From: Loxodes magnus
Lineage: Eukaryota; Ciliophora; Karyorelictea; Loxodida; Loxodidae
Direction: 5' to 3'
Length of the DNA: 64,000 nt
NCBI GenBank assembly: GCA_946699065.1
Contig: CAMPDV010000361.1
Location: 186,001 to 250,000, forward strand
Made by a program: the position numbers and the translations under genes. Positions 1 to 64,000 of the stretch are shown in pieces (position 1 is the first letter of the stretch; the number at the start of each line of letters is the position of its first letter). The notes below the pieces were generated by a model. That model was given only the letters and a program-made list of their open reading frames with translations, did not search any database and was not told the DNA's origin.

Positions 1-1019
1 ATATTTTATACATCTTTATCTACTACTAAAGTTTAGCCTTCTATTTTAAATGGAAATTAAGTACAGTTTTATCACTTACTTTAGTTTCCTATCTTTAACT
101 TTTCTACTGATTATAAAGCTTGATTATTACTAGTAATTCCTCCAACCACATAAAAATATTTTTAAGCAGCTGCTATTCCAAAACCACCTCTTCCCTCATT
201 TAGATCACTAAGTTTTATTCTATTACCTTCAAAATCAAATTATCAAGTTTCTTTTATTCCTTTCTTTTAATTTATGTTATATCCTCCAATTAAATATAAC
301 TTATTTTAATATTCTATACTTTTACTATTGTCTGGAATTATAATTTAAACTTAGACTTATCGTAATTACTCTGTTTAAATATTAAATAAACTTAATTTTT
401 AAATTTAGTAATTAAAAAAGTGAATATAGTTAGATTATATAAAGTGTTAGGTTAGTTTATGTTAATTAGTCTAAATAATATTTGGTTACTTAGTATTGTG
501 TTATAGTTTGTATCTTATTAGATTGTAAGTTAATTTAGACTTTAGTATTGTAGGTGGTTATGAGTTATATTAGAGTATAGTTGGTTTTAGTGATTAGTAG
601 AATTAGATAATATTTGAGTGTTATTTTTGGTAGATAAATGTTGGTTAATGATTGATGATGATATTAGTTAGTGGTATTATGAGAGTATTACTAATGTTTG
701 ATTATTTGGTTGTAATGGTTTTAGATTTTTCCATAATTTACCTCCTTATCTCTTTTAATTTCTATCTAGCATCTTAAATCTTTTATATGTATTATTAGTT
801 TTAAAATATCATTCTTATTAAATCACTTTCTTAAGGTAAATCATCAAATCTAAAATGGAATCCTTTTTAACAAATAGGACATTACATTATGCCTTATAAT
901 CAGTACTCAGTATTCAAACACAAACCACAGTAAATATGTCCACAAGGTAAGACAGTTGGAAGAGCATTAGTTAAGTTGTAATCTTCTAAGCAGATTAAGC
1001 ATTTTGGTAACGCTTACAT
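1..1019 (-). CDS. RING-Kelch protein, unit 1 (C-terminus beyond the window edge)
   Basis: The start is the ATG complementary to 1017-1019. Residues 1-50 form a C3HC4 RING finger with ligands C7, C10, C26, H28, C31, C34, C47 and C50, and a Trp (codon TGA) at residue 40, where RING fingers often have one. A short charged helix (about 60-95) and an N/Q/T-rich linker (about 96-237) follow. Kelch blades begin near residue 238 with LYLIGGYN and GRGGFG, and again YVVGG. RING proteins of this kind act as E3 ubiquitin ligases and Kelch propellers bind partners, so a substrate-recruiting ligase is the natural inference. The visible frame aligns with unit 2 at a constant offset of 15568, so it has no net frameshift. 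TAA and TAG must be read as Gln and TGA as Trp. Confidence 0.85.
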
Positions 1020-1303
1020 TTTTATTATTATTTAGACTACAAAAGCTATAAAGGCAATTTATAACAGTTACCATCAAAAATTAAGTAAAAATATCAAATA
1101 TTACATTATTACTTTATTTACTTAAATACTACAATATTAGGCTATTATATCAAGTAGTGATCCTATATTCCACATGTCGCCAATCTCGGATCGAGATTAG
1201 TTATTAAATTTACTAAAGGCATGAAAGAGCTTTACAACATATTTTTTATATTATTTTTTAAGAAAAACGTCTCTGTCGCAAAGTCTTTATACTACTAGGA
1301 GGA
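1020..1303. promoter_or_regulatory. divergent intergenic/promoter region, unit 1
   Basis: This gap of about 300 bases separates the minus-strand RING-Kelch start from the plus-strand family A ORF1 and is found in all five units. The first ~50 bases upstream of the RING start are nearly identical between units; the rest diverges. A palindrome AATCTCG-gat-CGAGATT lies at 1182-1198 and is partly kept in the other units (for example gatcgaga). Its position suggests a shared bidirectional promoter. No TATA box can be judged in such AT-rich DNA. Confidence 0.45.
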
Positions 1304-2230
1304 ATGCACTAAAATAAGGGACAGAAATGTTAAAACTAAGTAACCTATCAAAAAAATGTAGGCAATTTAGAACATCAACTCAAACCACAGCTCTGTGCAA
1401 AACTTTTAATGGAAAAAGAAAGGAAATGGCAAATATCATAGAATGATGACGAGATTATGCAGCTCAAAACTGCTAAAAGAGTAGGAGTTACCTGTTTCAA
1501 TAAATTTTTAGAAGAAAATTACTACAAACAAAGACTTAGTCCAGCAGAAAGGCAAGAAAATGAAATCATTCAAGCATTTTTCAGATGTTTGAATTAAGAA
1601 TATGGTAAAAATATTGAGAGTGTGAAAATCCTTCAGGCATGAACAATCATTATATGATTCAAAAATAAGGGAACACTCACTCAATTCTCAAACAATTATC
1701 TTGTAAATGTAGAAATTTTTTAATACCAAAAAAGCAAAGAAACATAGAGGATTCTAAAACATTAAGAACTATCCGATTCATTAAACATTTAACATGTATT
1801 CAAGTTTTAGCCAGGTAGAAACCCATCGATAGCAGTACAGAAAATAGTATGTATAGAGATCGGAACCGTAAAAAGTACAACACGAGCCAATGGAAAAATG
1901 AAAACTTATTTAGAATTGAAGGAGATCAAAGACGCAGAAAATATACTAGATAAGTTAGACGAAAGGTAAAGCACTTACTTGAGTCATCCATCAATTTGAA
2001 ATTGTATGAACTGTAACCAAATGGACATAGTACAAACTGATACTTAAGAAAAAAAGCTATAAAGGAAGTAATTAAAAATGCTAAAGAAGTAAAAAACCAA
2101 GTTGATGCATTCGGAAATCAGAAATAAAACGCCTTACTATAAAGAGAAACTGATAGCGAAGGAAAATAAATCGAAGAAAACTAAAGAAGATTAACCTTCA
2201 AATGAAATACCACTTTTATTTCTAGCAAAA
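1304..2230 (+). pseudogene. family A retrotransposon ORF1, unit 1
   Basis: The sequence is homologous to ORF1 of units 2-5: a short helix rich in Leu, Lys and Glu, then blocks such as VGVTxFNKFLEENYY and LSPAEMQENEI, then a basic region. ORF1 proteins of non-LTR retrotransposons bind the element RNA. The frame changes several times relative to unit 2, and the good frame switches near 1620-1700 and again near 1850, so it is probably dead. A 36 bp segment present in units 2 and 4 is absent here (site at 1981-1990). The start near 1304 follows AGGAGGA, as in unit 2. Confidence 0.6.
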
Positions 2231-2623
2231 GCAACAAATTTAAACCATATTAAAATTACTTTAAAGGTGGTCGACTTTAATAGATACTTAGCTACAAATT
2301 AAATAAATAAAATTGAGACAAAACGATCAATGTTATAAAAAGCAGAAAGTAAAATAGGAAATACGCCAAAAAATCTGAAACAACTAGAAAGCAGCGACAG
2401 GAAGAAGTATACATAAACACAGCGCTGTCTCGAAAAAAAGAAAAATATATATAATGGTAAGGAAGATAATATCGTGTAAAAAAATTGAAGACATAAGTAC
2501 AGGAAAAATAATAAGCATTAGAACGATTTATTTTCACGCTATTAAAGAAGAGGAAGCTAAAAATGCAGGGTAGGAGGATCAAGAAAAATAGGAAGTACAA
2601 GGAAATACTAATATAAATTAATT

Positions 2624-2690
2624 AATTAAATTAGCCTGGTTTCACCATTGTTTGGTTCACTACGAAAAAATAAAGAAACCAAATTTAATT
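2624..2690. repeat. small inverted-repeat (MITE-like) element
   Basis: The left arm (2624-2643) and right arm (2675-2690) are complementary over GGTTTC/GAAACC and AATTAAATT/AATTTAATT, with a 4 nt gap in one arm and a ~31 nt loop. It could be a tiny inverted-repeat transposon or a stable hairpin. Confidence 0.45.
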
Positions 2691-2713
2691 ATTAAACAAA
2701 TAAATAAATAAAT

Positions 2714-3185
2714 TTGATTATAGAGCGCGTAGCACTCTCATTGGTGCGCAGCTCTTTAAAAAATGTTTCATACTGATAAGAATGTTTGCTACTGATAAAA
2801 TTATCAGATACTGGTATAATTATTCAGTACTGATAAAAATGTTCAATACTGATATAATTTAAGAATAGTCGTAATCTTATCTACTTGTTGGAGGTCCAAG
2901 GACATGGCAGGATTGTGTATAATGCATCACCAAAGCAGAGGATGACATGTGTCAATTATGGGCACTTAAATTCCCCACCTCTGATGAAGCTCGCAATATT
3001 ATTTCTTTTTCGTTCCAGAATTATATTAAATTTAAATTAAGCCAGCGCCGAAGGTCTAAAAATCTTATGTCTCTATGCCAAACCAAAGCAGAGGAAGACA
3101 TAAAGTCAATTATGGGTACTTAACTTCCCCAAGCTCTGATGAAGATGACCTTGTTGTTCACATTCGAGCAACTATGGCTGTTAAA
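2714..3185 (+). mobile_element. hairpin-headed short interspersed element, copy S1
   Basis: It begins after an (ATAA)n stretch. A GC-rich hairpin lies at 2723-2754 (GAGC...GCTC with inner GCAC/GTGC), then about five variants of TACTGATAAAAATGTT (2768-2850), then two similar halves ~153 bp apart. Each half has a CAGAGG / C(G)CTCTG outer stem (2936-2941 with 2978-2983; 3089-3094 with about 3133-3138) enclosing GAC/GTC and GGG/CCC helices. The 3' end is near 3185. It matches S4 closely. No coding potential is obvious; the strong pairing suggests a structured RNA or SINE-like element. Confidence 0.6.
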
Positions 3186-3483
3186 AAATATATATATTAA
3201 TAATAGTCTAGAAATTTTTCTAGCTTCATTTGGTCTCTTTGATTCTTATCTTGTTCTCTCCATTTTTATAATCAAAATTGATTTTCTTCACTCTTTAAAT
3301 TCTTGTAATTCTTCCAAAGGCTGGAGTTAGAGAACATTCCACTATTCGAGTCAAATGACTCAATTATGTTAAATTCTTCTAAATAATAGTTATTTGTGAT
3401 CTCAGTCATTTCTTTGTTGTTTTCTAAATTCCTGATTTGAATAGCGACATGTAAAATCAAGATAACTCTGAGATCTGGATTTC

Positions 3484-3647
3484 GGTTCCCTCTAGTCGAC
3501 TTCTCGTTCGAAAGAGAGAACCCTCAAACAAGTAAGGTTTGTCACACAATGGGCCCGTTCTTACTTGTTTATGGTGGCATCTATTACAAGAGTACTTGGA
3601 GTGCAGACATGACTGCGCCGGATTGCCTAGTTGGTCGACTAGAAACC
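3484..3647 (+). repeat. ~165 bp element with terminal inverted repeats
   Basis: The ends carry a perfect 9 bp inverted repeat, CTAGTCGAC (3492-3500) and GTCGACTAG (3634-3642), extended with gaps by GGTTC/GAAACC. It shares the words AGAGAGAAC, AGGTTTGTC, ATGGTGGCATCTA and GATTGCCT with the minus strand of 25320-25480, and more weakly with 22650-22790. It is markedly richer in G+C than its surroundings, and the ends plus an inner TCTC/GAGA hairpin imply a folded RNA or a MITE. Confidence 0.5.
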
Positions 3648-4436
3648 AGAATCCATTTTAAAAATGAATACATAATAAAATAGAAAGAATTAAACAAAGG
3701 CACAGCAAATGTCAGAGGAATAAAATCAAGCAAGGAAGAATTAAACAAGTTTATGTGTAAAGGAGCATAAAAATTATGGCAGATTAAGAAATATTTGTGG
3801 ATCAAACTGATGAAATACCTTATATATACGGATTCAGAGCAATAATAAAATTGAGCACAAAACACTACAAAGGAGTAGCATTTTATATAAAAGACGGAAT
3901 TACCCGCAGAACTAAAGTGTTGAATATAACGGATCTTAATCAAGTAGAATTATTTTAGAGAGGAAGATTAATAGGTTTAAAACTTGATGATTGGCTAGCA
4001 TTGATAAACGTATTCAACACTACAAAATCCGACTCTGATTAACTAATACGCTTTTATGAAAGTTTTATAATAATACAAAATAGCAGCATGCAGCAAAGGA
4101 TTATAATTTTAATATTAGGGGGTTTAATGAGCTTATTCGCCAATTTTTACCGTATAAGCAGTATAATGCAGGCTAATACTTATTTAACTTGATGAAAGAT
4201 TTTCTTAAAAATGTAAAGATCCAATTCAAGACACAAACTTCATCACAACATAAGGGAAAGAAAAATTCAAAATAGAATATTTCTTAACGGATCAATATAT
4301 CACGACTAACATTATCAGCACAAAATTCTATCAATAGAGACAAATAGGAGATCATTAGCCAGTCAAAATAAAGATAAAAATGGTGGAAGAATATAGAAAA
4401 AGCCCATAAATTAAAAGGATAATGAATTTACCTATA

Positions 4437-4807
4437 GTTGAACTACTTCCTTTGAAAGTCCTATTATTTTCTTACTTTTCTTTATCTTCCTAGATTCTTC
4501 TCCTTCATCTTATACACGACAAGTTTGGAAAATTAGTTAATAAATTCATTTTGGATGATTTAGTTCTAGCTTGCAGTATAGAATAGAAGTGATTTTCTCT
4601 AGCTGCTTTTAAATGTTGTATAATGACTTAGATTCAGAGGGAAAAATCTTTTATTAGATGTAATAATTTTAAAGTAGGTAATAACTATTTTTGATAAGTA
4701 ATTTATTACAATTAATGCAAAACAAATTTACCTTTAGTTACTTTCTTAAGTGATATCTATATAATAAAATATTAAGTAACTTTTTTATTTTTCACTTATT
4801 CAAAAAT
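4437..4807. other. AT-rich spacer, no feature recognised
   Basis: This stretch lies between the truncated family A ORF2 and the RING/coiled-coil gene. I see no domain, repeat or RNA gene in it. Confidence 0.5.
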
Positions 4808-6330
4808 AAAATATCAGCAGCTAAGTGTGAAGCATGTGAAGAAGACTTCAACTAAGAACTGAGATGACCAAGGAAGTCAGGCTGCGAGTGTATTCTTTGT
4901 GAGAAATGCATAAAAAATATCTACAACCTCTATTAGAATTTACTTGTAGCAAGTACAATCTTATTACTAAAAAACAATCTAGATATTACCAATTATGAAT
5001 AAAATCAGTCAATAGATATAGAACTACAATCTTTAGAACATTTGCTAGATACATTAGTAGTATTATTTAACTCTATATTGTATATAGGATAAAATAAGAA
5101 TCTGTGTGTAATGCTAGTAAGAATCTCATCAGGAGCTTAGATGCATTACTATATAAAAGGCAATATAGCAATTAAAGAGTTACATAGAATCTACTTTAAG
5201 AGACATTAAGTAGAGACTACTATATATCTATATTGAATCAATTATATAGGAAGTTAAGCTAGAAGTAGATATCGAGAATAGACAATATAGTTTAAATATA
5301 ACTATAGGTAAAATAGAATATCTAGTAAGCTTGTTAGGAGATGGAAAATGACTAATAAAGCTTAATTAAGAAATGAATGTAGTTACTTTAAGAAACATCT
5401 GATTACTATCAACAGATAGATAGCTAGATTAATTCTATCTCAAGCATCTCTTAAGACAGTATCAATCAGCGCGAGAATAAGAGGAATTAGTTGGATAAGT
5501 TTTAGTTTGCAATCTAGAATAAGTTCTAGAGCATATCATAATCCTCTATTGTGTGTCGTGAGCATTTAAGTATATAGGATCTCTAGAATTATATTGTAGC
5601 TAATCTATTGTTACATTTTTAGCCTAGCACAGTTTATTAGATCTAAATGATAAAAGCTAACTAGATAAAGTAATTATAGTTAGAATGAAACAATTATATA
5701 AAGACATGAAGGAAATACTCCTTTAATAATAAAAGTAAGAATAAGAATATAACAATTAAATCTCTTCCTTAGAGCGATAGATATCATTTTACATAAGTTA
5801 GGTCAATAATTTAAATCAATAATTCATCGGATAGAATAAGTCAATGTAGGATCTAACTGATTAACCTTAATTACTGAATAAGGATAGCTAACTACAGGTC
5901 TAATAAATTGAGTATGTTTAAGAAATTTAAGAGCTTCAATAGAAATAAGTAAATATTCAATAGGAACTTACTGTTAGTTAACCAACAATCACTTAATTAT
6001 AAAATTAGTTAAAAAAGTTATCATAAGAGTATCTCGATTACTAAGAGTAGATAAGAATCTTGTTATTGAGTAAGAGGCGTTAAAAACTGCTGATATTTAG
6101 TTGAAAAACAACAATAAAAGTTATATTGACTTATTAGAGTAATAAGGATAATAAATCAAATAAAAAACCTATTATTTATAATAGTATAAGGAATAAATTC
6201 AATAACTCAGGGATAATAATAATAAGATAAAAAAATTTCAATATTTTGAGTATTGGGACATAATTGCACTACTTATAGTTATATTTCATGCGAATTATGT
6301 TAAATATAAGAGTTTATGCAAGTTTATTAT
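4808..6330 (+). CDS. RING-like zinc finger and coiled-coil protein (TRIM-like), probably frameshifted
   Basis: The N-terminal part (from about 4808) reads C-x2-C-x15-C-x-C-x2-C-x2-C (CEAC...GCECILCEKC), a RING-like finger in which the usual His is Cys. It continues with Leu-rich helical sequence (LQSLEHLLDTLVVL). Near 5100 the good frame shifts by one base and continues as a long Q/S/L coiled coil (LQETSDYYQQ, SISQDSINQRENKRNQLDKF) and a basic C-terminal half. RING followed by coiled coil is the layout of TRIM-type E3 ligases; no B-box is visible. No upstream ATG is evident, so the 5' end may be missing. The shift near 5100 means a pseudogene, an intron or an error. Confidence 0.5.
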
Positions 6331-6589
6331 CAACCTCTAGTTAATATTTCCTGCTCCTGTTCTTTTTTTTTCTTCTATATTAGTTCTAAATTGTGCTCTC
6401 TCATTTTACTATCTCTCTTCTTATTTTCAATTTTCTTCTTTTTTGTATTCACAACCATCACTTAAGTTTCTTCTTAAATTATATTTATTCCCTCATCAGT
6501 TTATCTTTTTGTTTCAGCTATTAAATTTTAAAATTTCTATCCTTTTTTTAATTAATTTTTGATGAAAATTTTTAATATATTTGTCAATC
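6331..6589. other. T-rich spacer
   Basis: Pyrimidine-rich sequence between the plus-strand RING/coiled-coil gene and the minus-strand family B element. It may be the 3' untranslated end of the latter. Nothing else is seen. Confidence 0.4.
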
Positions 6590-9500
6590 TTAAGAATTTT
6601 ACTTTTTGCAAAGTTTGAATTAATATAGATTTAGTCGTACAGAATTAGTTTTTTATAATCTTTGTCATTAAATGTTTTTCGATTAGATAATTCCTAAAAG
6701 ACATCTTTATATAAAGTACATTAAATATAAGATCGAGTTCGGCATGAGCTAAACCACATGCACAATCAATTCCGTTTTATGTGCTTATGTGACGCAAACC
6801 AAGTTCGTATTAGAAATTATAGGTGAATGTCCTCAGTTTGAAAATAGAAGTTATGTCTTATATTCTATGTCTGTTAAACTTAGTATAAATTATTTAAGGA
6901 AACACACTTTGATTATTTCAAATATATTACATTTATCTTTAAGCTGTAGGCATTTGTGCCTTCCTTTATAAACATACTTATAAAAAATTTTAAGTCTTAG
7001 AATAATATGCTAATTAAATTATTTTATATTTATCATACTTTCAATATCAATTTTATATTATTCAAGGCTTTTATTTTGTATTTCATATATGGCAAATTAT
7101 ACTGCTTGCATTTAGAAAACAAGAATGCTATATCATAGTTCAGATTTTCTCTATTAATTTATTCTAACTAAAAATAAAAACGCATGAATTTTAATATTGT
7201 CATATGTGTAAACGGAAATCAATTAAGATCAATGAAGTAAGATTCATTTAATGTCGATAAAGGAGATTTAAATGCCTTCCTTGAAATGAGTCTTTGTAAG
7301 TTAGTTATTTAATCTTTCATTTCTTTAAATCCAGAAATGATACTTCAAGGAGTTATATCACTTCCATACTCTATTTTAGTCAAAATAAATGCTCTACAAA
7401 GTGTTCTTAAATTGGACGGTGATATTACTCCGTACTTAGAAAGAATTACTAATGTTTTCAAAACTGTTACTCTGAATTCAGATACTTTGCTTGCCCAGTG
7501 TAGTTTATAATTTTATTTATTTCCCAATCTGTATCCAAGATATGTAATTTCGACCTTTTAAACAATAGGAATTCCATTAATATTTAAATTTATTTAAATT
7601 CTATTTTCTTTCTTTTTTAATAACTAAATTACTTCACATTTCCACATTTATATTTAGTTTTACCCAAGAAAATATTTTTTTAGTGGCTTCGAGTAATTTT
7701 TATGTATTTTACTATGAATTAGAAAGCTCAATTAAGTTATCTGAAAAGCCACGAACCATAAAATTTATCTAGCAGATATTATAGCCATATTTATGTTATT
7801 TTTCTTCTAAGAATCTAATTACCCTATCATAGTAAAGTATTGTAAGTATAAGTCCATGGCTGCATCCTTATAATACTCCGTTATTTAACTTAAGTGATTT
7901 GTAATATTACCATCAATAAGGAACTTAGCATCAATATTTTCACAAAAAGATTCAAGTGCTATTATCAATCCCAGAGGTAATTTAAGTCTTCTTAGATGGT
8001 CAAATAGCAATTTCCTTGGTATACTGTCAAACATTTTCTCCACGTCTATTAGAGTAGCAATTAACTATTTTTTTATGACCATCTACGATGCAAGTCAATA
8101 ATCTATTAAATTGTTCAAATTTGTTATGATGTAGATATTTTCCGATAAAAGCCAAATTAAGCTTGATGAATGATATTTCTTTCATATATTAAATTATATA
8201 GTCTTTAAGTTAATGCTTTATTTTAAGTAAGCAATTCAGTAGGGCTATTGGTCTTCAATTTCTTGAGACACTTTTACTTCCTTTTTTGAAAATAAGTAAA
8301 ATATGAATTCTTTTAAATTAATTTGGTGTGTTCCTAGCATATTGTTACTAAAGCTTGTAACTATATTATGTAATTCCTATCCTCCATATTGAATGAATTC
8401 TGGTTTTAAAGCATCACTACCTGAGGCTTTGCTATTTGCTAATTGATTGATTATTTATTGAATTTGAGATTCTTTAAAAGAGGCGTTTCTTATAAAGAAG
8501 GATAAAAATAGAGGTTAATTTTGATATATTGTATTAATGTTTGTATTTGAATTTTGAATCTCTTCTTTATTTAAATTTGAATGTTTGTGAAAAAGTGAAT
8601 TTTGTGAATTTGAAATAAATAGCTATTGCTACTGATAATTAAAATGAATCTAATTAGTATTTTGGATTAATTAAAGTTTTTGCTTATTTGAACATTATTT
8701 ATGCATTCTTATTAAGATTTTGATGTTTTTCTTATGTCTTTTTTAATTTCCAAAATTAGTATTTTTTATTGTTGATAAGTTGAGAATTTCTTAATTTTGA
8801 GGCCCAGCTTAAAGAATTTGAGTATTAAATATTATGTTATTTAGATGAACTGGAAGTTGATAATAATGTTTTTTGTACACTTGCTAAGTGCAATCTGAGC
8901 ATTAATATTAATTAAATCACAGATAAATTAGTACTACTTTTCAACATTATTTTATTCTATTTGTTTAAATTGGGAGAACTATCCCTAATAAAGATTTTGA
9001 TATTATCTTCTTACATTAGGATCCTACAATTTTGAAATTTTAAAGAGTAAACGATATTCTTAATTTTGATATATTCTAGTTAAATCATAGAGTAATAATT
9101 AATGGGAAATGATCAGTATGAAAACCCCAATTTTGAATCACACAAAAATTAGAGAAATCATCAATATTCAAGTGTTTAGTTGCTAGGAAATAATCATTAC
9201 AGTAATTTTAGTTGTTTACTCTATGAGTGAATGTGTTGTATTATTAATCATTCAATACTATTAGGTCATTTGCTTTTATGAAATCTAATAGTCTTTAAGT
9301 ATTATTGTTAATTTGTGATTAATTACTGCCCAAATTAGGAAGTAAAGCATTGAAATCACCACAAAGAATAGTAGGCCTCTAATTGTCATTATTATATTAG
9401 AAAGATATTCATAAGCAAGTTCTTTGTTGGCTTTTCATTTGTAGGCAAATAGCATGAAGCAACTGTTAAATACCCAATTCTTATACTAATAAAATGTCCA

Positions 9501-9780
9501 GGAAGAGAAATCTAATTCATTTTAACAAGAATCAAGTTACTTCTTTACTAATAGACATACTCCTCTTGCTCTAATATTAGCATTTTAAAAATATGTACGA
9601 TACTATTCTATTATTATAGGGCTATGTTAGTCTTATGTTTCATTTATAGAGAAAATATCAAAATCATTATCAATTATAAAAGATTATAAAGCAAATTATT
9701 TACTGCCAATCGAATTTATATTAATATGTCCTATTTTTAATTATTTTTGTGCTGCAGGTAATCCTCCTTTATAAATACAT
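6590..9780 (-). pseudogene. family B non-LTR retrotransposon ORF2 (endonuclease + reverse transcriptase), copy B1
   Basis: Read leftwards, the AP endonuclease starts near 9731 (GHININSIGSK, then FSINETQ), with GDFNALLP at about 9349-9360 and TDHFPLIITL near 9090-9115. The reverse transcriptase has motif A (LIDVEKMFDSI, 8038-8060), motif B (GVLQGCSHGLILT, near 7845-7880) and a motif C reading FSDN (7736-7747) in place of the usual F/YxDD. A Cys/His stretch (GIDCACGLAHAEL) lies near 6740-6780. Several changes of frame are needed and the second catalytic Asp of motif C is lost, so the copy is inactive. It nicks target DNA and primes cDNA synthesis when active. The relative at 55.5-57.8 kb keeps FADD. 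Confidence 0.8.
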
Positions 9781-9799
9781 ATTTATTTTATCCCTTTTT

Positions 9800-11490
9800 T
9801 ATCAACCTAAATATGTACTAATTCTTTTCTAATTTCAGGGTGTTAATGGTAAAATTAGATTAGAATGTAAATTACCTGAGTTGTATATTCCTCTAACAGC
9901 TTTTTGTCTATTACTATTTTTTGTACTATCTACTGTACCTTATGTTAATTCTTTATTTATTGTTACATATCTTCCTTGTATGTTTTTCATTTCATATTAA
10001 TTTCTTCTTGATGTTTCCTCTTGAGTTAATTAAAATAGTTATTAGTAGTTTGAGTTGCAATGTTGATTTAAATATTAGTTGTCTAAATCTGCTATTCTTT
10101 TTTCCAAGGTTGAGTCTCTTGCTTAAATAATTATTAATTTCTTATTTTCTTAATTTCTTCCAGTTTTCTAAGTTATTCTAGATATTTAAAATAAATTCCA
10201 TATTAAGTTAATGATATGTTTATTGAAGTTTTTAGTGATTTATATCTATAAAGTTTGTTTGACAAAATTTTTAACTTTATTCCAATTTTTCAGTGTTAAC
10301 TTAAACTTCTTAATGTTATCATTAAACTTAAATTTCCTAATCTTATTATAAATTAATTGTTTAGATAATTTTATTTTCTACATTACATTTTATTTAAAGG
10401 TTTTAATCTGTCTAAATTTATTTATTTTAGCTTAGTAATTCTGTTTAGGTAGAATTTTCTGCTGTTTATTAAAGTTTGAGATAATATTGTTTTTATATGT
10501 CTATATTAGATTTTTCTATGGCTAGTAGTTATTATATATTAGAAGTTTTTAATTTTTCAATTTCATTATGCTTTTAAGATATCAATATTTGAAATTCCAT
10601 ATCTTTTTATTATAATTCTTCTTGAAACTCCATGCTTTATTTAAAATTCTACTAATTTTATATTTTTAGCTGATTATTTAAAGTTATTAGCTTTATAGTT
10701 ATTAGTCTTTATTTATAAATAATTAATTTTAAATTATCAACTATTGGCTATTTAATAGATTTAATTAATTTCATCAGTTTATGCAGTTTAATTATTATAT
10801 TGAGAAATTAAATCTGTTTAAACTTCTATCTCTTTAGAATTATTTTGCTTTTTTCCAAAAATTAATTAATTATATTTAAACTATTGTTATTACTTTTAGT
10901 ATTTAGATTTTAGTATTTAATTTTAAATTTTCTTTAGTTTCTTATAAGTTTTATTTACATACACTTTGTACTATTCTATTACTGCTTCATACTTACTTAT
11001 AATCCTTTCCTCATTTTCTTAAGTTGATAGAAATTTTTAAGAATAATTTGATTATTTTATAGATTTTATATTTATTATTCAAGTTCTTTAATCTAATTTA
11101 AGAACTATTTTTTACTAGTTTCAAACTCTTAGGATTACATTTGATCCTTTACTTCAATAAGTTAAGCTTAAAGTTATATTTTTTTGATTTCAAGATTATT
11201 TATATTTTTTAGATTTTAATTTTCTTAATTCTCTTGGTTTAAAAGATTATTGAATTTTTAATTTTAGTACTATACATGATTATACTCTAAATTTTAAGTA
11301 AATATGGAATATTCTATAATTCCCTTATTATTTTCATTTTTATTCATTCAAATCTTCTATCTTAAATATCTTTATTATTCCCCCTATTATTTAACATTTA
11401 TACCTTTTATTCAACTGTGCCGCCAAAATTCCTTTTCAACAGTATATTTCTCAACTTTTAAAATGCGCTTCAACTGATGACATCGCTCCA
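9800..11490 (-). CDS. family B ORF1-like coiled-coil protein, copy B1
   Basis: Upstream of the B1 endonuclease on the same strand lies a long Q/N/L/K-rich helical sequence (LIEVKDQMQSQEFETSKKQF, then NQIKELEQQIQNLQNN) typical of a coiled coil. A possible start is the ATG complementary to about 11481-11483, though the coil is best read in another frame. Its place directly upstream of ORF2 suggests the RNA-binding ORF1 protein. The low complexity and universally open frames make the borders uncertain, and I see no zinc knuckle. Confidence 0.45.
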
Positions 11491-11743
11491 AGGAATATTT
11501 AAGTTATCTTAGTGGAACCCTAAGAAAAGTATTTATTGTCTATTAGCTACATTGTTTTAGTATTTATCTTATTAAATTGACTATTCATTTTATTTACTTC
11601 AGTTGAAGCGTTTCCAAATTCTAGATTTATGAAAGTGTAAACATCTGCCTATGCTTTTTTTATAAGATCACAGCTTCTTTATTGCTAGATAAGAGTCGCT
11701 AAGAGTTTAAATTAGCGATTTTGAATTAGTTTCCATATTGATA

Positions 11744-13870
11744 GTTATCAGCTTATAGTTTTAAAGTTTATTTTAAGTTTTGTAAATTTTGCTTATTAGC
11801 TAGTATTTCTTCAATACTATCATTATAATGGATTTAATTAATTATTATATTTAATTGATTAGTTATAGAATTAAAGTCACTTTTCTTTACTCAAAAGTAT
11901 TTTCTCAATAACTTATAAAGTAAGAGTTAATCAAATAGGCTAATATAGCTAAAATATTTTCTTAAGTTTAAAGAAATTATTCATGTTCTTACCTTTTAAT
12001 TAGATATTAAATAGTAAGATAATTACAGTTTAATGGTGAAAACATATCTGTTTGCTATTCAAATTACCTTTATTTATTTAGTCCATGAAAATGTTAAATT
12101 TTTCAATCCATTATCTCCTTTTTGTTATCTTATGTTAGTATACAATATTTTCTTTATCTCATTAAATTTATTTTTGATACTTTTTTAATTCATTTCTTAA
12201 ACGTTTCTTTTAAGTATTAGCAACATATCCACAACTTAATTTAACTTCTTATTTTTCCTATATCATTATCTACCTTAACCAGCTTCAAAGAATATGTAGC
12301 TCATTGTGAAGCTTTTCCAATATTTTTCCAATTTTCAGTTTTTAGTAATATAACCTTCTTACTTATGATCTATATCTGCTATTTTAACAATTAATAGATA
12401 TCATCTAGTATTCTTTCCTAAACAATTCTTATGCTAATTATGCTATTAGTCCCTTAAAAAATAGTCTTAAACTTTCTTTTGTAGTAATCTAGGTTGGATC
12501 TTATGCTGAATTATTGCATTATAGTTTTAATTAATTCTAATAGCTACTATCCTACTGGATTTAGTTTATTTGCTACAAATTATGTATATGTGCATTAAAT
12601 CTCATACTATACTTATAAACTTAAATTGCTTTTAATTAGGCTTTCATAGAAACCGATTCATTATTCCTCAAGTAGGCGCATATACATTAAGTAAGATTCA
12701 TACAAATTACAATCCTTCCAGTATTTCATTTTATTCCATTTACTTCATACTCTCTCCATATCAATTCTTCTTTAATATATAAAGCCACTCCTTTACTAAG
12801 TCTAGTTCCATTATTCCTTTATTTCAAGCATATCTTTAATTCAATCTATAAACACTTCTTGAGTCACCATAATATATCTTTTTCAAGCATTCATTTACAT
12901 AACTCTTCTTTGTTCGACTTTATTCCTCTTATATTATCAGTTCTTATGTTAATTTCAAATATTCACATTTTCTTTATCTTCATTGTTTGATTCTTTAGTA
13001 TCATCAATTTAGCTTAGTCTTTTTCAAAACCAAATTACTCTAATGTTTGTATTTATCTTCAGGTTTTATGTATGCTATCTTTTCTCATATTATTTCTTGT
13101 TTATTATTCAAAGTAATTGCATCAGTTATCAAAATAGCTAGTTACTTATTGAACCTTATTTTTCAAAAGGTTCAATTCCATTTTTTCTCTCATGGTGTTA
13201 AACTTTGGCTTTTCCATATATCTAAGTAGCAGAAATCATTTTATCTCAGCATTTATTCAGTTAAATGATCTTTTATTATTCTATCAATTGTTGCCTATCT
13301 CGCGTATAATTATTTAAGCAATTTTATACTTTAGGATCCAAATTTTTGCTTGCTACTCTTCTTTATAATTTCTTTAACATTTCTTTAGTTTTTCTATTTT
13401 TATTTATATATCTTTTATTTCAGTTTGTTATTTCTTCTTACATAATCCGCCACTTTTTTTGATATTCCAATATAACTGATTATTAGCTTGATTTATTTTT
13501 AATCTTCTATATTACTTAGTACTGTATCTAATTTTTTGACAGCTTACATATCATCATATTGCCAATTAATTCAACTTTAACCGTAAATTTTTTCTTACAG
13601 TCAAGTAGGAATATTTTCTGGATAAGTGGTTCGAATATTTTTAGGTACATAGTTGTTCTACCATTAAGTCCTATTGTTCCTTTTATTGTAAGCAAGATTG
13701 TTTTTTTATATTTCTGCAGGTTTTTAGCTATTTTTCTGTTTTAGTTAAGCAGTTATCTAAACCTAAAGAGTATTTTATTAGTTCATCATATTTTCCTTGC
13801 TTTTTTCTCCATTCTCAAAACTTGATTTGGATGTTACTGAGTAGTTCTTACTGGTTCATCATATTAATCA
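11744..13870 (-). pseudogene. family C non-LTR retrotransposon, unit 2 (ORF1 remnant and endonuclease)
   Basis: Read leftwards, an ORF1-like segment (about 13830-13400, TIKGTIGLNGRTTMYLKIF) resembles family A ORF1 (TVKGTTWANGKMKNYL). The endonuclease starts near 12957 (IRTDNIRGIKSNKEEL, LSKGVALYIKEEL), clearly related to the family A endonuclease. The frame is disturbed downstream and I find no clear reverse transcriptase motifs. The left edge at 11744 (GTTATCAGCTTATAG) is shared exactly with unit 3 at 29774, so it is a true boundary of the duplicated unit. The element is head-to-head with the unit's family A copy. Confidence 0.65.
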
Positions 13871-13885
13871 AGAAAATTTATTATA

Positions 13886-14660
13886 TAAAAAAATGGCCCC
13901 AAAAAAGTAATCATCACCTATTTAGCCAAGCTCAAAATGAATACTTAATCGATCTGGAATTTCTCTTAAGTAAGAACCAAAAGCTATAATATTCTTTTAA
14001 AGAGTTACATAAAAATATAATAATCCTACAGGATAGTATCACTGGAATTCACATCAATAGCAATGAGATCAAATAGCAACTTAACTTTATTCCTTCGATT
14101 GAACAAATTAATTAGAGAATTTAAGCGTCCGAAGCAAAATTAGAGTTTTTCTGATAATATAATCAACAAATTTGTGAAAAATGGATTTCTTAGATCATGC
14201 AAAATCAAGGAAACAATCCGATGGACGTAGAAGCAAAAGATCCAAAGTAATTTATTATCAGGAAAAGAAAAATGCTGATACTGTAAAAAAATGGGACAAA
14301 AGATAAGAGAATGTTGTAATTATTAAAAAAACAAGAATACAAAAGCCAAAAAAAGGGTATAATTTAAACAAGTTGTGAAACACGCAAGATATCAGAGTAT
14401 TCAGAAAAAATGATTGTAAATCACTTAGAATGCTCCTTAAATACAAGTGGCTGTAAGTAATTTCAACAGAAGTTTGTTAGGATTCGATACAGAAGAGATA
14501 CTGAGAAAGAAAAGATTCAGATTTGTCAAGAGACATGATAAAGAAGATTGGAGCAAATTTAAAGTAGAAGGTGAATTTATTTAAGCTTAACAAAAAATTT
14601 GATTTGTGACAAAACTAATAATGTTGAAGTCAAGATAATCTATTATATTATCTTATCTTA
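13886..14660 (+). mobile_element. zinc-knuckle cassette, unit 2 (coiled coil + CCHC-like protein)
   Basis: Units 4 and 5 lack this ~775 bp at the equivalent site (about 45287 and 61473), so it is a presence/absence insertion. It encodes on the plus strand an acidic coiled coil (NEYLIDLEFLLSKNQKLQ), then in another frame a zinc knuckle CWYCKKMGQKIREC, in which Gln replaces the usual His, then VSNFNRSLLGFDTEE and a basic tail. The layout resembles gag-like ORF1 proteins. The start near 13894 (MAPKKQ) is in a third frame, so the gene is broken. The cassette at 57861-58735 is related and has an intact CCHC. Confidence 0.6.
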
Positions 14661-15192
14661 TGATTGAGTTTTTATCGAGAGTATAGGTGCTATAATGGCT
14701 TAGCTTTATTATTGGTTATATAAGGGACATTTTTAAGTATAAATAGTAATTAGTTTAAATGATTAAAGGAAGTAATGTATTTAGGGTTTAAGATGTTGAC
14801 TTGATGATAGTAGTGATGATTTAATTAGTATTTAGATATAGGTATAGCTTAATGATTATTTTATTATAGTTATGATTTGATTAGATAAATAATAGAGTAA
14901 TCTAAGTAATACTTGTATAATTTGAATATAAGGATGTATTTAAAGAATTTTTTTGACTGTGTTGAATATCAGTATGTTATAAATTGTATGTTTGTACCTG
15001 AATAATGATAATATTTGAATAATAGATTTTTAAAGATTTTTAGATAAATTTGATTCTTTATTTATTTTAGACGCTTTAACCATTTTAATAAGTAGTAGCA
15101 TATTTACCTAATTATATATCTTTAAACTACTTCTTTATATATTAAGATATATTTAAATGTTATTAATAATATAGATATTATTATTATGTTTT
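14661..15192. other. 3' flank of the RING-Kelch gene, unit 2
   Basis: This conserved but indel-rich region is shared by units 2-5. The distance from the RING-Kelch TGA to a common GACGCTTTAA word is 123, 125, 128 and 127 bases in units 2, 3, 4 and 5, which is not frame-preserving, so it is probably untranslated. Confidence 0.5.
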
Positions 15193-16587
15193 TCAGTTAT
15201 GACTTCTAATACTTCTATAACTCAATTTTTCTAAATCAATCCTCATTATCGAAACTCTTGGCTATTCTATAGCAAAAACATATCCATAGTTTTTTCTTAT
15301 TTTCATCTCCGTTAAAGCTTCAACATCTTTAAAAATTTAACTTTATTATCATTATTCTTTGCTTCTTTTATATATTCTTCTTGAATATTCATTCGTAAAT
15401 CCATTTTTCATACCTCCAAATATGACAAAAGGTTCTAAAGAAACTATAGGCCTAAGAACAGCTTCAGGAAGATTCAAATTTTACTTACTTCATCTTTCAT
15501 TCTATATGTTATATTTTCATATATCTTTTAAAGTCTATCCTTTCTAATTAAAGCCTCCAAAAGAATAAATATTTTATTCATCTTTATCTACTACTAAAGT
15601 TAAATCTGCTATTTTGAATGGAAATTAATAACAGTTTTATCATTTACTTTAGTTTCCAATCCTTAACTTTACTACTGATTATAAAGATTGATTATTATTA
15701 GTACCTCCTCCAACCACATAAAGATATTTTTAAGCTGCAGCTATTCCAAAGGCACCTCTTCCCTCATTTAGATCACTAAGTTTTATTCCATTACCTTCAT
15801 AATCGAACTACCAAATTTCTTTTATTCCTTTCTTTTAATTTCTGTTATATCCTCCAATTAAATATAACTTATTTTCATATTCTATACTTTTACTAAGTTC
15901 TGGAATTATAATTTAAACTTAGACTTATCGTAATTACTCTGTTTAAATATTAAATAAACTTAATCTTTAAATTTTTCAATTAAAAAAGTGAATATAGTTA
16001 GATTATATAAAGTGCTAGGTTAGTTTATGTTAATTAGTCTAAATAATATTTGGTTACTTAGTATTGTGTTATAGTTTGTATCTTATTAGATTGTAAGTTA
16101 ATTTAGAGTTTAGTATTGTAGGTGGTTATGAGTTATATTAGAGTATAGTTGGTTTTAGTGATTAGTAGAATTAGATAATATTTGAGTGTTATTTTTGGTA
16201 GATAAATGTTGGTTAATGATTGATGATGATATTAGTTAGTGGTATTATGAGAGTATTACTAATGTTTGATTATTTGGTTGTAATGGTTTTAGATTTTTCC
16301 ATAATTTACCTCCTTATCTCTTTTAATTTCTATCTAGCATCTTAAATCTTTTATATGTATTATTAGTTTTAAAATATCATTCTTATTAAATCACTTTCTT
16401 AAGGTAAATCATCAAATCTAAAATGGAATCCTTTTTAACAAATAGGACATTACATTATGCCTTATAATCAGTACTGAGTATTCAAGCATACACCACAGTA
16501 AATATGTCCACAAGGTAAGACAGTTGGAAGAGCATTAGTTAAGTTGTAATCTTCTAAGCAGATTAAGCATTTTGGTAACGCTTACAT
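15193..16587 (-). CDS. RING-Kelch protein, unit 2 (full length, 464 aa)
   Basis: The start is the ATG complementary to 16585-16587 and the proposed stop is the TGA complementary to 15193-15195. The layout is RING C3HC4 (7-50), charged helix, N/Q/T-rich linker (about 96-237), then Kelch blades. The last blades are clear: NIYSFGGFNQKGQTLKDIW, then YNIQNERW, then VIFGGMKNGFTNEYSRR and EQW. All six Trp I place in the gene are TGA, each at a site where the family has Trp. The length of 1395 nt is identical in units 3 and 5, and downstream spacing is not a multiple of three. The likely role is a ubiquitin E3 ligase with a Kelch substrate-binding half. It is divergent from family A ORF1 across a ~300 bp gap. 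Confidence 0.85.
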
Positions 16588-16885
16588 TTTTATTATTATT
16601 TAGACTACAAAAGCTATAAAGGTAATTTATAACAGTTACCATCAAAAATTAAGTAAAAATATCAACTAATACATTATTACTTTATTTATCATTATTTATT
16701 TAAAAGTACAATATTAAGCTATTATATCAAGTAGCAATACTATATTCCACATGCCGCCAATCTCGGATCGAAATTAGTTATTAAATTTAATAAAGATATG
16801 AAAGAGTTTTACAATTTAATCAGATCTTTGATAATATTTTTAAGAAAAACGTCTCTGTCGCAAAATCTTTAAACTACTAGGAGGA
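16588..16885. promoter_or_regulatory. divergent intergenic/promoter region, unit 2
   Basis: It corresponds to 1020-1303. The palindrome seen in unit 1 reads AATCTCGGATCGAAATT here, one arm imperfect. The 50 bases nearest the RING start are almost unchanged between units. Confidence 0.4.
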
Positions 16886-17815
16886 ATGAACAAAAACAAA
16901 GTGAAAGAAATGTTAAAACTAAGTAGCCTATCAAAAAAGGTAAGTAGATTAGAAAATCAATTCAACCACAACTCTGTGCAAATCATTATAATTGAAGAAG
17001 AAAAGAATGAGCAAATACCATAAAATGAGGAAGAGAATACACAGCTCAAAACTGCTAAAAGAGTAGGAGTTACTTATTTCAATAAATTTTTAGAAGAAAA
17101 TTACTACAACCAAAGACTCAGTCCAGCAGAAATGCAAGAAAATGAAATAATTAAAGCTTTTCTCAGATATCTGAATTAAAAATATGGTAAAAATATTTAG
17201 AGTGTGAAAATCCTTCAGACACTAATAATTATTATAGAATTCAAAAATAAGGAAACACTCACACAATTCGGAAATAATTAAACATAGAAGATTAGAAATG
17301 ATGTAATACCAACAGAGCAAAGAAATAAAGAGAAATTCTACAACATTAAGAACTACCCGATTCACTGAACATTTAACATGTATTCAAGTTTAAGCCAGGT
17401 AGAAACCCATCTATAGCAGTACAGAAAAATAGTATATATACAGAGATCGGAACCGTAAAAGGTACAACGTGAGCCAATGGGAAAATGAAAAATTATTTAG
17501 AATTGAAGGAGATCAAAGATGCAGAAAGTATACTAGATAAGTTAGACGAAAGGTAAAGCATTTACTTGAGTCAGTCTGGAAATCCCATACACGTATCGTT
17601 GTATCGCCAACCATCAATTTTAAAATATTTAAACTGCAACAAATAAGGATATAGCAAAAATTAATACTTAATAAAAAAGCTATAAAGGAAGTAATTAAAA
17701 ATGCTAAAGAAGTAAAAACCAAGTTGATGCATTCAGAAATCAGGAATAAAATGCCTTACTATAAAGAGAAGCAGATAGTGAAGGAAAAGAAAGTGAAGAA
17801 AACTGAAGAAGATTA
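16886..17815 (+). pseudogene. family A ORF1, unit 2
   Basis: The start ATG at 16886 follows AGGAGGA and leads in frame into a second ATG and MLKLSSLSKKVSRLENQF, a coiled-coil opening. The frame stays good to about 17370 (VGVTYFNKFLEENYY, AFLRYLNQKYGKN, KFYNIKNYPIHW). A frame change follows, then TVKGTTWANGKMKNYLELKE (about 17450-17500). A C-terminal basic part (EVIKNAKEV, YYKEKQIVKEKKVKK) needs yet another frame. At 17574-17610 there is a patch absent from units 1 and 3 that reads antisense as a WD40 blade end. ORF1 proteins chaperone retrotransposon RNA; this copy looks decayed. Confidence 0.65.
17574..17610 (-). repeat. antisense WD40 fragment inserted in ORF1, unit 2
   Basis: Units 1 and 3 lack these ~36 bases (sites at 1981-1990 and 35601-35610); units 2 and 4 have them. 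Read on the minus strand they give GDTTIRVWDFQ, matching the blade end EDTTINIWNFQ of the WD40 gene at 49015-49050. By hand I count about 25 of 32 bases identical, including GATACAACGAT and ATTTCCAGAC. Confidence 0.6.
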
Positions 17816-17952
17816 ACCTTCAAATAAAATACCACTTTTTATTTCTATCTAAAACAACAAGTTTAAGCCATATTAAAGTTACTTTAAAAGCGATATACTT
17901 TAATAGATATTTAACAACAAAATTAAATAACAAAACTGAGACGAAACTATCA

Positions 17953-20900
17953 ATGTCACAAAAAACAGAAAGTAAAATAGGAAATATGGCAAAAAAACTG
18001 AAACAACTAGAAAGCAGTGACAGGAAGGAAGTATACATAAATACAATGCTGTCTCAAAAAAGATAGAAAAAAATATAATGGCAAGGATGATAATATCGAG
18101 TAAAAAATATTGAAGACATAAGTACAGGAAAAATAATAAACTTTTAAAAAGATTTTAATTTCACGATATTAAAGAAGAGAAAACTAAAATGGAGGATAGA
18201 AAAATAGGAAGTACAAGGAAAAACTAATATAATAAAATAGTCAGAATTAAACATAGGCGCAGCAAATGTCAGATGAATAAAATAAACAAGAATTAAACAA
18301 GTTTATGTGTGAAAAGAAGATAGAAATTATGGCGATTTAAGAAATATTTGCGAATCAAACTGCTGAAATACCTTATATATACGAAATCAGAGCAATAATA
18401 AAATTGAGCACTAAACACTGCAAAGGAGTAGCATTTTTATAAAAGATGGAATTTACGAGCAGAACCAAAGTGTTGGATATAGCGGATATCAATCAAGCAG
18501 ATCTATTTTAGTAGAAGATTAATAGGCTTAACACTTGATGATCATGATCGGCTGGTATAAAAAAACTTATATAATACTACAACATCTGACTCTGATTAAC
18601 TAATATCCATTTATGAAAGTTAAAAATAATACATAATAAAAGAAACGGATTATAAATTTTAATATTAGGGGATTTAAATGCGCATATTCTCCAATTTTAC
18701 CGTATGAACAGAATAATGCAGACTAATACTTATTAAATTGATGAAAAATTATCTTTTAGAATGTAAAGATTCAAATCAATATCCAACCATCATCACAACA
18801 TAAGGGAAAGGAAAATTCAAAATAGAATACTTCTTAATAAATCAATACATTACGCCTAGCATTATCAGCACAAAATTCTATCAATAGAGACAAATAGGAG
18901 ATCATTAGCCAGACAAAATAAAAATAAAAATTTCGAAAGAATTTCGAAAAACCCTAAAATTAAAAGGATAAACTTTCAAAAATTTAAGCAATAAAAGGTT
19001 AAAGAGAAATTCAAAGAATGATTCGAGAAAATAGATCTTAGCGAATTCGAAAATTTCGATAGCGAAGCATACTATGAAAAATGATTTAATTAAATCCAAC
19101 AAGAAGCGACTAAAGCGATATGTGGCTTTGTAACAAATTAAATGAGAAAATAATAATATACAGCAGAAATAATAAAACTAAGAAAATATTTCTAATAGCA
19201 AGCGAAATAAGTAAAATAACTAATTAGATAAGAATGCTAAGAAATTGATAATTATATTAAAATGCGATAAGAAGCAAGGAGAAAATTTAGATTGCATCAA
19301 AAAAGGATAGGAAAAATAAATTAAATATTTTTTAGATGAAATTAATTAAGGAAGCTTACACAACACTTGAAAAGAAATATAAAAATAATTAAAGTAGAGA
19401 AAATGATGCATAATGGATATTAATAAACGAAAATGATATACAGTAATAAACGAAAAGGATATGTAGAATTTTAAAGAAAGCTGAAGGAAGCTCAATAAAA
19501 TTGGTAGCAACAAATTACAATACTCATAAAGGAACACATAAACAATATAAGTTTAAAAGAAGATTTAGTGTGCTATATAAAAAAACTCTACGAATTAAAA
19601 GCTGTAGGACTTGATGGAATATAAATAGAAACAATAAGAGCTGGAGGAGATAAGCTTGTTAACCTAACCGCAATATTAACATAAAAAATAATCCAATCTG
19701 GAGCTATGCCAAGTAAAATAAAAGGATCTTTTATTTTACTACTTCATAAAAAAGGTAGAATGGAAGGCCTTGTGAATTATAAGCTGATTTCACTTTTAAT
19801 TTATATAGTAAAAATCATAGATCTTTGATTATTTGGATAAATAAACTCATAATCGAGCAGGTGTGATGATGAATTATAATATGGCTTAAAAAAAGGCAAA
19901 TCATGCTCATAGCAAATCTTCAATCTAAGAACTGCACAAGAATGACTTCAGCAAAATAATCAAGAAAAAGCAGTAATATTTATTTGATATTAAAAAGCAT
20001 TTGACTCAGTAATAAGAGAAGATATATGAGAAACACTAAATGAAATTGAAATATCTGAGCAAATAAGCAAACTTATTGCTGAATTGTACAGAGAAGAAAC
20101 AAAGATAAAAAATGATTTAAATAATAAATAAATGAGCTTTATAGAGCACGTAGCACCTCAATGGTGCGCAGCTCTTTAATAAAGATTTTTAAAGTAAAAA
20201 AAATTCTTTCTTAAATCTTTCCACAGTGCTAGCATTCCCTTGTGAAGTTGTCTTCTATAGGACCGCGATCAGAATGCTACCTAAGAGACCTTAGTTTCTG
20301 GCATCTTTCATCATTAATGCTACTTGATGCCTCTTCGACCTTGATTTCTCTTCTCTTGGCCGGTTCTTCACCTATGGGAAACTTCCTGGTACCAGAGTTT
20401 AAGTCAGTTTCAGTTGGAGGATAGTTCCTCCATATTTATTTATATTTAATATAAGAACATATTTAAACGGGTAAAGGAATTAAATAAGGAAGCACCTGTT
20501 TCCAAAGGTTATTTAATATTATAATAAATAAATTTATGAACTAACTAAGATAAAATAAAGTAGGAATAACCATAAGCATAAAATTAGAATAATATATAGA
20601 GGAAAGATTTATGGGAGCATCAGCATACGCAGATGATATTGTAATGATGGTAAGTCCAGACTACAAGAGATGATTGAAATACTACAATAGTGATCTTAAT
20701 AATATAATATAAAAGTTGCAGATAAGACTAAGTGAATGCTATGAAATGGAAAATAATACAAAATTTATAATCAATATATATAAATGAAATGGAATAGAAA
20801 GAGTGAATTAATATAAATATTTAGAACACTGATTTCGATAAAGTATTTCTTTTGAAAAATTTAAAATCAAGATTAATGGAATATCAAAAAGCGTAAGCAT

Positions 20901-20990
20901 GAATTTTGGGTAAGCTAGATAATTATTATCTAAGATTCCGTTCATCGATCAATTTTTTGATAGTAAACATAAGAGAATTATTTATTTATT
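17953..20990 (+). pseudogene. family A ORF2 (endonuclease + reverse transcriptase), unit 2, interrupted
   Basis: The start ATG at 17953 (MSQKTESKIGNMAKKLKQLE) runs in frame into the endonuclease (SELNIGAANVRW, about 18245). The GDFN box reads GDLN (about 18668), and GDHQP lies near 18900. A linker domain follows with several TGA-coded Trp (FKEW, YYEKW), then the reverse transcriptase: GLDGIQIE (19608), LLLHKKGR, GLKKGKSC, KAFDSV (19995) and AYADD (20623-20637). In motif A the catalytic Asp codon is replaced by TGA (19985-19987). A short element (20134-20520) splits it between motif A and YADD, and I see no motif B. It is the most complete family A copy, but inactive. Confidence 0.75.
20134..20520 (+). 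mobile_element. hairpin-headed short element S2 with 13 bp target-site duplication
   Basis: The element is flanked by perfect copies of ATAATAAATAAAT (20121-20133 and 20521-20533). It starts with the same hairpin as S1 (20144-20174) but carries a different body, rich in stems: TAGCATTC/GAATGCTA (20230-20237 with 20272-20279), GGCATC/GATGCC (20300-20305 with 20326-20331) and GGAGGA/TCCTCC near 20416-20432. No protein is recognisable. It interrupts the family A reverse transcriptase, so it moved after that copy was in place. The target-site duplication and lack of a coding region point to a SINE. Confidence 0.75.
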
Positions 20991-21394
20991 TTAGGTCTTA
21001 AACTTCTTTTTTATCTTCTATTCTTCCAATTATAGCATATAAAAAACAATTACTTAAGTTATGTGTATTTTTAAATGTTTTGCAAGGAGTTAATTATTTC
21101 TTTGGAGCCATATTGCTATATGATATCATAGTAGTTTTATTAATTAAAGTTTGATGAATAAATGATAAAATTATTTTAAATTACTATATATATTTTATTA
21201 AAACTAAGGCATTATCTTTATTCTTTCAGAGGACAAATTTAAAATGCATAGTTTAAATAATAATGATAAATCTAACTTTTTGTAAAGTGAGCATATAGTT
21301 TTTATAAATAAATGAAAAGGAACTAAAAATAAAATATATAAGATAGTTTATAAATAATAGCACAACAACATTACATAATTTACTAATGTAGCAA
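20991..21394. other. AT-rich spacer, no feature recognised
   Basis: No domain, repeat or RNA gene is visible here. Confidence 0.5.
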
Positions 21395-21830
21395 TGCCTT
21401 TATTTGGCTTGCTTTTTATTAGTTTATATAAAGTCTCAAGAATCATTGAAAGATCGTTTATTTCTTCTCCAGATTATTATTCTTTAATTAATATATTTGG
21501 CTGCTAATCTATCCTTTCTTTACCGTTAGTATTTTATTCGAATCTAAGTCTTTTCCAAACATTTGCTTTGTTCTACTTTTTTGATTGTAATATTATTTGC
21601 TAGAGTAATTAGTCTCCACCAATCATTTTTTCATCTATGGATCACCTTCAGATACATAATAAATATAAGAAAGGTTTTTTAAGAAATTTTTAATTTTTGC
21701 TTTTATGAAATTTTTGGCATCTCCAACAACTGAACTAATTGTATAATACATTAAAGGAATTATCTTTTCAAATTAAAGATTTAAAATATTATTTAAAAAT
21801 GTTGGAGTGATAACAATTGTAACAAAAACA
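21395..21830 (-). CDS. unknown protein fragment, repeated at 44.1 kb
   Basis: The minus strand reads with natural composition from about 21830: VTIVITPTFLNNILNLQFEK, MYYTISSVVGDAKNFIKAK, EGDPQMKKWLVETNYSSKQY, then a Q/K-rich tail. The first ~38 residues recur on the minus strand at 44130-44245 next to the unit 4 family C fragment (IFLNNCLNLQFEKIILLMYY), which supports a coding reading and suggests it belongs to a mobile element. I do not recognise the family. Both ends are uncertain. Confidence 0.4.
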
Positions 21831-23640
21831 AAGATAAATTTGTAATAAAAGGCATAAAAATTATACCTAGTTAAAAAATGGAAGCAATTATTGAAAAAAT
21901 GAATGATAAATAAATAGAAGTTATACACAAAGTAAAGATAAAATTATAAAAATAAATTAAAATTTTATTTATTGTAATATTTTCTTATTTTTGTTAATAA
22001 CTTTTATTTTTAAGACATCAAATTTTATTAAAAAAGATTTACTTAAATTATGAAATTTATTAGTAATATTCACAATTCATCGAAATTATAGAAACATTTA
22101 TAAAGTTTAAGCATATTTGCAATCTTTAGTTTCTATTATCTTGTTTTATTTATATTAACCCCTTATTAAGTTATTCTAATTATAATTTTCATTAAACTCA
22201 AATAAAAACTATTATTATTCAACATATATCTAAGTTCAATATCAATTATAAATTAATAATAATATATAAAGTTATAAATAAATTACTATAGGTAATTAAG
22301 ATCTTAAATCTAACTAATTAAAAAATTTATATTAAAGACATTAGACTAACTATAATATTATTATCAAGCTAAGTTTATATTGTTTTTATATATAAGTTTA
22401 TAACCACTATTTTTATAAACAGAAATTATTAATGTAACTTTACCTTTAATAGCTTTGTCATGAATTTATTATTTATTTTCATTTAAATTTTCTAATTATT
22501 CTTTTTGTCTTAGTATATTATCAAATGAAACACCTAAGCTTCTCCATATTTGGAATCTTCTTATTAAAATATTATTTAATATTTTGTTGCAAATACACAG
22601 TCTTTCTAAAAATAAAATTCATATAAAAATAAAAAATTTAAACATCGTCAGTCAAAACTTCAACTGTTAGCGAGAGCTTTCTAACATGTTAGGCATATAA
22701 CTTTTGAGCTTGTCCACTCTTATTCGTGATGGCATCTAATGTGAGATTACTCGCAATGCAGTTATTCACTTTTCCAGATTACCTACAAATTTTAAAATTA
22801 TGACTTCATGCATATTTTAAATGATATAATAGTCTTAATATTAGTATATGGATATGTTTATTACCAAATTATGTTTATATCTATTTATCTAAATAATTTT
22901 AAAAGTGAGAAATTTAAATTATACATTTAAATTTAATTATCTGTTTACATTTTTCTGAAGTAATACAATTTAATGTTATTAATCTTTTATTTTGATGATG
23001 ATAGCAAATTAAAATTAAACTAAAATATATATTAAGTATTTAGATTAACTTATAGGAATTTAAACAAACAGATACTTAAGTTTATCTCTCATGAACTAGA
23101 AAAATCTGAGAAAGAAACAAGGTTTTATATTAAATCCAAGACAGGAAGAAGTTAGAAGAAATAAATATACTAGAAATTCAAATTTTACATACAAGCAGAA
23201 AGGCGAATTATATTAATGATTAATTAATTAATAATTTAATTAAAACTAAATAAAAAGTTAAATACTTTATGGATTTAAGTATAAAATAGCACAAAATTAA
23301 AGTTAACATATTAGAAATTAAAATGCTTAGTAAATTATTTTTATAATTGATATTAGAACAATAAATAATAAATAATAAATTAATTCTAATAAATAAAATG
23401 TAATTGTTTAAATAATTTTACTAATATTTATAATTAATAGAATTTATATTAATTATGATTATATTTCATTATCAAAAAAATAAGTTTATCTCTGTATAAA
23501 TAGAATATAAAATTTTAATTACTGTACCATCTGTATTTTTAAAAGCAATTTTTATTATTTTTTATATATTTAATTACTTATAATGTTACTGAGTATTATT
23601 TTAATATCCTAAAATTGTATAAAAGAAAGAAAAAGGTAGA
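21831..23640. other. AT-rich stretch with one degenerate structured element
   Basis: Mostly A+T with frequent TTTAT and AATAAAT runs and no recognisable gene. The exception is 22650-22790, which is richer in G+C and shares GAGCTTGT, TGGCATCTA and GAGATTACTCGCAATGCAG with the minus strand of 25320-25480. That part is a decayed copy of the same element. Confidence 0.45.
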
Positions 23641-24513
23641 ATGCTACAAGAAGAACTCTTGCAACACTTACCAAAACAGGAATGAAAATCAGAAGCAGAA
23701 ATACTTCAATTTACGTCCTCTTAAACCGACTCTTCTTATAAAGTTCAAATCCATAAATCATAAAGATAGGAAAGGTACGGAAATAAATCTCTGAATTTCA
23801 AATATGACAGAGAAACCAAAGCAATAAAAGAAAATGTAAAATCCAGACAATGTATAAATTATACTTTGGATAAAGACAATAATCATTAGCTATCTAATAC
23901 TGATGAAATTCAATCTTCAGAAAAAGGTCTAAATTGAAAGAATCAAAAAATCAATCAAAAACTGAAGCAAAAAAATTTATAGAGTTAATCGAGACTGATG
24001 ATTTAAGAAAGAGAAATAGATGTTTTTGAACTATCTAATGGGACTAGAGCAAATAAATTGCCTAACTTGACGAAAAAGTAAAGAATTAGCACGATAACTT
24101 AAAGCTCTGAAACGTGCGACAAAAAGAGCAAAAGGAATATTCGCAAAAAGTAGAAATATAAAAAGAAGCAATCTTTATCTATCAGTAAAAGGTGTTTTAA
24201 ATTTGTCAAGCAGAAATTTTAATACTGTGTAAATTGCTCATATCTCTTTAGGATTTGTTAGAAATTTAAGTTTTATAAAGAAATTATTGAAAAGATTAGT
24301 ACCGTGAAAAAGAGTCGGAAAGAAAAATTAAGACCATTTTGAAAGATAAACTAAAAATAAATTAGCATATTGTTCTGTAACCAAACTGGAACGTCAAAAA
24401 AGTGAATAGATTAATTGAACAGAGAGAGTAGATGTGAATCAAAAATCTGGAGAATCCCGAGTTTTCAATCTTACAAAAAATGTATGTCCTAAACATTTTT
24501 TGAAGCATAATAA
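23641..24513 (+). CDS. unknown basic protein, about 290 aa
   Basis: From the ATG at 23641, after an A-rich leader, one frame gives natural protein sequence for 290 codons without any frame change. It opens MLQEELLQHLPKQEWKSEAE, then a hydrophilic region rich in K, N, S and Q, then a basic stretch (KRNIRKKQKYKKKQS). A Cys-containing segment follows (C-x9-C-x2-C-x6-C, near 24195-24260) that could bind a metal, then WRIPSFQSYKK. Double TAA at 24508-24513 is the likely end only if TAA can stop here; otherwise the end is open. It lies alone in AT-rich DNA. I do not recognise the family; a nucleic-acid-binding role is a guess from charge. Confidence 0.5.
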
Positions 24514-25309
24514 AGTATAAACTGTTTTTTTCTGTATGAGATTGCAATTCCTTTGCAATAGAAAACTTTAATTTATCTTTGATTTAATTAAGATGATTAA
24601 AGTAAAACAATTTCTTTCAGACACAAATATTTTATTAAATTAAGTATTAAATAAATAAAGCATAAATAATTTATTAATTTATAAAAATTAAAAAATTAAA
24701 AATAAATAAGCTTAAATTTTAAATTTTAAATTATTAATAAAAATAAATTTGAGTTTAAAGCTAATAAAAAGAAATTTAAAATTTTAATATTTGAGATTTA
24801 TCCTAAGATATATTAAATGTGCTATTTACAAAATTTAAAAATTAAAAAAGTTAAAAATAGTTTTTAAAGTTTAATTATCAAAAAAATAAATTTTTATTTA
24901 AAAAGCCAAGCAACTCATATCTAAATTAAATAATTATAATTAAAAAAAATGAACTAAAAATAATGAAAACTTAATATAAATAATTATGATATTTATTTAT
25001 TTTCAATTACTAAAAATAATAAAATGATATATTTGTAGAAATATTTTTATATATTAAAAAACTATCTTGTACAGCTTTTAAAAATTAAAATATAATATAA
25101 TTCTAGAACTTAAATTATTTAACAATTTTTTAATATTAAACTAATATTTTATTGGAATTAATATAGGTTATTTAAAAAAATTATTTTAGCATATTAAAAA
25201 CTACAGATTTTATTAATATTTTTCTTTTATTTATTTATAGTAAAATTTTTAATAATTGAATATAAAATATAATCAAGAATAAAATTTATTAATATATAAT
25301 ATAAAATGA
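24514..25309. other. very AT-rich stretch, nothing seen
   Basis: Almost only A and T with AAATAAAT-type runs. No gene, repeat array or RNA gene is visible. Confidence 0.55.
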
Positions 25310-25705
25310 ATGTCGGCCGCGTCAGTCAAACTAGCAGGCAATCTGGTGAAGTGTATACTGCATTGCGAGTAATCTCGCACTAGATGCCACCATGGGGAAG
25401 GATGAACAAGCTCAGAAGAGACAAACCTAACTTATCCGAGTGTTCTCTCTTGAAAATATGAAAGCTTGGCTGACGTTCCTGCTAATGACTAATTACTAAT
25501 TCTTATTTGGACCTTATTCAAGAAGTCTGAAATATTTGACTCAAGATTTAAGAATAATATTTAATAAGAATTTTCCCCATTAGGTGAAACTGAAATGACT
25601 CTTTGGATGAATAGAATAAAATCAAACTTTTGAGAACACTTTTTTTAATATTAAATATTAATACTGAAAGAGCTGTGCATCAACGAGGTGTTACGCGCTC
25701 TATAA
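25310..25705 (-). mobile_element. hairpin-headed short element S3 fused to the TGGTGGCATCTA element
   Basis: On the minus strand it starts with the shared GC-rich hairpin (25670-25700) beside an AATAAATAAATAAA run. After an AT-rich middle it ends with a ~165 bp body (25320-25485) matching 3484-3647: AGAGAGAACACTC, AGGTTTGTC, ATGGTGGCATCTA, GATTGCCT. It includes an island of C and G (GGCCGC at 25315-25320) that stands out in this DNA. In unit 1 the hairpin element and the body lie ~300 bp apart, so the two parts may be modules of one family. Confidence 0.55.
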
Positions 25706-26762
25706 TAATCTTTATTTATTTATTTTAATTATAAATATTTTTAAAATTATTAAAATGGAATAAACTTTTACTTTAGAGGTTATTTATTATTTGAAACAAT
25801 AACAACAAATATCCTTTCTTAATACAAAAAATAAAAATTTTATTTTCTCTTCAATAAATATTACTTTCACATTAGTTTATTTTTCTAGCCTAAGTATTTA
25901 ATTTTATAATTATAATTATTTTGTTCAAACTAATTAATTATAAATACAATTTAATTTATTCTTAAATATTTGTTACTCTAAATAAAATTTTATTTTATAT
26001 ACTAGTTTAATTTTAACTACTCTTTGCTATGAAGAAATATTTCTTTTACTTATTTAAAATAAAATAATTTATTAGTTCTAATAAGTAAATCTTCTATAAT
26101 TATGATGTATTGTAGATAATCTAAAATTTTTCTATTTTCAAAGATAAAATTATTTTAATATTTGATTTGTTAAAATAATTTACTATGATATAACGAAAGA
26201 AATTAAAATGATAACTAGAGTTAAGATTTAATTAATGTAGCATTTATAGAACCTAATTACAAATTCTAATTAGCTAAAGAAGTTAAAAATGTATTTACTT
26301 TTAATTAATTAATAAATCTAATAAACTTCCAATTATTTAGTGCTTTAATAACTGAAAATATATTATATTGATGTTAATATTATAACTTAGTAATTTTAAA
26401 TAAGTGAATTTAATATATTAATAATTAGGTAAATAAGTATTTAAATATTATGTATATTAAATTATAAACTAAATTAATTAAAATTATATTCTTAAACTTT
26501 AAATTACTTAAATGCTAATAATCTAAAGCTTTTATAAACTATAACGTATTAATATAATAATTAAAATGTAAATGAAGAAACTATGTTAATGCTGCTTATA
26601 TCTATTTAATTTAACAAGTGCAGTAAAAGAAAATAACTTAGTTATAATAAATAATTAACTAATAGTTAACACTTAAAGATTTTGATTGTTTAATATAGAA
26701 ACAGAATAAATTAAAGAAGTTAAAATAAATGTATTAATTCCAAAATTTAGTAGAAGCGTTAA
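25706..26762. other. AT-rich stretch, possible decayed 5' part of a Kelch gene
   Basis: No clear domain. As the 3' neighbour is a plus-strand Kelch remnant, the last few hundred bases may be its decayed upstream part, but I cannot align them. Confidence 0.35.
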
Positions 26763-27225
26763 TTTCCTTTTGAAATAGCACTTTAGAAATTAGTAGTAGA
26801 TAAAAGAGAAGAAAATATATATTCATTTAAAGGAGTAAATTAAACAAAAGTTATAAATGATATATGAAAGTATAATATATAGAATGATACATGAAACTAA
26901 TATTATTTCAATCTTCTTGAAGTGTTTTACGTTAGTGTTATTAGAACCTCTTATTATGGTAGGAAAAATAAAAAATTGAATTAAAATAGAATATTCCAGA
27001 AAAATATATAAAAGAAGAATGAATAATGATAATAAATAAGTACTTAAACATAATTCTTATAATTTATCAGGATTTAGAACTCGAGATAGATTTGCTTATT
27101 CTTTTATTCTAGATCTATCAAGCCTTTTAGTGTTGAGAATAGATGTAGGAAATTTGAACTATAAGAATATTATGGAGAGGGAAGACCAAATATTTAAGTG
27201 CTTTATGATTAAAAAGTATTAAAAA
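26763..27225 (+). pseudogene. diverged Kelch gene fragment
   Basis: From 26763 the plus strand reads FPFEIALQKLVVDKREENIY, then GVNQTKVINDIWKYNIQNDT, close to the Kelch part of the repeated RING-Kelch gene (FPFKI..., LVVDKDEQNIY, KDIWKYNIQNERW). Both Trp are TGA. Downstream a match to IYKRSKEQWQQ survives (near 27020-27040) with the intervening blade degraded (the FGG turn is lost). No RING is visible upstream. It is in the opposite orientation to the five units and outside any unit, so it is an older, decayed dispersed copy. Confidence 0.65.
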
Positions 27226-27309
27226 ATAGCAATTTAGATATAATAAATAGATAAAAAATGCTAATTGCATATAATATTTTAACTGCAATCATTAAAGCGA
27301 ACTTTTAGA

Positions 27310-27907
27310 AGCTGAATTACTTTCATCCATGCTAAACTCTACTTTAATCAATATATTTAGTTTTTAGCTGTTCAAATATTTATTATTAGTAATCGAGGAA
27401 TACTTTTACTGCTTCTCTAAATAAATTCTAAGGCTTGAAGTAAATTTTTTATTGTATTTAAACTTTTTTTTTAATTTCTATCTTATCAGTTCGAGGTTGG
27501 TTTTTTAATTGATAATTTAAATTTTTCTTTAATTTTCTATGGATTTGTTGCTATGTTTTTACTATTAATACAAATTTGGAAGTTAAAGCTTCATCTTAAA
27601 AATAAACTTAACTTAACAAACCTTGATTTTCATTTTTTTATCTTACAAAAGTTACCTAAGATTCTATTTTTTCGCCTTCAGGATATATTTTTCTTTATTC
27701 ATTTTCTCAATTAAGTAATAAAACTGAATAATGTTTTGCTCATGGAGTTTCTCAAGCTTCTTTAGTTTGTTATGAAATTCAATCCTTAACAGGAGTAGAT
27801 TTATCTTTTTGAATTTTTGGTTCTTGCAAGTTAATTGAGACCTAAGATTGATCTATTAGAATTTAAGGTTTAAATTTCCGGATTTGTTTACAATTCTTTT
27901 TATGCAT
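27310..27907 (-). CDS. unknown protein, about 200 aa
   Basis: From the ATG complementary to 27905-27907 the minus strand reads with natural composition in one frame: MHKKNCKQIRKFKPQILIDQ, then VKDWISQQTKEAWETPWAKH, LTSKFVLIVKTQQQIHRKLK and FREAVKVFLDYQQQIFEQLK. Several Trp are TGA. The middle is Gln/Lys-rich and the end looks helical. It converges on the Kelch fragment. I do not recognise a family and the 3' end is uncertain. The even mix of Trp, Pro and charged residues makes chance reading of non-coding DNA unlikely. Confidence 0.5.
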
Positions 27908-28689
27908 AACATGTATAAAGTACTTATATTTAAAAATAAAAAAATAATTTTAGCAGTAATATTTGTATATAAAAATAAATATAAAATATAGCAAAGATTA
28001 AATATATAAGAAATAAAAATTAAATAAACAATTATTAATAGCATATTGTTTGCAATATTATCATTTATTTATTAAAAAGCTTTTATTTTATATTTTTTAA
28101 TTACAATTCTTTTTATAGTTTTATTTTAAATAAAATAAACAAAAATTTAGACTAAATTTAATTATAATGCTTTTTTCTAGATTATTTAATTTTTTTAATG
28201 TTAATGATACAATATTAGCATAAAGTTAATTATTAGAAAGAAATATAAATAAAGATAACTAAAAATAAATAGCAATATTTTCAATTATTAATTAGATTTT
28301 TAGAATAAGAATATTTAAAATTATTAAATTAAATATATTTTAGGCACTTTAATTATTGTTTTTATTATGTTTATTAATGGTCAATTTTTAATTTATTTTT
28401 ATAGTATGACTGATCTATTTCCTTCTTTTATATTTTAGTATCTGAGAATTTTTTTTGTTTAATTTTATTTAGAAACGTATATAATTTTTTTCTTTCTTCA
28501 ATGATCTTTTTGAATTTTTAAATGAAAATATTTTATCTCTAAACAAAACAGAATTATAATATAAATTAAGATATTAATTACAACTTAAACTCCTAGGAAT
28601 AGCCTAAAAAACAGACTAAGTAAGTTTAAATTAAGATTATAATATCTACTATTTTTAATAATAATAATATACTAAATTAAAGTTTTCCT
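27908..28689. other. very AT-rich stretch, nothing seen
   Basis: A and T dominate throughout, with no recognisable gene or repeat. Confidence 0.55.
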
Positions 28690-29460
28690 ATCTACGGAGG
28701 AATTTAAACCCCTTCAATATATACCTCCATAGTTCGTTCTTTGAAGTTTAAAATAAAAGTTCGGGAATCCTAAATTTTTTGGAGTTTTGACACTCCCTTG
28801 AAAAAGCCTCTTTCTAAATATTCTTCCATCCTTGTCTACATAAATTCTTGACAGTTCTCTCCAAAATTCTTCACTATTTGTTCTCTGTTTATCTAAATAT
28901 ATCTTGTATCTCTTGTATGCGTGGAATCTTAATTTATACAGGTAGCACAGCTTGACGATCCTTCTGGGAGGATTTATCTCTATGGATTTTATGTAATCTA
29001 GTTCAATTTTATTTTTAGATAAGGTTAAATTCTTTTTTCTCCCAAAAGCTTCACTTCGATTTCCTGTTTCATTAATCTTTCTTCATTGCTTTAACTTTTC
29101 TATAATAATTTTTGGTTTTGTTTCTTTAATATTTCAACTTCTTCTTATAGGTTATGGATATATTTCATAAGTTATTCTATTATTAGCTATTCATAATTTT
29201 TCTATTTCTACATTATTTTTTAGTTATTACTTTTCATGTAGTTACTTGATCGTGGTTATGGGAGTAAAAAGTCTCGCTTGCTTTAGTCAGTTTTTGTTGA
29301 TTTAATTTCTTATTCAATTTAAGATTGTCTTTATTTTTCTAAATATGGGGATTAAAGAGCCTAAGAAAATTATTATGTTATTAAAGAAAATGCGGTTGAA
29401 GAAGAATTAGCAGTCTCTGGTTTTCTTTCCTTTTTCTATGGAGCTGGAAAAAACCCTTCT
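28690..29460 (-). CDS. ORF1-like coiled-coil protein with basic C-terminal domain
   Basis: On the minus strand a coiled coil (HNLQEEVEILKKQNQKLL, SNEERLMKQEIEVK; about 29165-29045) is followed, after an apparent one-base frame change, by a well-composed basic domain. It contains IELDYIKSIEINPPRRIVKL, YKIYLDKQRTNSEEFWRELS and FRKRLFQGSVKTPKNLGF, ending NYGGIYWRGLNSSVDR near 28695. Coil plus basic domain is the layout of LINE ORF1 proteins, and the coil resembles the start of the 57.9 kb cassette. No zinc knuckle is visible. It abuts the left edge of unit 3. Confidence 0.5.
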
Positions 29461-29773
29461 TGAGAGCTTGTGCCATTTAATTTGAAAAATGTATTAGATA
29501 GGTAAATTGAAATGAATTATGAATGATATTTTGATATTAATATAATTATATTGGAGTAAAATATTTATGACTATAGTAATAAAAACTAGTATTTAAATTT
29601 TGGATATGGCTACATATTATAGTATTTACTATTATATTCTGTTTCAACTAGGTAATAAATAGCGTATTTATGATTTGATTGTTTTTAGTTACTAATAAAG
29701 ACTAATTTAGATAATTTAAAGGAAAAATGTAAATATTATGCATTTGATTAATAATTTATAATATATTTACTAA
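29461..29773. other. AT-rich spacer left of unit 3
   Basis: Nothing recognisable. It ends exactly where similarity to 11744 begins. Confidence 0.5.
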
Positions 29774-31918
29774 GTTATCAGCTTATAGTTTTAAAGTTTA
29801 TTTTAAGTTTTGTAAATTTTGCTTATTAGCTAGTATTTCTTCAATACTATCATTATAATGGATTTAATTAATTATTATATTTAATTGATTAGTTATAGAA
29901 TTAAAGTCACTTTTCTTTACTCAAAAGTATTTTCTCAATAACTTATAAAGTAAGAGTTAATCAAATAGGCTAATATAGCTAAAATATTTTCTTAAGTTTA
30001 AAGAAATTATTCATGTTCTTACCTTTTAATTAGATATTAAATAGTAAGATAATTACAGTTTAATGGTGAAAACATATCTGTTTGCTATTCAAATTACCTT
30101 TATTTATTTAGTCCATGAAAATGTTAAATTTTTCAATCCATTATCTCCTTTTTGTTATCTTATGTTAGTATACAATATTTTCTTTATCTCATTAAATTTA
30201 TTTTTGATACTTTTTTAATTCATTTCTTAAACGTTTCTTTTAAGTATTAGCAACATATCCACAACTTAATTTAACTTCTTATTTTTCCTATATCATTATC
30301 TACCTTAACCAGCTTCAAAGAATATGTAGCTCATTGTGAAGCTTTTCCAATATTTTTCCAATTTTCAGTTTTTAGTAATATAACCTTCTTACTTATGATC
30401 TATATCTGCTATTTTAACAATTAATAGATATCATCTAGTATTCTTTCCTAAACAATTCTTATGCTAATTATGCTATTAGTCCCTTAAAAAATAGTCTTAA
30501 ACTTTCTTTTGTAGTAATCTAGGTTGGATCTTATGCTGAATTATTGCATTATAGTTTTAATTAATAGCTACTATCCTACTGGATTTAGTTTATTTGCTAG
30601 AAATTATGTATATGTGCATTAAATCTCATACTATACTTATAAACTTAAATTGCTTTTAATTACGCTTTCATAGAAACGGATTCATTATTCCTCAAGTAGG
30701 CGCATATACATTAAGTAAGATTCATACAAATTACAACCCTTCCAGTATTTCATTTTATTCCATTTACTTCATACTCTCTCCATATCAATTCTTCTTTAAT
30801 ATATAAAGCCACTCCTTTACTAAGTCTAGTTCCATTATTCCTTTATTTCAAGCATATCTTTAATTCAATCTATAAACACTTCTTGAGTCACCATAATATA
30901 TCTTTTTCAAGCATTCATTTACATAACTCTTCTTTGTTAGACTTTATTCCTCTTATATTATCAGTTCTTATGTTTAATTAATTTAAATATTCAAATTTTC
31001 TTTATCTTCATTGTTTGATTCTTTAGTATCATCAATTTAGCTTAGTCTTTTTCAAAACCAAATTACTCTAATGTTTGTATTTATGTTCAGGTTTTATATA
31101 TGCTATCTTTTCTCATATTATTTCTTGTTTATTATTCAAAGTAATTGCATCAGTTATCAAAATAGCTAGTTACTTATTGAACCTTATTTTTTCAAAAGGT
31201 TCAATTCCATTTTTTCTCTCATGGTGTTAAACTTTGGCTTTTCCATATATCTAAGTAGCAGAAATCATTTTATCTCAGCATTTATTCAGTTAAATGATCT
31301 TTTATTATTCTATCAATTGTTGCCTATTTCGGGTGTAATTTAAATAATTATTTAAGCAATTTTATACTTTAGGATCCAAATTTTTGAATGCTACTCTTCT
31401 TTATAATTTCTTTAACATTTCTTTAGTTTTTCTATTTTTATTTATATATCTTTTATTTCAGTGTGTTATTTCTTGTTACATAATCTACCACTTTTTTTGA
31501 TATTCCAATATAACTGATTATTAGCTTGATTTATTTTTATCTTCTATATTACTTAGTACTGTGTCTAATTTTTAGACAATTTCATATCATCATATTGCCA
31601 ATTAATTTAATTTACACTTAGATTTTTTCTTCCAGTCAAGTAGGAATATTTTCTGGATAAGTGGTTTATGACAATTCTGGTTACATAATACTTCTACCAT
31701 CATATCATGTTATTCCTTTTATTATAAGCAAAACTGTTTTTTATATTTCCGAAGGCTTTTAGCTATTTTTCTGTTTTAGTTAAGCAGTTATCTAAACCTA
31801 AAGAGTATTTTATTAGTTCATCATATTTTTCTTGCTTTTTTCTCCATCTTCAAAATTTGATTTGGATGTTTCTCAGTATTTCTTAATGGTTTATCATATT
31901 AATCTCGAAAATTTATTA
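29774..31918 (-). pseudogene. family C non-LTR retrotransposon, unit 3
   Basis: It is nearly identical to 11744-13240 over its left ~1.5 kb (endonuclease start IRGIKSNKEEL near 30970), then diverges more from about 31320 with several small indels. The sharp change in similarity suggests recombination or gene conversion between units. Content and orientation are as in unit 2. It is decayed, with no clear reverse transcriptase. Confidence 0.65.
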
Positions 31919-31919
31919 T

Positions 31920-32695
31920 ATAAAAAAATGATCCCGAAAAAGTAATAATCATCTATCTAGCCAAGCTCAAAATGATTACTTAATCGATCTGGAATTTCTC
32001 TTAAGTGAGAACCAAAAGCTATAATATTCGTTTCAAGAGCTACTGAGAAATATAATAGTCCTATAGGAAAGCATCACTGGAATTCACATCAATAGCAATG
32101 AGATCAAATAGCAACTTAACCTTATTCCTTCGATTGAACAAATTAATTAGAAAATTTAAGCGTCCGAAGCAAAATTAGAGTTTTTCCGATAATATAATAA
32201 ACAAATTTATGAAAAATGGATTTCTTAGATCATGCAAAATCAAGGAAAATATCTTATGGACATAGAAGCAAAAGATCCATAGTAATTTATTATCAGGAAA
32301 AGAAAAATGCTGATATTTTAAAAAAATGGGACACAAGATAAGAGACTGTTGGTAGTTATTAAAAAAAAAGAATAAAAAATCCAAAAATAATGGTATAATT
32401 TAAAAAAGTTGTGAAAAATGCAAGATGGTAGAATATTCAGAAAAAATGATTGTAAATCACTTAGGATACCCCTTAAATTCAAGCGACTGTTAGTAATTTC
32501 AACAGAAGTTGGTTAGGATTCGACACAGAAAAGATACCGAGAAAGAAAAGATTCAGATTTGTCAAGAGACATGATAACGAAGATCGAAATAAATTTAAAG
32601 TAGAAGGTGAATTTTATTAAACTTAACAAAAAATTTGATTTGTGACAAAACTAATAATGTTGAAGTTAAGATAATCTATTATATTATCTTATCTT
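31920..32695 (+). mobile_element. zinc-knuckle cassette, unit 3
   Basis: It is in the same position as 13886-14660 and similar throughout. The coiled coil is kept, but the zinc knuckle has lost its second Cys (CWYFKKMG near 32310), so the protein is broken. It shares the unit 2 borders, so a single insertion predates the split of units 2 and 3. Confidence 0.55.
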
Positions 32696-33227
32696 ATGAT
32701 TGAATTTTAAACGAGAGTATAGGTGCTATAATGGCTTGGCTTTATTATTTGCTAAGGGACATTTTTAAGTATATAGATTTTAGTTTAAATGATCAAACGA
32801 ATAATGTATTTAAGGGTTTAAGATGTTGACTTGATGATAGTAGTGATGTCTTAATTAGTATTTAAATATAGGTAAAGCTTAATGATAATCTGATTATAGT
32901 TTTGATTTAATTAGATAAATAATAGAGTAATCTAAGTAGAACTTGTATAATTTGAATATAAGGATGTATTTAAAGATAGTTTTTATGACTATGTTGAATA
33001 TAAGTATGTTATAAACTGTATGTTTGTATCTGAATAATGATAATATTTTAATAATAGATTTTTAAAGATGTTCAGATAAAATCTTATTCTTTATTTATTT
33101 CAGACGCTTTAAATATTTTAATAAGTAGTAACATATTTAACTAATTATAGATCTTTAATTACTTCTTTACATATTAAATTATATTTATTAAAATAATATT
33201 ATAATATAGATATTAAAATTATGTTTA
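32696..33227. other. 3' flank of the RING-Kelch gene, unit 3
   Basis: It corresponds to 14661-15192, with many small indels relative to units 2, 4 and 5. Probably untranslated. Confidence 0.45.
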
Positions 33228-34622
33228 TCAGTTATGACTTCTAATACTTCTATAACTCAATTTTTCTAAATCAATCCTCATTATTGAAACTCCTGGTTTC
33301 TCTATAGCAAAAACATATCCATAGTTATTTCTTATTTTCATCTCCGTTAAAGCCACAACATCTTTAAAAATTTAGCTTTATTATCATTATTCTTTGCTTC
33401 TTTTATATATTCTTCTTGAATATTATTTCGTAAATCCATTTTTCATATCTCCAAATATGATAAAAGGCTCTAAAGAAACTATAGAACTAGCAACAGCTTC
33501 AGGAACATTCAGATTTTGCTTACTTCATCTATCATTCTATATATTATATTTTCATATATCTTTTAAAGTTTATCCTTTCTAATTTATCCCTCCAAAAGAA
33601 TAAATATTTTATTCATCTTTATCTACTACTAAAGTTTAGCCTGCTATTTTAAATGGAAATTAAGAGCATTTTTATCCTTTATTTTAGTTTCCTGTCTTTA
33701 ACTTTTCTACTGATTATAAAACTTGATTATTATCAGTTAATCCTCCAACCACATAAACATATTTTTAAGCAGCTGCTATTCCAAAATCACCTCTTCCTTC
33801 ATTTAGATAGCTAAGTTTTATACTATTACCTTCAAAATCAAATTATCAAGTTTCTTTTATTCATTTCTTTTAATTTCTGTTATATCCTCCTATTAAATAT
33901 AACTTATTTTAATATTCTATACTTTAACTAAGTTCTGGAATTATAATTTAAGCTTAGACTTATCGTATTTACTCTGTTTAAATATTAAATAAACTTAATT
34001 TTTAAATTCCTCAATTAAAAAAGTGAATATAGTTAGATTATATAAAGTGTTAGGTTAGTTTATGTTAATTAGTCTAAATAATATTTGGTTACTTAGTATT
34101 GTGTTATAGTTTGTATCTTATTAGATTGTAAGTTAATTTAGACTTTAGTATTGTAGGTGGTTATGAGTTATATTAGAGTATAGTTGGTTTTAGTGATTAG
34201 TAGAATTAGATAATATTTGAGTGTTATTTTTGGTAGATAAATGTTGGTTAATGATTGATGATGATATTAGTTAGTGGTATTATGAGAGTATTACTAATGT
34301 TTGATTATTTGGTTGTAATGGTTTTAGATTTTTCCATAATTTACCTCCTTATCTCTTTTAATTTCTATCTAGCATCTTAAATCTTTTATATGTATTATTA
34401 GTTTTAAAATATCATTCTTATTAAATCACTTTCTTAAGGTAAATCATCAAATCTAAAATGGAATCCTTTTTAACAAATAGGACATTACATTATGCCTTAT
34501 AATCAGTACTCAGTATTCAAACACAAACCACAGTAAATATGTCCACAAGGTAAGACAGTTGGAAGAGCATTAGTTAAGTTGTAATCTTCTAAGCAGATTA
34601 AGCATTTTGGTAACGCTTACAT
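33228..34622 (-). CDS. RING-Kelch protein, unit 3 (full length, 464 aa)
   Basis: Start complementary to 34620-34622 and TGA complementary to 33228-33230 give 1395 nt, the same as units 2 and 5, at a constant offset of 18035 from unit 2 at both ends. The domain layout is that of unit 2. The Kelch part shows scattered substitutions (for example STFRF for unit 2 SGRFKF) without indels, while the RING and linker part is almost identical to the other units. The lack of frameshifts contrasts with the neighbouring retrotransposon frames and supports selection on the protein. Confidence 0.85.
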
Positions 34623-34916
34623 TTTTATTATTATTTAGACTACAAAAGCTATAAAAGCTAATTTATAACAGTTACCATCAAAAATACACTCAATTATATC
34701 AACTATTACATTATTACTTTATTTAGAATTATTTATTTAAAAGTACAATATTAGGATATTATATCAAGTAGCAATAATATATTCCACATATCGCCAATCT
34801 TAGATCGAGATTAGTTATTAAATTTAATAAAGGTATGAAAGAGCTTTACAAAATATCTTTGATATTATTTTTAAGTAAAACGTCTCTATCGCAAAATATT
34901 ATAACTACTAGAAGTA
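34623..34916. promoter_or_regulatory. divergent intergenic/promoter region, unit 3
   Basis: It corresponds to 1020-1303. The core reads AATCTTAGATCGAGATT here, one arm changed. Confidence 0.35.
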
Positions 34917-35820
34917 ATGCAGAAAAAAAAGGATAGAAATCTAAAATCTAAGCGACCTATCAAAAAAGTAGGTAATTTAGAACATCATATCAAATCTCAG
35001 CTCTGTGCAAATCATTATAATGGAAGAAGAAAAGAATGAGCAAATACCATAAAATGAGGAGGAGAATACACAGCTCAAAATTGCTAAAAGAGTAGGAGTT
35101 ACCTGTTTCAATAAATGTTTATAAGAAAATTACTACAACCAAAGACTCAGTCCAGCAGAAATGCAAGAAAATGAAATCGTTCAAGCATTTCTCAAGATAT
35201 CTGAAATAAGAATATGGTAAAAATATTGAGAGTATGAAAATCTTTCAGACACTAATAATTTTTATAGAATTCAAAAATAAGGAAACACTCACACAATTCG
35301 GAAATAATTAAACATAGAATATTAGAAATGTTGTAATACCAACAGAACAAAGAAATAAAGAGGAATTCTACAAAATTAAGAACTACCCGATTCACTGAAC
35401 ATTTAACATTTATTCAAGTTTAAGCCAGGTAGAAACCCATCTATAGCAGTACAGAAAAATAATATGTACACAGAGATCGGAACCGTAAAAGGTACAACGT
35501 GAGCCAATGGGAAAATGAAAAATTTTTTAGGATTGAAGGAGATCAAAGATGCAGGAAGTATACCAGATAAGTTAGACGAAGGAAATATAAGCACTTACTT
35601 GAGTTATCCATCAATTTGAAAATGTATGAACTGTAACCGAAAAAGGCTCAGCTCAAATTAATGCTTAAGAAAAAAAGCTATATGGGAAGCAATTAAAAAT
35701 GCTAAGGAAGTAAAAATCAGGTTGATGCATTCAGAAATCAGGAATAAAATGCTTTACTATAAAGAGAAACAGATCATGAAGGAAAAGAAGGTGAAGAAAA
35801 CTGAAGAGGATTAACTTTCA
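34917..35820 (+). pseudogene. family A ORF1, unit 3
   Basis: It is homologous to ORF1 of unit 2 (blocks GVTCFNKCL, LSPAEMQENEIV, TVKGTTWANGKMKN). Extra or missing bases relative to unit 2 occur near 34950 and 35195. It lacks the 36 bp WD40-like patch (site 35601-35610). Confidence 0.55.
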
Positions 35821-35951
35821 AATAGAATATCACTTTTTATTTCTAGTAAAGACAACAAGTTTAAGACATACTAAAATTACTTTAAAAGCGATCGACTAAA
35901 ATAGATACTTAACTTCAAAATTGAATAAATAAAACTGAAGCAAAACTATCA

Positions 35952-37430
35952 ATGTCACAAAAAACAGAAAATAAAATAGGAAATATGAAAAAAAAATTGA
36001 AACAACTAGAAAACAGTGATAGAAAGGAAGTATGCATAAATACAGCACTGTCTTAAAAAAAATAGAAAAAAATATATAAGATGATAGTATTGAGTAAAAA
36101 AATTGAAGAAAAAAGTACAGGAAAAATAATAAGCATTAGAACGATTTGGTTTTCACACTTTAAAGAAGAGGAAGCTAAAAATGCAGGGTAGGAAGATCAA
36201 GAAAAATAGGAAGTACAAGGAAATACTAAATAATAAAATAGACAGAATTAAACATAGGCACAGCAAATGTCAGAGGAATAAAATCAAACAAGGAAGAATT
36301 AAACAAGTTTATGTGTGAAAAGAAAATAGAAATAATGGCGATTTAAGAATATTTGTAGATAAACTGCTGAAATGCCTTATATATACGGATTCAGAGCTAT
36401 AATAAAATTGAGCACGCAAGCACTACAAAGGAGTATGATTTTATATAAAAGATGGAACTACCAGCAGAACTAAGGTATTAGATATAGCGAATCTCAATCA
36501 AGCAGAATTATTTTAGAAGAAGATTAAATGGTATAACATTTGATGATCACGATCAGCTGGCATTGAAAAACGTATTCAGCACTACAACATCCGACTCTGA
36601 TTAACTAATACCCTTTTATGAAAGTCTATAATATTTAAAAAAAGCAGCAAATAGATAAATTTTAATTTTAGGGAATTTTAATGAGCATATTCCTCAATTT
36701 TTACCATATGAGCATAATAATGCAGGCTAATACTTATTTAACTTGATAAAAGATTATCTTTTAGATCGTAAAGATCCAAATTAATATCCAACCTTCATCA
36801 CAACTTAAGAAAAAGGAAAATTCAAAATAGAATACTTCTTAACTGATCAGTATAAATTTCCTAATATTATCAACACAAAATTCTATCAATAGAGACCAAT
36901 AGGAGATCATTAGCCAGGTAAAATAAAGATAAACATTGCGGAAGAATATCGAAAAAATCCATAAATTAAAAGGATAAACTTTAAAAAATTAAAGCAATAA
37001 AAGGTTGAAGAGAAATTCAAATAATGATTCGAGTAAATGGATCTTAGTGAATTCGAAAATTTTGATAGCGAAGCATAATATGAAAAATGATCTGAATATA
37101 TCAAAAAATCTACCAAAGTGATATGTGGCTTTGTAACAAATTAAATGAGAAAATACTAATATACAGCAGAAATAATAAAACTAAGAAAAGACTTATAATA
37201 GCAGGCGGAATAAGTAAAATATCTAATTAGATAAGGATGCTAAGAAATTGATAATTATATTAAAATGAGATAAGAAGCAAGGAGAAAATTTAGACTACAT
37301 CAAAAAAAGATAGGAAAAATAAATTAAATATTTTCTTAGATGAAATTAATTAAGGAAACTTGAAAAGGAGTATAAAGATGATTAAAGTAGAGAAAATATG
37401 CACCTTGGACATTAATAAAAGGTACTCCTA
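35952..37430 (+). pseudogene. family A ORF2, unit 3, truncated before the reverse transcriptase
   Basis: The start ATG at 35952 (MSQKTENKIGNM) leads to the endonuclease: LNIGTANVRGIKSNKEELNK (about 36248), FDDHDQLALKNVFSTTTSD, LGNFNEHIPQFLPYEHNNAG (GDFN with Asp changed to Asn) and IGDHQPGKIKI near 36905. The linker domain follows (INFKKLKQQKVEEKFK, CGFVTNQMRKYQYTAEIIKL). Similarity to unit 2 ends near 37420, short of the reverse transcriptase. Loss of the 3' part with the 5' part kept is opposite to the usual 5' truncation of LINEs. Confidence 0.7.
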
Positions 37431-37444
37431 TCAATAATGTTTAA

Positions 37445-38770
37445 TTTAAATATATAACATTAAAAGAATATCTAGAGTAAAATCTTGCATCTATTAGCTT
37501 GATAGTACATTTATACTGGTAGAGGATATTTAGGTTATGTTTAGCGCTGAATATGAAGTATTAATTAGACTATATTTATTAGTTAAAGGTATAGTCTTAT
37601 GAAGACTAAGTTGTATACTTAGATTTAAGTAGTCTATACTTGCATTTAAAATTAGAGGTAAATAATTTAGTATGTTTTTAAGTTTGGAAGATATATTGAA
37701 ATAAGTATTTGATAAAATCTAAGGAGTATTAAGGTATAGCTTAAGCATATAGGCAAATTAAAGTTAGAAAATATAGTAATAAAAGTTGATAAAGCTAAGT
37801 ATAATATATACTATCTCAATTATATATTTTAAGGTATATAAATAAGCTAGTGATATCTATTAGGTAAATAATAAAGCTCAGATTTAGTATGAAGCAAATT
37901 AAACCTAATAAATTTCAGTAAGTAATAGAACGTTAAGTTTAGAAAAGAAAATATAGATTAACTTCAAGCTAAATAGGAGTAAGATATTATTAATGAAGTC
38001 AACTCTTAATTCACTTACTAACAAAATTTGAATCAGTTTAGTTGATTTTAGTCTAAAAGTGTGTTTTGACATGCTTAGTAAGAAAGTTTGACTAGAATCT
38101 GTAGGAAATAGAAGCTGGTAAATAACTTTGATGAGCAAAATAAAGTAATGTTATTATATAAAAAGCTTAGTTAACTTGAATAAATAGCAGAATATTTTAA
38201 GGTTATTCATGTTCTAAGAGATTTTATAGGGATTTGAAGATAAAGAGTATATCAATAGATAAATTATATCCCTAAACTTGAGGGAATAAAATAAATTTAT
38301 TAAAAGAACTCTAAAAATGAACGAGAGTATAACTATCTAGCTTCTTTTCATGTAAGAAGTCAGATATCTAATGGTTAGCTTGTATTATTAAGAAGTCAAG
38401 GAAAGAAGTTTGATAAAGAGGAAATTCTTAAGAAATATTAAAAAAGATTAATGATAATTAGAATCATCCTGAGTTGAATAAAAAATGTAAGATCAAGAAA
38501 TAATTTGTCTTCAGAATAAATTATCTAGACAATATAGAGATATAAGATTTGAAAGATAAATAAAGAACTTTATTTACTTAAGAAAGAAGAGTAGATGATT
38601 TTAGTTTGAATCAAGAACGTATATATATAGTATATTATAGAGATTATCTTAAGTTATACTTCTAATGCTTTTAGTCATTATAGAAAATTAAATTAATGCA
38701 TAAATACGAGTACTAAGAAACGCTATACATTCTAATTAATTTGATATATGTTTATAAGAGTTTTATTATA
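37445..38770 (+). CDS. unknown protein, probably frameshifted
   Basis: Two good frames follow one another. About 37900-38260 reads, among others, NFDEQNKVMLLYKKLSQLEQ and HVLRDFIGIWRQRVYQQ. From about 38270 the sequence NKINLLKELQKWTRVQLSSF, CKKSDIQWLACIIKKSRKEV, RINYLDNIEIQDLKDKQRTL and RVDDFSLNQERIYIVYYRDY is in another frame. Helical, charged and well composed; no domain is recognised. It resembles in style the 4.8-6.3 kb coiled-coil gene. The upstream part (37445-37900) is uncertain. Confidence 0.4.
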
Positions 38771-39049
38771 ATTTACTTAATAAGAAATTATTAAGATTTT
38801 ATTTTTAAATTTACCACAAAATATCCATTATTTTCATATTTCTGTCTTCCTAACTAGCAATATTAGTAAAACTTTGTTCTACAAGACATTTGACGAATCC
38901 TTCTATTTAATAACATGTCTTAACAATACTTTACTATTCCATTATTTTCCATATTTATACTCTTTCTAGGTTTTCATTTGGAAATCTTGCTTGATGTCTA
39001 AATAATTAGTCTAGGGGTTATTTACAATGTCAATTGGTATGACTTTTGA
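38771..39049. other. AT-rich spacer
   Basis: Nothing recognised between two convergent coding stretches. Confidence 0.4.
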
Positions 39050-41700
39050 TAGATATTTTAGATGATTAGTAAGGCACTTTTTAGAAATTTTAGATTGACA
39101 ATGTAACATCCTTGTTGATCTACTTCTAGGATACTTTTGTTTAACTGCAGGTTCTTAACTTTAATCTTGCTATTAATTCTCCTAATTGAATAGCTAAACC
39201 TAAATTTCCTCTATTAATCATTTGAATTTCTTATATAAAAACTTTATCTATTTTCTCTTAAAAATCCCTTATAGATATTTTGCTTAAGTTCATACTTGAT
39301 AGAACTCCAAGATATTGGGTCTTTATTAATATTCATACTAAAAGCATCTTAATAGCAAATTATTAATTTAGTGAGCTTACTAGATCATTTATCTTCAAAA
39401 GGTTATAATTAAATCTAGGTAACTGTACAAGGTATTAACTTGTACAGAATCAGAAAAACTCATAATTGATTAAAAAGTAAGTTTAAGGGTATAAAGCTAT
39501 ACTTTTAACTTTAGAGTACAAAGATAAAAGATCTATCTCAGTTATTAATCATATAAATGATTATTCAATAAGCTTCTATATTAGTCATTTAAACTCATTT
39601 TTCAAATATTACAATGTATAGAGCTTCATATATATAGATTTAGGTAAAAACCATTCAAACAAAAACAGACTATTATTAACTCTTTAAAACTTATATAATC
39701 CATTCTTTTACAAGGACAATCAACTTTAGCTTTATTTCCACAAGGACATTCTATTTTACAATTTGCTTTATGGATCACAAAGGCACATTTTAGACTATTT
39801 ATTCAATCGGATTTGAATAAGAGATAGTGGCTTTTCCTATTTAGATACTTACAATGTTTCCTATTAACTTGATTCATTTTCATCTTTTTTAAAATTTTGA
39901 GCATGATATTAATCCAAAGCTTCTTACACCTTACCTAAGAAGCTATATGTTGATTCTTGATGCTTGACAGATGTCTAAATAATCTAATAATACTTGTCAC
40001 TATTAATTTAAGAAGCCAACTTGCTTTCTTGTTCTAATTTTATAGCCAATATTCTAACTTCTGACTAAGAAGAACAGCTTGATTTGGCTAAAATATCTCT
40101 CTACTATCTCTTATCCGTTTGATTTGGCTTTTAATTAGGATGGATATAAGTGTATATAATTTGATTTATAGATGTCCTTTAGAGCTGAGGTTAATAAAGG
40201 CGTAGCTAATCTTGCATATAATTAGATAATAATGAAATAAAGGCCTATGGCTAATTGATGGCATTTTCATATGTTTCTCCTTTAATACTTTGATGGTTAT
40301 TAATTGGTAGCTAGCTATATATATAAGTGCTTCTTTTGAAGGTTGCTTGTGTTTTTCATTTGAGATAAATCTCTTAAAAATAGAGTTTCTTAGATAGCTA
40401 TATTATTATACATAAGAGTATCTAATGGATATATAGTAATTAATACTCCAGATATTAATAAATCTCTATAGAAGGGATAATTCTTAATTATTAGTAAAGT
40501 AGAGATAAAATGCCATATATGATGTATTAAACTCAGTTAGATATATAAAAATGAGCTAAATCTAGTTAATAGCTAATTAATATATGCAATTAGACAGTTA
40601 ACCTTACTCCTATCATTAACTCAAAAGTGTTTGATGTAAACTGAAAATAGGGAAGTTTATAAAGGTTATGTAGCAAGATATTAAACTGCAAATTGCTAGG
40701 ATCTAAATAAGAAGCTAAAATACTATAATGTTGATTATGATCTCTATTAGCATCTTAAATACTTTTAACTATTTACTTAGTAAAATTGTATACCTAGCTA
40801 ATCACTTAAAGACTAGAATCAATAAATTTCATAATGTCACTCAATCTAGAGTATTGGCCTAATATCATTAGTATGTCTTAATGATTGTTTAAACTCATCT
40901 TACTGAATTTTAGATGTTTTTTCAATAATTTTCAAAAGCTTAAGGCTTATAACTGGAAATTAAATTAAGATTTGTACAGAAGATTAAAGCTTTTTTATAG
41001 AATTATGTAAATAGGTCAGCTTCTTATTTTTCAACTAGGTATTATGCTTCAGTCAATATCTTAATTATTATCTTGGATTAAAACAAGCATAGAAACTAGT
41101 TCAAGAGTAAGATATCTTTATTTCTAAAACTGTTACAAATTACTTGTGCCAATCAAAAAAAGACTCACAAAAACATTCAGCTTTTATTTTTCTTGCTATG
41201 ATAGACAAACTGATTTCAGATTATAGTTCCTTAATATCTTTCTACTAGTTTAATCTAAAGTGGAAAAAAGTAAATATTCTCTATATAAAGCGAAAGAAAC
41301 CATCCATAAAAAAGTAAGAGATATTATTATAGTGCAGGTACTTAATTAACTTCAATTGATCAATTTCATTTAAAAAACTTGCTTAAATAAATAAATCTTT
41401 TAGAAAGGTTAAAGATGAATATTCCCCTTCTTTGAGCCTTAGCCAATAAGAATTAAAAGAGTATAATTAGATATTCGTTATTGTAAAATAGGTCCAACAT
41501 TTAAGTTCTTCTACTTTAATTTTCTTCTTCCAATTATTCTTATAAAGCTAAAACTTCTACTCCTTATTTTTACTTTTATTCTTGTAAATCCTTAATTTAA
41601 CACAAGCTATGGAGCTAATAGCTGGTTTAAGACAATCATGCAAATCATATGATTAAAAGGGAAGCTAATTAAATAAATAGAAGCAATTCTTACCTCGTAT
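39050..41700 (-). CDS. unknown large protein with Cys-rich segment
   Basis: Read leftwards from about 41680 the minus strand gives long stretches of natural sequence in one frame: WKKKIKVEELKCWTYFTI, NSYWLRLKEGEYSSLTFLKD, NEIDQLKLIKYLHYNNISYF, ARKIKAECFCESFFDWHKQF and EFKQSLRHTNDIRPILQIEW. Nearer the end a Cys-rich segment (C-x8-C-x3-C-x-C-x7-C-x-C, with HKANCKIECPCG; about 39790-39705) could bind zinc, although a second frame also reads well there. Around 39290-39100 is LGLAIQLGELIARLKLR. Frame changes are likely in between. I do not recognise a family. Confidence 0.45.
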
Positions 41701-42167
41701 CTTCGTATTGAGTAACTAAAATTCATTCGATATATCTCCTTTAAACTATGAGTAGAAAATTAAGATTTAATTAAACATAAACTCTCTTAAATTGGAGTAA
41801 CAAACTTTAACCCAATAAGTATAAGTACCTATAAAAAACATTAATACAAACTTAAAACCCTAAATTTAAAAACACATAACAGACTTTAAGTCTCTAGACT
41901 TATACATCAAATTCTTAAACCAAAACCTAATCTTAGAGCCTTCAAAATTTAACATCATCAAAGATACCTTTTAATTTCATATTTATATGCAAATTTCCAT
42001 TTACCATCATAAAATCAATATATCCACTTTTCATCCTCATTATTATGTAAATCATAGATTCAAGTACTCCCACAATATTTCCTATCTTAAAACCTAATTC
42101 ACTCTCCTTACTTCAAATTGTCAAAAAATTAACCAAGTAAATACAAATAGAAGAGAGGCTTTAGATA
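41701..42167. other. spacer between divergent coding stretches
   Basis: AT-rich with many CCTAA-like words, but no telomeric array or gene that I can support. Confidence 0.4.
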
Positions 42168-43140
42168 TGAGACAGCACTATGTTACATAATTAATCAATG
42201 CAGATTAGTTTTTATATCTCTAAGTTAATGATAGAACCCTATAACTAATTCAGACTACAATAAAGCAGTTTATAACACTAATGGACTAATACTACTTAGT
42301 TTGTACTTTGATTAAGAAAATGCAAACTCTTTGCTTTTATATAATACTACAACTGGACTAATCTTACATTTTTAAATGAATCTAATTAATACAATGAAGC
42401 AGTCAGTATTTGAATAGGATTTAACTATGAACAATTTTTCAGAATCATTCCCAAAAAGTCCTTGAATCTTGAATCTAAACAAAAAAATTCATCAACTATA
42501 GTAGAATATGGAGTCACTAACCTTTTCTTACTTATTAACAAAGATTACTCTTAAAGGATTTAGACCATAGCCAACTATCCTTAAATCTACAAAAAGGGAT
42601 TTGCTTTAATCCTTAGCTACAGAAATTCTCATAGTCTTTGGAAAAATTAGTTTTAATGGTCTTATTGGATTCTAGTTCGGTGATAGAGTGACTTTGAGTG
42701 AGGTAAAATATCAATTTTATTGCTTAGAGCTATCTTTAAATTCAGCATAAAAGTAGATCTCTTTAAATTAAATAGACTAAAAGTAAATGATTAGTATTAA
42801 GTTTAAGACATATAACATCATGAAATTTAAGCTAATTTAAGTAGGAAGCATAGATTATTATAAAGTTGAGATATTTAAAGTTATTATCTGACCTCCAAAT
42901 GCAACAGATACACTCTATCAAAGTTAAAACGAGTTTCAATTTCATGATTATAGCAATACAGATGGTAGCTATATAAGATGAGTATATGGATGTTGCAAGG
43001 GAAGAGAATTTGGTTTTCCACATAATAAATATCAGAAATTATATTTTAGCATTTTACAAAATCGAGCAAACATATATTTATACAGGCGCAAGTGTATTTA
43101 ACTATGATTATGTTATGAGCGAATGATCACAAAAGAAGGA
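42168..43140 (+). CDS. unknown protein
   Basis: A plausible start is ATG at 42168. The best-composed frame in the second half reads TEILIVFGKISFNGLIGFQF, GDRVTLSEVKYQFYCLELSL, MKFKLIQVGSIDYYKVEIF, then FHDYSNTDGSYIRWVYGCCK and GREFGFPHNKYQKL. The alternation of hydrophobic and polar residues suggests beta sheet. The first half reads acceptably in two frames, so the true start and any frame change are unclear. I do not recognise the family. Confidence 0.4.
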
Positions 43141-44129
43141 TTAGTATGGACTTATCTGTTTAATATCTGCAAGTAGCTTACTCACTATTCAACTAATGTA
43201 GTTTTATATAGACTAAAGATTTATTTTACTTTTCCCTTCTGGAGGAAATGCAGCTCCTGATTTATCTGACTCTTGGCGATTTCCTTATTCCATCCGAACT
43301 AAGCCAAGATTTGCTTTTTAAGGATAAGTTTCTGCTTTATTATGTGTCCTTTTAAATGCAAAATAAATCTAAGTTAGATTTTTTAAGAAATTATGTTTTT
43401 TTTACCTTTTTCTTTTTTTTTGTATCTCAACATCTTTATTTTGTGTTTCTTAGCTTTCTACACAGTCAGCATATAAGTGATCTTCTTTTTATTACTTGAT
43501 TAATTATCTAATTTTTTTAGATTTTATTATTATTTAAGTTTGATTACACAATCTCCATTGGATTGTATAGCTTTAATTATAACTTATTCATGGTTTATTT
43601 AATTAAGATTTCTAGTTTCTTATATTTTATTTTCTGTTTTTTTTTCTTAATTAAATAGAAGTGTAGAAGCTTTTAAGCTAAATTCTGTATTTTAGATTTA
43701 TTACTTAATTTTAAAGTAAATGCTGCTTATTTGCTTAATTAATTGCTAAACATTTAAACAAACATAAGAAAAATAAATTTAATTATTTTTACTTTTTAGA
43801 TTAATATACTTCTCTCATTATTTATAGAAAGATTAAAAAATGTGGTTAATTATTGAGATAAAGTGAAGTTATTAAGGTCTTATCATTAGGTTATCTATGA
43901 TTCGAAGGGCTGCAGATCTTAAAGTTAGTATTATCTCAGTTTAATGAGCTAATAATTTGATAAGGAAAGATTTGTAGATAAGTAATAAAATTTAAGATGA
44001 AATGAAGTAAAAATTTGATTAGAAAGTTTTAACAAACTAAATGAAAAATGAAATATAAATAGGATAGTAAAGATAAAAATAAGAATAAAATAATTTTTAT
44101 AAATAATTTAATCATTCACAATCAAAAAG
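43141..44129. other. AT-rich stretch with one short VPS29-like reading
   Basis: Mostly T-rich DNA without recognisable features. A short G+C-richer patch at 43248-43390 reads MQLLIYLTLGDFLIPSEL, discussed as a finding. Confidence 0.35.
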
Positions 44130-44245
44130 TAAAGCTATATCTCTTGCAAACAACTAAATTAATTGTGTAATACATTAAAAGGATTATCTTTTCGAATTGG
44201 AGATTTAAACAATTATTTAAAAAGATTGGAGTGATAAAAAATATA
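44130..44245 (-). repeat. copy of the 21.7-21.8 kb coding repeat
   Basis: About 110 bases matching 21715-21830 (AATTGTGTAATACATTAAA, then TTGGAGTGATAA). On the minus strand both read as FLNN.LNLQFEKII.LMYYTI. It sits just left of the unit 4 family C fragment. Confidence 0.5.
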
Positions 44246-45286
44246 ACAGTTACTTTTTGGAACTTATTTTGTTCAATGGGTTTTTGACAATAGCATTTTT
44301 TTCTTCTATAATGCTAAACTTTGCTTTTTTCCATAAATCTAAGGTAATTAAGTCATTTAATCTCAGTGCTTATTCATTTAAATTATCTTTTTTTATTCTA
44401 TCAGTTACTATCTATCTCAGGCGCAATTTAAATAATTATTTAAGCAATTTTTATTCTTTAGAATTAAATATTTTGCTACCAATCTTTATAGTTTCTTATC
44501 CTTTATTTAGCATTTCTTTAGGTATCTTATTTATATTTATGCATCTTTTATTTCAATGTGATATTTCTTGTTACATATTTTACTACTTTTTTATTATTTT
44601 TCAACCCAATTTATTATTAATTTTATTTGCCTTTTTATCTTCTTCATAATATCGTATCTAATTTTTTGATAATTTATTTATGCATCATCAAATTGCCAAA
44701 TTACTTAATTTTACACATATGCAAAACTTTTGTTTGATTTTTGTGAATGCTTTTAGCTACTTTTCTGTTGGATCTAAGCTTTTGTTTATACCAAAGTGAA
44801 TTAGGTAGTTATTATTATTGTCGTATTAATTTATATTTCTCTTCTTGTTAAAATATAAAAGTTTAATATTATTATTTTTTATGTTAGATAATTTATTAAT
44901 TTATTCTTAATCTAATAAAACAGTTAGAATAAGTCCAGTTGCTATTATTCGTACTTAATCTATATATTATCCAAATTCTCTCTAACAGTACTCAAGAGTT
45001 CCATTAATGCAAACGTTATTTTATTTTTGCTTTGTTTGAATTGTAACGTTTAAAATTTCTCTCTATAATCGATAGATTATTCCTATTTCTTAGACGAAAT
45101 TTTCTATTTTATTCTCTTTATTTTCTTCAAAAAATTGCTCATTAAAATATTTTATTTCTGTTAATTTTATTAGTTCATCTATTTTTCTTACTTTTTCTCA
45201 CCATTAAACATCCTTTCTAAAAACTTTATTTAGATGTAACTGAGTATAGTTTAATGTCTATCATATTAATCTCGAAAAATTATTAT
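44246..45286 (-). pseudogene. family C retrotransposon ORF1 remnant, unit 4
   Basis: It is homologous to about 13150-13880 of unit 2 (CTATCAGTT, ATTTAAGCAATTT and other shared words) but more diverged. The endonuclease part is missing to the left. At 45287 the sequence passes straight into the RING-Kelch 3' flank with no zinc-knuckle cassette, so this is the empty site. Confidence 0.55.
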
Positions 45287-45828
45287 GTTTGAATTTTTAT
45301 CGAGAGCATATGCACTATAATGGATTAGTTTTATTATTGGTCACACAATGGACATTTTTAATTATATAGATTTTAGTTTAAATGATTAAAGGAATTAATG
45401 TATTAAAGGGTTTAAGATGTTGACTTGATGATAGTAGTTATGAACTAATTAGTATTTAGATGTAGGTATAGCTTAATGATAATTTGATTATAGTTTTGAT
45501 TTGATTAGATAAATAATAGAGTAATCTAAGTAGTACTTGTATAATTTGAATATAAAGATGTATTTAAAGATAGTTTTTTTGACTATGTTGAATATGCTTT
45601 GGTATATTATAAGATGTATATTTATATCTGAATAATGATAATATTTGAATAATAGATTTTTAAATATGTTTAGATAAAATTTAATTCTTTATTTATTTCA
45701 GACGCTTTAACCATTTTAATAAGTAGTAGCATATTTACCTAATTAAAGATCTTTAAACTACTTCTTTACCTATGAGACTATATTTATTATAAATATTATT
45801 AATAATATAGATATTAAAATTATGTTTA
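45287..45828. other. 3' flank of the RING-Kelch gene, unit 4
   Basis: It corresponds to 14661-15192. Probably untranslated. Confidence 0.45.
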
Positions 45829-47224
45829 TCAGTTATGACTTCTAATACTTCTATAACTCAATTTTTCTAAATCAATCCTCATTATTGAAACTCTTGGCTA
45901 TTCTATAGCAAAAACATATCCATAGTTATTTCTTATTTTCATCTCCGTTAAAGTTGCAATATCTTTAAAAATTTAACTTTATTGCCATTATTCTTTGCTT
46001 CTTTTATATATTCTTCTTGAATATTCATTCGTAAATGCATTTTTCATACCTCCAAATATGACAAGAGGCTCTAAACAAACTATGGGCCTTGTAACAGCTT
46101 CAGGAAGACTCAAATTTTACTTACTCCATCTATCATTCTATATGTTATATTTTCATATATCTTTTAAAGTTTATCCTTTCTAATTTATCCCTCCAAAAGA
46201 ATAAATATTTTATTCATCTTTATCTACTACTAAAGTTAAATCTGCTATTTTAAATGGAAATTAAGTAACAGTTTTATCATTTACTTTAGTTTTCCATCTT
46301 TAACTTTTCTACTGATTATATGAGTTTATTATTATCAGTACCTCCTCCAATAACATAAAGATATTTTTAAGCAGCTGCTATTCCAAAGCCACCTCTTCCC
46401 TCATTTAGATCGCTAAGTTTTATGATATTGCCTTCATAATCGAACTACCAAGTTTCTTTTATTCCTTTCTTTTAATTTTAGTAATATCCTCCAATTAAAT
46501 ATAACTTATTTCTATATTCTATACTTTTACTATTTTATGGAATTGTAATTTAAACTTAGACTTATCGTAATTACTCTGTTTAAATATTAAATAAACTTAA
46601 TTTTTAAATTAATCAATTAAAAAAGTGAATATAGTTAGATTATATAAAGTGCTGGGTTAGTTTATGTTAATTAGTCTAAATAATATTTGGTTACTTAGTA
46701 TTGTGTTATAGTTTTTATCTTATTAGATTGTAAGTTAATTTAGACTTTAGTATTGTAGGTGGTTATGAGTTATATTAGAGTATAGTTGGTTTTAGTGATT
46801 AGTAGAATTAGATAATATTTGAGTGTTATTTTTGGTAGATAAATGTTGGTTAATGATTGATGATGATATTAGTTAGTGGTATTATGAGAGTATTACTAAT
46901 GTTTGATTATTTGGTTGTAATGGTTTTAGATTTTTCCATAATTTACCTCCTTATCTCTTTTAATTTCTATCTAGCATCTTAAATCTTTTATATGTATTAT
47001 TAGTTTTAAAATATCATTCTTATTAAATCACTTTCTTAAGGTAAATCATCAAATCTAAAATGGAATCCTTTTTAACAAATAGGACATTACATTATGCCTT
47101 ATAATCAGTACTCAGTATTCAAACACAAACCACAGTAAATATGTCCACAAGGTAAGACAGTTGGAAGAGCATTAGTTAAGTTGTAATCTTCTAAGCAGAT
47201 TAAGCATTTTGGTAACGCTTACAT
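45829..47224 (-). pseudogene. RING-Kelch gene, unit 4, with a one-base insertion
   Basis: Start complementary to 47222-47224. The distance to the TGA complementary to 45829-45831 is 1396, one base more than in units 2, 3 and 5. Comparing landmarks places the extra base near 46264 (AATTAAGTAACAG against AATTAATAACAG in unit 2), inside the Kelch part. The RING, linker and first blades (about residues 1-320) are intact, and the last blades are shifted out of frame. It is either a recently damaged copy or a sequencing error. Confidence 0.75.
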
Positions 47225-47476
47225 TTTTATTATTATTTAGACTACAAAAGCTATAAAAGGTAATTTATAACAGTTACCATCAAAAATACACTAGTATATC
47301 AAATTATCTATTATTACATTATTACTTTATTTATTTAAAAGTATAATATTAGGCTATTATATCAAGTAGCATATCACATTCCACATGCCACCGAACTTGG
47401 ATCGAGACTGCTATTAAATTTAATAAATGCATGAAAGAGCTTTACAATATATCTTTGATATTATTTTTTAAGAAAA
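47225..47476. promoter_or_regulatory. divergent intergenic/promoter region, unit 4
   Basis: It corresponds to 1020-1303. The core motif reads GATCGAGA with the left arm lost. Confidence 0.35.
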
Positions 47477-48450
47477 ATGTCTCCGTCGAAAAATATTATA
47501 ACTACTAGGAGGAAGGCACAAGAAAAAGTGATAGAAATCTTAAAACTAAGCAACCTATCAAAAAAGGAGGTAATTTATAACATCATATCAGATTTCAGCT
47601 TTGTGCAAATCATTATTATGGAAAAAGAAAAGAAAATAGCAAATTACCATAAAATAATTAGATTATGCAGCTCAAAACTGCTAAAAGAATAGGAGTTACC
47701 TGTTTCAATCAATTTTTAGAAGAAAATTACTACAACCAAAGACTCAGTCCAGCTGAAATGAAAGAAAATTAAATTTTTCAAGCATTTCTCAGATATCTGA
47801 ATTAAGAATATGGTAAAAATATTTAGAGTGTGAAATTCCTTCAGACAGGAATTATTATTATATGATTCAAAAATAAGGAAACACTCATGCAATCCGGAAA
47901 TAATTACACTTGAAAAAGTAGAAATTTTTTAATACCAACAGAGCAAAGAAATATAGGGGAATTCTACAACATTAAGAAATACCCGATTCATTGAACATTT
48001 AACATGTATTCAAGTTTTAGCCAGGAGAAACCCATCTAAAGCAATACGGAAAAATAGTATGTACAGAGATTGGAACCGTAAAAGATACAAAGGGAACCAA
48101 TGAAAAAATGAAAAATTATTTAGAATTGAAGAAGATCAAAGACGCAGAAAATATACCAGATAAGTTAGACGAAAGGTAAAGCACTTACTTGAGTCAGTCT
48201 GGAAATCCCATACACGTATCGTTGTATCGCTAACCATCAATTTGAAAATGTATGAGTTGTAACCAAAAAGGGCTCAGCTCAAATTAATGCTTAAGAAAAA
48301 AAGTTATAAAGGAAACAATTAGAAATGCTAAGGAAGTAAAAACTTGGCTGATGTATTCAGAAATCAGGAATAAACAGGAATAAAATGCCTTACTATAAAG
48401 AGAAACAGATAGCAAAAGAAAAGAAAGTGAAGAAAACTGAAGAACATAAA
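47477..48450 (+). pseudogene. family A ORF1, unit 4, 3' truncated
   Basis: An ATG at 47477 is in frame through RRKAQEKVIEILKLSNLSKK; the ATG used in unit 2 is AGG here. Homologous blocks continue (RIGVTCFNQFLEENYYNQR). It carries the WD40-like patch (48197-48233), as unit 2 does. Similarity to ORF1 ends near 48450 and a WD40 gene follows. Confidence 0.55.
48197..48233 (-). repeat. antisense WD40 fragment inserted in ORF1, unit 4
   Basis: It has the same sequence and position as 17574-17610, differing at one or two bases (CGCTAA for CGCCAA). Only 785 bases downstream lies a complete WD40 blade with the matching motif in the sense direction. Confidence 0.6.
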
Positions 48451-48517
48451 CTTCAAATAGATCAATTTTATTGTAACCTATAATTATGAAAATGGAAAAC
48501 AAAATACAGATTACTAA

Positions 48518-49441
48518 ATGCATTTTTTTGCGAAAACTCTTAAGATAACGAAACGGTTCCTTTGGAAGAATATCATTTCTTCTATTTAAATATGAAATCT
48601 TACCAAATTTATGCTTCTAAAGACTTGTTAATAAGATCAACTACGATAAAAGTTAAGGTATTTTTTAATATTTTTAGACTAAGTCATCACTGGTCACTCC
48701 TCATATGTTTACTCGGTAGCCATATCAAGTGACCTGAATTGAATTGTTTCTAGTTCAGGATACCCTGAAAATTCCATAAAGATCTGGAAATTCCAGACTG
48801 TTACCCTCCTAAGAACTTTATCGGGACATACCTCTTGAAATAGCTCGGTAGTTATCTTGCCTGAATAGAAATGAATTATATCAGCATCTGAAGATACAAC
48901 GATCAATATCTAAAATTTCCAGACTGTTACCCTCCTAAGAACTTTATCGGGACATAACTCTTGAAGTAACTCGGTAGTTATCTTGCCTGAATAGAAATGA
49001 ATTATATCAGCATCTGAAGATACAACGATCAATATCTGAAATTTCCAGACTGGCCAGCTTATTCAAACTCTTTCTGGTCATTCAAGTTATGTTTTATCGG
49101 TAATTTTATCTTTGGACAATAAGTATAAAATATCGAGTTCTTCTGATAAATCAATTAAGATATGAAACTTCTCTACTGGATAGCTAGTTCGTATCTTTCA
49201 AGATCACACGAAAGGTGTATCAAGTATTCAGTTAAATTCTGATTCAAGAGCTATATTTTCTAATTCTTATGACCGTTTAATCTAGATATGGGATTTTAAT
49301 ACGGGTGTGTGTATATAGACTCTTTATGGGCATGCATAACCAATTGAATCTATAGCATTGAGTAGTGACAATAAATGGCTAGTATCTGGAGCAGATGACA
49401 ATACTGTGAGGAAGTAGAGTATTGCGAATTAAGAGTTGAGG
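48518..49441 (+). CDS. WD40 repeat protein
   Basis: The ATG at 48518 is in frame with all the blades. An N-terminal degenerate blade (SIQIWNLTKFMLLKTCQ) is followed by about six WD40 blades: TGHSSYVYSVAISSDLNW, NSIKIWKFQ; LSGHTSWNSSVVILPEQKW; a near-copy of that blade; LSGHSSYVLSVILSLDNKY; HTKGVSSIQLNSDSRA, LIQIWDFNTG; YGHAQPIESIALSSDNKW. Conserved Trp are coded by TGA in some blades and TGG in others. Propellers of this type are protein-interaction platforms; no catalytic domain is seen. The end is unclear: after VRKQSIANQELR the sequence becomes low complexity. It starts where the unit 4 ORF1 is cut off. Confidence 0.85.
48791..49042 (+). repeat. tandem 126 bp (one WD40 blade) duplication
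   Basis: 48791-48916 and 48917-49042 are near-identical, and the same motif starts again at 49043, giving an exact 126 bp (42 codon) period. About four bases differ. One changes the end-of-blade Trp codon TGA to TAA (Gln) at about 48911-48913. It is a recent in-frame blade duplication. Confidence 0.9.
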
Positions 49442-52400
49442 AATAAATTTATTGAAGACTAATTAAATTTGAGGGTTTAATTTTTGAATGATTAAAAGTA
49501 GATAAAAAGTATATATTTGATATTAGATTTGTTATAAAGTTTAAAAGGATTAGTTAATTTTGTATTGAAGGTATATATATTTTATGTTTATACTTCTTAG
49601 TAATTTTAAAGGCCTTAATATTGTTTGGTATTAAAAGATATTAAGATTTGAAGGTTAATGAATTTAGATTATGTCTTTGTATATTTATATAATTTTTAGA
49701 GGTTAGTTCTTGATTTGGTTTTTAGTGAATAAAGATGAATTTGTTTAGATTTTTTAGTTATTTTGAAATATAAGTATTAATGGAATAAATTTGATTTAAA
49801 AGTAATGTTTAATTAGTTTTGTAGTTTGGATAACATTATAATAAATATTAATAAAATTTAAAACATTATTTAGACCATTTTATGTTCAGCGATTTATCTA
49901 GCAAAGATTTTTAGATATAATAAATAAAATTTTTTTAATATCTATAAAAGGAAAAATAGAATAGAAGTTTGAAAGTATTGGAATGTTTTAAAAAATGAAT
50001 AAAAAAAAACTATAAATGCAAATAGATCTGAAATGGGGTAAGCATAAATATACACATAGGTATAATATAGAATTATAATAAGTTAGCCAAATATAATAAT
50101 AATATGTAAATAATTAATATAGTTCTCCCTTATACTTAAAGTAAAATTGAATTTGTTAGTATATTTAGTTGTTCTCCTATAGTGAATAAGTATAAAATAA
50201 TTTGATGATTAAATTTGACGTAAGCAATAAATAAAAAAATAAGAAATAGAGTTTGAAATAAATGAGAAGTAGAAGGAACTGTTGATAATATAATAGTTAT
50301 TGATATAAATTTTGGAAATAGATTTAAAATGATAAATAGTTTGAAATAATTGATATTTGTTTAAATGAAATATAAATAATTTTACATGATATCTAAGAGA
50401 TTATTAAATACTTTATATATTATATTAAAATAATTTTAATATTTTAGATAATTTATTTATTTATCAAATAGAATATTTTATTTAAATTCAAGTTATATTT
50501 GTCACTATGAAGAGCAAAATTTAATTTTAATAAACTTAAGTTTAATCATATTTCATTAATACAGTTAACATTATTCCTAAATACTTCTAACTCAAAAATT
50601 TAAAAATATCGTAAAATAAGTTACAAAATTTCTATAATAAATTTATATTAAATGTATAAAGGAAAATTACACAAAGTAATCCTAAAGGAAACTCCATTTG
50701 TATTTTAATTTAAAATGCTATAAATTATATTTTTAGTAAAATTAATAAAACAAGCTTGATTTTTGTTTCAATGAACTTTCAAAATATAACATATAAAATA
50801 ATGTCAAAAACAAAAAAATTAAAACTTATTCTAAATTTAATTTTTAACAACCAACTTTTAGGATTCTAAAAAATGTACATAATTTAGTTTAATTTATAAA
50901 AAAATAAGGTTTTAAAGCAAAAGATATTGTCTAAATAAAAAGTTTCTGTAATATTTGAAATATAATAAGATAATAAATAATATTTGATAATGAATAGCTA
51001 TAATGAAAGTTTGAATATTAAATAAATAAAATTTAATAAATAGATTGATAAATATTAAAAAAATTAGTGATTAAGCTAATTTAAAAGAGTATATTTTTTG
51101 ATAAAAGAATAAATAATCTATTTATAGGCATAAATAATAAGGGAATATAAGATTAAATTTTTAATTATTTTAAATTTTACTAAAATATTAAATAGTTTTA
51201 AATAAATAAAGAAAAATACATTTTTACTAAAGTTTCTAAATACTAAATTAATTATATAGCATGGTTACACATGTAAAAGCTAAGTTGTTCTAAATTTAAA
51301 AAATAGTATTTTGAGATTAAATCAAACTATTTATTTATTTTATTTAAAAACATTATTATGAAAGAATATTCATAATTATATTATAAAAAAGATAATCTAA
51401 GTTTGTACCATTTAATTTTCTTTATCTATAATAGTCTTAATATAATAAAATATAACAACCTACAAATAATTAAACTTACAATCTTATATACACTACAATC
51501 AATATATATAACTCTATAAATCTATAATCATCATTTAATATATATCTACTGTAGAACATTTATACATCAAATTAGAATTTGCAATCAAACCTTTATTAAA
51601 GTTGCTTTAAGAATCAAAAGTTATAACATATAACAAACATTTGCTACCAAATTATTTAAATTATTTAAATATATCTAAGTATCTTTATACTTAGTAATAA
51701 TAAAAATGATATTCTAATATAATGCATATTAGCAAAATAAAAGTAATTAACAAATTAATATCATATTCATTATATCTAAAACATTAAAACTAAAGCTTTT
51801 TTAATTTATTAAGATATACTAAGTGTAAGTTAAAGCTATTACTATTATATCTATACAAAATGCATATACATAATAATATTTCAAATATTTTATTTAATAT
51901 CAATTTTAAAAACATTAATCATTTATTTCAATTTAAAAGATCAACTAATTCAATTCAAACATTTTCCTATTCATTTTCTAATTATAAATAGTCATTATTT
52001 ATTACTCATCTATTTTATTTATATTTTACACATTATATGTATTCAACGTGTCTCAAACTCTAAAATTCCTACATTATTTTAACATCAAACTTAACTCTTA
52101 AAAAACTACTTTTTTATAAGATAAACTGTCATAAGGTGAAATTATAGTTTAAAAGCAAAATATTTTCATACAAACTATAAAACAAACTATTTATAAGAAA
52201 TTAATTCAACTTGTGCAAGAATTTAGGGCACTAATATAACAGTAAATCTCTAAAAATTCCAATTCCAAAAGATATAGATGCAATGCTACAAGAAGACTTA
52301 TTATTTAGTAAGTTAATCTAGAAATAAGAATTATACCATTATAATAGATTTATTTAACAAACTTCATTTATCTTCAAGTTCATATCTTTTAGTCTTATTA

Positions 52401-53443
52401 ATTAATAGAAAAATTAAAAATATGTAATTTTAAAATTTTTATATGATATGTATAGTTATATTTAAAATATACACTAATTATTAAAAATACCATAGTTAAT
52501 AAGATGGCTGTAGCTGAGGTTTATTTTTTGATAAAAACTTCTAATCTTATGATAAGGTCAAGTTCCTATTCGCTGAGAAGTTCTCTGGTTAGAGTCAATC
52601 TTAATATGTGAACAAAATCTTTCCGATTATCCACTCTTGCTAGCGGTTTGAAGTCTGTTAGCTCATAGTTATCGAATCCTAGGCCGAAGCTTATTGAATT
52701 AAGTAGCAGGATATCTACGTTGTGTGCATTAAGAGAGTGTAATTTATTGTCTAGCAGAAGTTTCCAACCCCTCGAAAGAGAAATTTGAAAATGTATAATT
52801 AATTAATTGTAAACTGCTTATTACTCTTTAGATCATCTTTCAAAGATTTAAGATACTGAATTGAAAATATTTGTTACTATGCTTGGAGAAATCTGAATAT
52901 GTCATTTACCCAGTGAGGAACTTAATTGAAAATGGTATCACTATAATTAATTATTGCTATTATATGGAAATATTAATAAAATATAGGCATTAAAAATATT
53001 AAATTTTAATTAATTGTTAATTAATTGCTAATAATGAAAATAAAATATTTTCTTTTAAATAAAAATAAATTTATTAAACATAAATAATAGTTTAATAATC
53101 TGCTTAATTATAAGCATTAAACTAATATCTATTTAAACTAATTTTATTATTTATTTTACTTTTATTTCATTAAACTAAATCTTTTAATTTTAGTTATTAC
53201 TATAATTAATAAAAATCTATAAGTCTAATTTTAGTTTAATAAATGGATTAGGAAAGTTGTAAAATATCTAAAAAATAATTTGATTATTTAAAAAAGATTT
53301 CCTAAGGTACTTTAATATAGTTTCTTAATGTGCTCAAAATTTGTTAAAGTTGGTCTTAATGTCGCTCAATAAGTATTTTGTAAGCATATTAGTGAATATT
53401 TAAAAGCTTTATATCTGAGTTAAAAATCTATATTTCAACCGAA
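49442..53443. other. long AT-rich stretch, little recognisable
   Basis: About 4 kb of A+T-rich DNA. The first ~700 bases may include the tail or 3' untranslated region of the WD40 gene. A G+C-richer island at 52500-52770 (AGATGGCTGTAGCTGAGG, TTAGCTCATAGTTATCGAATC, TAGGCCGAAGC) stands out, with no frame, match to other elements, or tRNA fold that I can establish. The remainder shows nothing. Confidence 0.4.
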
Positions 53444-54290
53444 AAATATGAGAAGCAGCTTAATGAATTTCAACAAAAAGCAAAGCTAAATAAAAATGTA
53501 TAGAATTTTGCAAATATTTAAATAATGAAAGATATAGTAAATTAGTTGAATTAAAGTTATTTTGATGATTTAAAAACTCTTTTCTAAATATAATAAATTA
53601 AGTATATCTTCAAACCACAAATAATATTAGAGGGTAATTATAAAATAATATAAGAAAATAGAAGAAATAATTTAAATCTTACATAATTAAATACAAAATA
53701 TATAAAAATAATTACATTTACCATCATAAACTAAATAATAACAAAAAGAAAGAGTAACATTATTAAATACAATTAAACAGCAATACGAGCAGTTAAAGTA
53801 AAAGAATTAGAAATTTAATTAAGCTGAAAATTAAGAAATAAATGTTAACTAAATTTATGATCAGTTAATTTAAAATTGTTTTAGCGTGATGAGCTTTTTT
53901 GCGGAGAAATACAGAATTAAAATCCCATAACATTATAATATTGCAGATATAGTAAATGAATATTTTAAGTAATATATTTTTGATTTTACACAATTAACAG
54001 TTGAGAATATTGCTAAGTTCGTAGAAAAATTTTTTAATAAAGTTTTAGCAAATACTAATTTGCAAGAAAACCCTTTAAATTTATCTACCATATGTAATTA
54101 TTAAGATATTTAAATCAATCCAAGCAGTTATCAAGTTAAAGCTTGATTTAAAAATTTAATGATATCATAGAATTATCTAATGCAGATAACAAAGTAAAAT
54201 AAACTTTTGCAAATGCGATAACGATCTTAAAATGTTTGGACTATAATTTTATACAAAAAAACTATGGGGGAATAAGAACCTGAGCTGTTA
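53444..54290 (+). CDS. unknown coiled-coil protein, frameshifted
   Basis: An N-terminal coil (KYEKQLNEFQQKAKLNKN, from 53444) lies in one frame. From about 53772 the sequence YEQLKQKNQKFNQAEN, then IYDQLIQNCFSVMSFFAEKY, RIKIPQHYNIADIVNEYFKQ and FTQLTVENIAKFVEKFFNKV is in a second frame, with ATG at 53889. After AWFKNL (about 54158) a third frame gives IIELSNADNKVKQTFANAIT and ILKCLDYNFIQKNYGG. Composition is natural throughout, so this was a protein of at least 250 residues. The frame changes mean decay, introns or errors. No domain is recognised. Confidence 0.5.
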
Positions 54291-54630
54291 ATTTGAGGGG
54301 ATTAAATTTTCTAGATTGAACTCTAAGGAACTCAAATTTATAAGAGATTAATTTAAGGATTACGAAGCTAGCAAACTGCAATTTAAATGAAGTAAACTTA
54401 ACTAAAATGTAATTGGAATTACCCTAGACATTCCGTTTCTCCAGGGAATTCTTATGCGATCTTGAATCTTGGAATTTTTCAAAACAAACAATTATTTTAA
54501 TAGGTATTAATTTTAGAAAAGTGTAAGTTTCCTGAAGACTTAACATCATCATCTGTATTATTTCCTTATTATACGACATGTGAAGTAAGGAGATTTGAAT
54601 CAAGAACCAGGAATCATAGAATAGGAGCAA

Positions 54631-54740
54631 ACTGTCAGTCGAGCTTTAAAACAAGCGATAACCTTGAATAAGTTAAGTCTATCTTCTAGAGGCCGTAGAT
54701 TTTTTTCTACAGTAGCTAGCTTATAGACCAAACTGACAGT
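54631..54740. ncRNA. possible structured RNA closed by a 9 bp inverted repeat
   Basis: ACTGTCAGT (54631-54639) and ACTGACAGT (54732-54740) pair perfectly around ~90 bases. Inside, GTAGA (54695-54699) and TCTAC (54706-54710) form a hairpin with a U-rich loop. The local sequence is richer in G and C (GAGGCC, GCTAGC). It could also be the two ends of a small inverted-repeat element. No family is recognised. Confidence 0.35.
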
Positions 54741-54913
54741 AGCCATAAACCAAATTTTAAATTATTAAATTAAATATCATATAAATAAAAAAATTAATTA
54801 AATCTACAAAATTAGGAACAAAAAGGGATTAAAAAAAATAGAATATTTTCATAAAAATCTATTCATTATTAAATATATGTAAAAGTAAAAAAAATTTAAT
54901 TTTGATATAAATA

Positions 54914-55420
54914 AATAATAAATAAATAAGTTTGATTATAGAGCGCGTAGCACTCTCGTTGGTGCGCAGCTCTTTAAAAAAAATGTTTCATACTGACAAG
55001 AATGTTTGTTACTGATAAAATTATCAGATACTGATAGACCTTGTTCAATACTGGTATAATTATTCAGTACTGATAAAAATGTTCAATACTGATATAATTT
55101 AAGAATACTCGTAATCTTTAATACTTGTTGGAGGTCCAAGGACATGGCAGGATTGTGTCTCATTGCATCACCAAAGCAGAGGACGACATGTGTCAATTAT
55201 GGGTACTTAAATTCCCCACCTCTGATGAAGCTCGCAATATTATTTCTTTTTCGTTCCAGAATTAAAAATTATAATAAGTCAGTGTCGAAGGTCTAAGAAT
55301 CTTATGTCTCGAGGCCAAACCAAAGCAGAGGAAGACATAAAGTCGATTATGGGTACTTAACTTCCCCAACCTCTGATGAAGATGACCTTGTTGCTCACCT
55401 TCGAACAACTATTTAATAAT
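54914..55420 (+). mobile_element. hairpin-headed short interspersed element, copy S4
   Basis: The closest relative is S1. An (ATAA)n flank is followed by the hairpin at 54941-54972, the TACTGATAA repeats (one more than in S1), then the two halves 149 bp apart with CAGAGG/CCTCTG stems (55177-55182 with 55219-55224; 55326-55331 with 55370-55375). The 3' hairpin GTTG...CAAC near 55391-55410 is kept. Both outer stems are perfect here, while S1 has one mismatch. It lies next to family B copy B2. Confidence 0.65.
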
Positions 55421-55559
55421 ATCTATATAATAATAATAAACTATAAGAATTTCATTTAAAATGTTGAGACATAAGTTCAAAATTATTGGTAAATAATCAT
55501 GCAAATTATGTTAAATTTAAAACTTTCTGCATTTTCAATCGCGACTCTCTTTCACTCTC

Positions 55560-57790
55560 ATCTTGATAAGGATTCGATTAGTTCATTAAATCTATTTATC
55601 ATATTCTTTTAATAGGATCTAATTCTTCACATAGTCTTTAAAAACCTTTAATCTTCTTCTTAATAATTATTGATGGAATATTTTTATGTACATGTCTACT
55701 TTAATCATTTTACTTTTTGTAAATTACTGATTAATATTGTTCTAGTTATATAAAATTAGTCTTCTTTAATCTTTTCCAGTAATTATTTTGTGTTTGTTAA
55801 AATTCTTAAAAATATCTGAATAATTATATTGGAAAATGTGCTCAAATGTATCAAATTCCTACCTGCATAAACAAAATTAGTTGAATTATGTTTCGATATG
55901 TCGTTGATTCAGTTCATATTAAAATTATAAGTGTAAGTTCTTAGTTTATAGATTGAAATAGTTTCTTGGATTAGATGTCTATTGTATTTGGTGCATGTTA
56001 TTAAAGGAAAAACATTTTAATTACTTTCTATTTAATCAATAAATCTTTTTGCAGTTCACATTATTGCATTTCTTTAAAGTCATTCTTAGAAGAATTCTTT
56101 TTAGATTTAAATATTAAGATGCTTACTAAATTCTTTTGAATCATAGGTTCTTTGAATATCTAAATCATATTTTTCAATGATATTATCCACATAGGGAAGG
56201 TTAAATTTATTGTCCTTTTGAAGTAAAAAGACTATATCTGAATTAGTATTTTACTAGCTGAATCGAGTTAATTTTCAGTAAAGACGCATAAATTTTTATG
56301 TCAAAGAGTGGATAAATGGAAGTCAATTTAAATCAATAAAAAAAGATTCATTAAAGGGAGATTAAGAATATTTGAAAGCTAATCTTGATATAAATCTTTG
56401 TGATCTAGTAATTTTTCTAATCATTCCTTTAATTCCTGACATACTGCTCAAGGAGTTATATTGCTTCTATATTCTACTTTGGGTAAAATAGAAGTTCTAC
56501 AAAGGTTTTTATAACTAATTGGAGATATAATGCCATATTTGGAAAGTACAACAGTCGTTTTAAAAATTGCTTTCTTGTATATAGAAACCTTTTCTTCACG
56601 ATGCTTTTTATAATTTTACTTGTTACTCAATTTGTTTCCTAGATAAGTGACCGAGTCTCTCCATGTAATTGGGATTCCATTAATGTTTAAGTTAATTTCA
56701 ATTTCTTTCTTTTTTTCTCAGAAATTAAACTGTTTCACATTTCTTAACATTTATATTAAGTCTTAATCAAGTAAAAATTTAATGTTTCTGGGCATCTTTT
56801 TAGGAATCTACAAATTCAATTAAATCATCAGCAAAACTACGCACAACGAAAGATCTGAAACAAATATTAAATCCTAATTTCTTTTAATTATTTTCTAAAT
56901 ATCTTAATGTCATAGTATAGAGTTGCAAGTATAGGACCATGGCTACTTCCTTATAGAACACCATTATTAATCTTTATTGTTCTAGTAAGATACCCATCAA
57001 TAATAAACTTAGCATCAATATGTTATAAAATGATTCTAGAGCAAGAATTTAGTTTAATGGAAACCTCAGTTTTCTTAAATGATCAAAAAGTAACTTCCTA
57101 TGTATACTATCAAACGTCTTTTCTACATCGATTAAAGTAGCAATTAATTATTTTTTCGTGATCATCTACAATTTAAATCAATGATTTATTAACAGTTCAA
57201 AATTAATTGAGTAGTAGAAGTTCATAGAGAAATCCAAACTAAACTGAGCGTAAAATATTTCGTTCATATATATAATTATAAAGCCTTTAAGTAATTACCT
57301 TATCATAAATTTTAAACATACACTTTAGCAAAGCAATAGGTTACAATTACTTCAAATATTTTTACTTCCTTATTTGAAAATAGGAATTATATTAACTTTT
57401 TTCAAATCATTAGGTATATTAAACGTTCTAAACAAATTATTTATAAAACAAGTAATTATTTTATATAATTCTTTCCCTTCATATTTAATAAGTTAAGGTT
57501 TAAAACCATCCTGAGACTTTATTGTTTGCTAGTTAAGATATTATTTTTTAATTTAAAATTTCGAAAAAAAGATTCTCTAAAGATGACTCAATTGCTAGTT
57601 GTTGATAAAAGACTTATTTTTATATATTAAATTTATCTTATTATTCTATTTCTTCTTAACTAAGATTTGAATGGTTATTAAATAGTTAGTTTAATTATAA
57701 TTAATTTAGTTACGAATTTTTGGGTTTCTATCTAATATAATTAAATCATCCTTTTTTATACTAATTTTATATATCATTTTATATTTTTGC
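55560..57790 (-). pseudogene. family B reverse transcriptase, copy B2 (5' truncated, motifs intact)
   Basis: Read leftwards: an upstream reverse transcriptase region, motif A (ATLIDVEKTFDSI, 57114-57140), motif B (GVLQGSSHGPILATLYYD, 56920-56963), motif C FADDLIEFVDS (56800-56835), the thumb-like part INGIPITWRDSVTYLGNK, LPKVEYRSNITPWAVCQEL, and a C-terminal Cys/His region (CRQEFDTFEHIF near 55850). All catalytic Asp are present, unlike B1. Several frame changes are needed and no endonuclease is found upstream, so this copy is truncated and probably dead, but younger than B1. Confidence 0.75.
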
Positions 57791-57844
57791 TTAACCCTTA
57801 TTTTCTCTCAAAGCTTCTTTCTATATAAACATTAAAATATTTTC

Positions 57845-58751
57845 TTATGAGATATATAGAATTAATAAAAATGAAGCCCGGCTCTTTTACCAAATAAAAT
57901 TAGAAAGGAAAAATTAATATGAATCTGAAGAGAAAAAGTAGAAACAATCAAAACCTAGGAGGAGAATGTCCACACCTCCAAAGTAATAAGAAACTCCAGT
58001 TGACTAAGATCTTTCAGAAATTAATCTTAGTGAGGATCGAAATAGTATTGAATAACTTACAGAATTAGTAAAAATTTTGCTTAATGAGGTTAAAAAACTT
58101 AAGGAGTAAAATCAAATATTGATAGAGAATCGTGAAAACGTAGAAGATAGATTAATTAAATAAGAAAGAGAAATGGATGCCTATTGAAATATTCAAACTG
58201 ACTGCTCTTAGTAAATATAGTAAATGAAATTAGACTCATAATCATAATTAATTAAATAAACAGAACGTGCATAATAGCCAGAACCAATTGCGATATTGGG
58301 GCACAATCAAATTTAAGAATAATTTTAAAAAAATTAGCAAGGTTGTCAAATGGAAATTGAAAAAAGGCAAAAATTTATCAGAATACAATGAAGAGTAGAA
58401 AGTGCTATTACTGCAAGAAAAAAGGACACTAATACAAATAGTGTAGAAATTTCTATGTATTCAAGAATGAATTTAATTAGAGAGCTAAGAGACTGACAGA
58501 AAGAATTCATATTACTGAGAGAGGATCTATTTATCAAATTAAAGAGACAAGCGCCAAAAGAATAGTAGCAAGGTAGATGGATGAAAGATGGAGAGAGAAG
58601 ATAAATACAAGATTTATGACAAGAAAAAATAGAAATGAAACAATAAACTTTTCTTTTTAGTCACCAGACTATTCTGGTTGGAAAGAGGGAAATTGGTGAA
58701 AATCCAAGAAGACCTCTAAGCAATTTTATCTATTATTATGAGATATATAGA
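57845..58751 (+). mobile_element. zinc-knuckle cassette flanked by a 16 bp direct repeat
   Basis: TTATGAGATATATAGA occurs at 57845-57860 and again at 58736-58751, exactly flanking 875 bp that contain the coiled-coil/CCHC gene. A perfect 16 bp direct repeat is the hallmark of target-site duplication by a non-LTR retrotransposon or a similar element. The cassette has no evident poly(A) or terminal inverted repeats. It sits between family B2 and a WD40 gene. Confidence 0.75.
57967..58735 (+). CDS. coiled-coil and CCHC zinc-knuckle (ORF1/gag-like) protein
   Basis: The ATG at 57967 begins MSTPPKQQETPVDQDLSEIN, followed by a coiled coil (LTELVKILLNEVKKLKEQ, ENVEDRLIKQEREMD). Near 58320-58340 the good frame moves by -1 after a run of A, giving NGNWKKAKIYQN and a perfect zinc knuckle CYYCKKKGHQYKQC (C-x2-C-x4-H-x4-C, about 58396-58437). 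It then continues RAKRLTERIHITERGSIYQI and YSGWKEGNWW. Coil plus CCHC is typical of nucleic-acid-binding ORF1 proteins. The frame change could be decay or ribosomal slippage on AAAAAAT; units 2 and 3 shift in a different direction, which favours decay. Confidence 0.65.
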
Positions 58752-58879
58752 TATTTTTTCATCCAATACATTAATTTTATATAGTTTGATAATTAACTAA
58801 TGTCAGATTTTCAATCAAAATTAATTTATCAAATAATATAAAAATAATTAAAAACATTTCTTTTACATAAAATTGCCTT

Positions 58880-59770
58880 TTTTTACTGCCTTTATTTAAC
58901 TATTTCACTTTAAGGACTCAAATATATTTTCAAAACTACAATTAAACATCTGCAATGCATCTCTCTTTTGCAATTCACTCTAACTTCACACTTTTTCAAT
59001 TTAATTAAAAACTTACTTGCTTTTGAACTTTACTAATTTTCAGACTTCAAAGCAAATTTTGCACACTTCACTTTCTCACTATTTATCACCACCTCTTGAT
59101 AAGAGTCATTAGTTGTCCTTACTTAATGTAGCTGAATAACCTCAATGTCTTATTAAGGTTGTTAGATTATCACCTGATAAAAAATTCAATAATTTGATAG
59201 TTTAATCACAGTTATAAACTTATTACATTATTAAAATATTCTGTTAAAGTTCGAATACATTGCCTGTCTAAAAGTTCTATATCTTTAATTATTTGTAAAT
59301 TTTCTCTGACATTATGAATTTATTATCATTACTTAAAATTATTGCTCTAATCAGGCCTTTATTTTTTTTGAAAAACCCAATACATTGTCCAGTTTAGAAA
59401 TTTCATATCTTTATATTCTTATCAAAACTTTCCGATACTATTTATTTATAATCTCATATTAAAACTATCAATCTTACTCAATTCATATGTCCCTACAAAG
59501 TACTCTTACAAATAATAGTTATGAAGTCTCAAATCTTTATCGTATTATCATAAATCCTGTTATTATTTATTTCTAGTCATCCATTACATCTACAGAAAGA
59601 ACCTCTCTCGTATATCCTTCAAAGTACTCTTACAAGTCCCATTCAAAAATTATCATATTTTTATAGTCTTATCGGAACTTCTCAATACTATTCATTTCTA
59701 GTCACTTGCTTCAGTTACTGATAAGACGAAACCATTATGTCTTGCAAAGTAGCTAATTATTATGCAGTTA
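58880..59770 (-). pseudogene. second WD40 repeat gene, decayed
   Basis: On the minus strand from about 59750: HNGFVLSVTEASDQKW, DKTIKIWQFLNGTCKSTL, a frame change, GYTREVLSVDVMDDQKQ, another frame change, YDNTIKIWDF, then LQGHMNWVRLIVLIWDYKQ, SFDKNIKIWNFQTGQC, then degenerate blades (LSKDNQWLLSRGGDK) and a C-terminal tail (FEVWKLVKFKSKQVFNQI). TGA again supplies the Trp of IKIW and QKW. At least two frameshifts break it. It is related to, but not a recent copy of, the 48.5 kb gene. Confidence 0.7.
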
Positions 59771-60179
59771 TACGTTAGTTAAATTTGCTCCATTAAAATT
59801 ACAATTTATTAGACATGTGTTTCTTAAATTGCCACCATACATGTTGGTATTTTATAAATTGAAATTTTACAGCAATATATCAATAAATAAGCACCTTTAA
59901 TTCTTATTGCTTCTAAACTTTTATATAAACGCATATTTTAAATTCTTCATAATAGTTATGGTATTCGCTGAGGCTTGATCTTCTTCATTAAAAGTTTTAG
60001 GTAATTTAATGACTTTTTTATTTTATAAGTTTTAACTTGAATTCTGCTTGAACTGGTTTAAAATTTTTTTATTATACCATAATTAGATTTATTCAAATAA
60101 TTTTTTTTACTTTGGACCTGATAAAACTTGTTATAAATTTATATCCTTAAATATTTTTTCAAATTTTCAAATTTTCAAA
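59771..60179. other. AT-rich spacer
   Basis: No recognisable feature; it may hold the 5' flank of the WD40 gene. Confidence 0.4.
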
Positions 60180-61472
60180 TTTTCTTAATCTTCATTGTTT
60201 GATTCTTCCTATTTAGTATCAACTATTTATTTAGGATTAATTTGTCTTTTTCAAAGTCGAATTACTTTAATTTTTGTATTTATGTTCAAGTTCTATGTAT
60301 ACTATCTTTTCTGATATTATTTTTCTATTTATTATTGAAATTGATTGCATCTATTATTTTTGGAAGCAAACTAGTTACTTGTTGGAATTTATTTTGCTCA
60401 ATGGGTTTTAACAATGGCACCTTTTCCTCATGGTATTAAACTTTAGCTTTTCCATAGATTTAAGGTAGCTTAAATGATTTTTTTAAAGAATTTATTAAGT
60501 TAAATGATCTTTTATTATTTTATCAATTTTTACCTATCTCAGGTGTAATTTAAATAATTAGTTAAGCAATCTTTATGCTTTAGGATCCAAATTTTTGCTT
60601 ACTACTCCTCTTTATAATTTCTTTAGTTTTTCTATTTTTATTTATATATCTTTTATTTCAGTGTGTTATTTCTTGTTACATATTCTACCACTTTTTTATG
60701 TTCAAGCATAATTGATTATTAACTTTATTTCTTTTTGTCTTCTTCATTACTTAGTACTGTATCTAATTTTTCGAAAGTTTTCGCATCATTTATTGCCAAT
60801 TGATTTAATTTTACTCATAAATTTTTTCCTTTCAGTTAAGTAGGAATATTTTCTGGATAAGTGGCTTCTGATAATTCTAGGTAAATAGTTGTTCTACCAT
60901 CAAGTTATGTTGTTTCTTTTACTGAATGTAAAACTATTTGTTTTATATTTCCGAAGACTTTTAACTTTTTTTATTTTGTAACTAAACTTTTGAAGTAGCG
61001 AATTAAGTAGTTATTATTTTTTAATATTAATTAATATTTCTCTTCTCTAAAATATTAAAGATTAATATTATAATTTTCTATGCTAGAGAATTTATCAAAT
61101 TATATTAATCAGATAAACAAATAGAATAAATTAAATTCGTATTTTTCGTACTTAATCTATATGTTATCCAAATTCTACCTATCAGTACTGAAGAGTTCCA
61201 TTAATGTGGCACATTATTTTATTATGCCTGATTTATAAATTTTTAAAAAATCTCTTTATATAAAATTGAGATAGATTATTCTTATTCTTAGATGAAGTTT
61301 TCTACTTTATTTTTTCAAAATTACTTATTTTATAAAATTTTATTTTCTGCTAATTTTATTAGTTCGACATATTTTCAAAGCTTTTTTCACTCTTAGATGT
61401 CACTCCTAAAAACTTGATTTCGATGTTGTTTTAAATTTCCTGGTCTATCATATTAATCTCGAAAAATTATTA
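60180..61472 (-). pseudogene. family C retrotransposon ORF1 remnant, unit 5
   Basis: It is homologous to about 12975-13880 (for example TCTTCATTGTTTGATTCTT and GTAGGAATATTTTCTGGAT are shared). As in unit 4, no zinc-knuckle cassette is present at the junction (61473). The endonuclease part has been lost to the left. Confidence 0.55.
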
Positions 61473-62016
61473 TGCTTGAGTTTTTATCGAAAGTATAGGA
61501 GTTATAATGGTTTTATTTCATTATTGACTATAGAATATACATTTTTAATTATATATAGTAGTTAGTTTAAATAAAATAAAGAAAATAATGTATTTTAGAT
61601 TTGAAGATGTTGAATTGATGATAGTAGTTATACTTAATTAGTATTTAGATATAGGCATTGCTTAATTATTATTTGATTATAATTTTGATTTGATTAGATA
61701 AATAATAGAGTAATCTAAGTAGTACTTATATAATTTGATTATAAGGATGTATTTAATGACAGTTTTTTTGACTATGTTGAATATGTTTTGGTATATTATA
61801 AGCTATATATTTGTATCTGAATAATGATAATATTTGAATAATAGATTTTTAAAGATGTTTAGATAAAATCTTATTCTTCATTTATTTCAGACGCTTTAAA
61901 TATTTTAATAAGTAGTAACAATTTACCTAATTATAGATCTTTGAACTACTTCTTTACATATTAAATTATATTTATTATAAATATTATTAATAATAAATAT
62001 ATTATTATTATGTTTA
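61473..62016. other. 3' flank of the RING-Kelch gene, unit 5
   Basis: It corresponds to 14661-15192, indel-rich and probably untranslated. Confidence 0.45.
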
Positions 62017-63411
62017 TCAGTTATGACTTCTAATACTTCTATAACTCAATTTTTCTAAATCAATCCTCATTATTGAAACTCTTGGCTATTCTACACCAAA
62101 AGCATATCCATAGTTGTTTCTTATTTTCATCTCCGTTAAAGCTGCAATATCTTTAAAAATTTAACTTTATTATCATTATTCTTTGCTTCTTTTATATATT
62201 CTTCTTGAATATTCTTCCATAGATCAATTTTTCAAACCTCCACACATGACAAAAGGCTCTAAACAAACTATAGGCCTAGCAACAGCTTCAGGAAGACTCA
62301 AATTTTACTTACTTCATCTATCATTCTATATGTTATATTTTCATATATCTTGTAAAGTTTATCCTTTCTAATTTCCACCTCCAAAAGAGTAAATTTTTTA
62401 TTCATCTTTATCTACTACTAAAGTTTAGCCTGTTATTTTAAATGGAAATTAAGAGCAGTTTTATCATTTACTTTAGTTTCCTATCTTTAACTTTTCTACT
62501 GATTATAAAGCTTGATTTATATTAGTAAATCCTCCAACCACATAAATATATTTTTAAGCAGCTGCTATTCCAAAGCCACCTCTTCCCTCATTTAGATCAC
62601 TAAGTTTTATGATATTGCCTTCAAAATCAAATTATCAAGTTTCTTTTATTCCTTTCTTTTAATTTAAGTTAATTCCTCCAACTAAATATAACTTATTTTA
62701 ATATTCTATACTTTTACTAAGTTCTGGAATTATAATTTAAACTTAGACTTATCGTAATTACTCTGTTTAAATATTAAATAAACTTAATTTTTAAATTGTT
62801 CAATTAAATAAGTGAATATAGTTAGATTATATAAAGTGTTAGCTTAGTTTATGTTAATTAGTCTAAATAATATTTGGTTACTTAGTATTGTGTTATAGTT
62901 TGTATCTTATTAGATTGTAAGTTAATTTAGACTTTAGTATTGTAGGTGGTTATGAGTTATATTAGAGTATAGTTGGTTTTAGTGATTAGTAGAATTAGAT
63001 AATATTTGAGTGTTATTTTTGGTAGATAAATGTTGGTTAATGATTGATGATGATATTAGTTAGTGGTATTATGAGAGTATTACTAATGTTTGATTATTTG
63101 GTTGTAATGGTTTTAGATTTTTCCATAATTTACCTCCTTATCTCTTTTAATTTCTATCTAGCATCTTAAATCTTTTATATGTATTATTAGTTTTAAAATA
63201 TCATTCTTATTAAATCACTTTCTTAAGGTAAATCATCAAATCTAAAATGGAATCCTTTTTAACAAATAGGACATTACATTATGCCTTATAATCAGTACTC
63301 AGTATTCAAACACAAACCACAGTAAATATGTCCACAAGGTAAGACAGTTGGAAGAGCATTAGTTAAGTTGTAATCTTCTAAGCAGATTAAGCATTTTGGT
63401 AACGCTTACAT
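62017..63411 (-). CDS. RING-Kelch protein, unit 5 (full length, 464 aa)
   Basis: Start complementary to 63409-63411 and TGA complementary to 62017-62019 give 1395 nt, at a constant offset of 46824 from unit 2 at both ends. RING ligands are unchanged. The Kelch part has several substitutions (for example in the last blade near 62215-62245) without indels. Same role and context as unit 2. Confidence 0.85.
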
Positions 63412-63702
63412 TTTTATAATTATTTAGACTACAAAAGCTATAAAGGTAATTTATAACAGTTACCATCAAAAATTAGTATATAAATATCTATTATTACATT
63501 ATTACTTTATTTACTTAAATACTACAATATTAAGCTATTATATCAAGTAGCAATCCTATGCTCCACATGCCGCCAATCTTGGATCGAGAATGGCTATTAA
63601 ATTTAATAAAGGTATGAAAGAGCTTTACAACTTAATAAGATTTTTGATTTTATTTTTAAGAAAAATAACTATGTCGCAAAATCTTTAAACTAATAGGAGG
63701 AA
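63412..63702. promoter_or_regulatory. divergent intergenic/promoter region, unit 5
   Basis: It corresponds to 1020-1303; the core reads AATCTTGGATCGAGAAT. Confidence 0.35.
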
Positions 63703-64000
63703 TGCACTAAAATAAGAACAGAAATGTTAATACTAAGTAACCAAAAAATGTAGGTAGATTAGAAAATCAATTCAACCACAACTCTGTGCAAACCCTAATA
63801 ATGGAAGAAGAAAAGAATGAGCAAATTCCATAAAATGAGGAGGAGAATACACAGCTCAAAACTGCTAAAAGAATAGGAGTTACCTGTTTCAATAAATGTT
63901 TATAAGAAAATTACTACAACCAAAGACTCAATCCAGCAGAAATGCAAGAAAATGAAATCATTCAAGCATTTCTCAAGACATCTGAAATAAGAATATGGTA
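63703..64000 (+). pseudogene. family A ORF1, unit 5 (runs off the window)
   Basis: The copy starts as in unit 1 (ATG near 63703 after AGGAGGA). It matches the first ~300 bases of ORF1 in the other units (SRLENQFNHNSVQ, RIGVTCFNKC, NPAEMQENEI), with small indels that change frame near 63745. Confidence 0.55.

Follow-up and report, generated by a model that had tools for sequence, protein, structure and literature searches.

A RING-Kelch gene family of Loxodes magnus looks less like retrotransposon cargo than like a repertoire for immune-style recognition

The RING-Kelch locus and its predicted product

The window, a 64,000-nucleotide stretch of Loxodes magnus DNA, carries five copies of a RING-Kelch (RK) gene, all on the minus strand, as reported in a preliminary description of this DNA. 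When TAA and TAG are read as glutamine and TGA as tryptophan or stop, the frame is intact in units 2, 3 and 5 (1395 nt each, final TGA included) and open in the visible part of unit 1, whose whole copy (L009) is without frameshift; unit 4 is the sole window unit with an extra base. The arrangement of the units stands as described for the ORF1-like flank, which lies head-to-head with RK in all five, and for the repeat called family C on the opposite side, which was found on the four visible left sides although in units 4 and 5 it is only about 72-80% alike. The features are as follows.

1..1019, minus strand: RK unit 1, of which only codons 1-339 fall inside the window
15193..16587, minus strand: RK unit 2, 464 codons plus TGA
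33228..34622, minus strand: RK unit 3, 464 codons plus TGA
45829..47224, minus strand: RK unit 4, frameshifted by a surplus base at nt 958 (+1)
62017..63411, minus strand: RK unit 5, 464 codons plus TGA
26332..27171, plus strand: decayed sixth RK relative, inverted and split between frames
16438..16569, minus strand: RING zinc ligands of unit 2, codons 7-50 (C7, C10, C26, H28, C31, C34, C47, C50)
16048..16627, minus strand: near-invariant tract of unit 2, about -40 to +540
16588..16688, minus strand: leader of about 100 nt in unit 2, also present in copies whose surroundings are unrelated; it marks how far 5' the common piece reaches
15193..15987, minus strand: Kelch part of unit 2, from codon 201 through the stop; 23 of its codons are hypervariable
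16850..19443, plus strand: ORF1-like, then endonuclease-like, retroelement remnant of unit 2, facing RK head-to-head; its start is approximate and Pfam gave no match
1270..2616, plus strand: ORF1-like remnant of unit 1, start approximate
3660..4422, plus strand: continuation of the ORF1-like remnant of unit 1, resuming past unrelated DNA
34880..37462, plus strand: ORF1-like remnant of unit 3, start approximate
47470..48463, plus strand: ORF1-like remnant of unit 4, common with unit 2 to -1239
63660..64000, plus strand: ORF1-like remnant of unit 5, clipped by the window end
11743..13740, strand not given: family C repeat of unit 2, on the 3' side of RK; 91% in an ORF1-free unit on contig C132
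29612..31775, strand not given: family C repeat adjoining RK unit 3
44248..44719, strand not given: family C piece of unit 4, 72-74% alike when compared with units 2 and 3
60165..60980, strand not given: family C piece of unit 5, 79-80% alike when compared with units 2 and 3

The predicted product has 464 residues, with an N-terminal RING and a C-terminal Kelch part. Pfam models for both exceed the cut-off in the three proteins profiled (units 2, 3 and 5), among them Kelch_1, Kelch_4, Kelch_6 and KLHDC2/KLHL20; B-box, BTB, B30.2 and NACHT domains, looked for with Pfam in the same three proteins, were not found. All eight C3HC4 zinc ligands are retained in each of 48 distinct copies. At the positions that we take to face the E2 (Ile9, Trp40 and Pro48), the isoleucine is kept in 48 of 48 copies and the proline in 47, and the tryptophan stands at codon 40 in 45 copies and at codon 39 in three with a variant block. 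RK is predicted to be a RING-type E3 ubiquitin ligase whose substrate receptor is a Kelch propeller.

AlphaFold modelled the full protein poorly (mean pLDDT 43) and about half of the Kelch part well when given alone (mean pLDDT 50.5, pTM 0.54), being confident for blades 2-4 only; Foldseek matched the Kelch model to KLHL12, KLHL3 and Keap1 over about 140 columns with a TM of 0.4. Homology searches returned no match at E 0.001 for the full-length protein (3,937 candidates) and a single protein, at 29% over 53%, for the Kelch part (256 candidates). Apart from the systems compared below, the literature searched held nothing close, one line of it leading to Keap1 only. An intron reading of the linker was rejected, as 93% of L. 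magnus introns are 25 nt long at most (PMC11441545).

Copy number, frame retention and flanks

In the 706-Mb macronuclear assembly of L. magnus a RING 27-mer gave 1,206 matches (662+544) and its reversed control none, and RK is estimated at about 1,200 copies per genome. Among the 100 matches listed, the copies stand mostly in one-way tandem arrays, with 83 of 85 neighbouring copies running the same way, as in segmental duplication. The RK 3'-end pattern has 856 matches against these 1,206, so that up to about 29% of the copies may be truncated or diverged. On five long contigs (C2, C13, C22, C24 and C35) the listed matches are no more than about 205 kb away from an end, for which assembly breaks in repeats account equally well. 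A subtelomeric placement was dropped: no telomere-like repeat was seen by eye at five array-side contig ends (600 bases each), Loxodes telomeres being given as unknown in PMC11441545, and on C132 (703,591 bases) the listed copies span 175 to 675 kb.

Fifty-five RK matches (window, L009-L028 and L029-L058) reduce to the 48 distinct copies, L001-L008 being left out as shorter extracts of copies within L009-L016. The first part of the sample was drawn by similarity to unit 1 (20 taken from the best 40 of 1,529 scored candidates) and the second in contig order with an exact RING 27-mer (30 of 1,206), and divergent copies are consequently under-represented. Entropy tests and dN/dS cover 44 copies, the four frameshifted ones being left out; the first per-codon entropy list counted these too, in alignment register, and one early comparison took in 17 copies. 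The flank alignment covers 45, the three C13 copies (two frameshifted) being left out.

The preliminary description had proposed selection on the RK frame, which is borne out. Far from most copies being frameshifted, 44 of 48 are without frameshift, and dN/dS across copies is 0.69 in the Kelch half, not near 1. In a register test based on zero-mismatch 3' ends on contigs up to C156 (53, of which 49 were paired with a listed RING), the RING-to-gene-end distance is in register in 46 of 49 copies, among them all 30 from contigs that the 48-copy sample does not touch. The coding sequence has almost no indels, whereas the ORF1-like flank is rich in those of one base: 80 of its 337 indel cells in 45 copies are multiples of three, and its frame is therefore broken. 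These observations weigh on the view of RK as a satellite-like, recently amplified array without present function, the diversity of which would come from mutation and gene conversion. The four broken copies, the shortfall of 3' ends and the decayed relative in the window suit such an array; the nearly indel-free coding sequence beside decayed flanks, the 30 further copies in register and the clustering of amino-acid variants at loop sites (over-dispersion 2.4, against 0.75 for synonymous variants, which are not over-dispersed) make it quite improbable.

The earlier statement that all retrotransposon genes here are dead holds as far as the ORF1-like frame is broken, but no Pfam retroelement domain anchors their identity: in about 26 of 64 kb, of which 2.8 kb was scanned on a single strand, none exceeded the cut-off, and a single sub-threshold Exo_endo_phos match appeared in the parts searched. 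Retroelement identity consequently leans on an endonuclease-like motif recognised by eye. The ORF1-like flank is present in 45 of the 48 sampled copies. Its pairing with RK fails as a genome-wide rule, as RK occurs without ORF1 in the three C13 copies and in one C132 unit, where homology starts at about -115/-101.

RK had also been viewed as the cargo or regulator of a non-LTR retroelement, spreading or persisting with it, which we now regard as very improbable. The flank in every window unit and in most sampled copies speaks for it, as does the placement of an exact ORF1 28-mer, 11 of 12 matches of which (measured by hand, on RK-listed contigs) lie 602-624 bp from a listed RING, the twelfth, on C156, being spaced correspondingly from the 3' end of an RK copy; this ORF1 lineage therefore adjoins RK. 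Genome-wide, however, ORF1 has 603 matches, half of the RK number, under differing mismatch limits and as a lower bound, because the ORF1 stretch varies more, and on these counts the cargo is not tied to the element throughout the genome. The ORF1-free units and the one-way tandem arrays also argue against travel as cargo, and the remnant keeps its 5' part, with no RT recognised in the approximately 26 kb profiled, unlike LINE insertions, which are usually 5'-truncated. Since ORF1 is half as frequent as RK and some RK units are devoid of it, the retroelement remnants would be passengers, copied along with some arrays. PMC11441545 names two L. magnus non-LTR elements, rnd-1_family-27 and -19, which probably share a genome with RK, many units of which carry retroelement remnants; RK differs from that setting in being found also without them.

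A constant 5' half and a varied Kelch half

At the level of sequence, RK is shown to join a constant leader, RING and linker to a varied, mosaic Kelch half with the frames kept, and this half-constant gene with a hypervariable predicted binding face is the point that the preliminary description missed. The leader and the first 540 nt or so are near-invariant, synonymous sites included: dS is 0.008 in codons 1-180 against 0.119 in the Kelch half (44 copies), which diverges between copies as much as the flanks do. Nucleotide diversity (pi) is about 0.14 upstream, 0 at nt 260-440 and about 0.09 in the Kelch part, and a 28-mer at -30 has at most one mismatch in 45 of 45 copies. The RING half has a dN/dS of 1.03 with very few changes, so its conservation is not creditable to protein-level selection; judged from the alignment, the effector half is conserved at the DNA level.

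It is very improbable that a DNA- or RNA-level role (siRNA target, recombination anchor) holds the 5' tract while a directed, template-based process diversifies the Kelch part. Such a role would suit the near-invariance of synonymous sites and the 214 nt (255-468) with zero variants in 44 copies, a run that extends into a low-complexity linker almost free of G on the coding strand. Nevertheless, variant blocks interrupt the tract (nt 97-143 in copies L053 and L057) as plain gene conversion leaves them, C-poor stretches occur elsewhere in the window, and by eye all three positions of the variable codons are subject to change, without the bias towards one base that marks diversity-generating retroelements. 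Such a retroelement was thought unlikely on this last ground.

The hypervariable codons of the Kelch part are 204, 205, 230, 231, 249, 279, 289, 295, 297, 301, 325, 327, 328, 346, 350, 378, 379, 396, 399, 423, 440, 442 and 443. By pairwise counting without a recombination model, the dN/dS of 0.69 is a mixture of about 0.45 and 2.7-3.0: hypervariable sites picked in other copies gave 2.71 and 3.02, and the rest 0.45 and 0.46. At the hypervariable sites dS is 0.26, two to three times the 0.09-0.13 of the rest, so that part of the apparent hypervariability may stem from multiple hits or local mutation. The half is mosaic, with Rm 37 from 52 sites, a four-gamete count that may include recurrent mutation; mean r2 is 0.08 to 0.025, pairwise distances in the two halves of the Kelch part correlate at only 0.26, and 43 distinct hypervariable haplotypes occur among 44 copies.

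Keap1 spacing, with two loop positions per blade, stood in for three-dimensional mapping of these sites; the offsets were fixed after the location of the variation was known, and blades 1 and 6, which have no GG, were placed in register by judgement. Mean entropy is 1.01 bits at the Keap1-offset sites against 0.36 (p 4e-5), or 1.22 against 0.36 in the four GG blades (p 8e-7), and dN/dS is 1.88 against 0.56. Sliding the offsets gave a maximum at shift 0 within a broad peak (0.57-0.80 bits, shifts -3 to +2 other than 0 and -4). Leaving out one blade at a time with exact offsets was not significant (p 0.30), and a periodicity test gave p 0.067. By sequence, the hypervariable residues are shown to stand at or next to the positions that hold ligand in the Keap1 loops, two per blade, and diversifying selection appears to act at these predicted binding sites, together with a conserved effector.

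A candidate recognition repertoire

We propose, with a probability of about 0.62, that the RK copies make up a repertoire of RING E3 ligases which recombine, keep their effector constant and diversify the face used for recognition, probably against foreign proteins. It would work in the manner of fish fintrims and NLR-B30.2 proteins. Gene conversion would homogenise the 5' effector half and reshuffle the 3' Kelch half, and diversifying selection would broaden the range of recognised proteins. Each variant would send one target to ubiquitination and degradation; the likeliest purpose may be the recognition of changing, probably foreign, cytoplasmic proteins from bacteria, viruses or mobile elements. 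Self/non-self or mating-type recognition, in which the Kelch face would read polymorphic self proteins instead of invaders, is suited equally well by the hypervariability, the mosaicism and the very many copies, but more than 1,000 copies per genome would exceed what an allele system usually needs, and we consider it unlikely. A further step from the proposed repertoire, speculative and distinctly unlikely, would be an antigen-receptor-like ubiquitin-ligase system in which selective expression and ongoing gene conversion among about a thousand cassettes, each with a constant promoter-effector half and a reshuffled recognition face, generate new specificities and give cell- or lineage-specific sets of degraded invading proteins.

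Large diversifying families of E3 receptors are known from animals and plants, and fintrims join a RING to a recognition domain. As described in PMC4852459, the zebrafish NLR-B30.2 genes form a large clustered family with gene conversion unequal across effector and recognition domains, and in both them and fintrims the recognition domain has hypervariable stretches at its surface that are under positive selection. RK is alike in its clustering, effector/recognition split and predicted hypervariable recognition surface, but no B30.2, NACHT or B-box was found in it, recognition would fall to a Kelch propeller, and its copies number about 1,200 in a single-celled ciliate against nearly 400 zebrafish NLRs. 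In nematode F-box E3 adaptors (PMC8665587) the N-terminal module is conserved, dN/dS peaks fall in the C-terminal part that targets substrates, and a role in innate immunity has been proposed. They share with RK the expansion of ubiquitin-ligase genes with a constant N-terminus and a variable C-terminus; they are, however, adaptors of cullin ligases, whereas RK has RING and receptor in a single chain and a 5' half near-identical at synonymous sites. The BTB-Kelch proteins (KLHL/Keap1) share with RK a predicted Kelch fold and the predicted location of the ligand loops, although no BTB domain was found in RK, which has a RING in the same protein; TRIM25 and RNF4 resemble it in their N-terminal RING, but RK has a Kelch C-terminus and no B-box by Pfam.

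What RK would add is a single chain that joins a RING to a hypervariable receptor, in about 1,200 copies, with one half constant even synonymously, in a protist. The Loxodes somatic nucleus forms without extensive DNA elimination (PMC11441545), and the repertoire should therefore be in the expressed genome. If the proposal is true, this ciliate would be a model for the origin of recognition repertoires and for the way in which concerted evolution can fix half of a gene and leave the remainder to diversify. RK also offers a direct test of whether ciliates possess innate immunity at the protein level.

Retention of the reading frame

Self-comparison of the window bears out the five related units of the preliminary description, each with a RING-Kelch (RK) gene on the minus strand:

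Units 2, 3 and 5, minus strand: RK gene of 464 codons plus TGA in each
Unit 4, minus strand: RK gene with one extra base, at nt 958
Unit 1, minus strand: RK gene cut by the window start, whole in the contig

The genes are open when TAA and TAG are read as Q and TGA as W, with a final TGA, and the account of the 706 Mbp L. magnus macronuclear assembly gives NCBI table 27, with TGA as W or stop (PMC11441545). Under such a code an open frame alone is no proof, and we therefore relied on indels and substitution patterns. The assembly analysed (G000) has 705,730,643 bases in 7,843 contigs, the window being C361:186001-250000, and 55 RK matches in the fetched DNA represent 48 distinct copies. The RK frame had been described as preserved, and 44 of the 48 copies indeed carry no frameshift over 1395 nt, the SHN-TGA end being also in frame in 36. 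The four frameshifted copies are unit 4 (+1), L030 and L032 from one array (-1) and L048 (-2); the remaining coding indels are -3 or +9. In an alignment of 45 copies, made without the three of contig C13 (two of which carry the -1), the coding sequence contains 10 indel cells, 8 of them multiples of three. The ORF1-like frame lying upstream, head-to-head with RK, is broken as previously stated, with 337 indel cells of which 80 are multiples of three in the 45 aligned copies. Furthermore, the distance from a RING 27-mer to an exact 3'-end 30-mer is in register in 46/49 copies and in 30/30 on contigs outside the 48-copy sample. The 3'-end pattern is found with at most 3 mismatches in all 48 sampled copies and 856 times genome-wide, against 1,206 RING matches, so up to ~29% of RK genes may be 3'-truncated or diverged.

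By Pfam, the RING spans residues ~6-52, and Kelch repeats lie within residues ~211-420. Among solved structures, the RING is nearest in sequence to a set that includes RNF4 and TRIM25, and the propeller to one that includes designed Kelch proteins and those of Plasmodium and the KLHL family. All zinc ligands are kept in 48/48 copies, together with a TGA-coded Trp (position 40 in 45 copies, 39 in three variant copies), which we take to be the E2-facing residue. A decayed, inverted RK relative lies on the plus strand at 26332-27171, its Kelch part split over two frames and its best piece showing 45% protein identity; older copies thus do decay. Outside the RK genes, a B-box match just below the cut-off (E 9e-5) occurs at about 5034-5132 on the plus strand.

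Arrays and retroelement remnants

The RING 27-mer, allowing 2 mismatches, gives the 1,206 genomic matches as 662+544, and the reversed control gives 0. The 100 sites listed are spread over 15 contigs; of their 85 neighbour pairs, 83 share one orientation and 78 are spaced under 30 kb (minimum 6.9 kb). On five long contigs (C2, C13, C22, C24, C35) the listed matches lie within ~205 kb of a contig end, unlike those on C132, which show no such restriction; no telomere-like repeat was present in the ends read of those five contigs. A 2-kb stretch at about 10250-12301 of the window is 99.9% identical in L012, L014, L021 and L028, whereas their RK-bearing stretch is just 88.7-89.5% alike; the 2-kb segment has thus undergone very recent movement or conversion.

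Units 1, 3 and 4 share the ORF1-like flank of unit 2 as far as -2384, -2840 and -1239, respectively (nt upstream of the RK ATG), and unit 5 as far as -602, near the window end. No Pfam domain above the cut-off was found in the RK flanks tested; an endonuclease-like motif, GDLNAH, was seen by eye in that of unit 2. The proposed RK-ORF1 pairing holds for 45/48 sampled copies and fails in the three C13 copies and the one C132 unit read, in which (L030-L032 and L067) homology to the window RK starts only at about -115 or -101 and the upstream region is ORF1-free, although in L067 the 'family C' repeat is present where expected. ORF1 thus lies upstream of RK in some arrays only, and the smallest common piece is a leader of ~100 nt plus the RK gene. 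An ORF1 28-mer is present with at most 2 mismatches in 40/45 upstream regions; with at most 3 it gives 603 genomic matches, half the RK number and a lower bound because this stretch is more variable than the RING. Eleven of 12 exact ORF1 matches on RK-listed contigs lie, measured by hand, 602-624 bp from a RING match, and the twelfth at the corresponding distance from an RK 3' end; this ORF1 lineage therefore occurs beside RK. The RK and ORF1 genomic counts and the ORF1-free units argue against RK travelling as retroelement cargo, and the remnants read instead as passengers of RK units.

A constant 5' half and a mosaic Kelch half

Among 45 copies, nucleotide diversity is ~0.14 upstream of RK and falls almost to 0 over roughly the first 500 nt of the gene, apart from 0.043 at nt 80-140; it is ~0.09 across the Kelch part and 0.06-0.12 downstream of the stop. 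The longest variant-free run covers nt 255-468 (44 copies). Codons 1-180 have dS 0.008 and dN 0.008, and codons 201-464 dS 0.119 and dN 0.082. Protein selection is unable to explain the constant half, because synonymous sites are nearly fixed too, and gene conversion is its simplest account. In L053 and L057, 18 and 19 differences are clustered at nt 97-143 with the rest of the 5' half consensus, as conversion would leave. The variant block, found also in L045 (for example CLSTQWYLQDFEWCPIC replacing CLNTEYWLQGIMQCPIC), is a putative second RING allele. The linker, about nt 300-600, is almost G-free on the coding strand in all five units; other near-C-free plus-strand stretches lie at 49387-50546 and 14641-15073.

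The 52 two-state sites form 1,326 pairs, 952 of which show all four combinations; barring repeated mutation at a site, this implies at least 37 recombinations. Mean r2 declines from 0.08 to 0.025. Inter-copy distances in the two Kelch halves correlate at only 0.26. Within the C22 and C35 arrays, the two tested, the Kelch of neighbours is barely closer than that of copies elsewhere. Among 44 copies there are 43 hypervariable haplotypes.

Hypervariable residues and the predicted receptor

Amino-acid entropy exceeds 1.5 bits at 23 codons, with up to 11 residues at one codon. These codons mostly form two patches per blade, ~17 residues apart, one ahead of the strand running to the GG motif and one directly after GG; 289 and 325 lie outside. 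Assuming the placement of the Keap1 ligand residues relative to GG, we defined a site set at offsets -16, -15, +1, +3 and +6 from the second G, fixed post hoc once the variation pattern had been seen. In Keap1, Ser363 and Arg380 are ligand residues 17 apart, and Tyr334, Arg336, Asn382, Asn414, Arg415, Phe478, Arg483, Ser508, Ala556, Ser602 and Gly603 are further contacts (PMC4506958). The 30 sites in six blades average 1.01 bits and the remaining sites 0.36 (p 4e-5); for the 20 in the four clear-GG blades the values are 1.22 and 0.36 (p 8e-7). When the set is slid from -14 to +14, entropy is highest at zero shift, and a broad shoulder (0.7-0.8) extends from -2 to +2. Against this pattern, a test requiring the identical exact offset in every blade failed (p 0.30; periodicity p 0.067); blade loop lengths differing by a few residues perhaps account for the exact-offset failure.

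At the offset sites dN/dS is 1.88 and 1.60, compared with 0.56 and 0.51 elsewhere. The 20 most variable codons, picked in one copy subset and measured in the other, give 2.71 and 3.02, and the remaining codons 0.45 and 0.46; dS is also elevated at the most variable codons (0.26 versus 0.09-0.13). Amino acids per codon are over-dispersed (2.4), and synonymous codons are not (0.75).

The Kelch face is the likely substrate receptor, as in KLHL12, KLHL3 and Keap1, which are matched by a structure model of the Kelch part confident in blades 2-4 only. The RING half would be the effector, a predicted ubiquitin ligase whose activity is plausible because of the retained zinc ligands and the Trp. Homology search found no close RK relative outside this genome. 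'RING-Kelch' is absent from the literature searched (preprints outside its scope), where the sole co-mention of Loxodes and kelch is work on Tetrahymena cilia; the main text of the L. magnus paper contains neither 'kelch' nor 'ubiquitin' (PMC11441545). Pairing a constant effector with a diversified, reshuffled receptor is typical of immune recognition families. In zebrafish NLR-B30.2 genes, gene conversion differs between NACHT and B30.2, the latter being under positive selection (PMC4852459). In nematode F-box paralogues, dN/dS peaks in the region that targets the substrate (PMC8665587). Taken together, the sequence data suggest, with a probability of roughly 0.6, that the RK genes of L. magnus constitute a target-recognition repertoire; that its targets would be foreign is held with less confidence.
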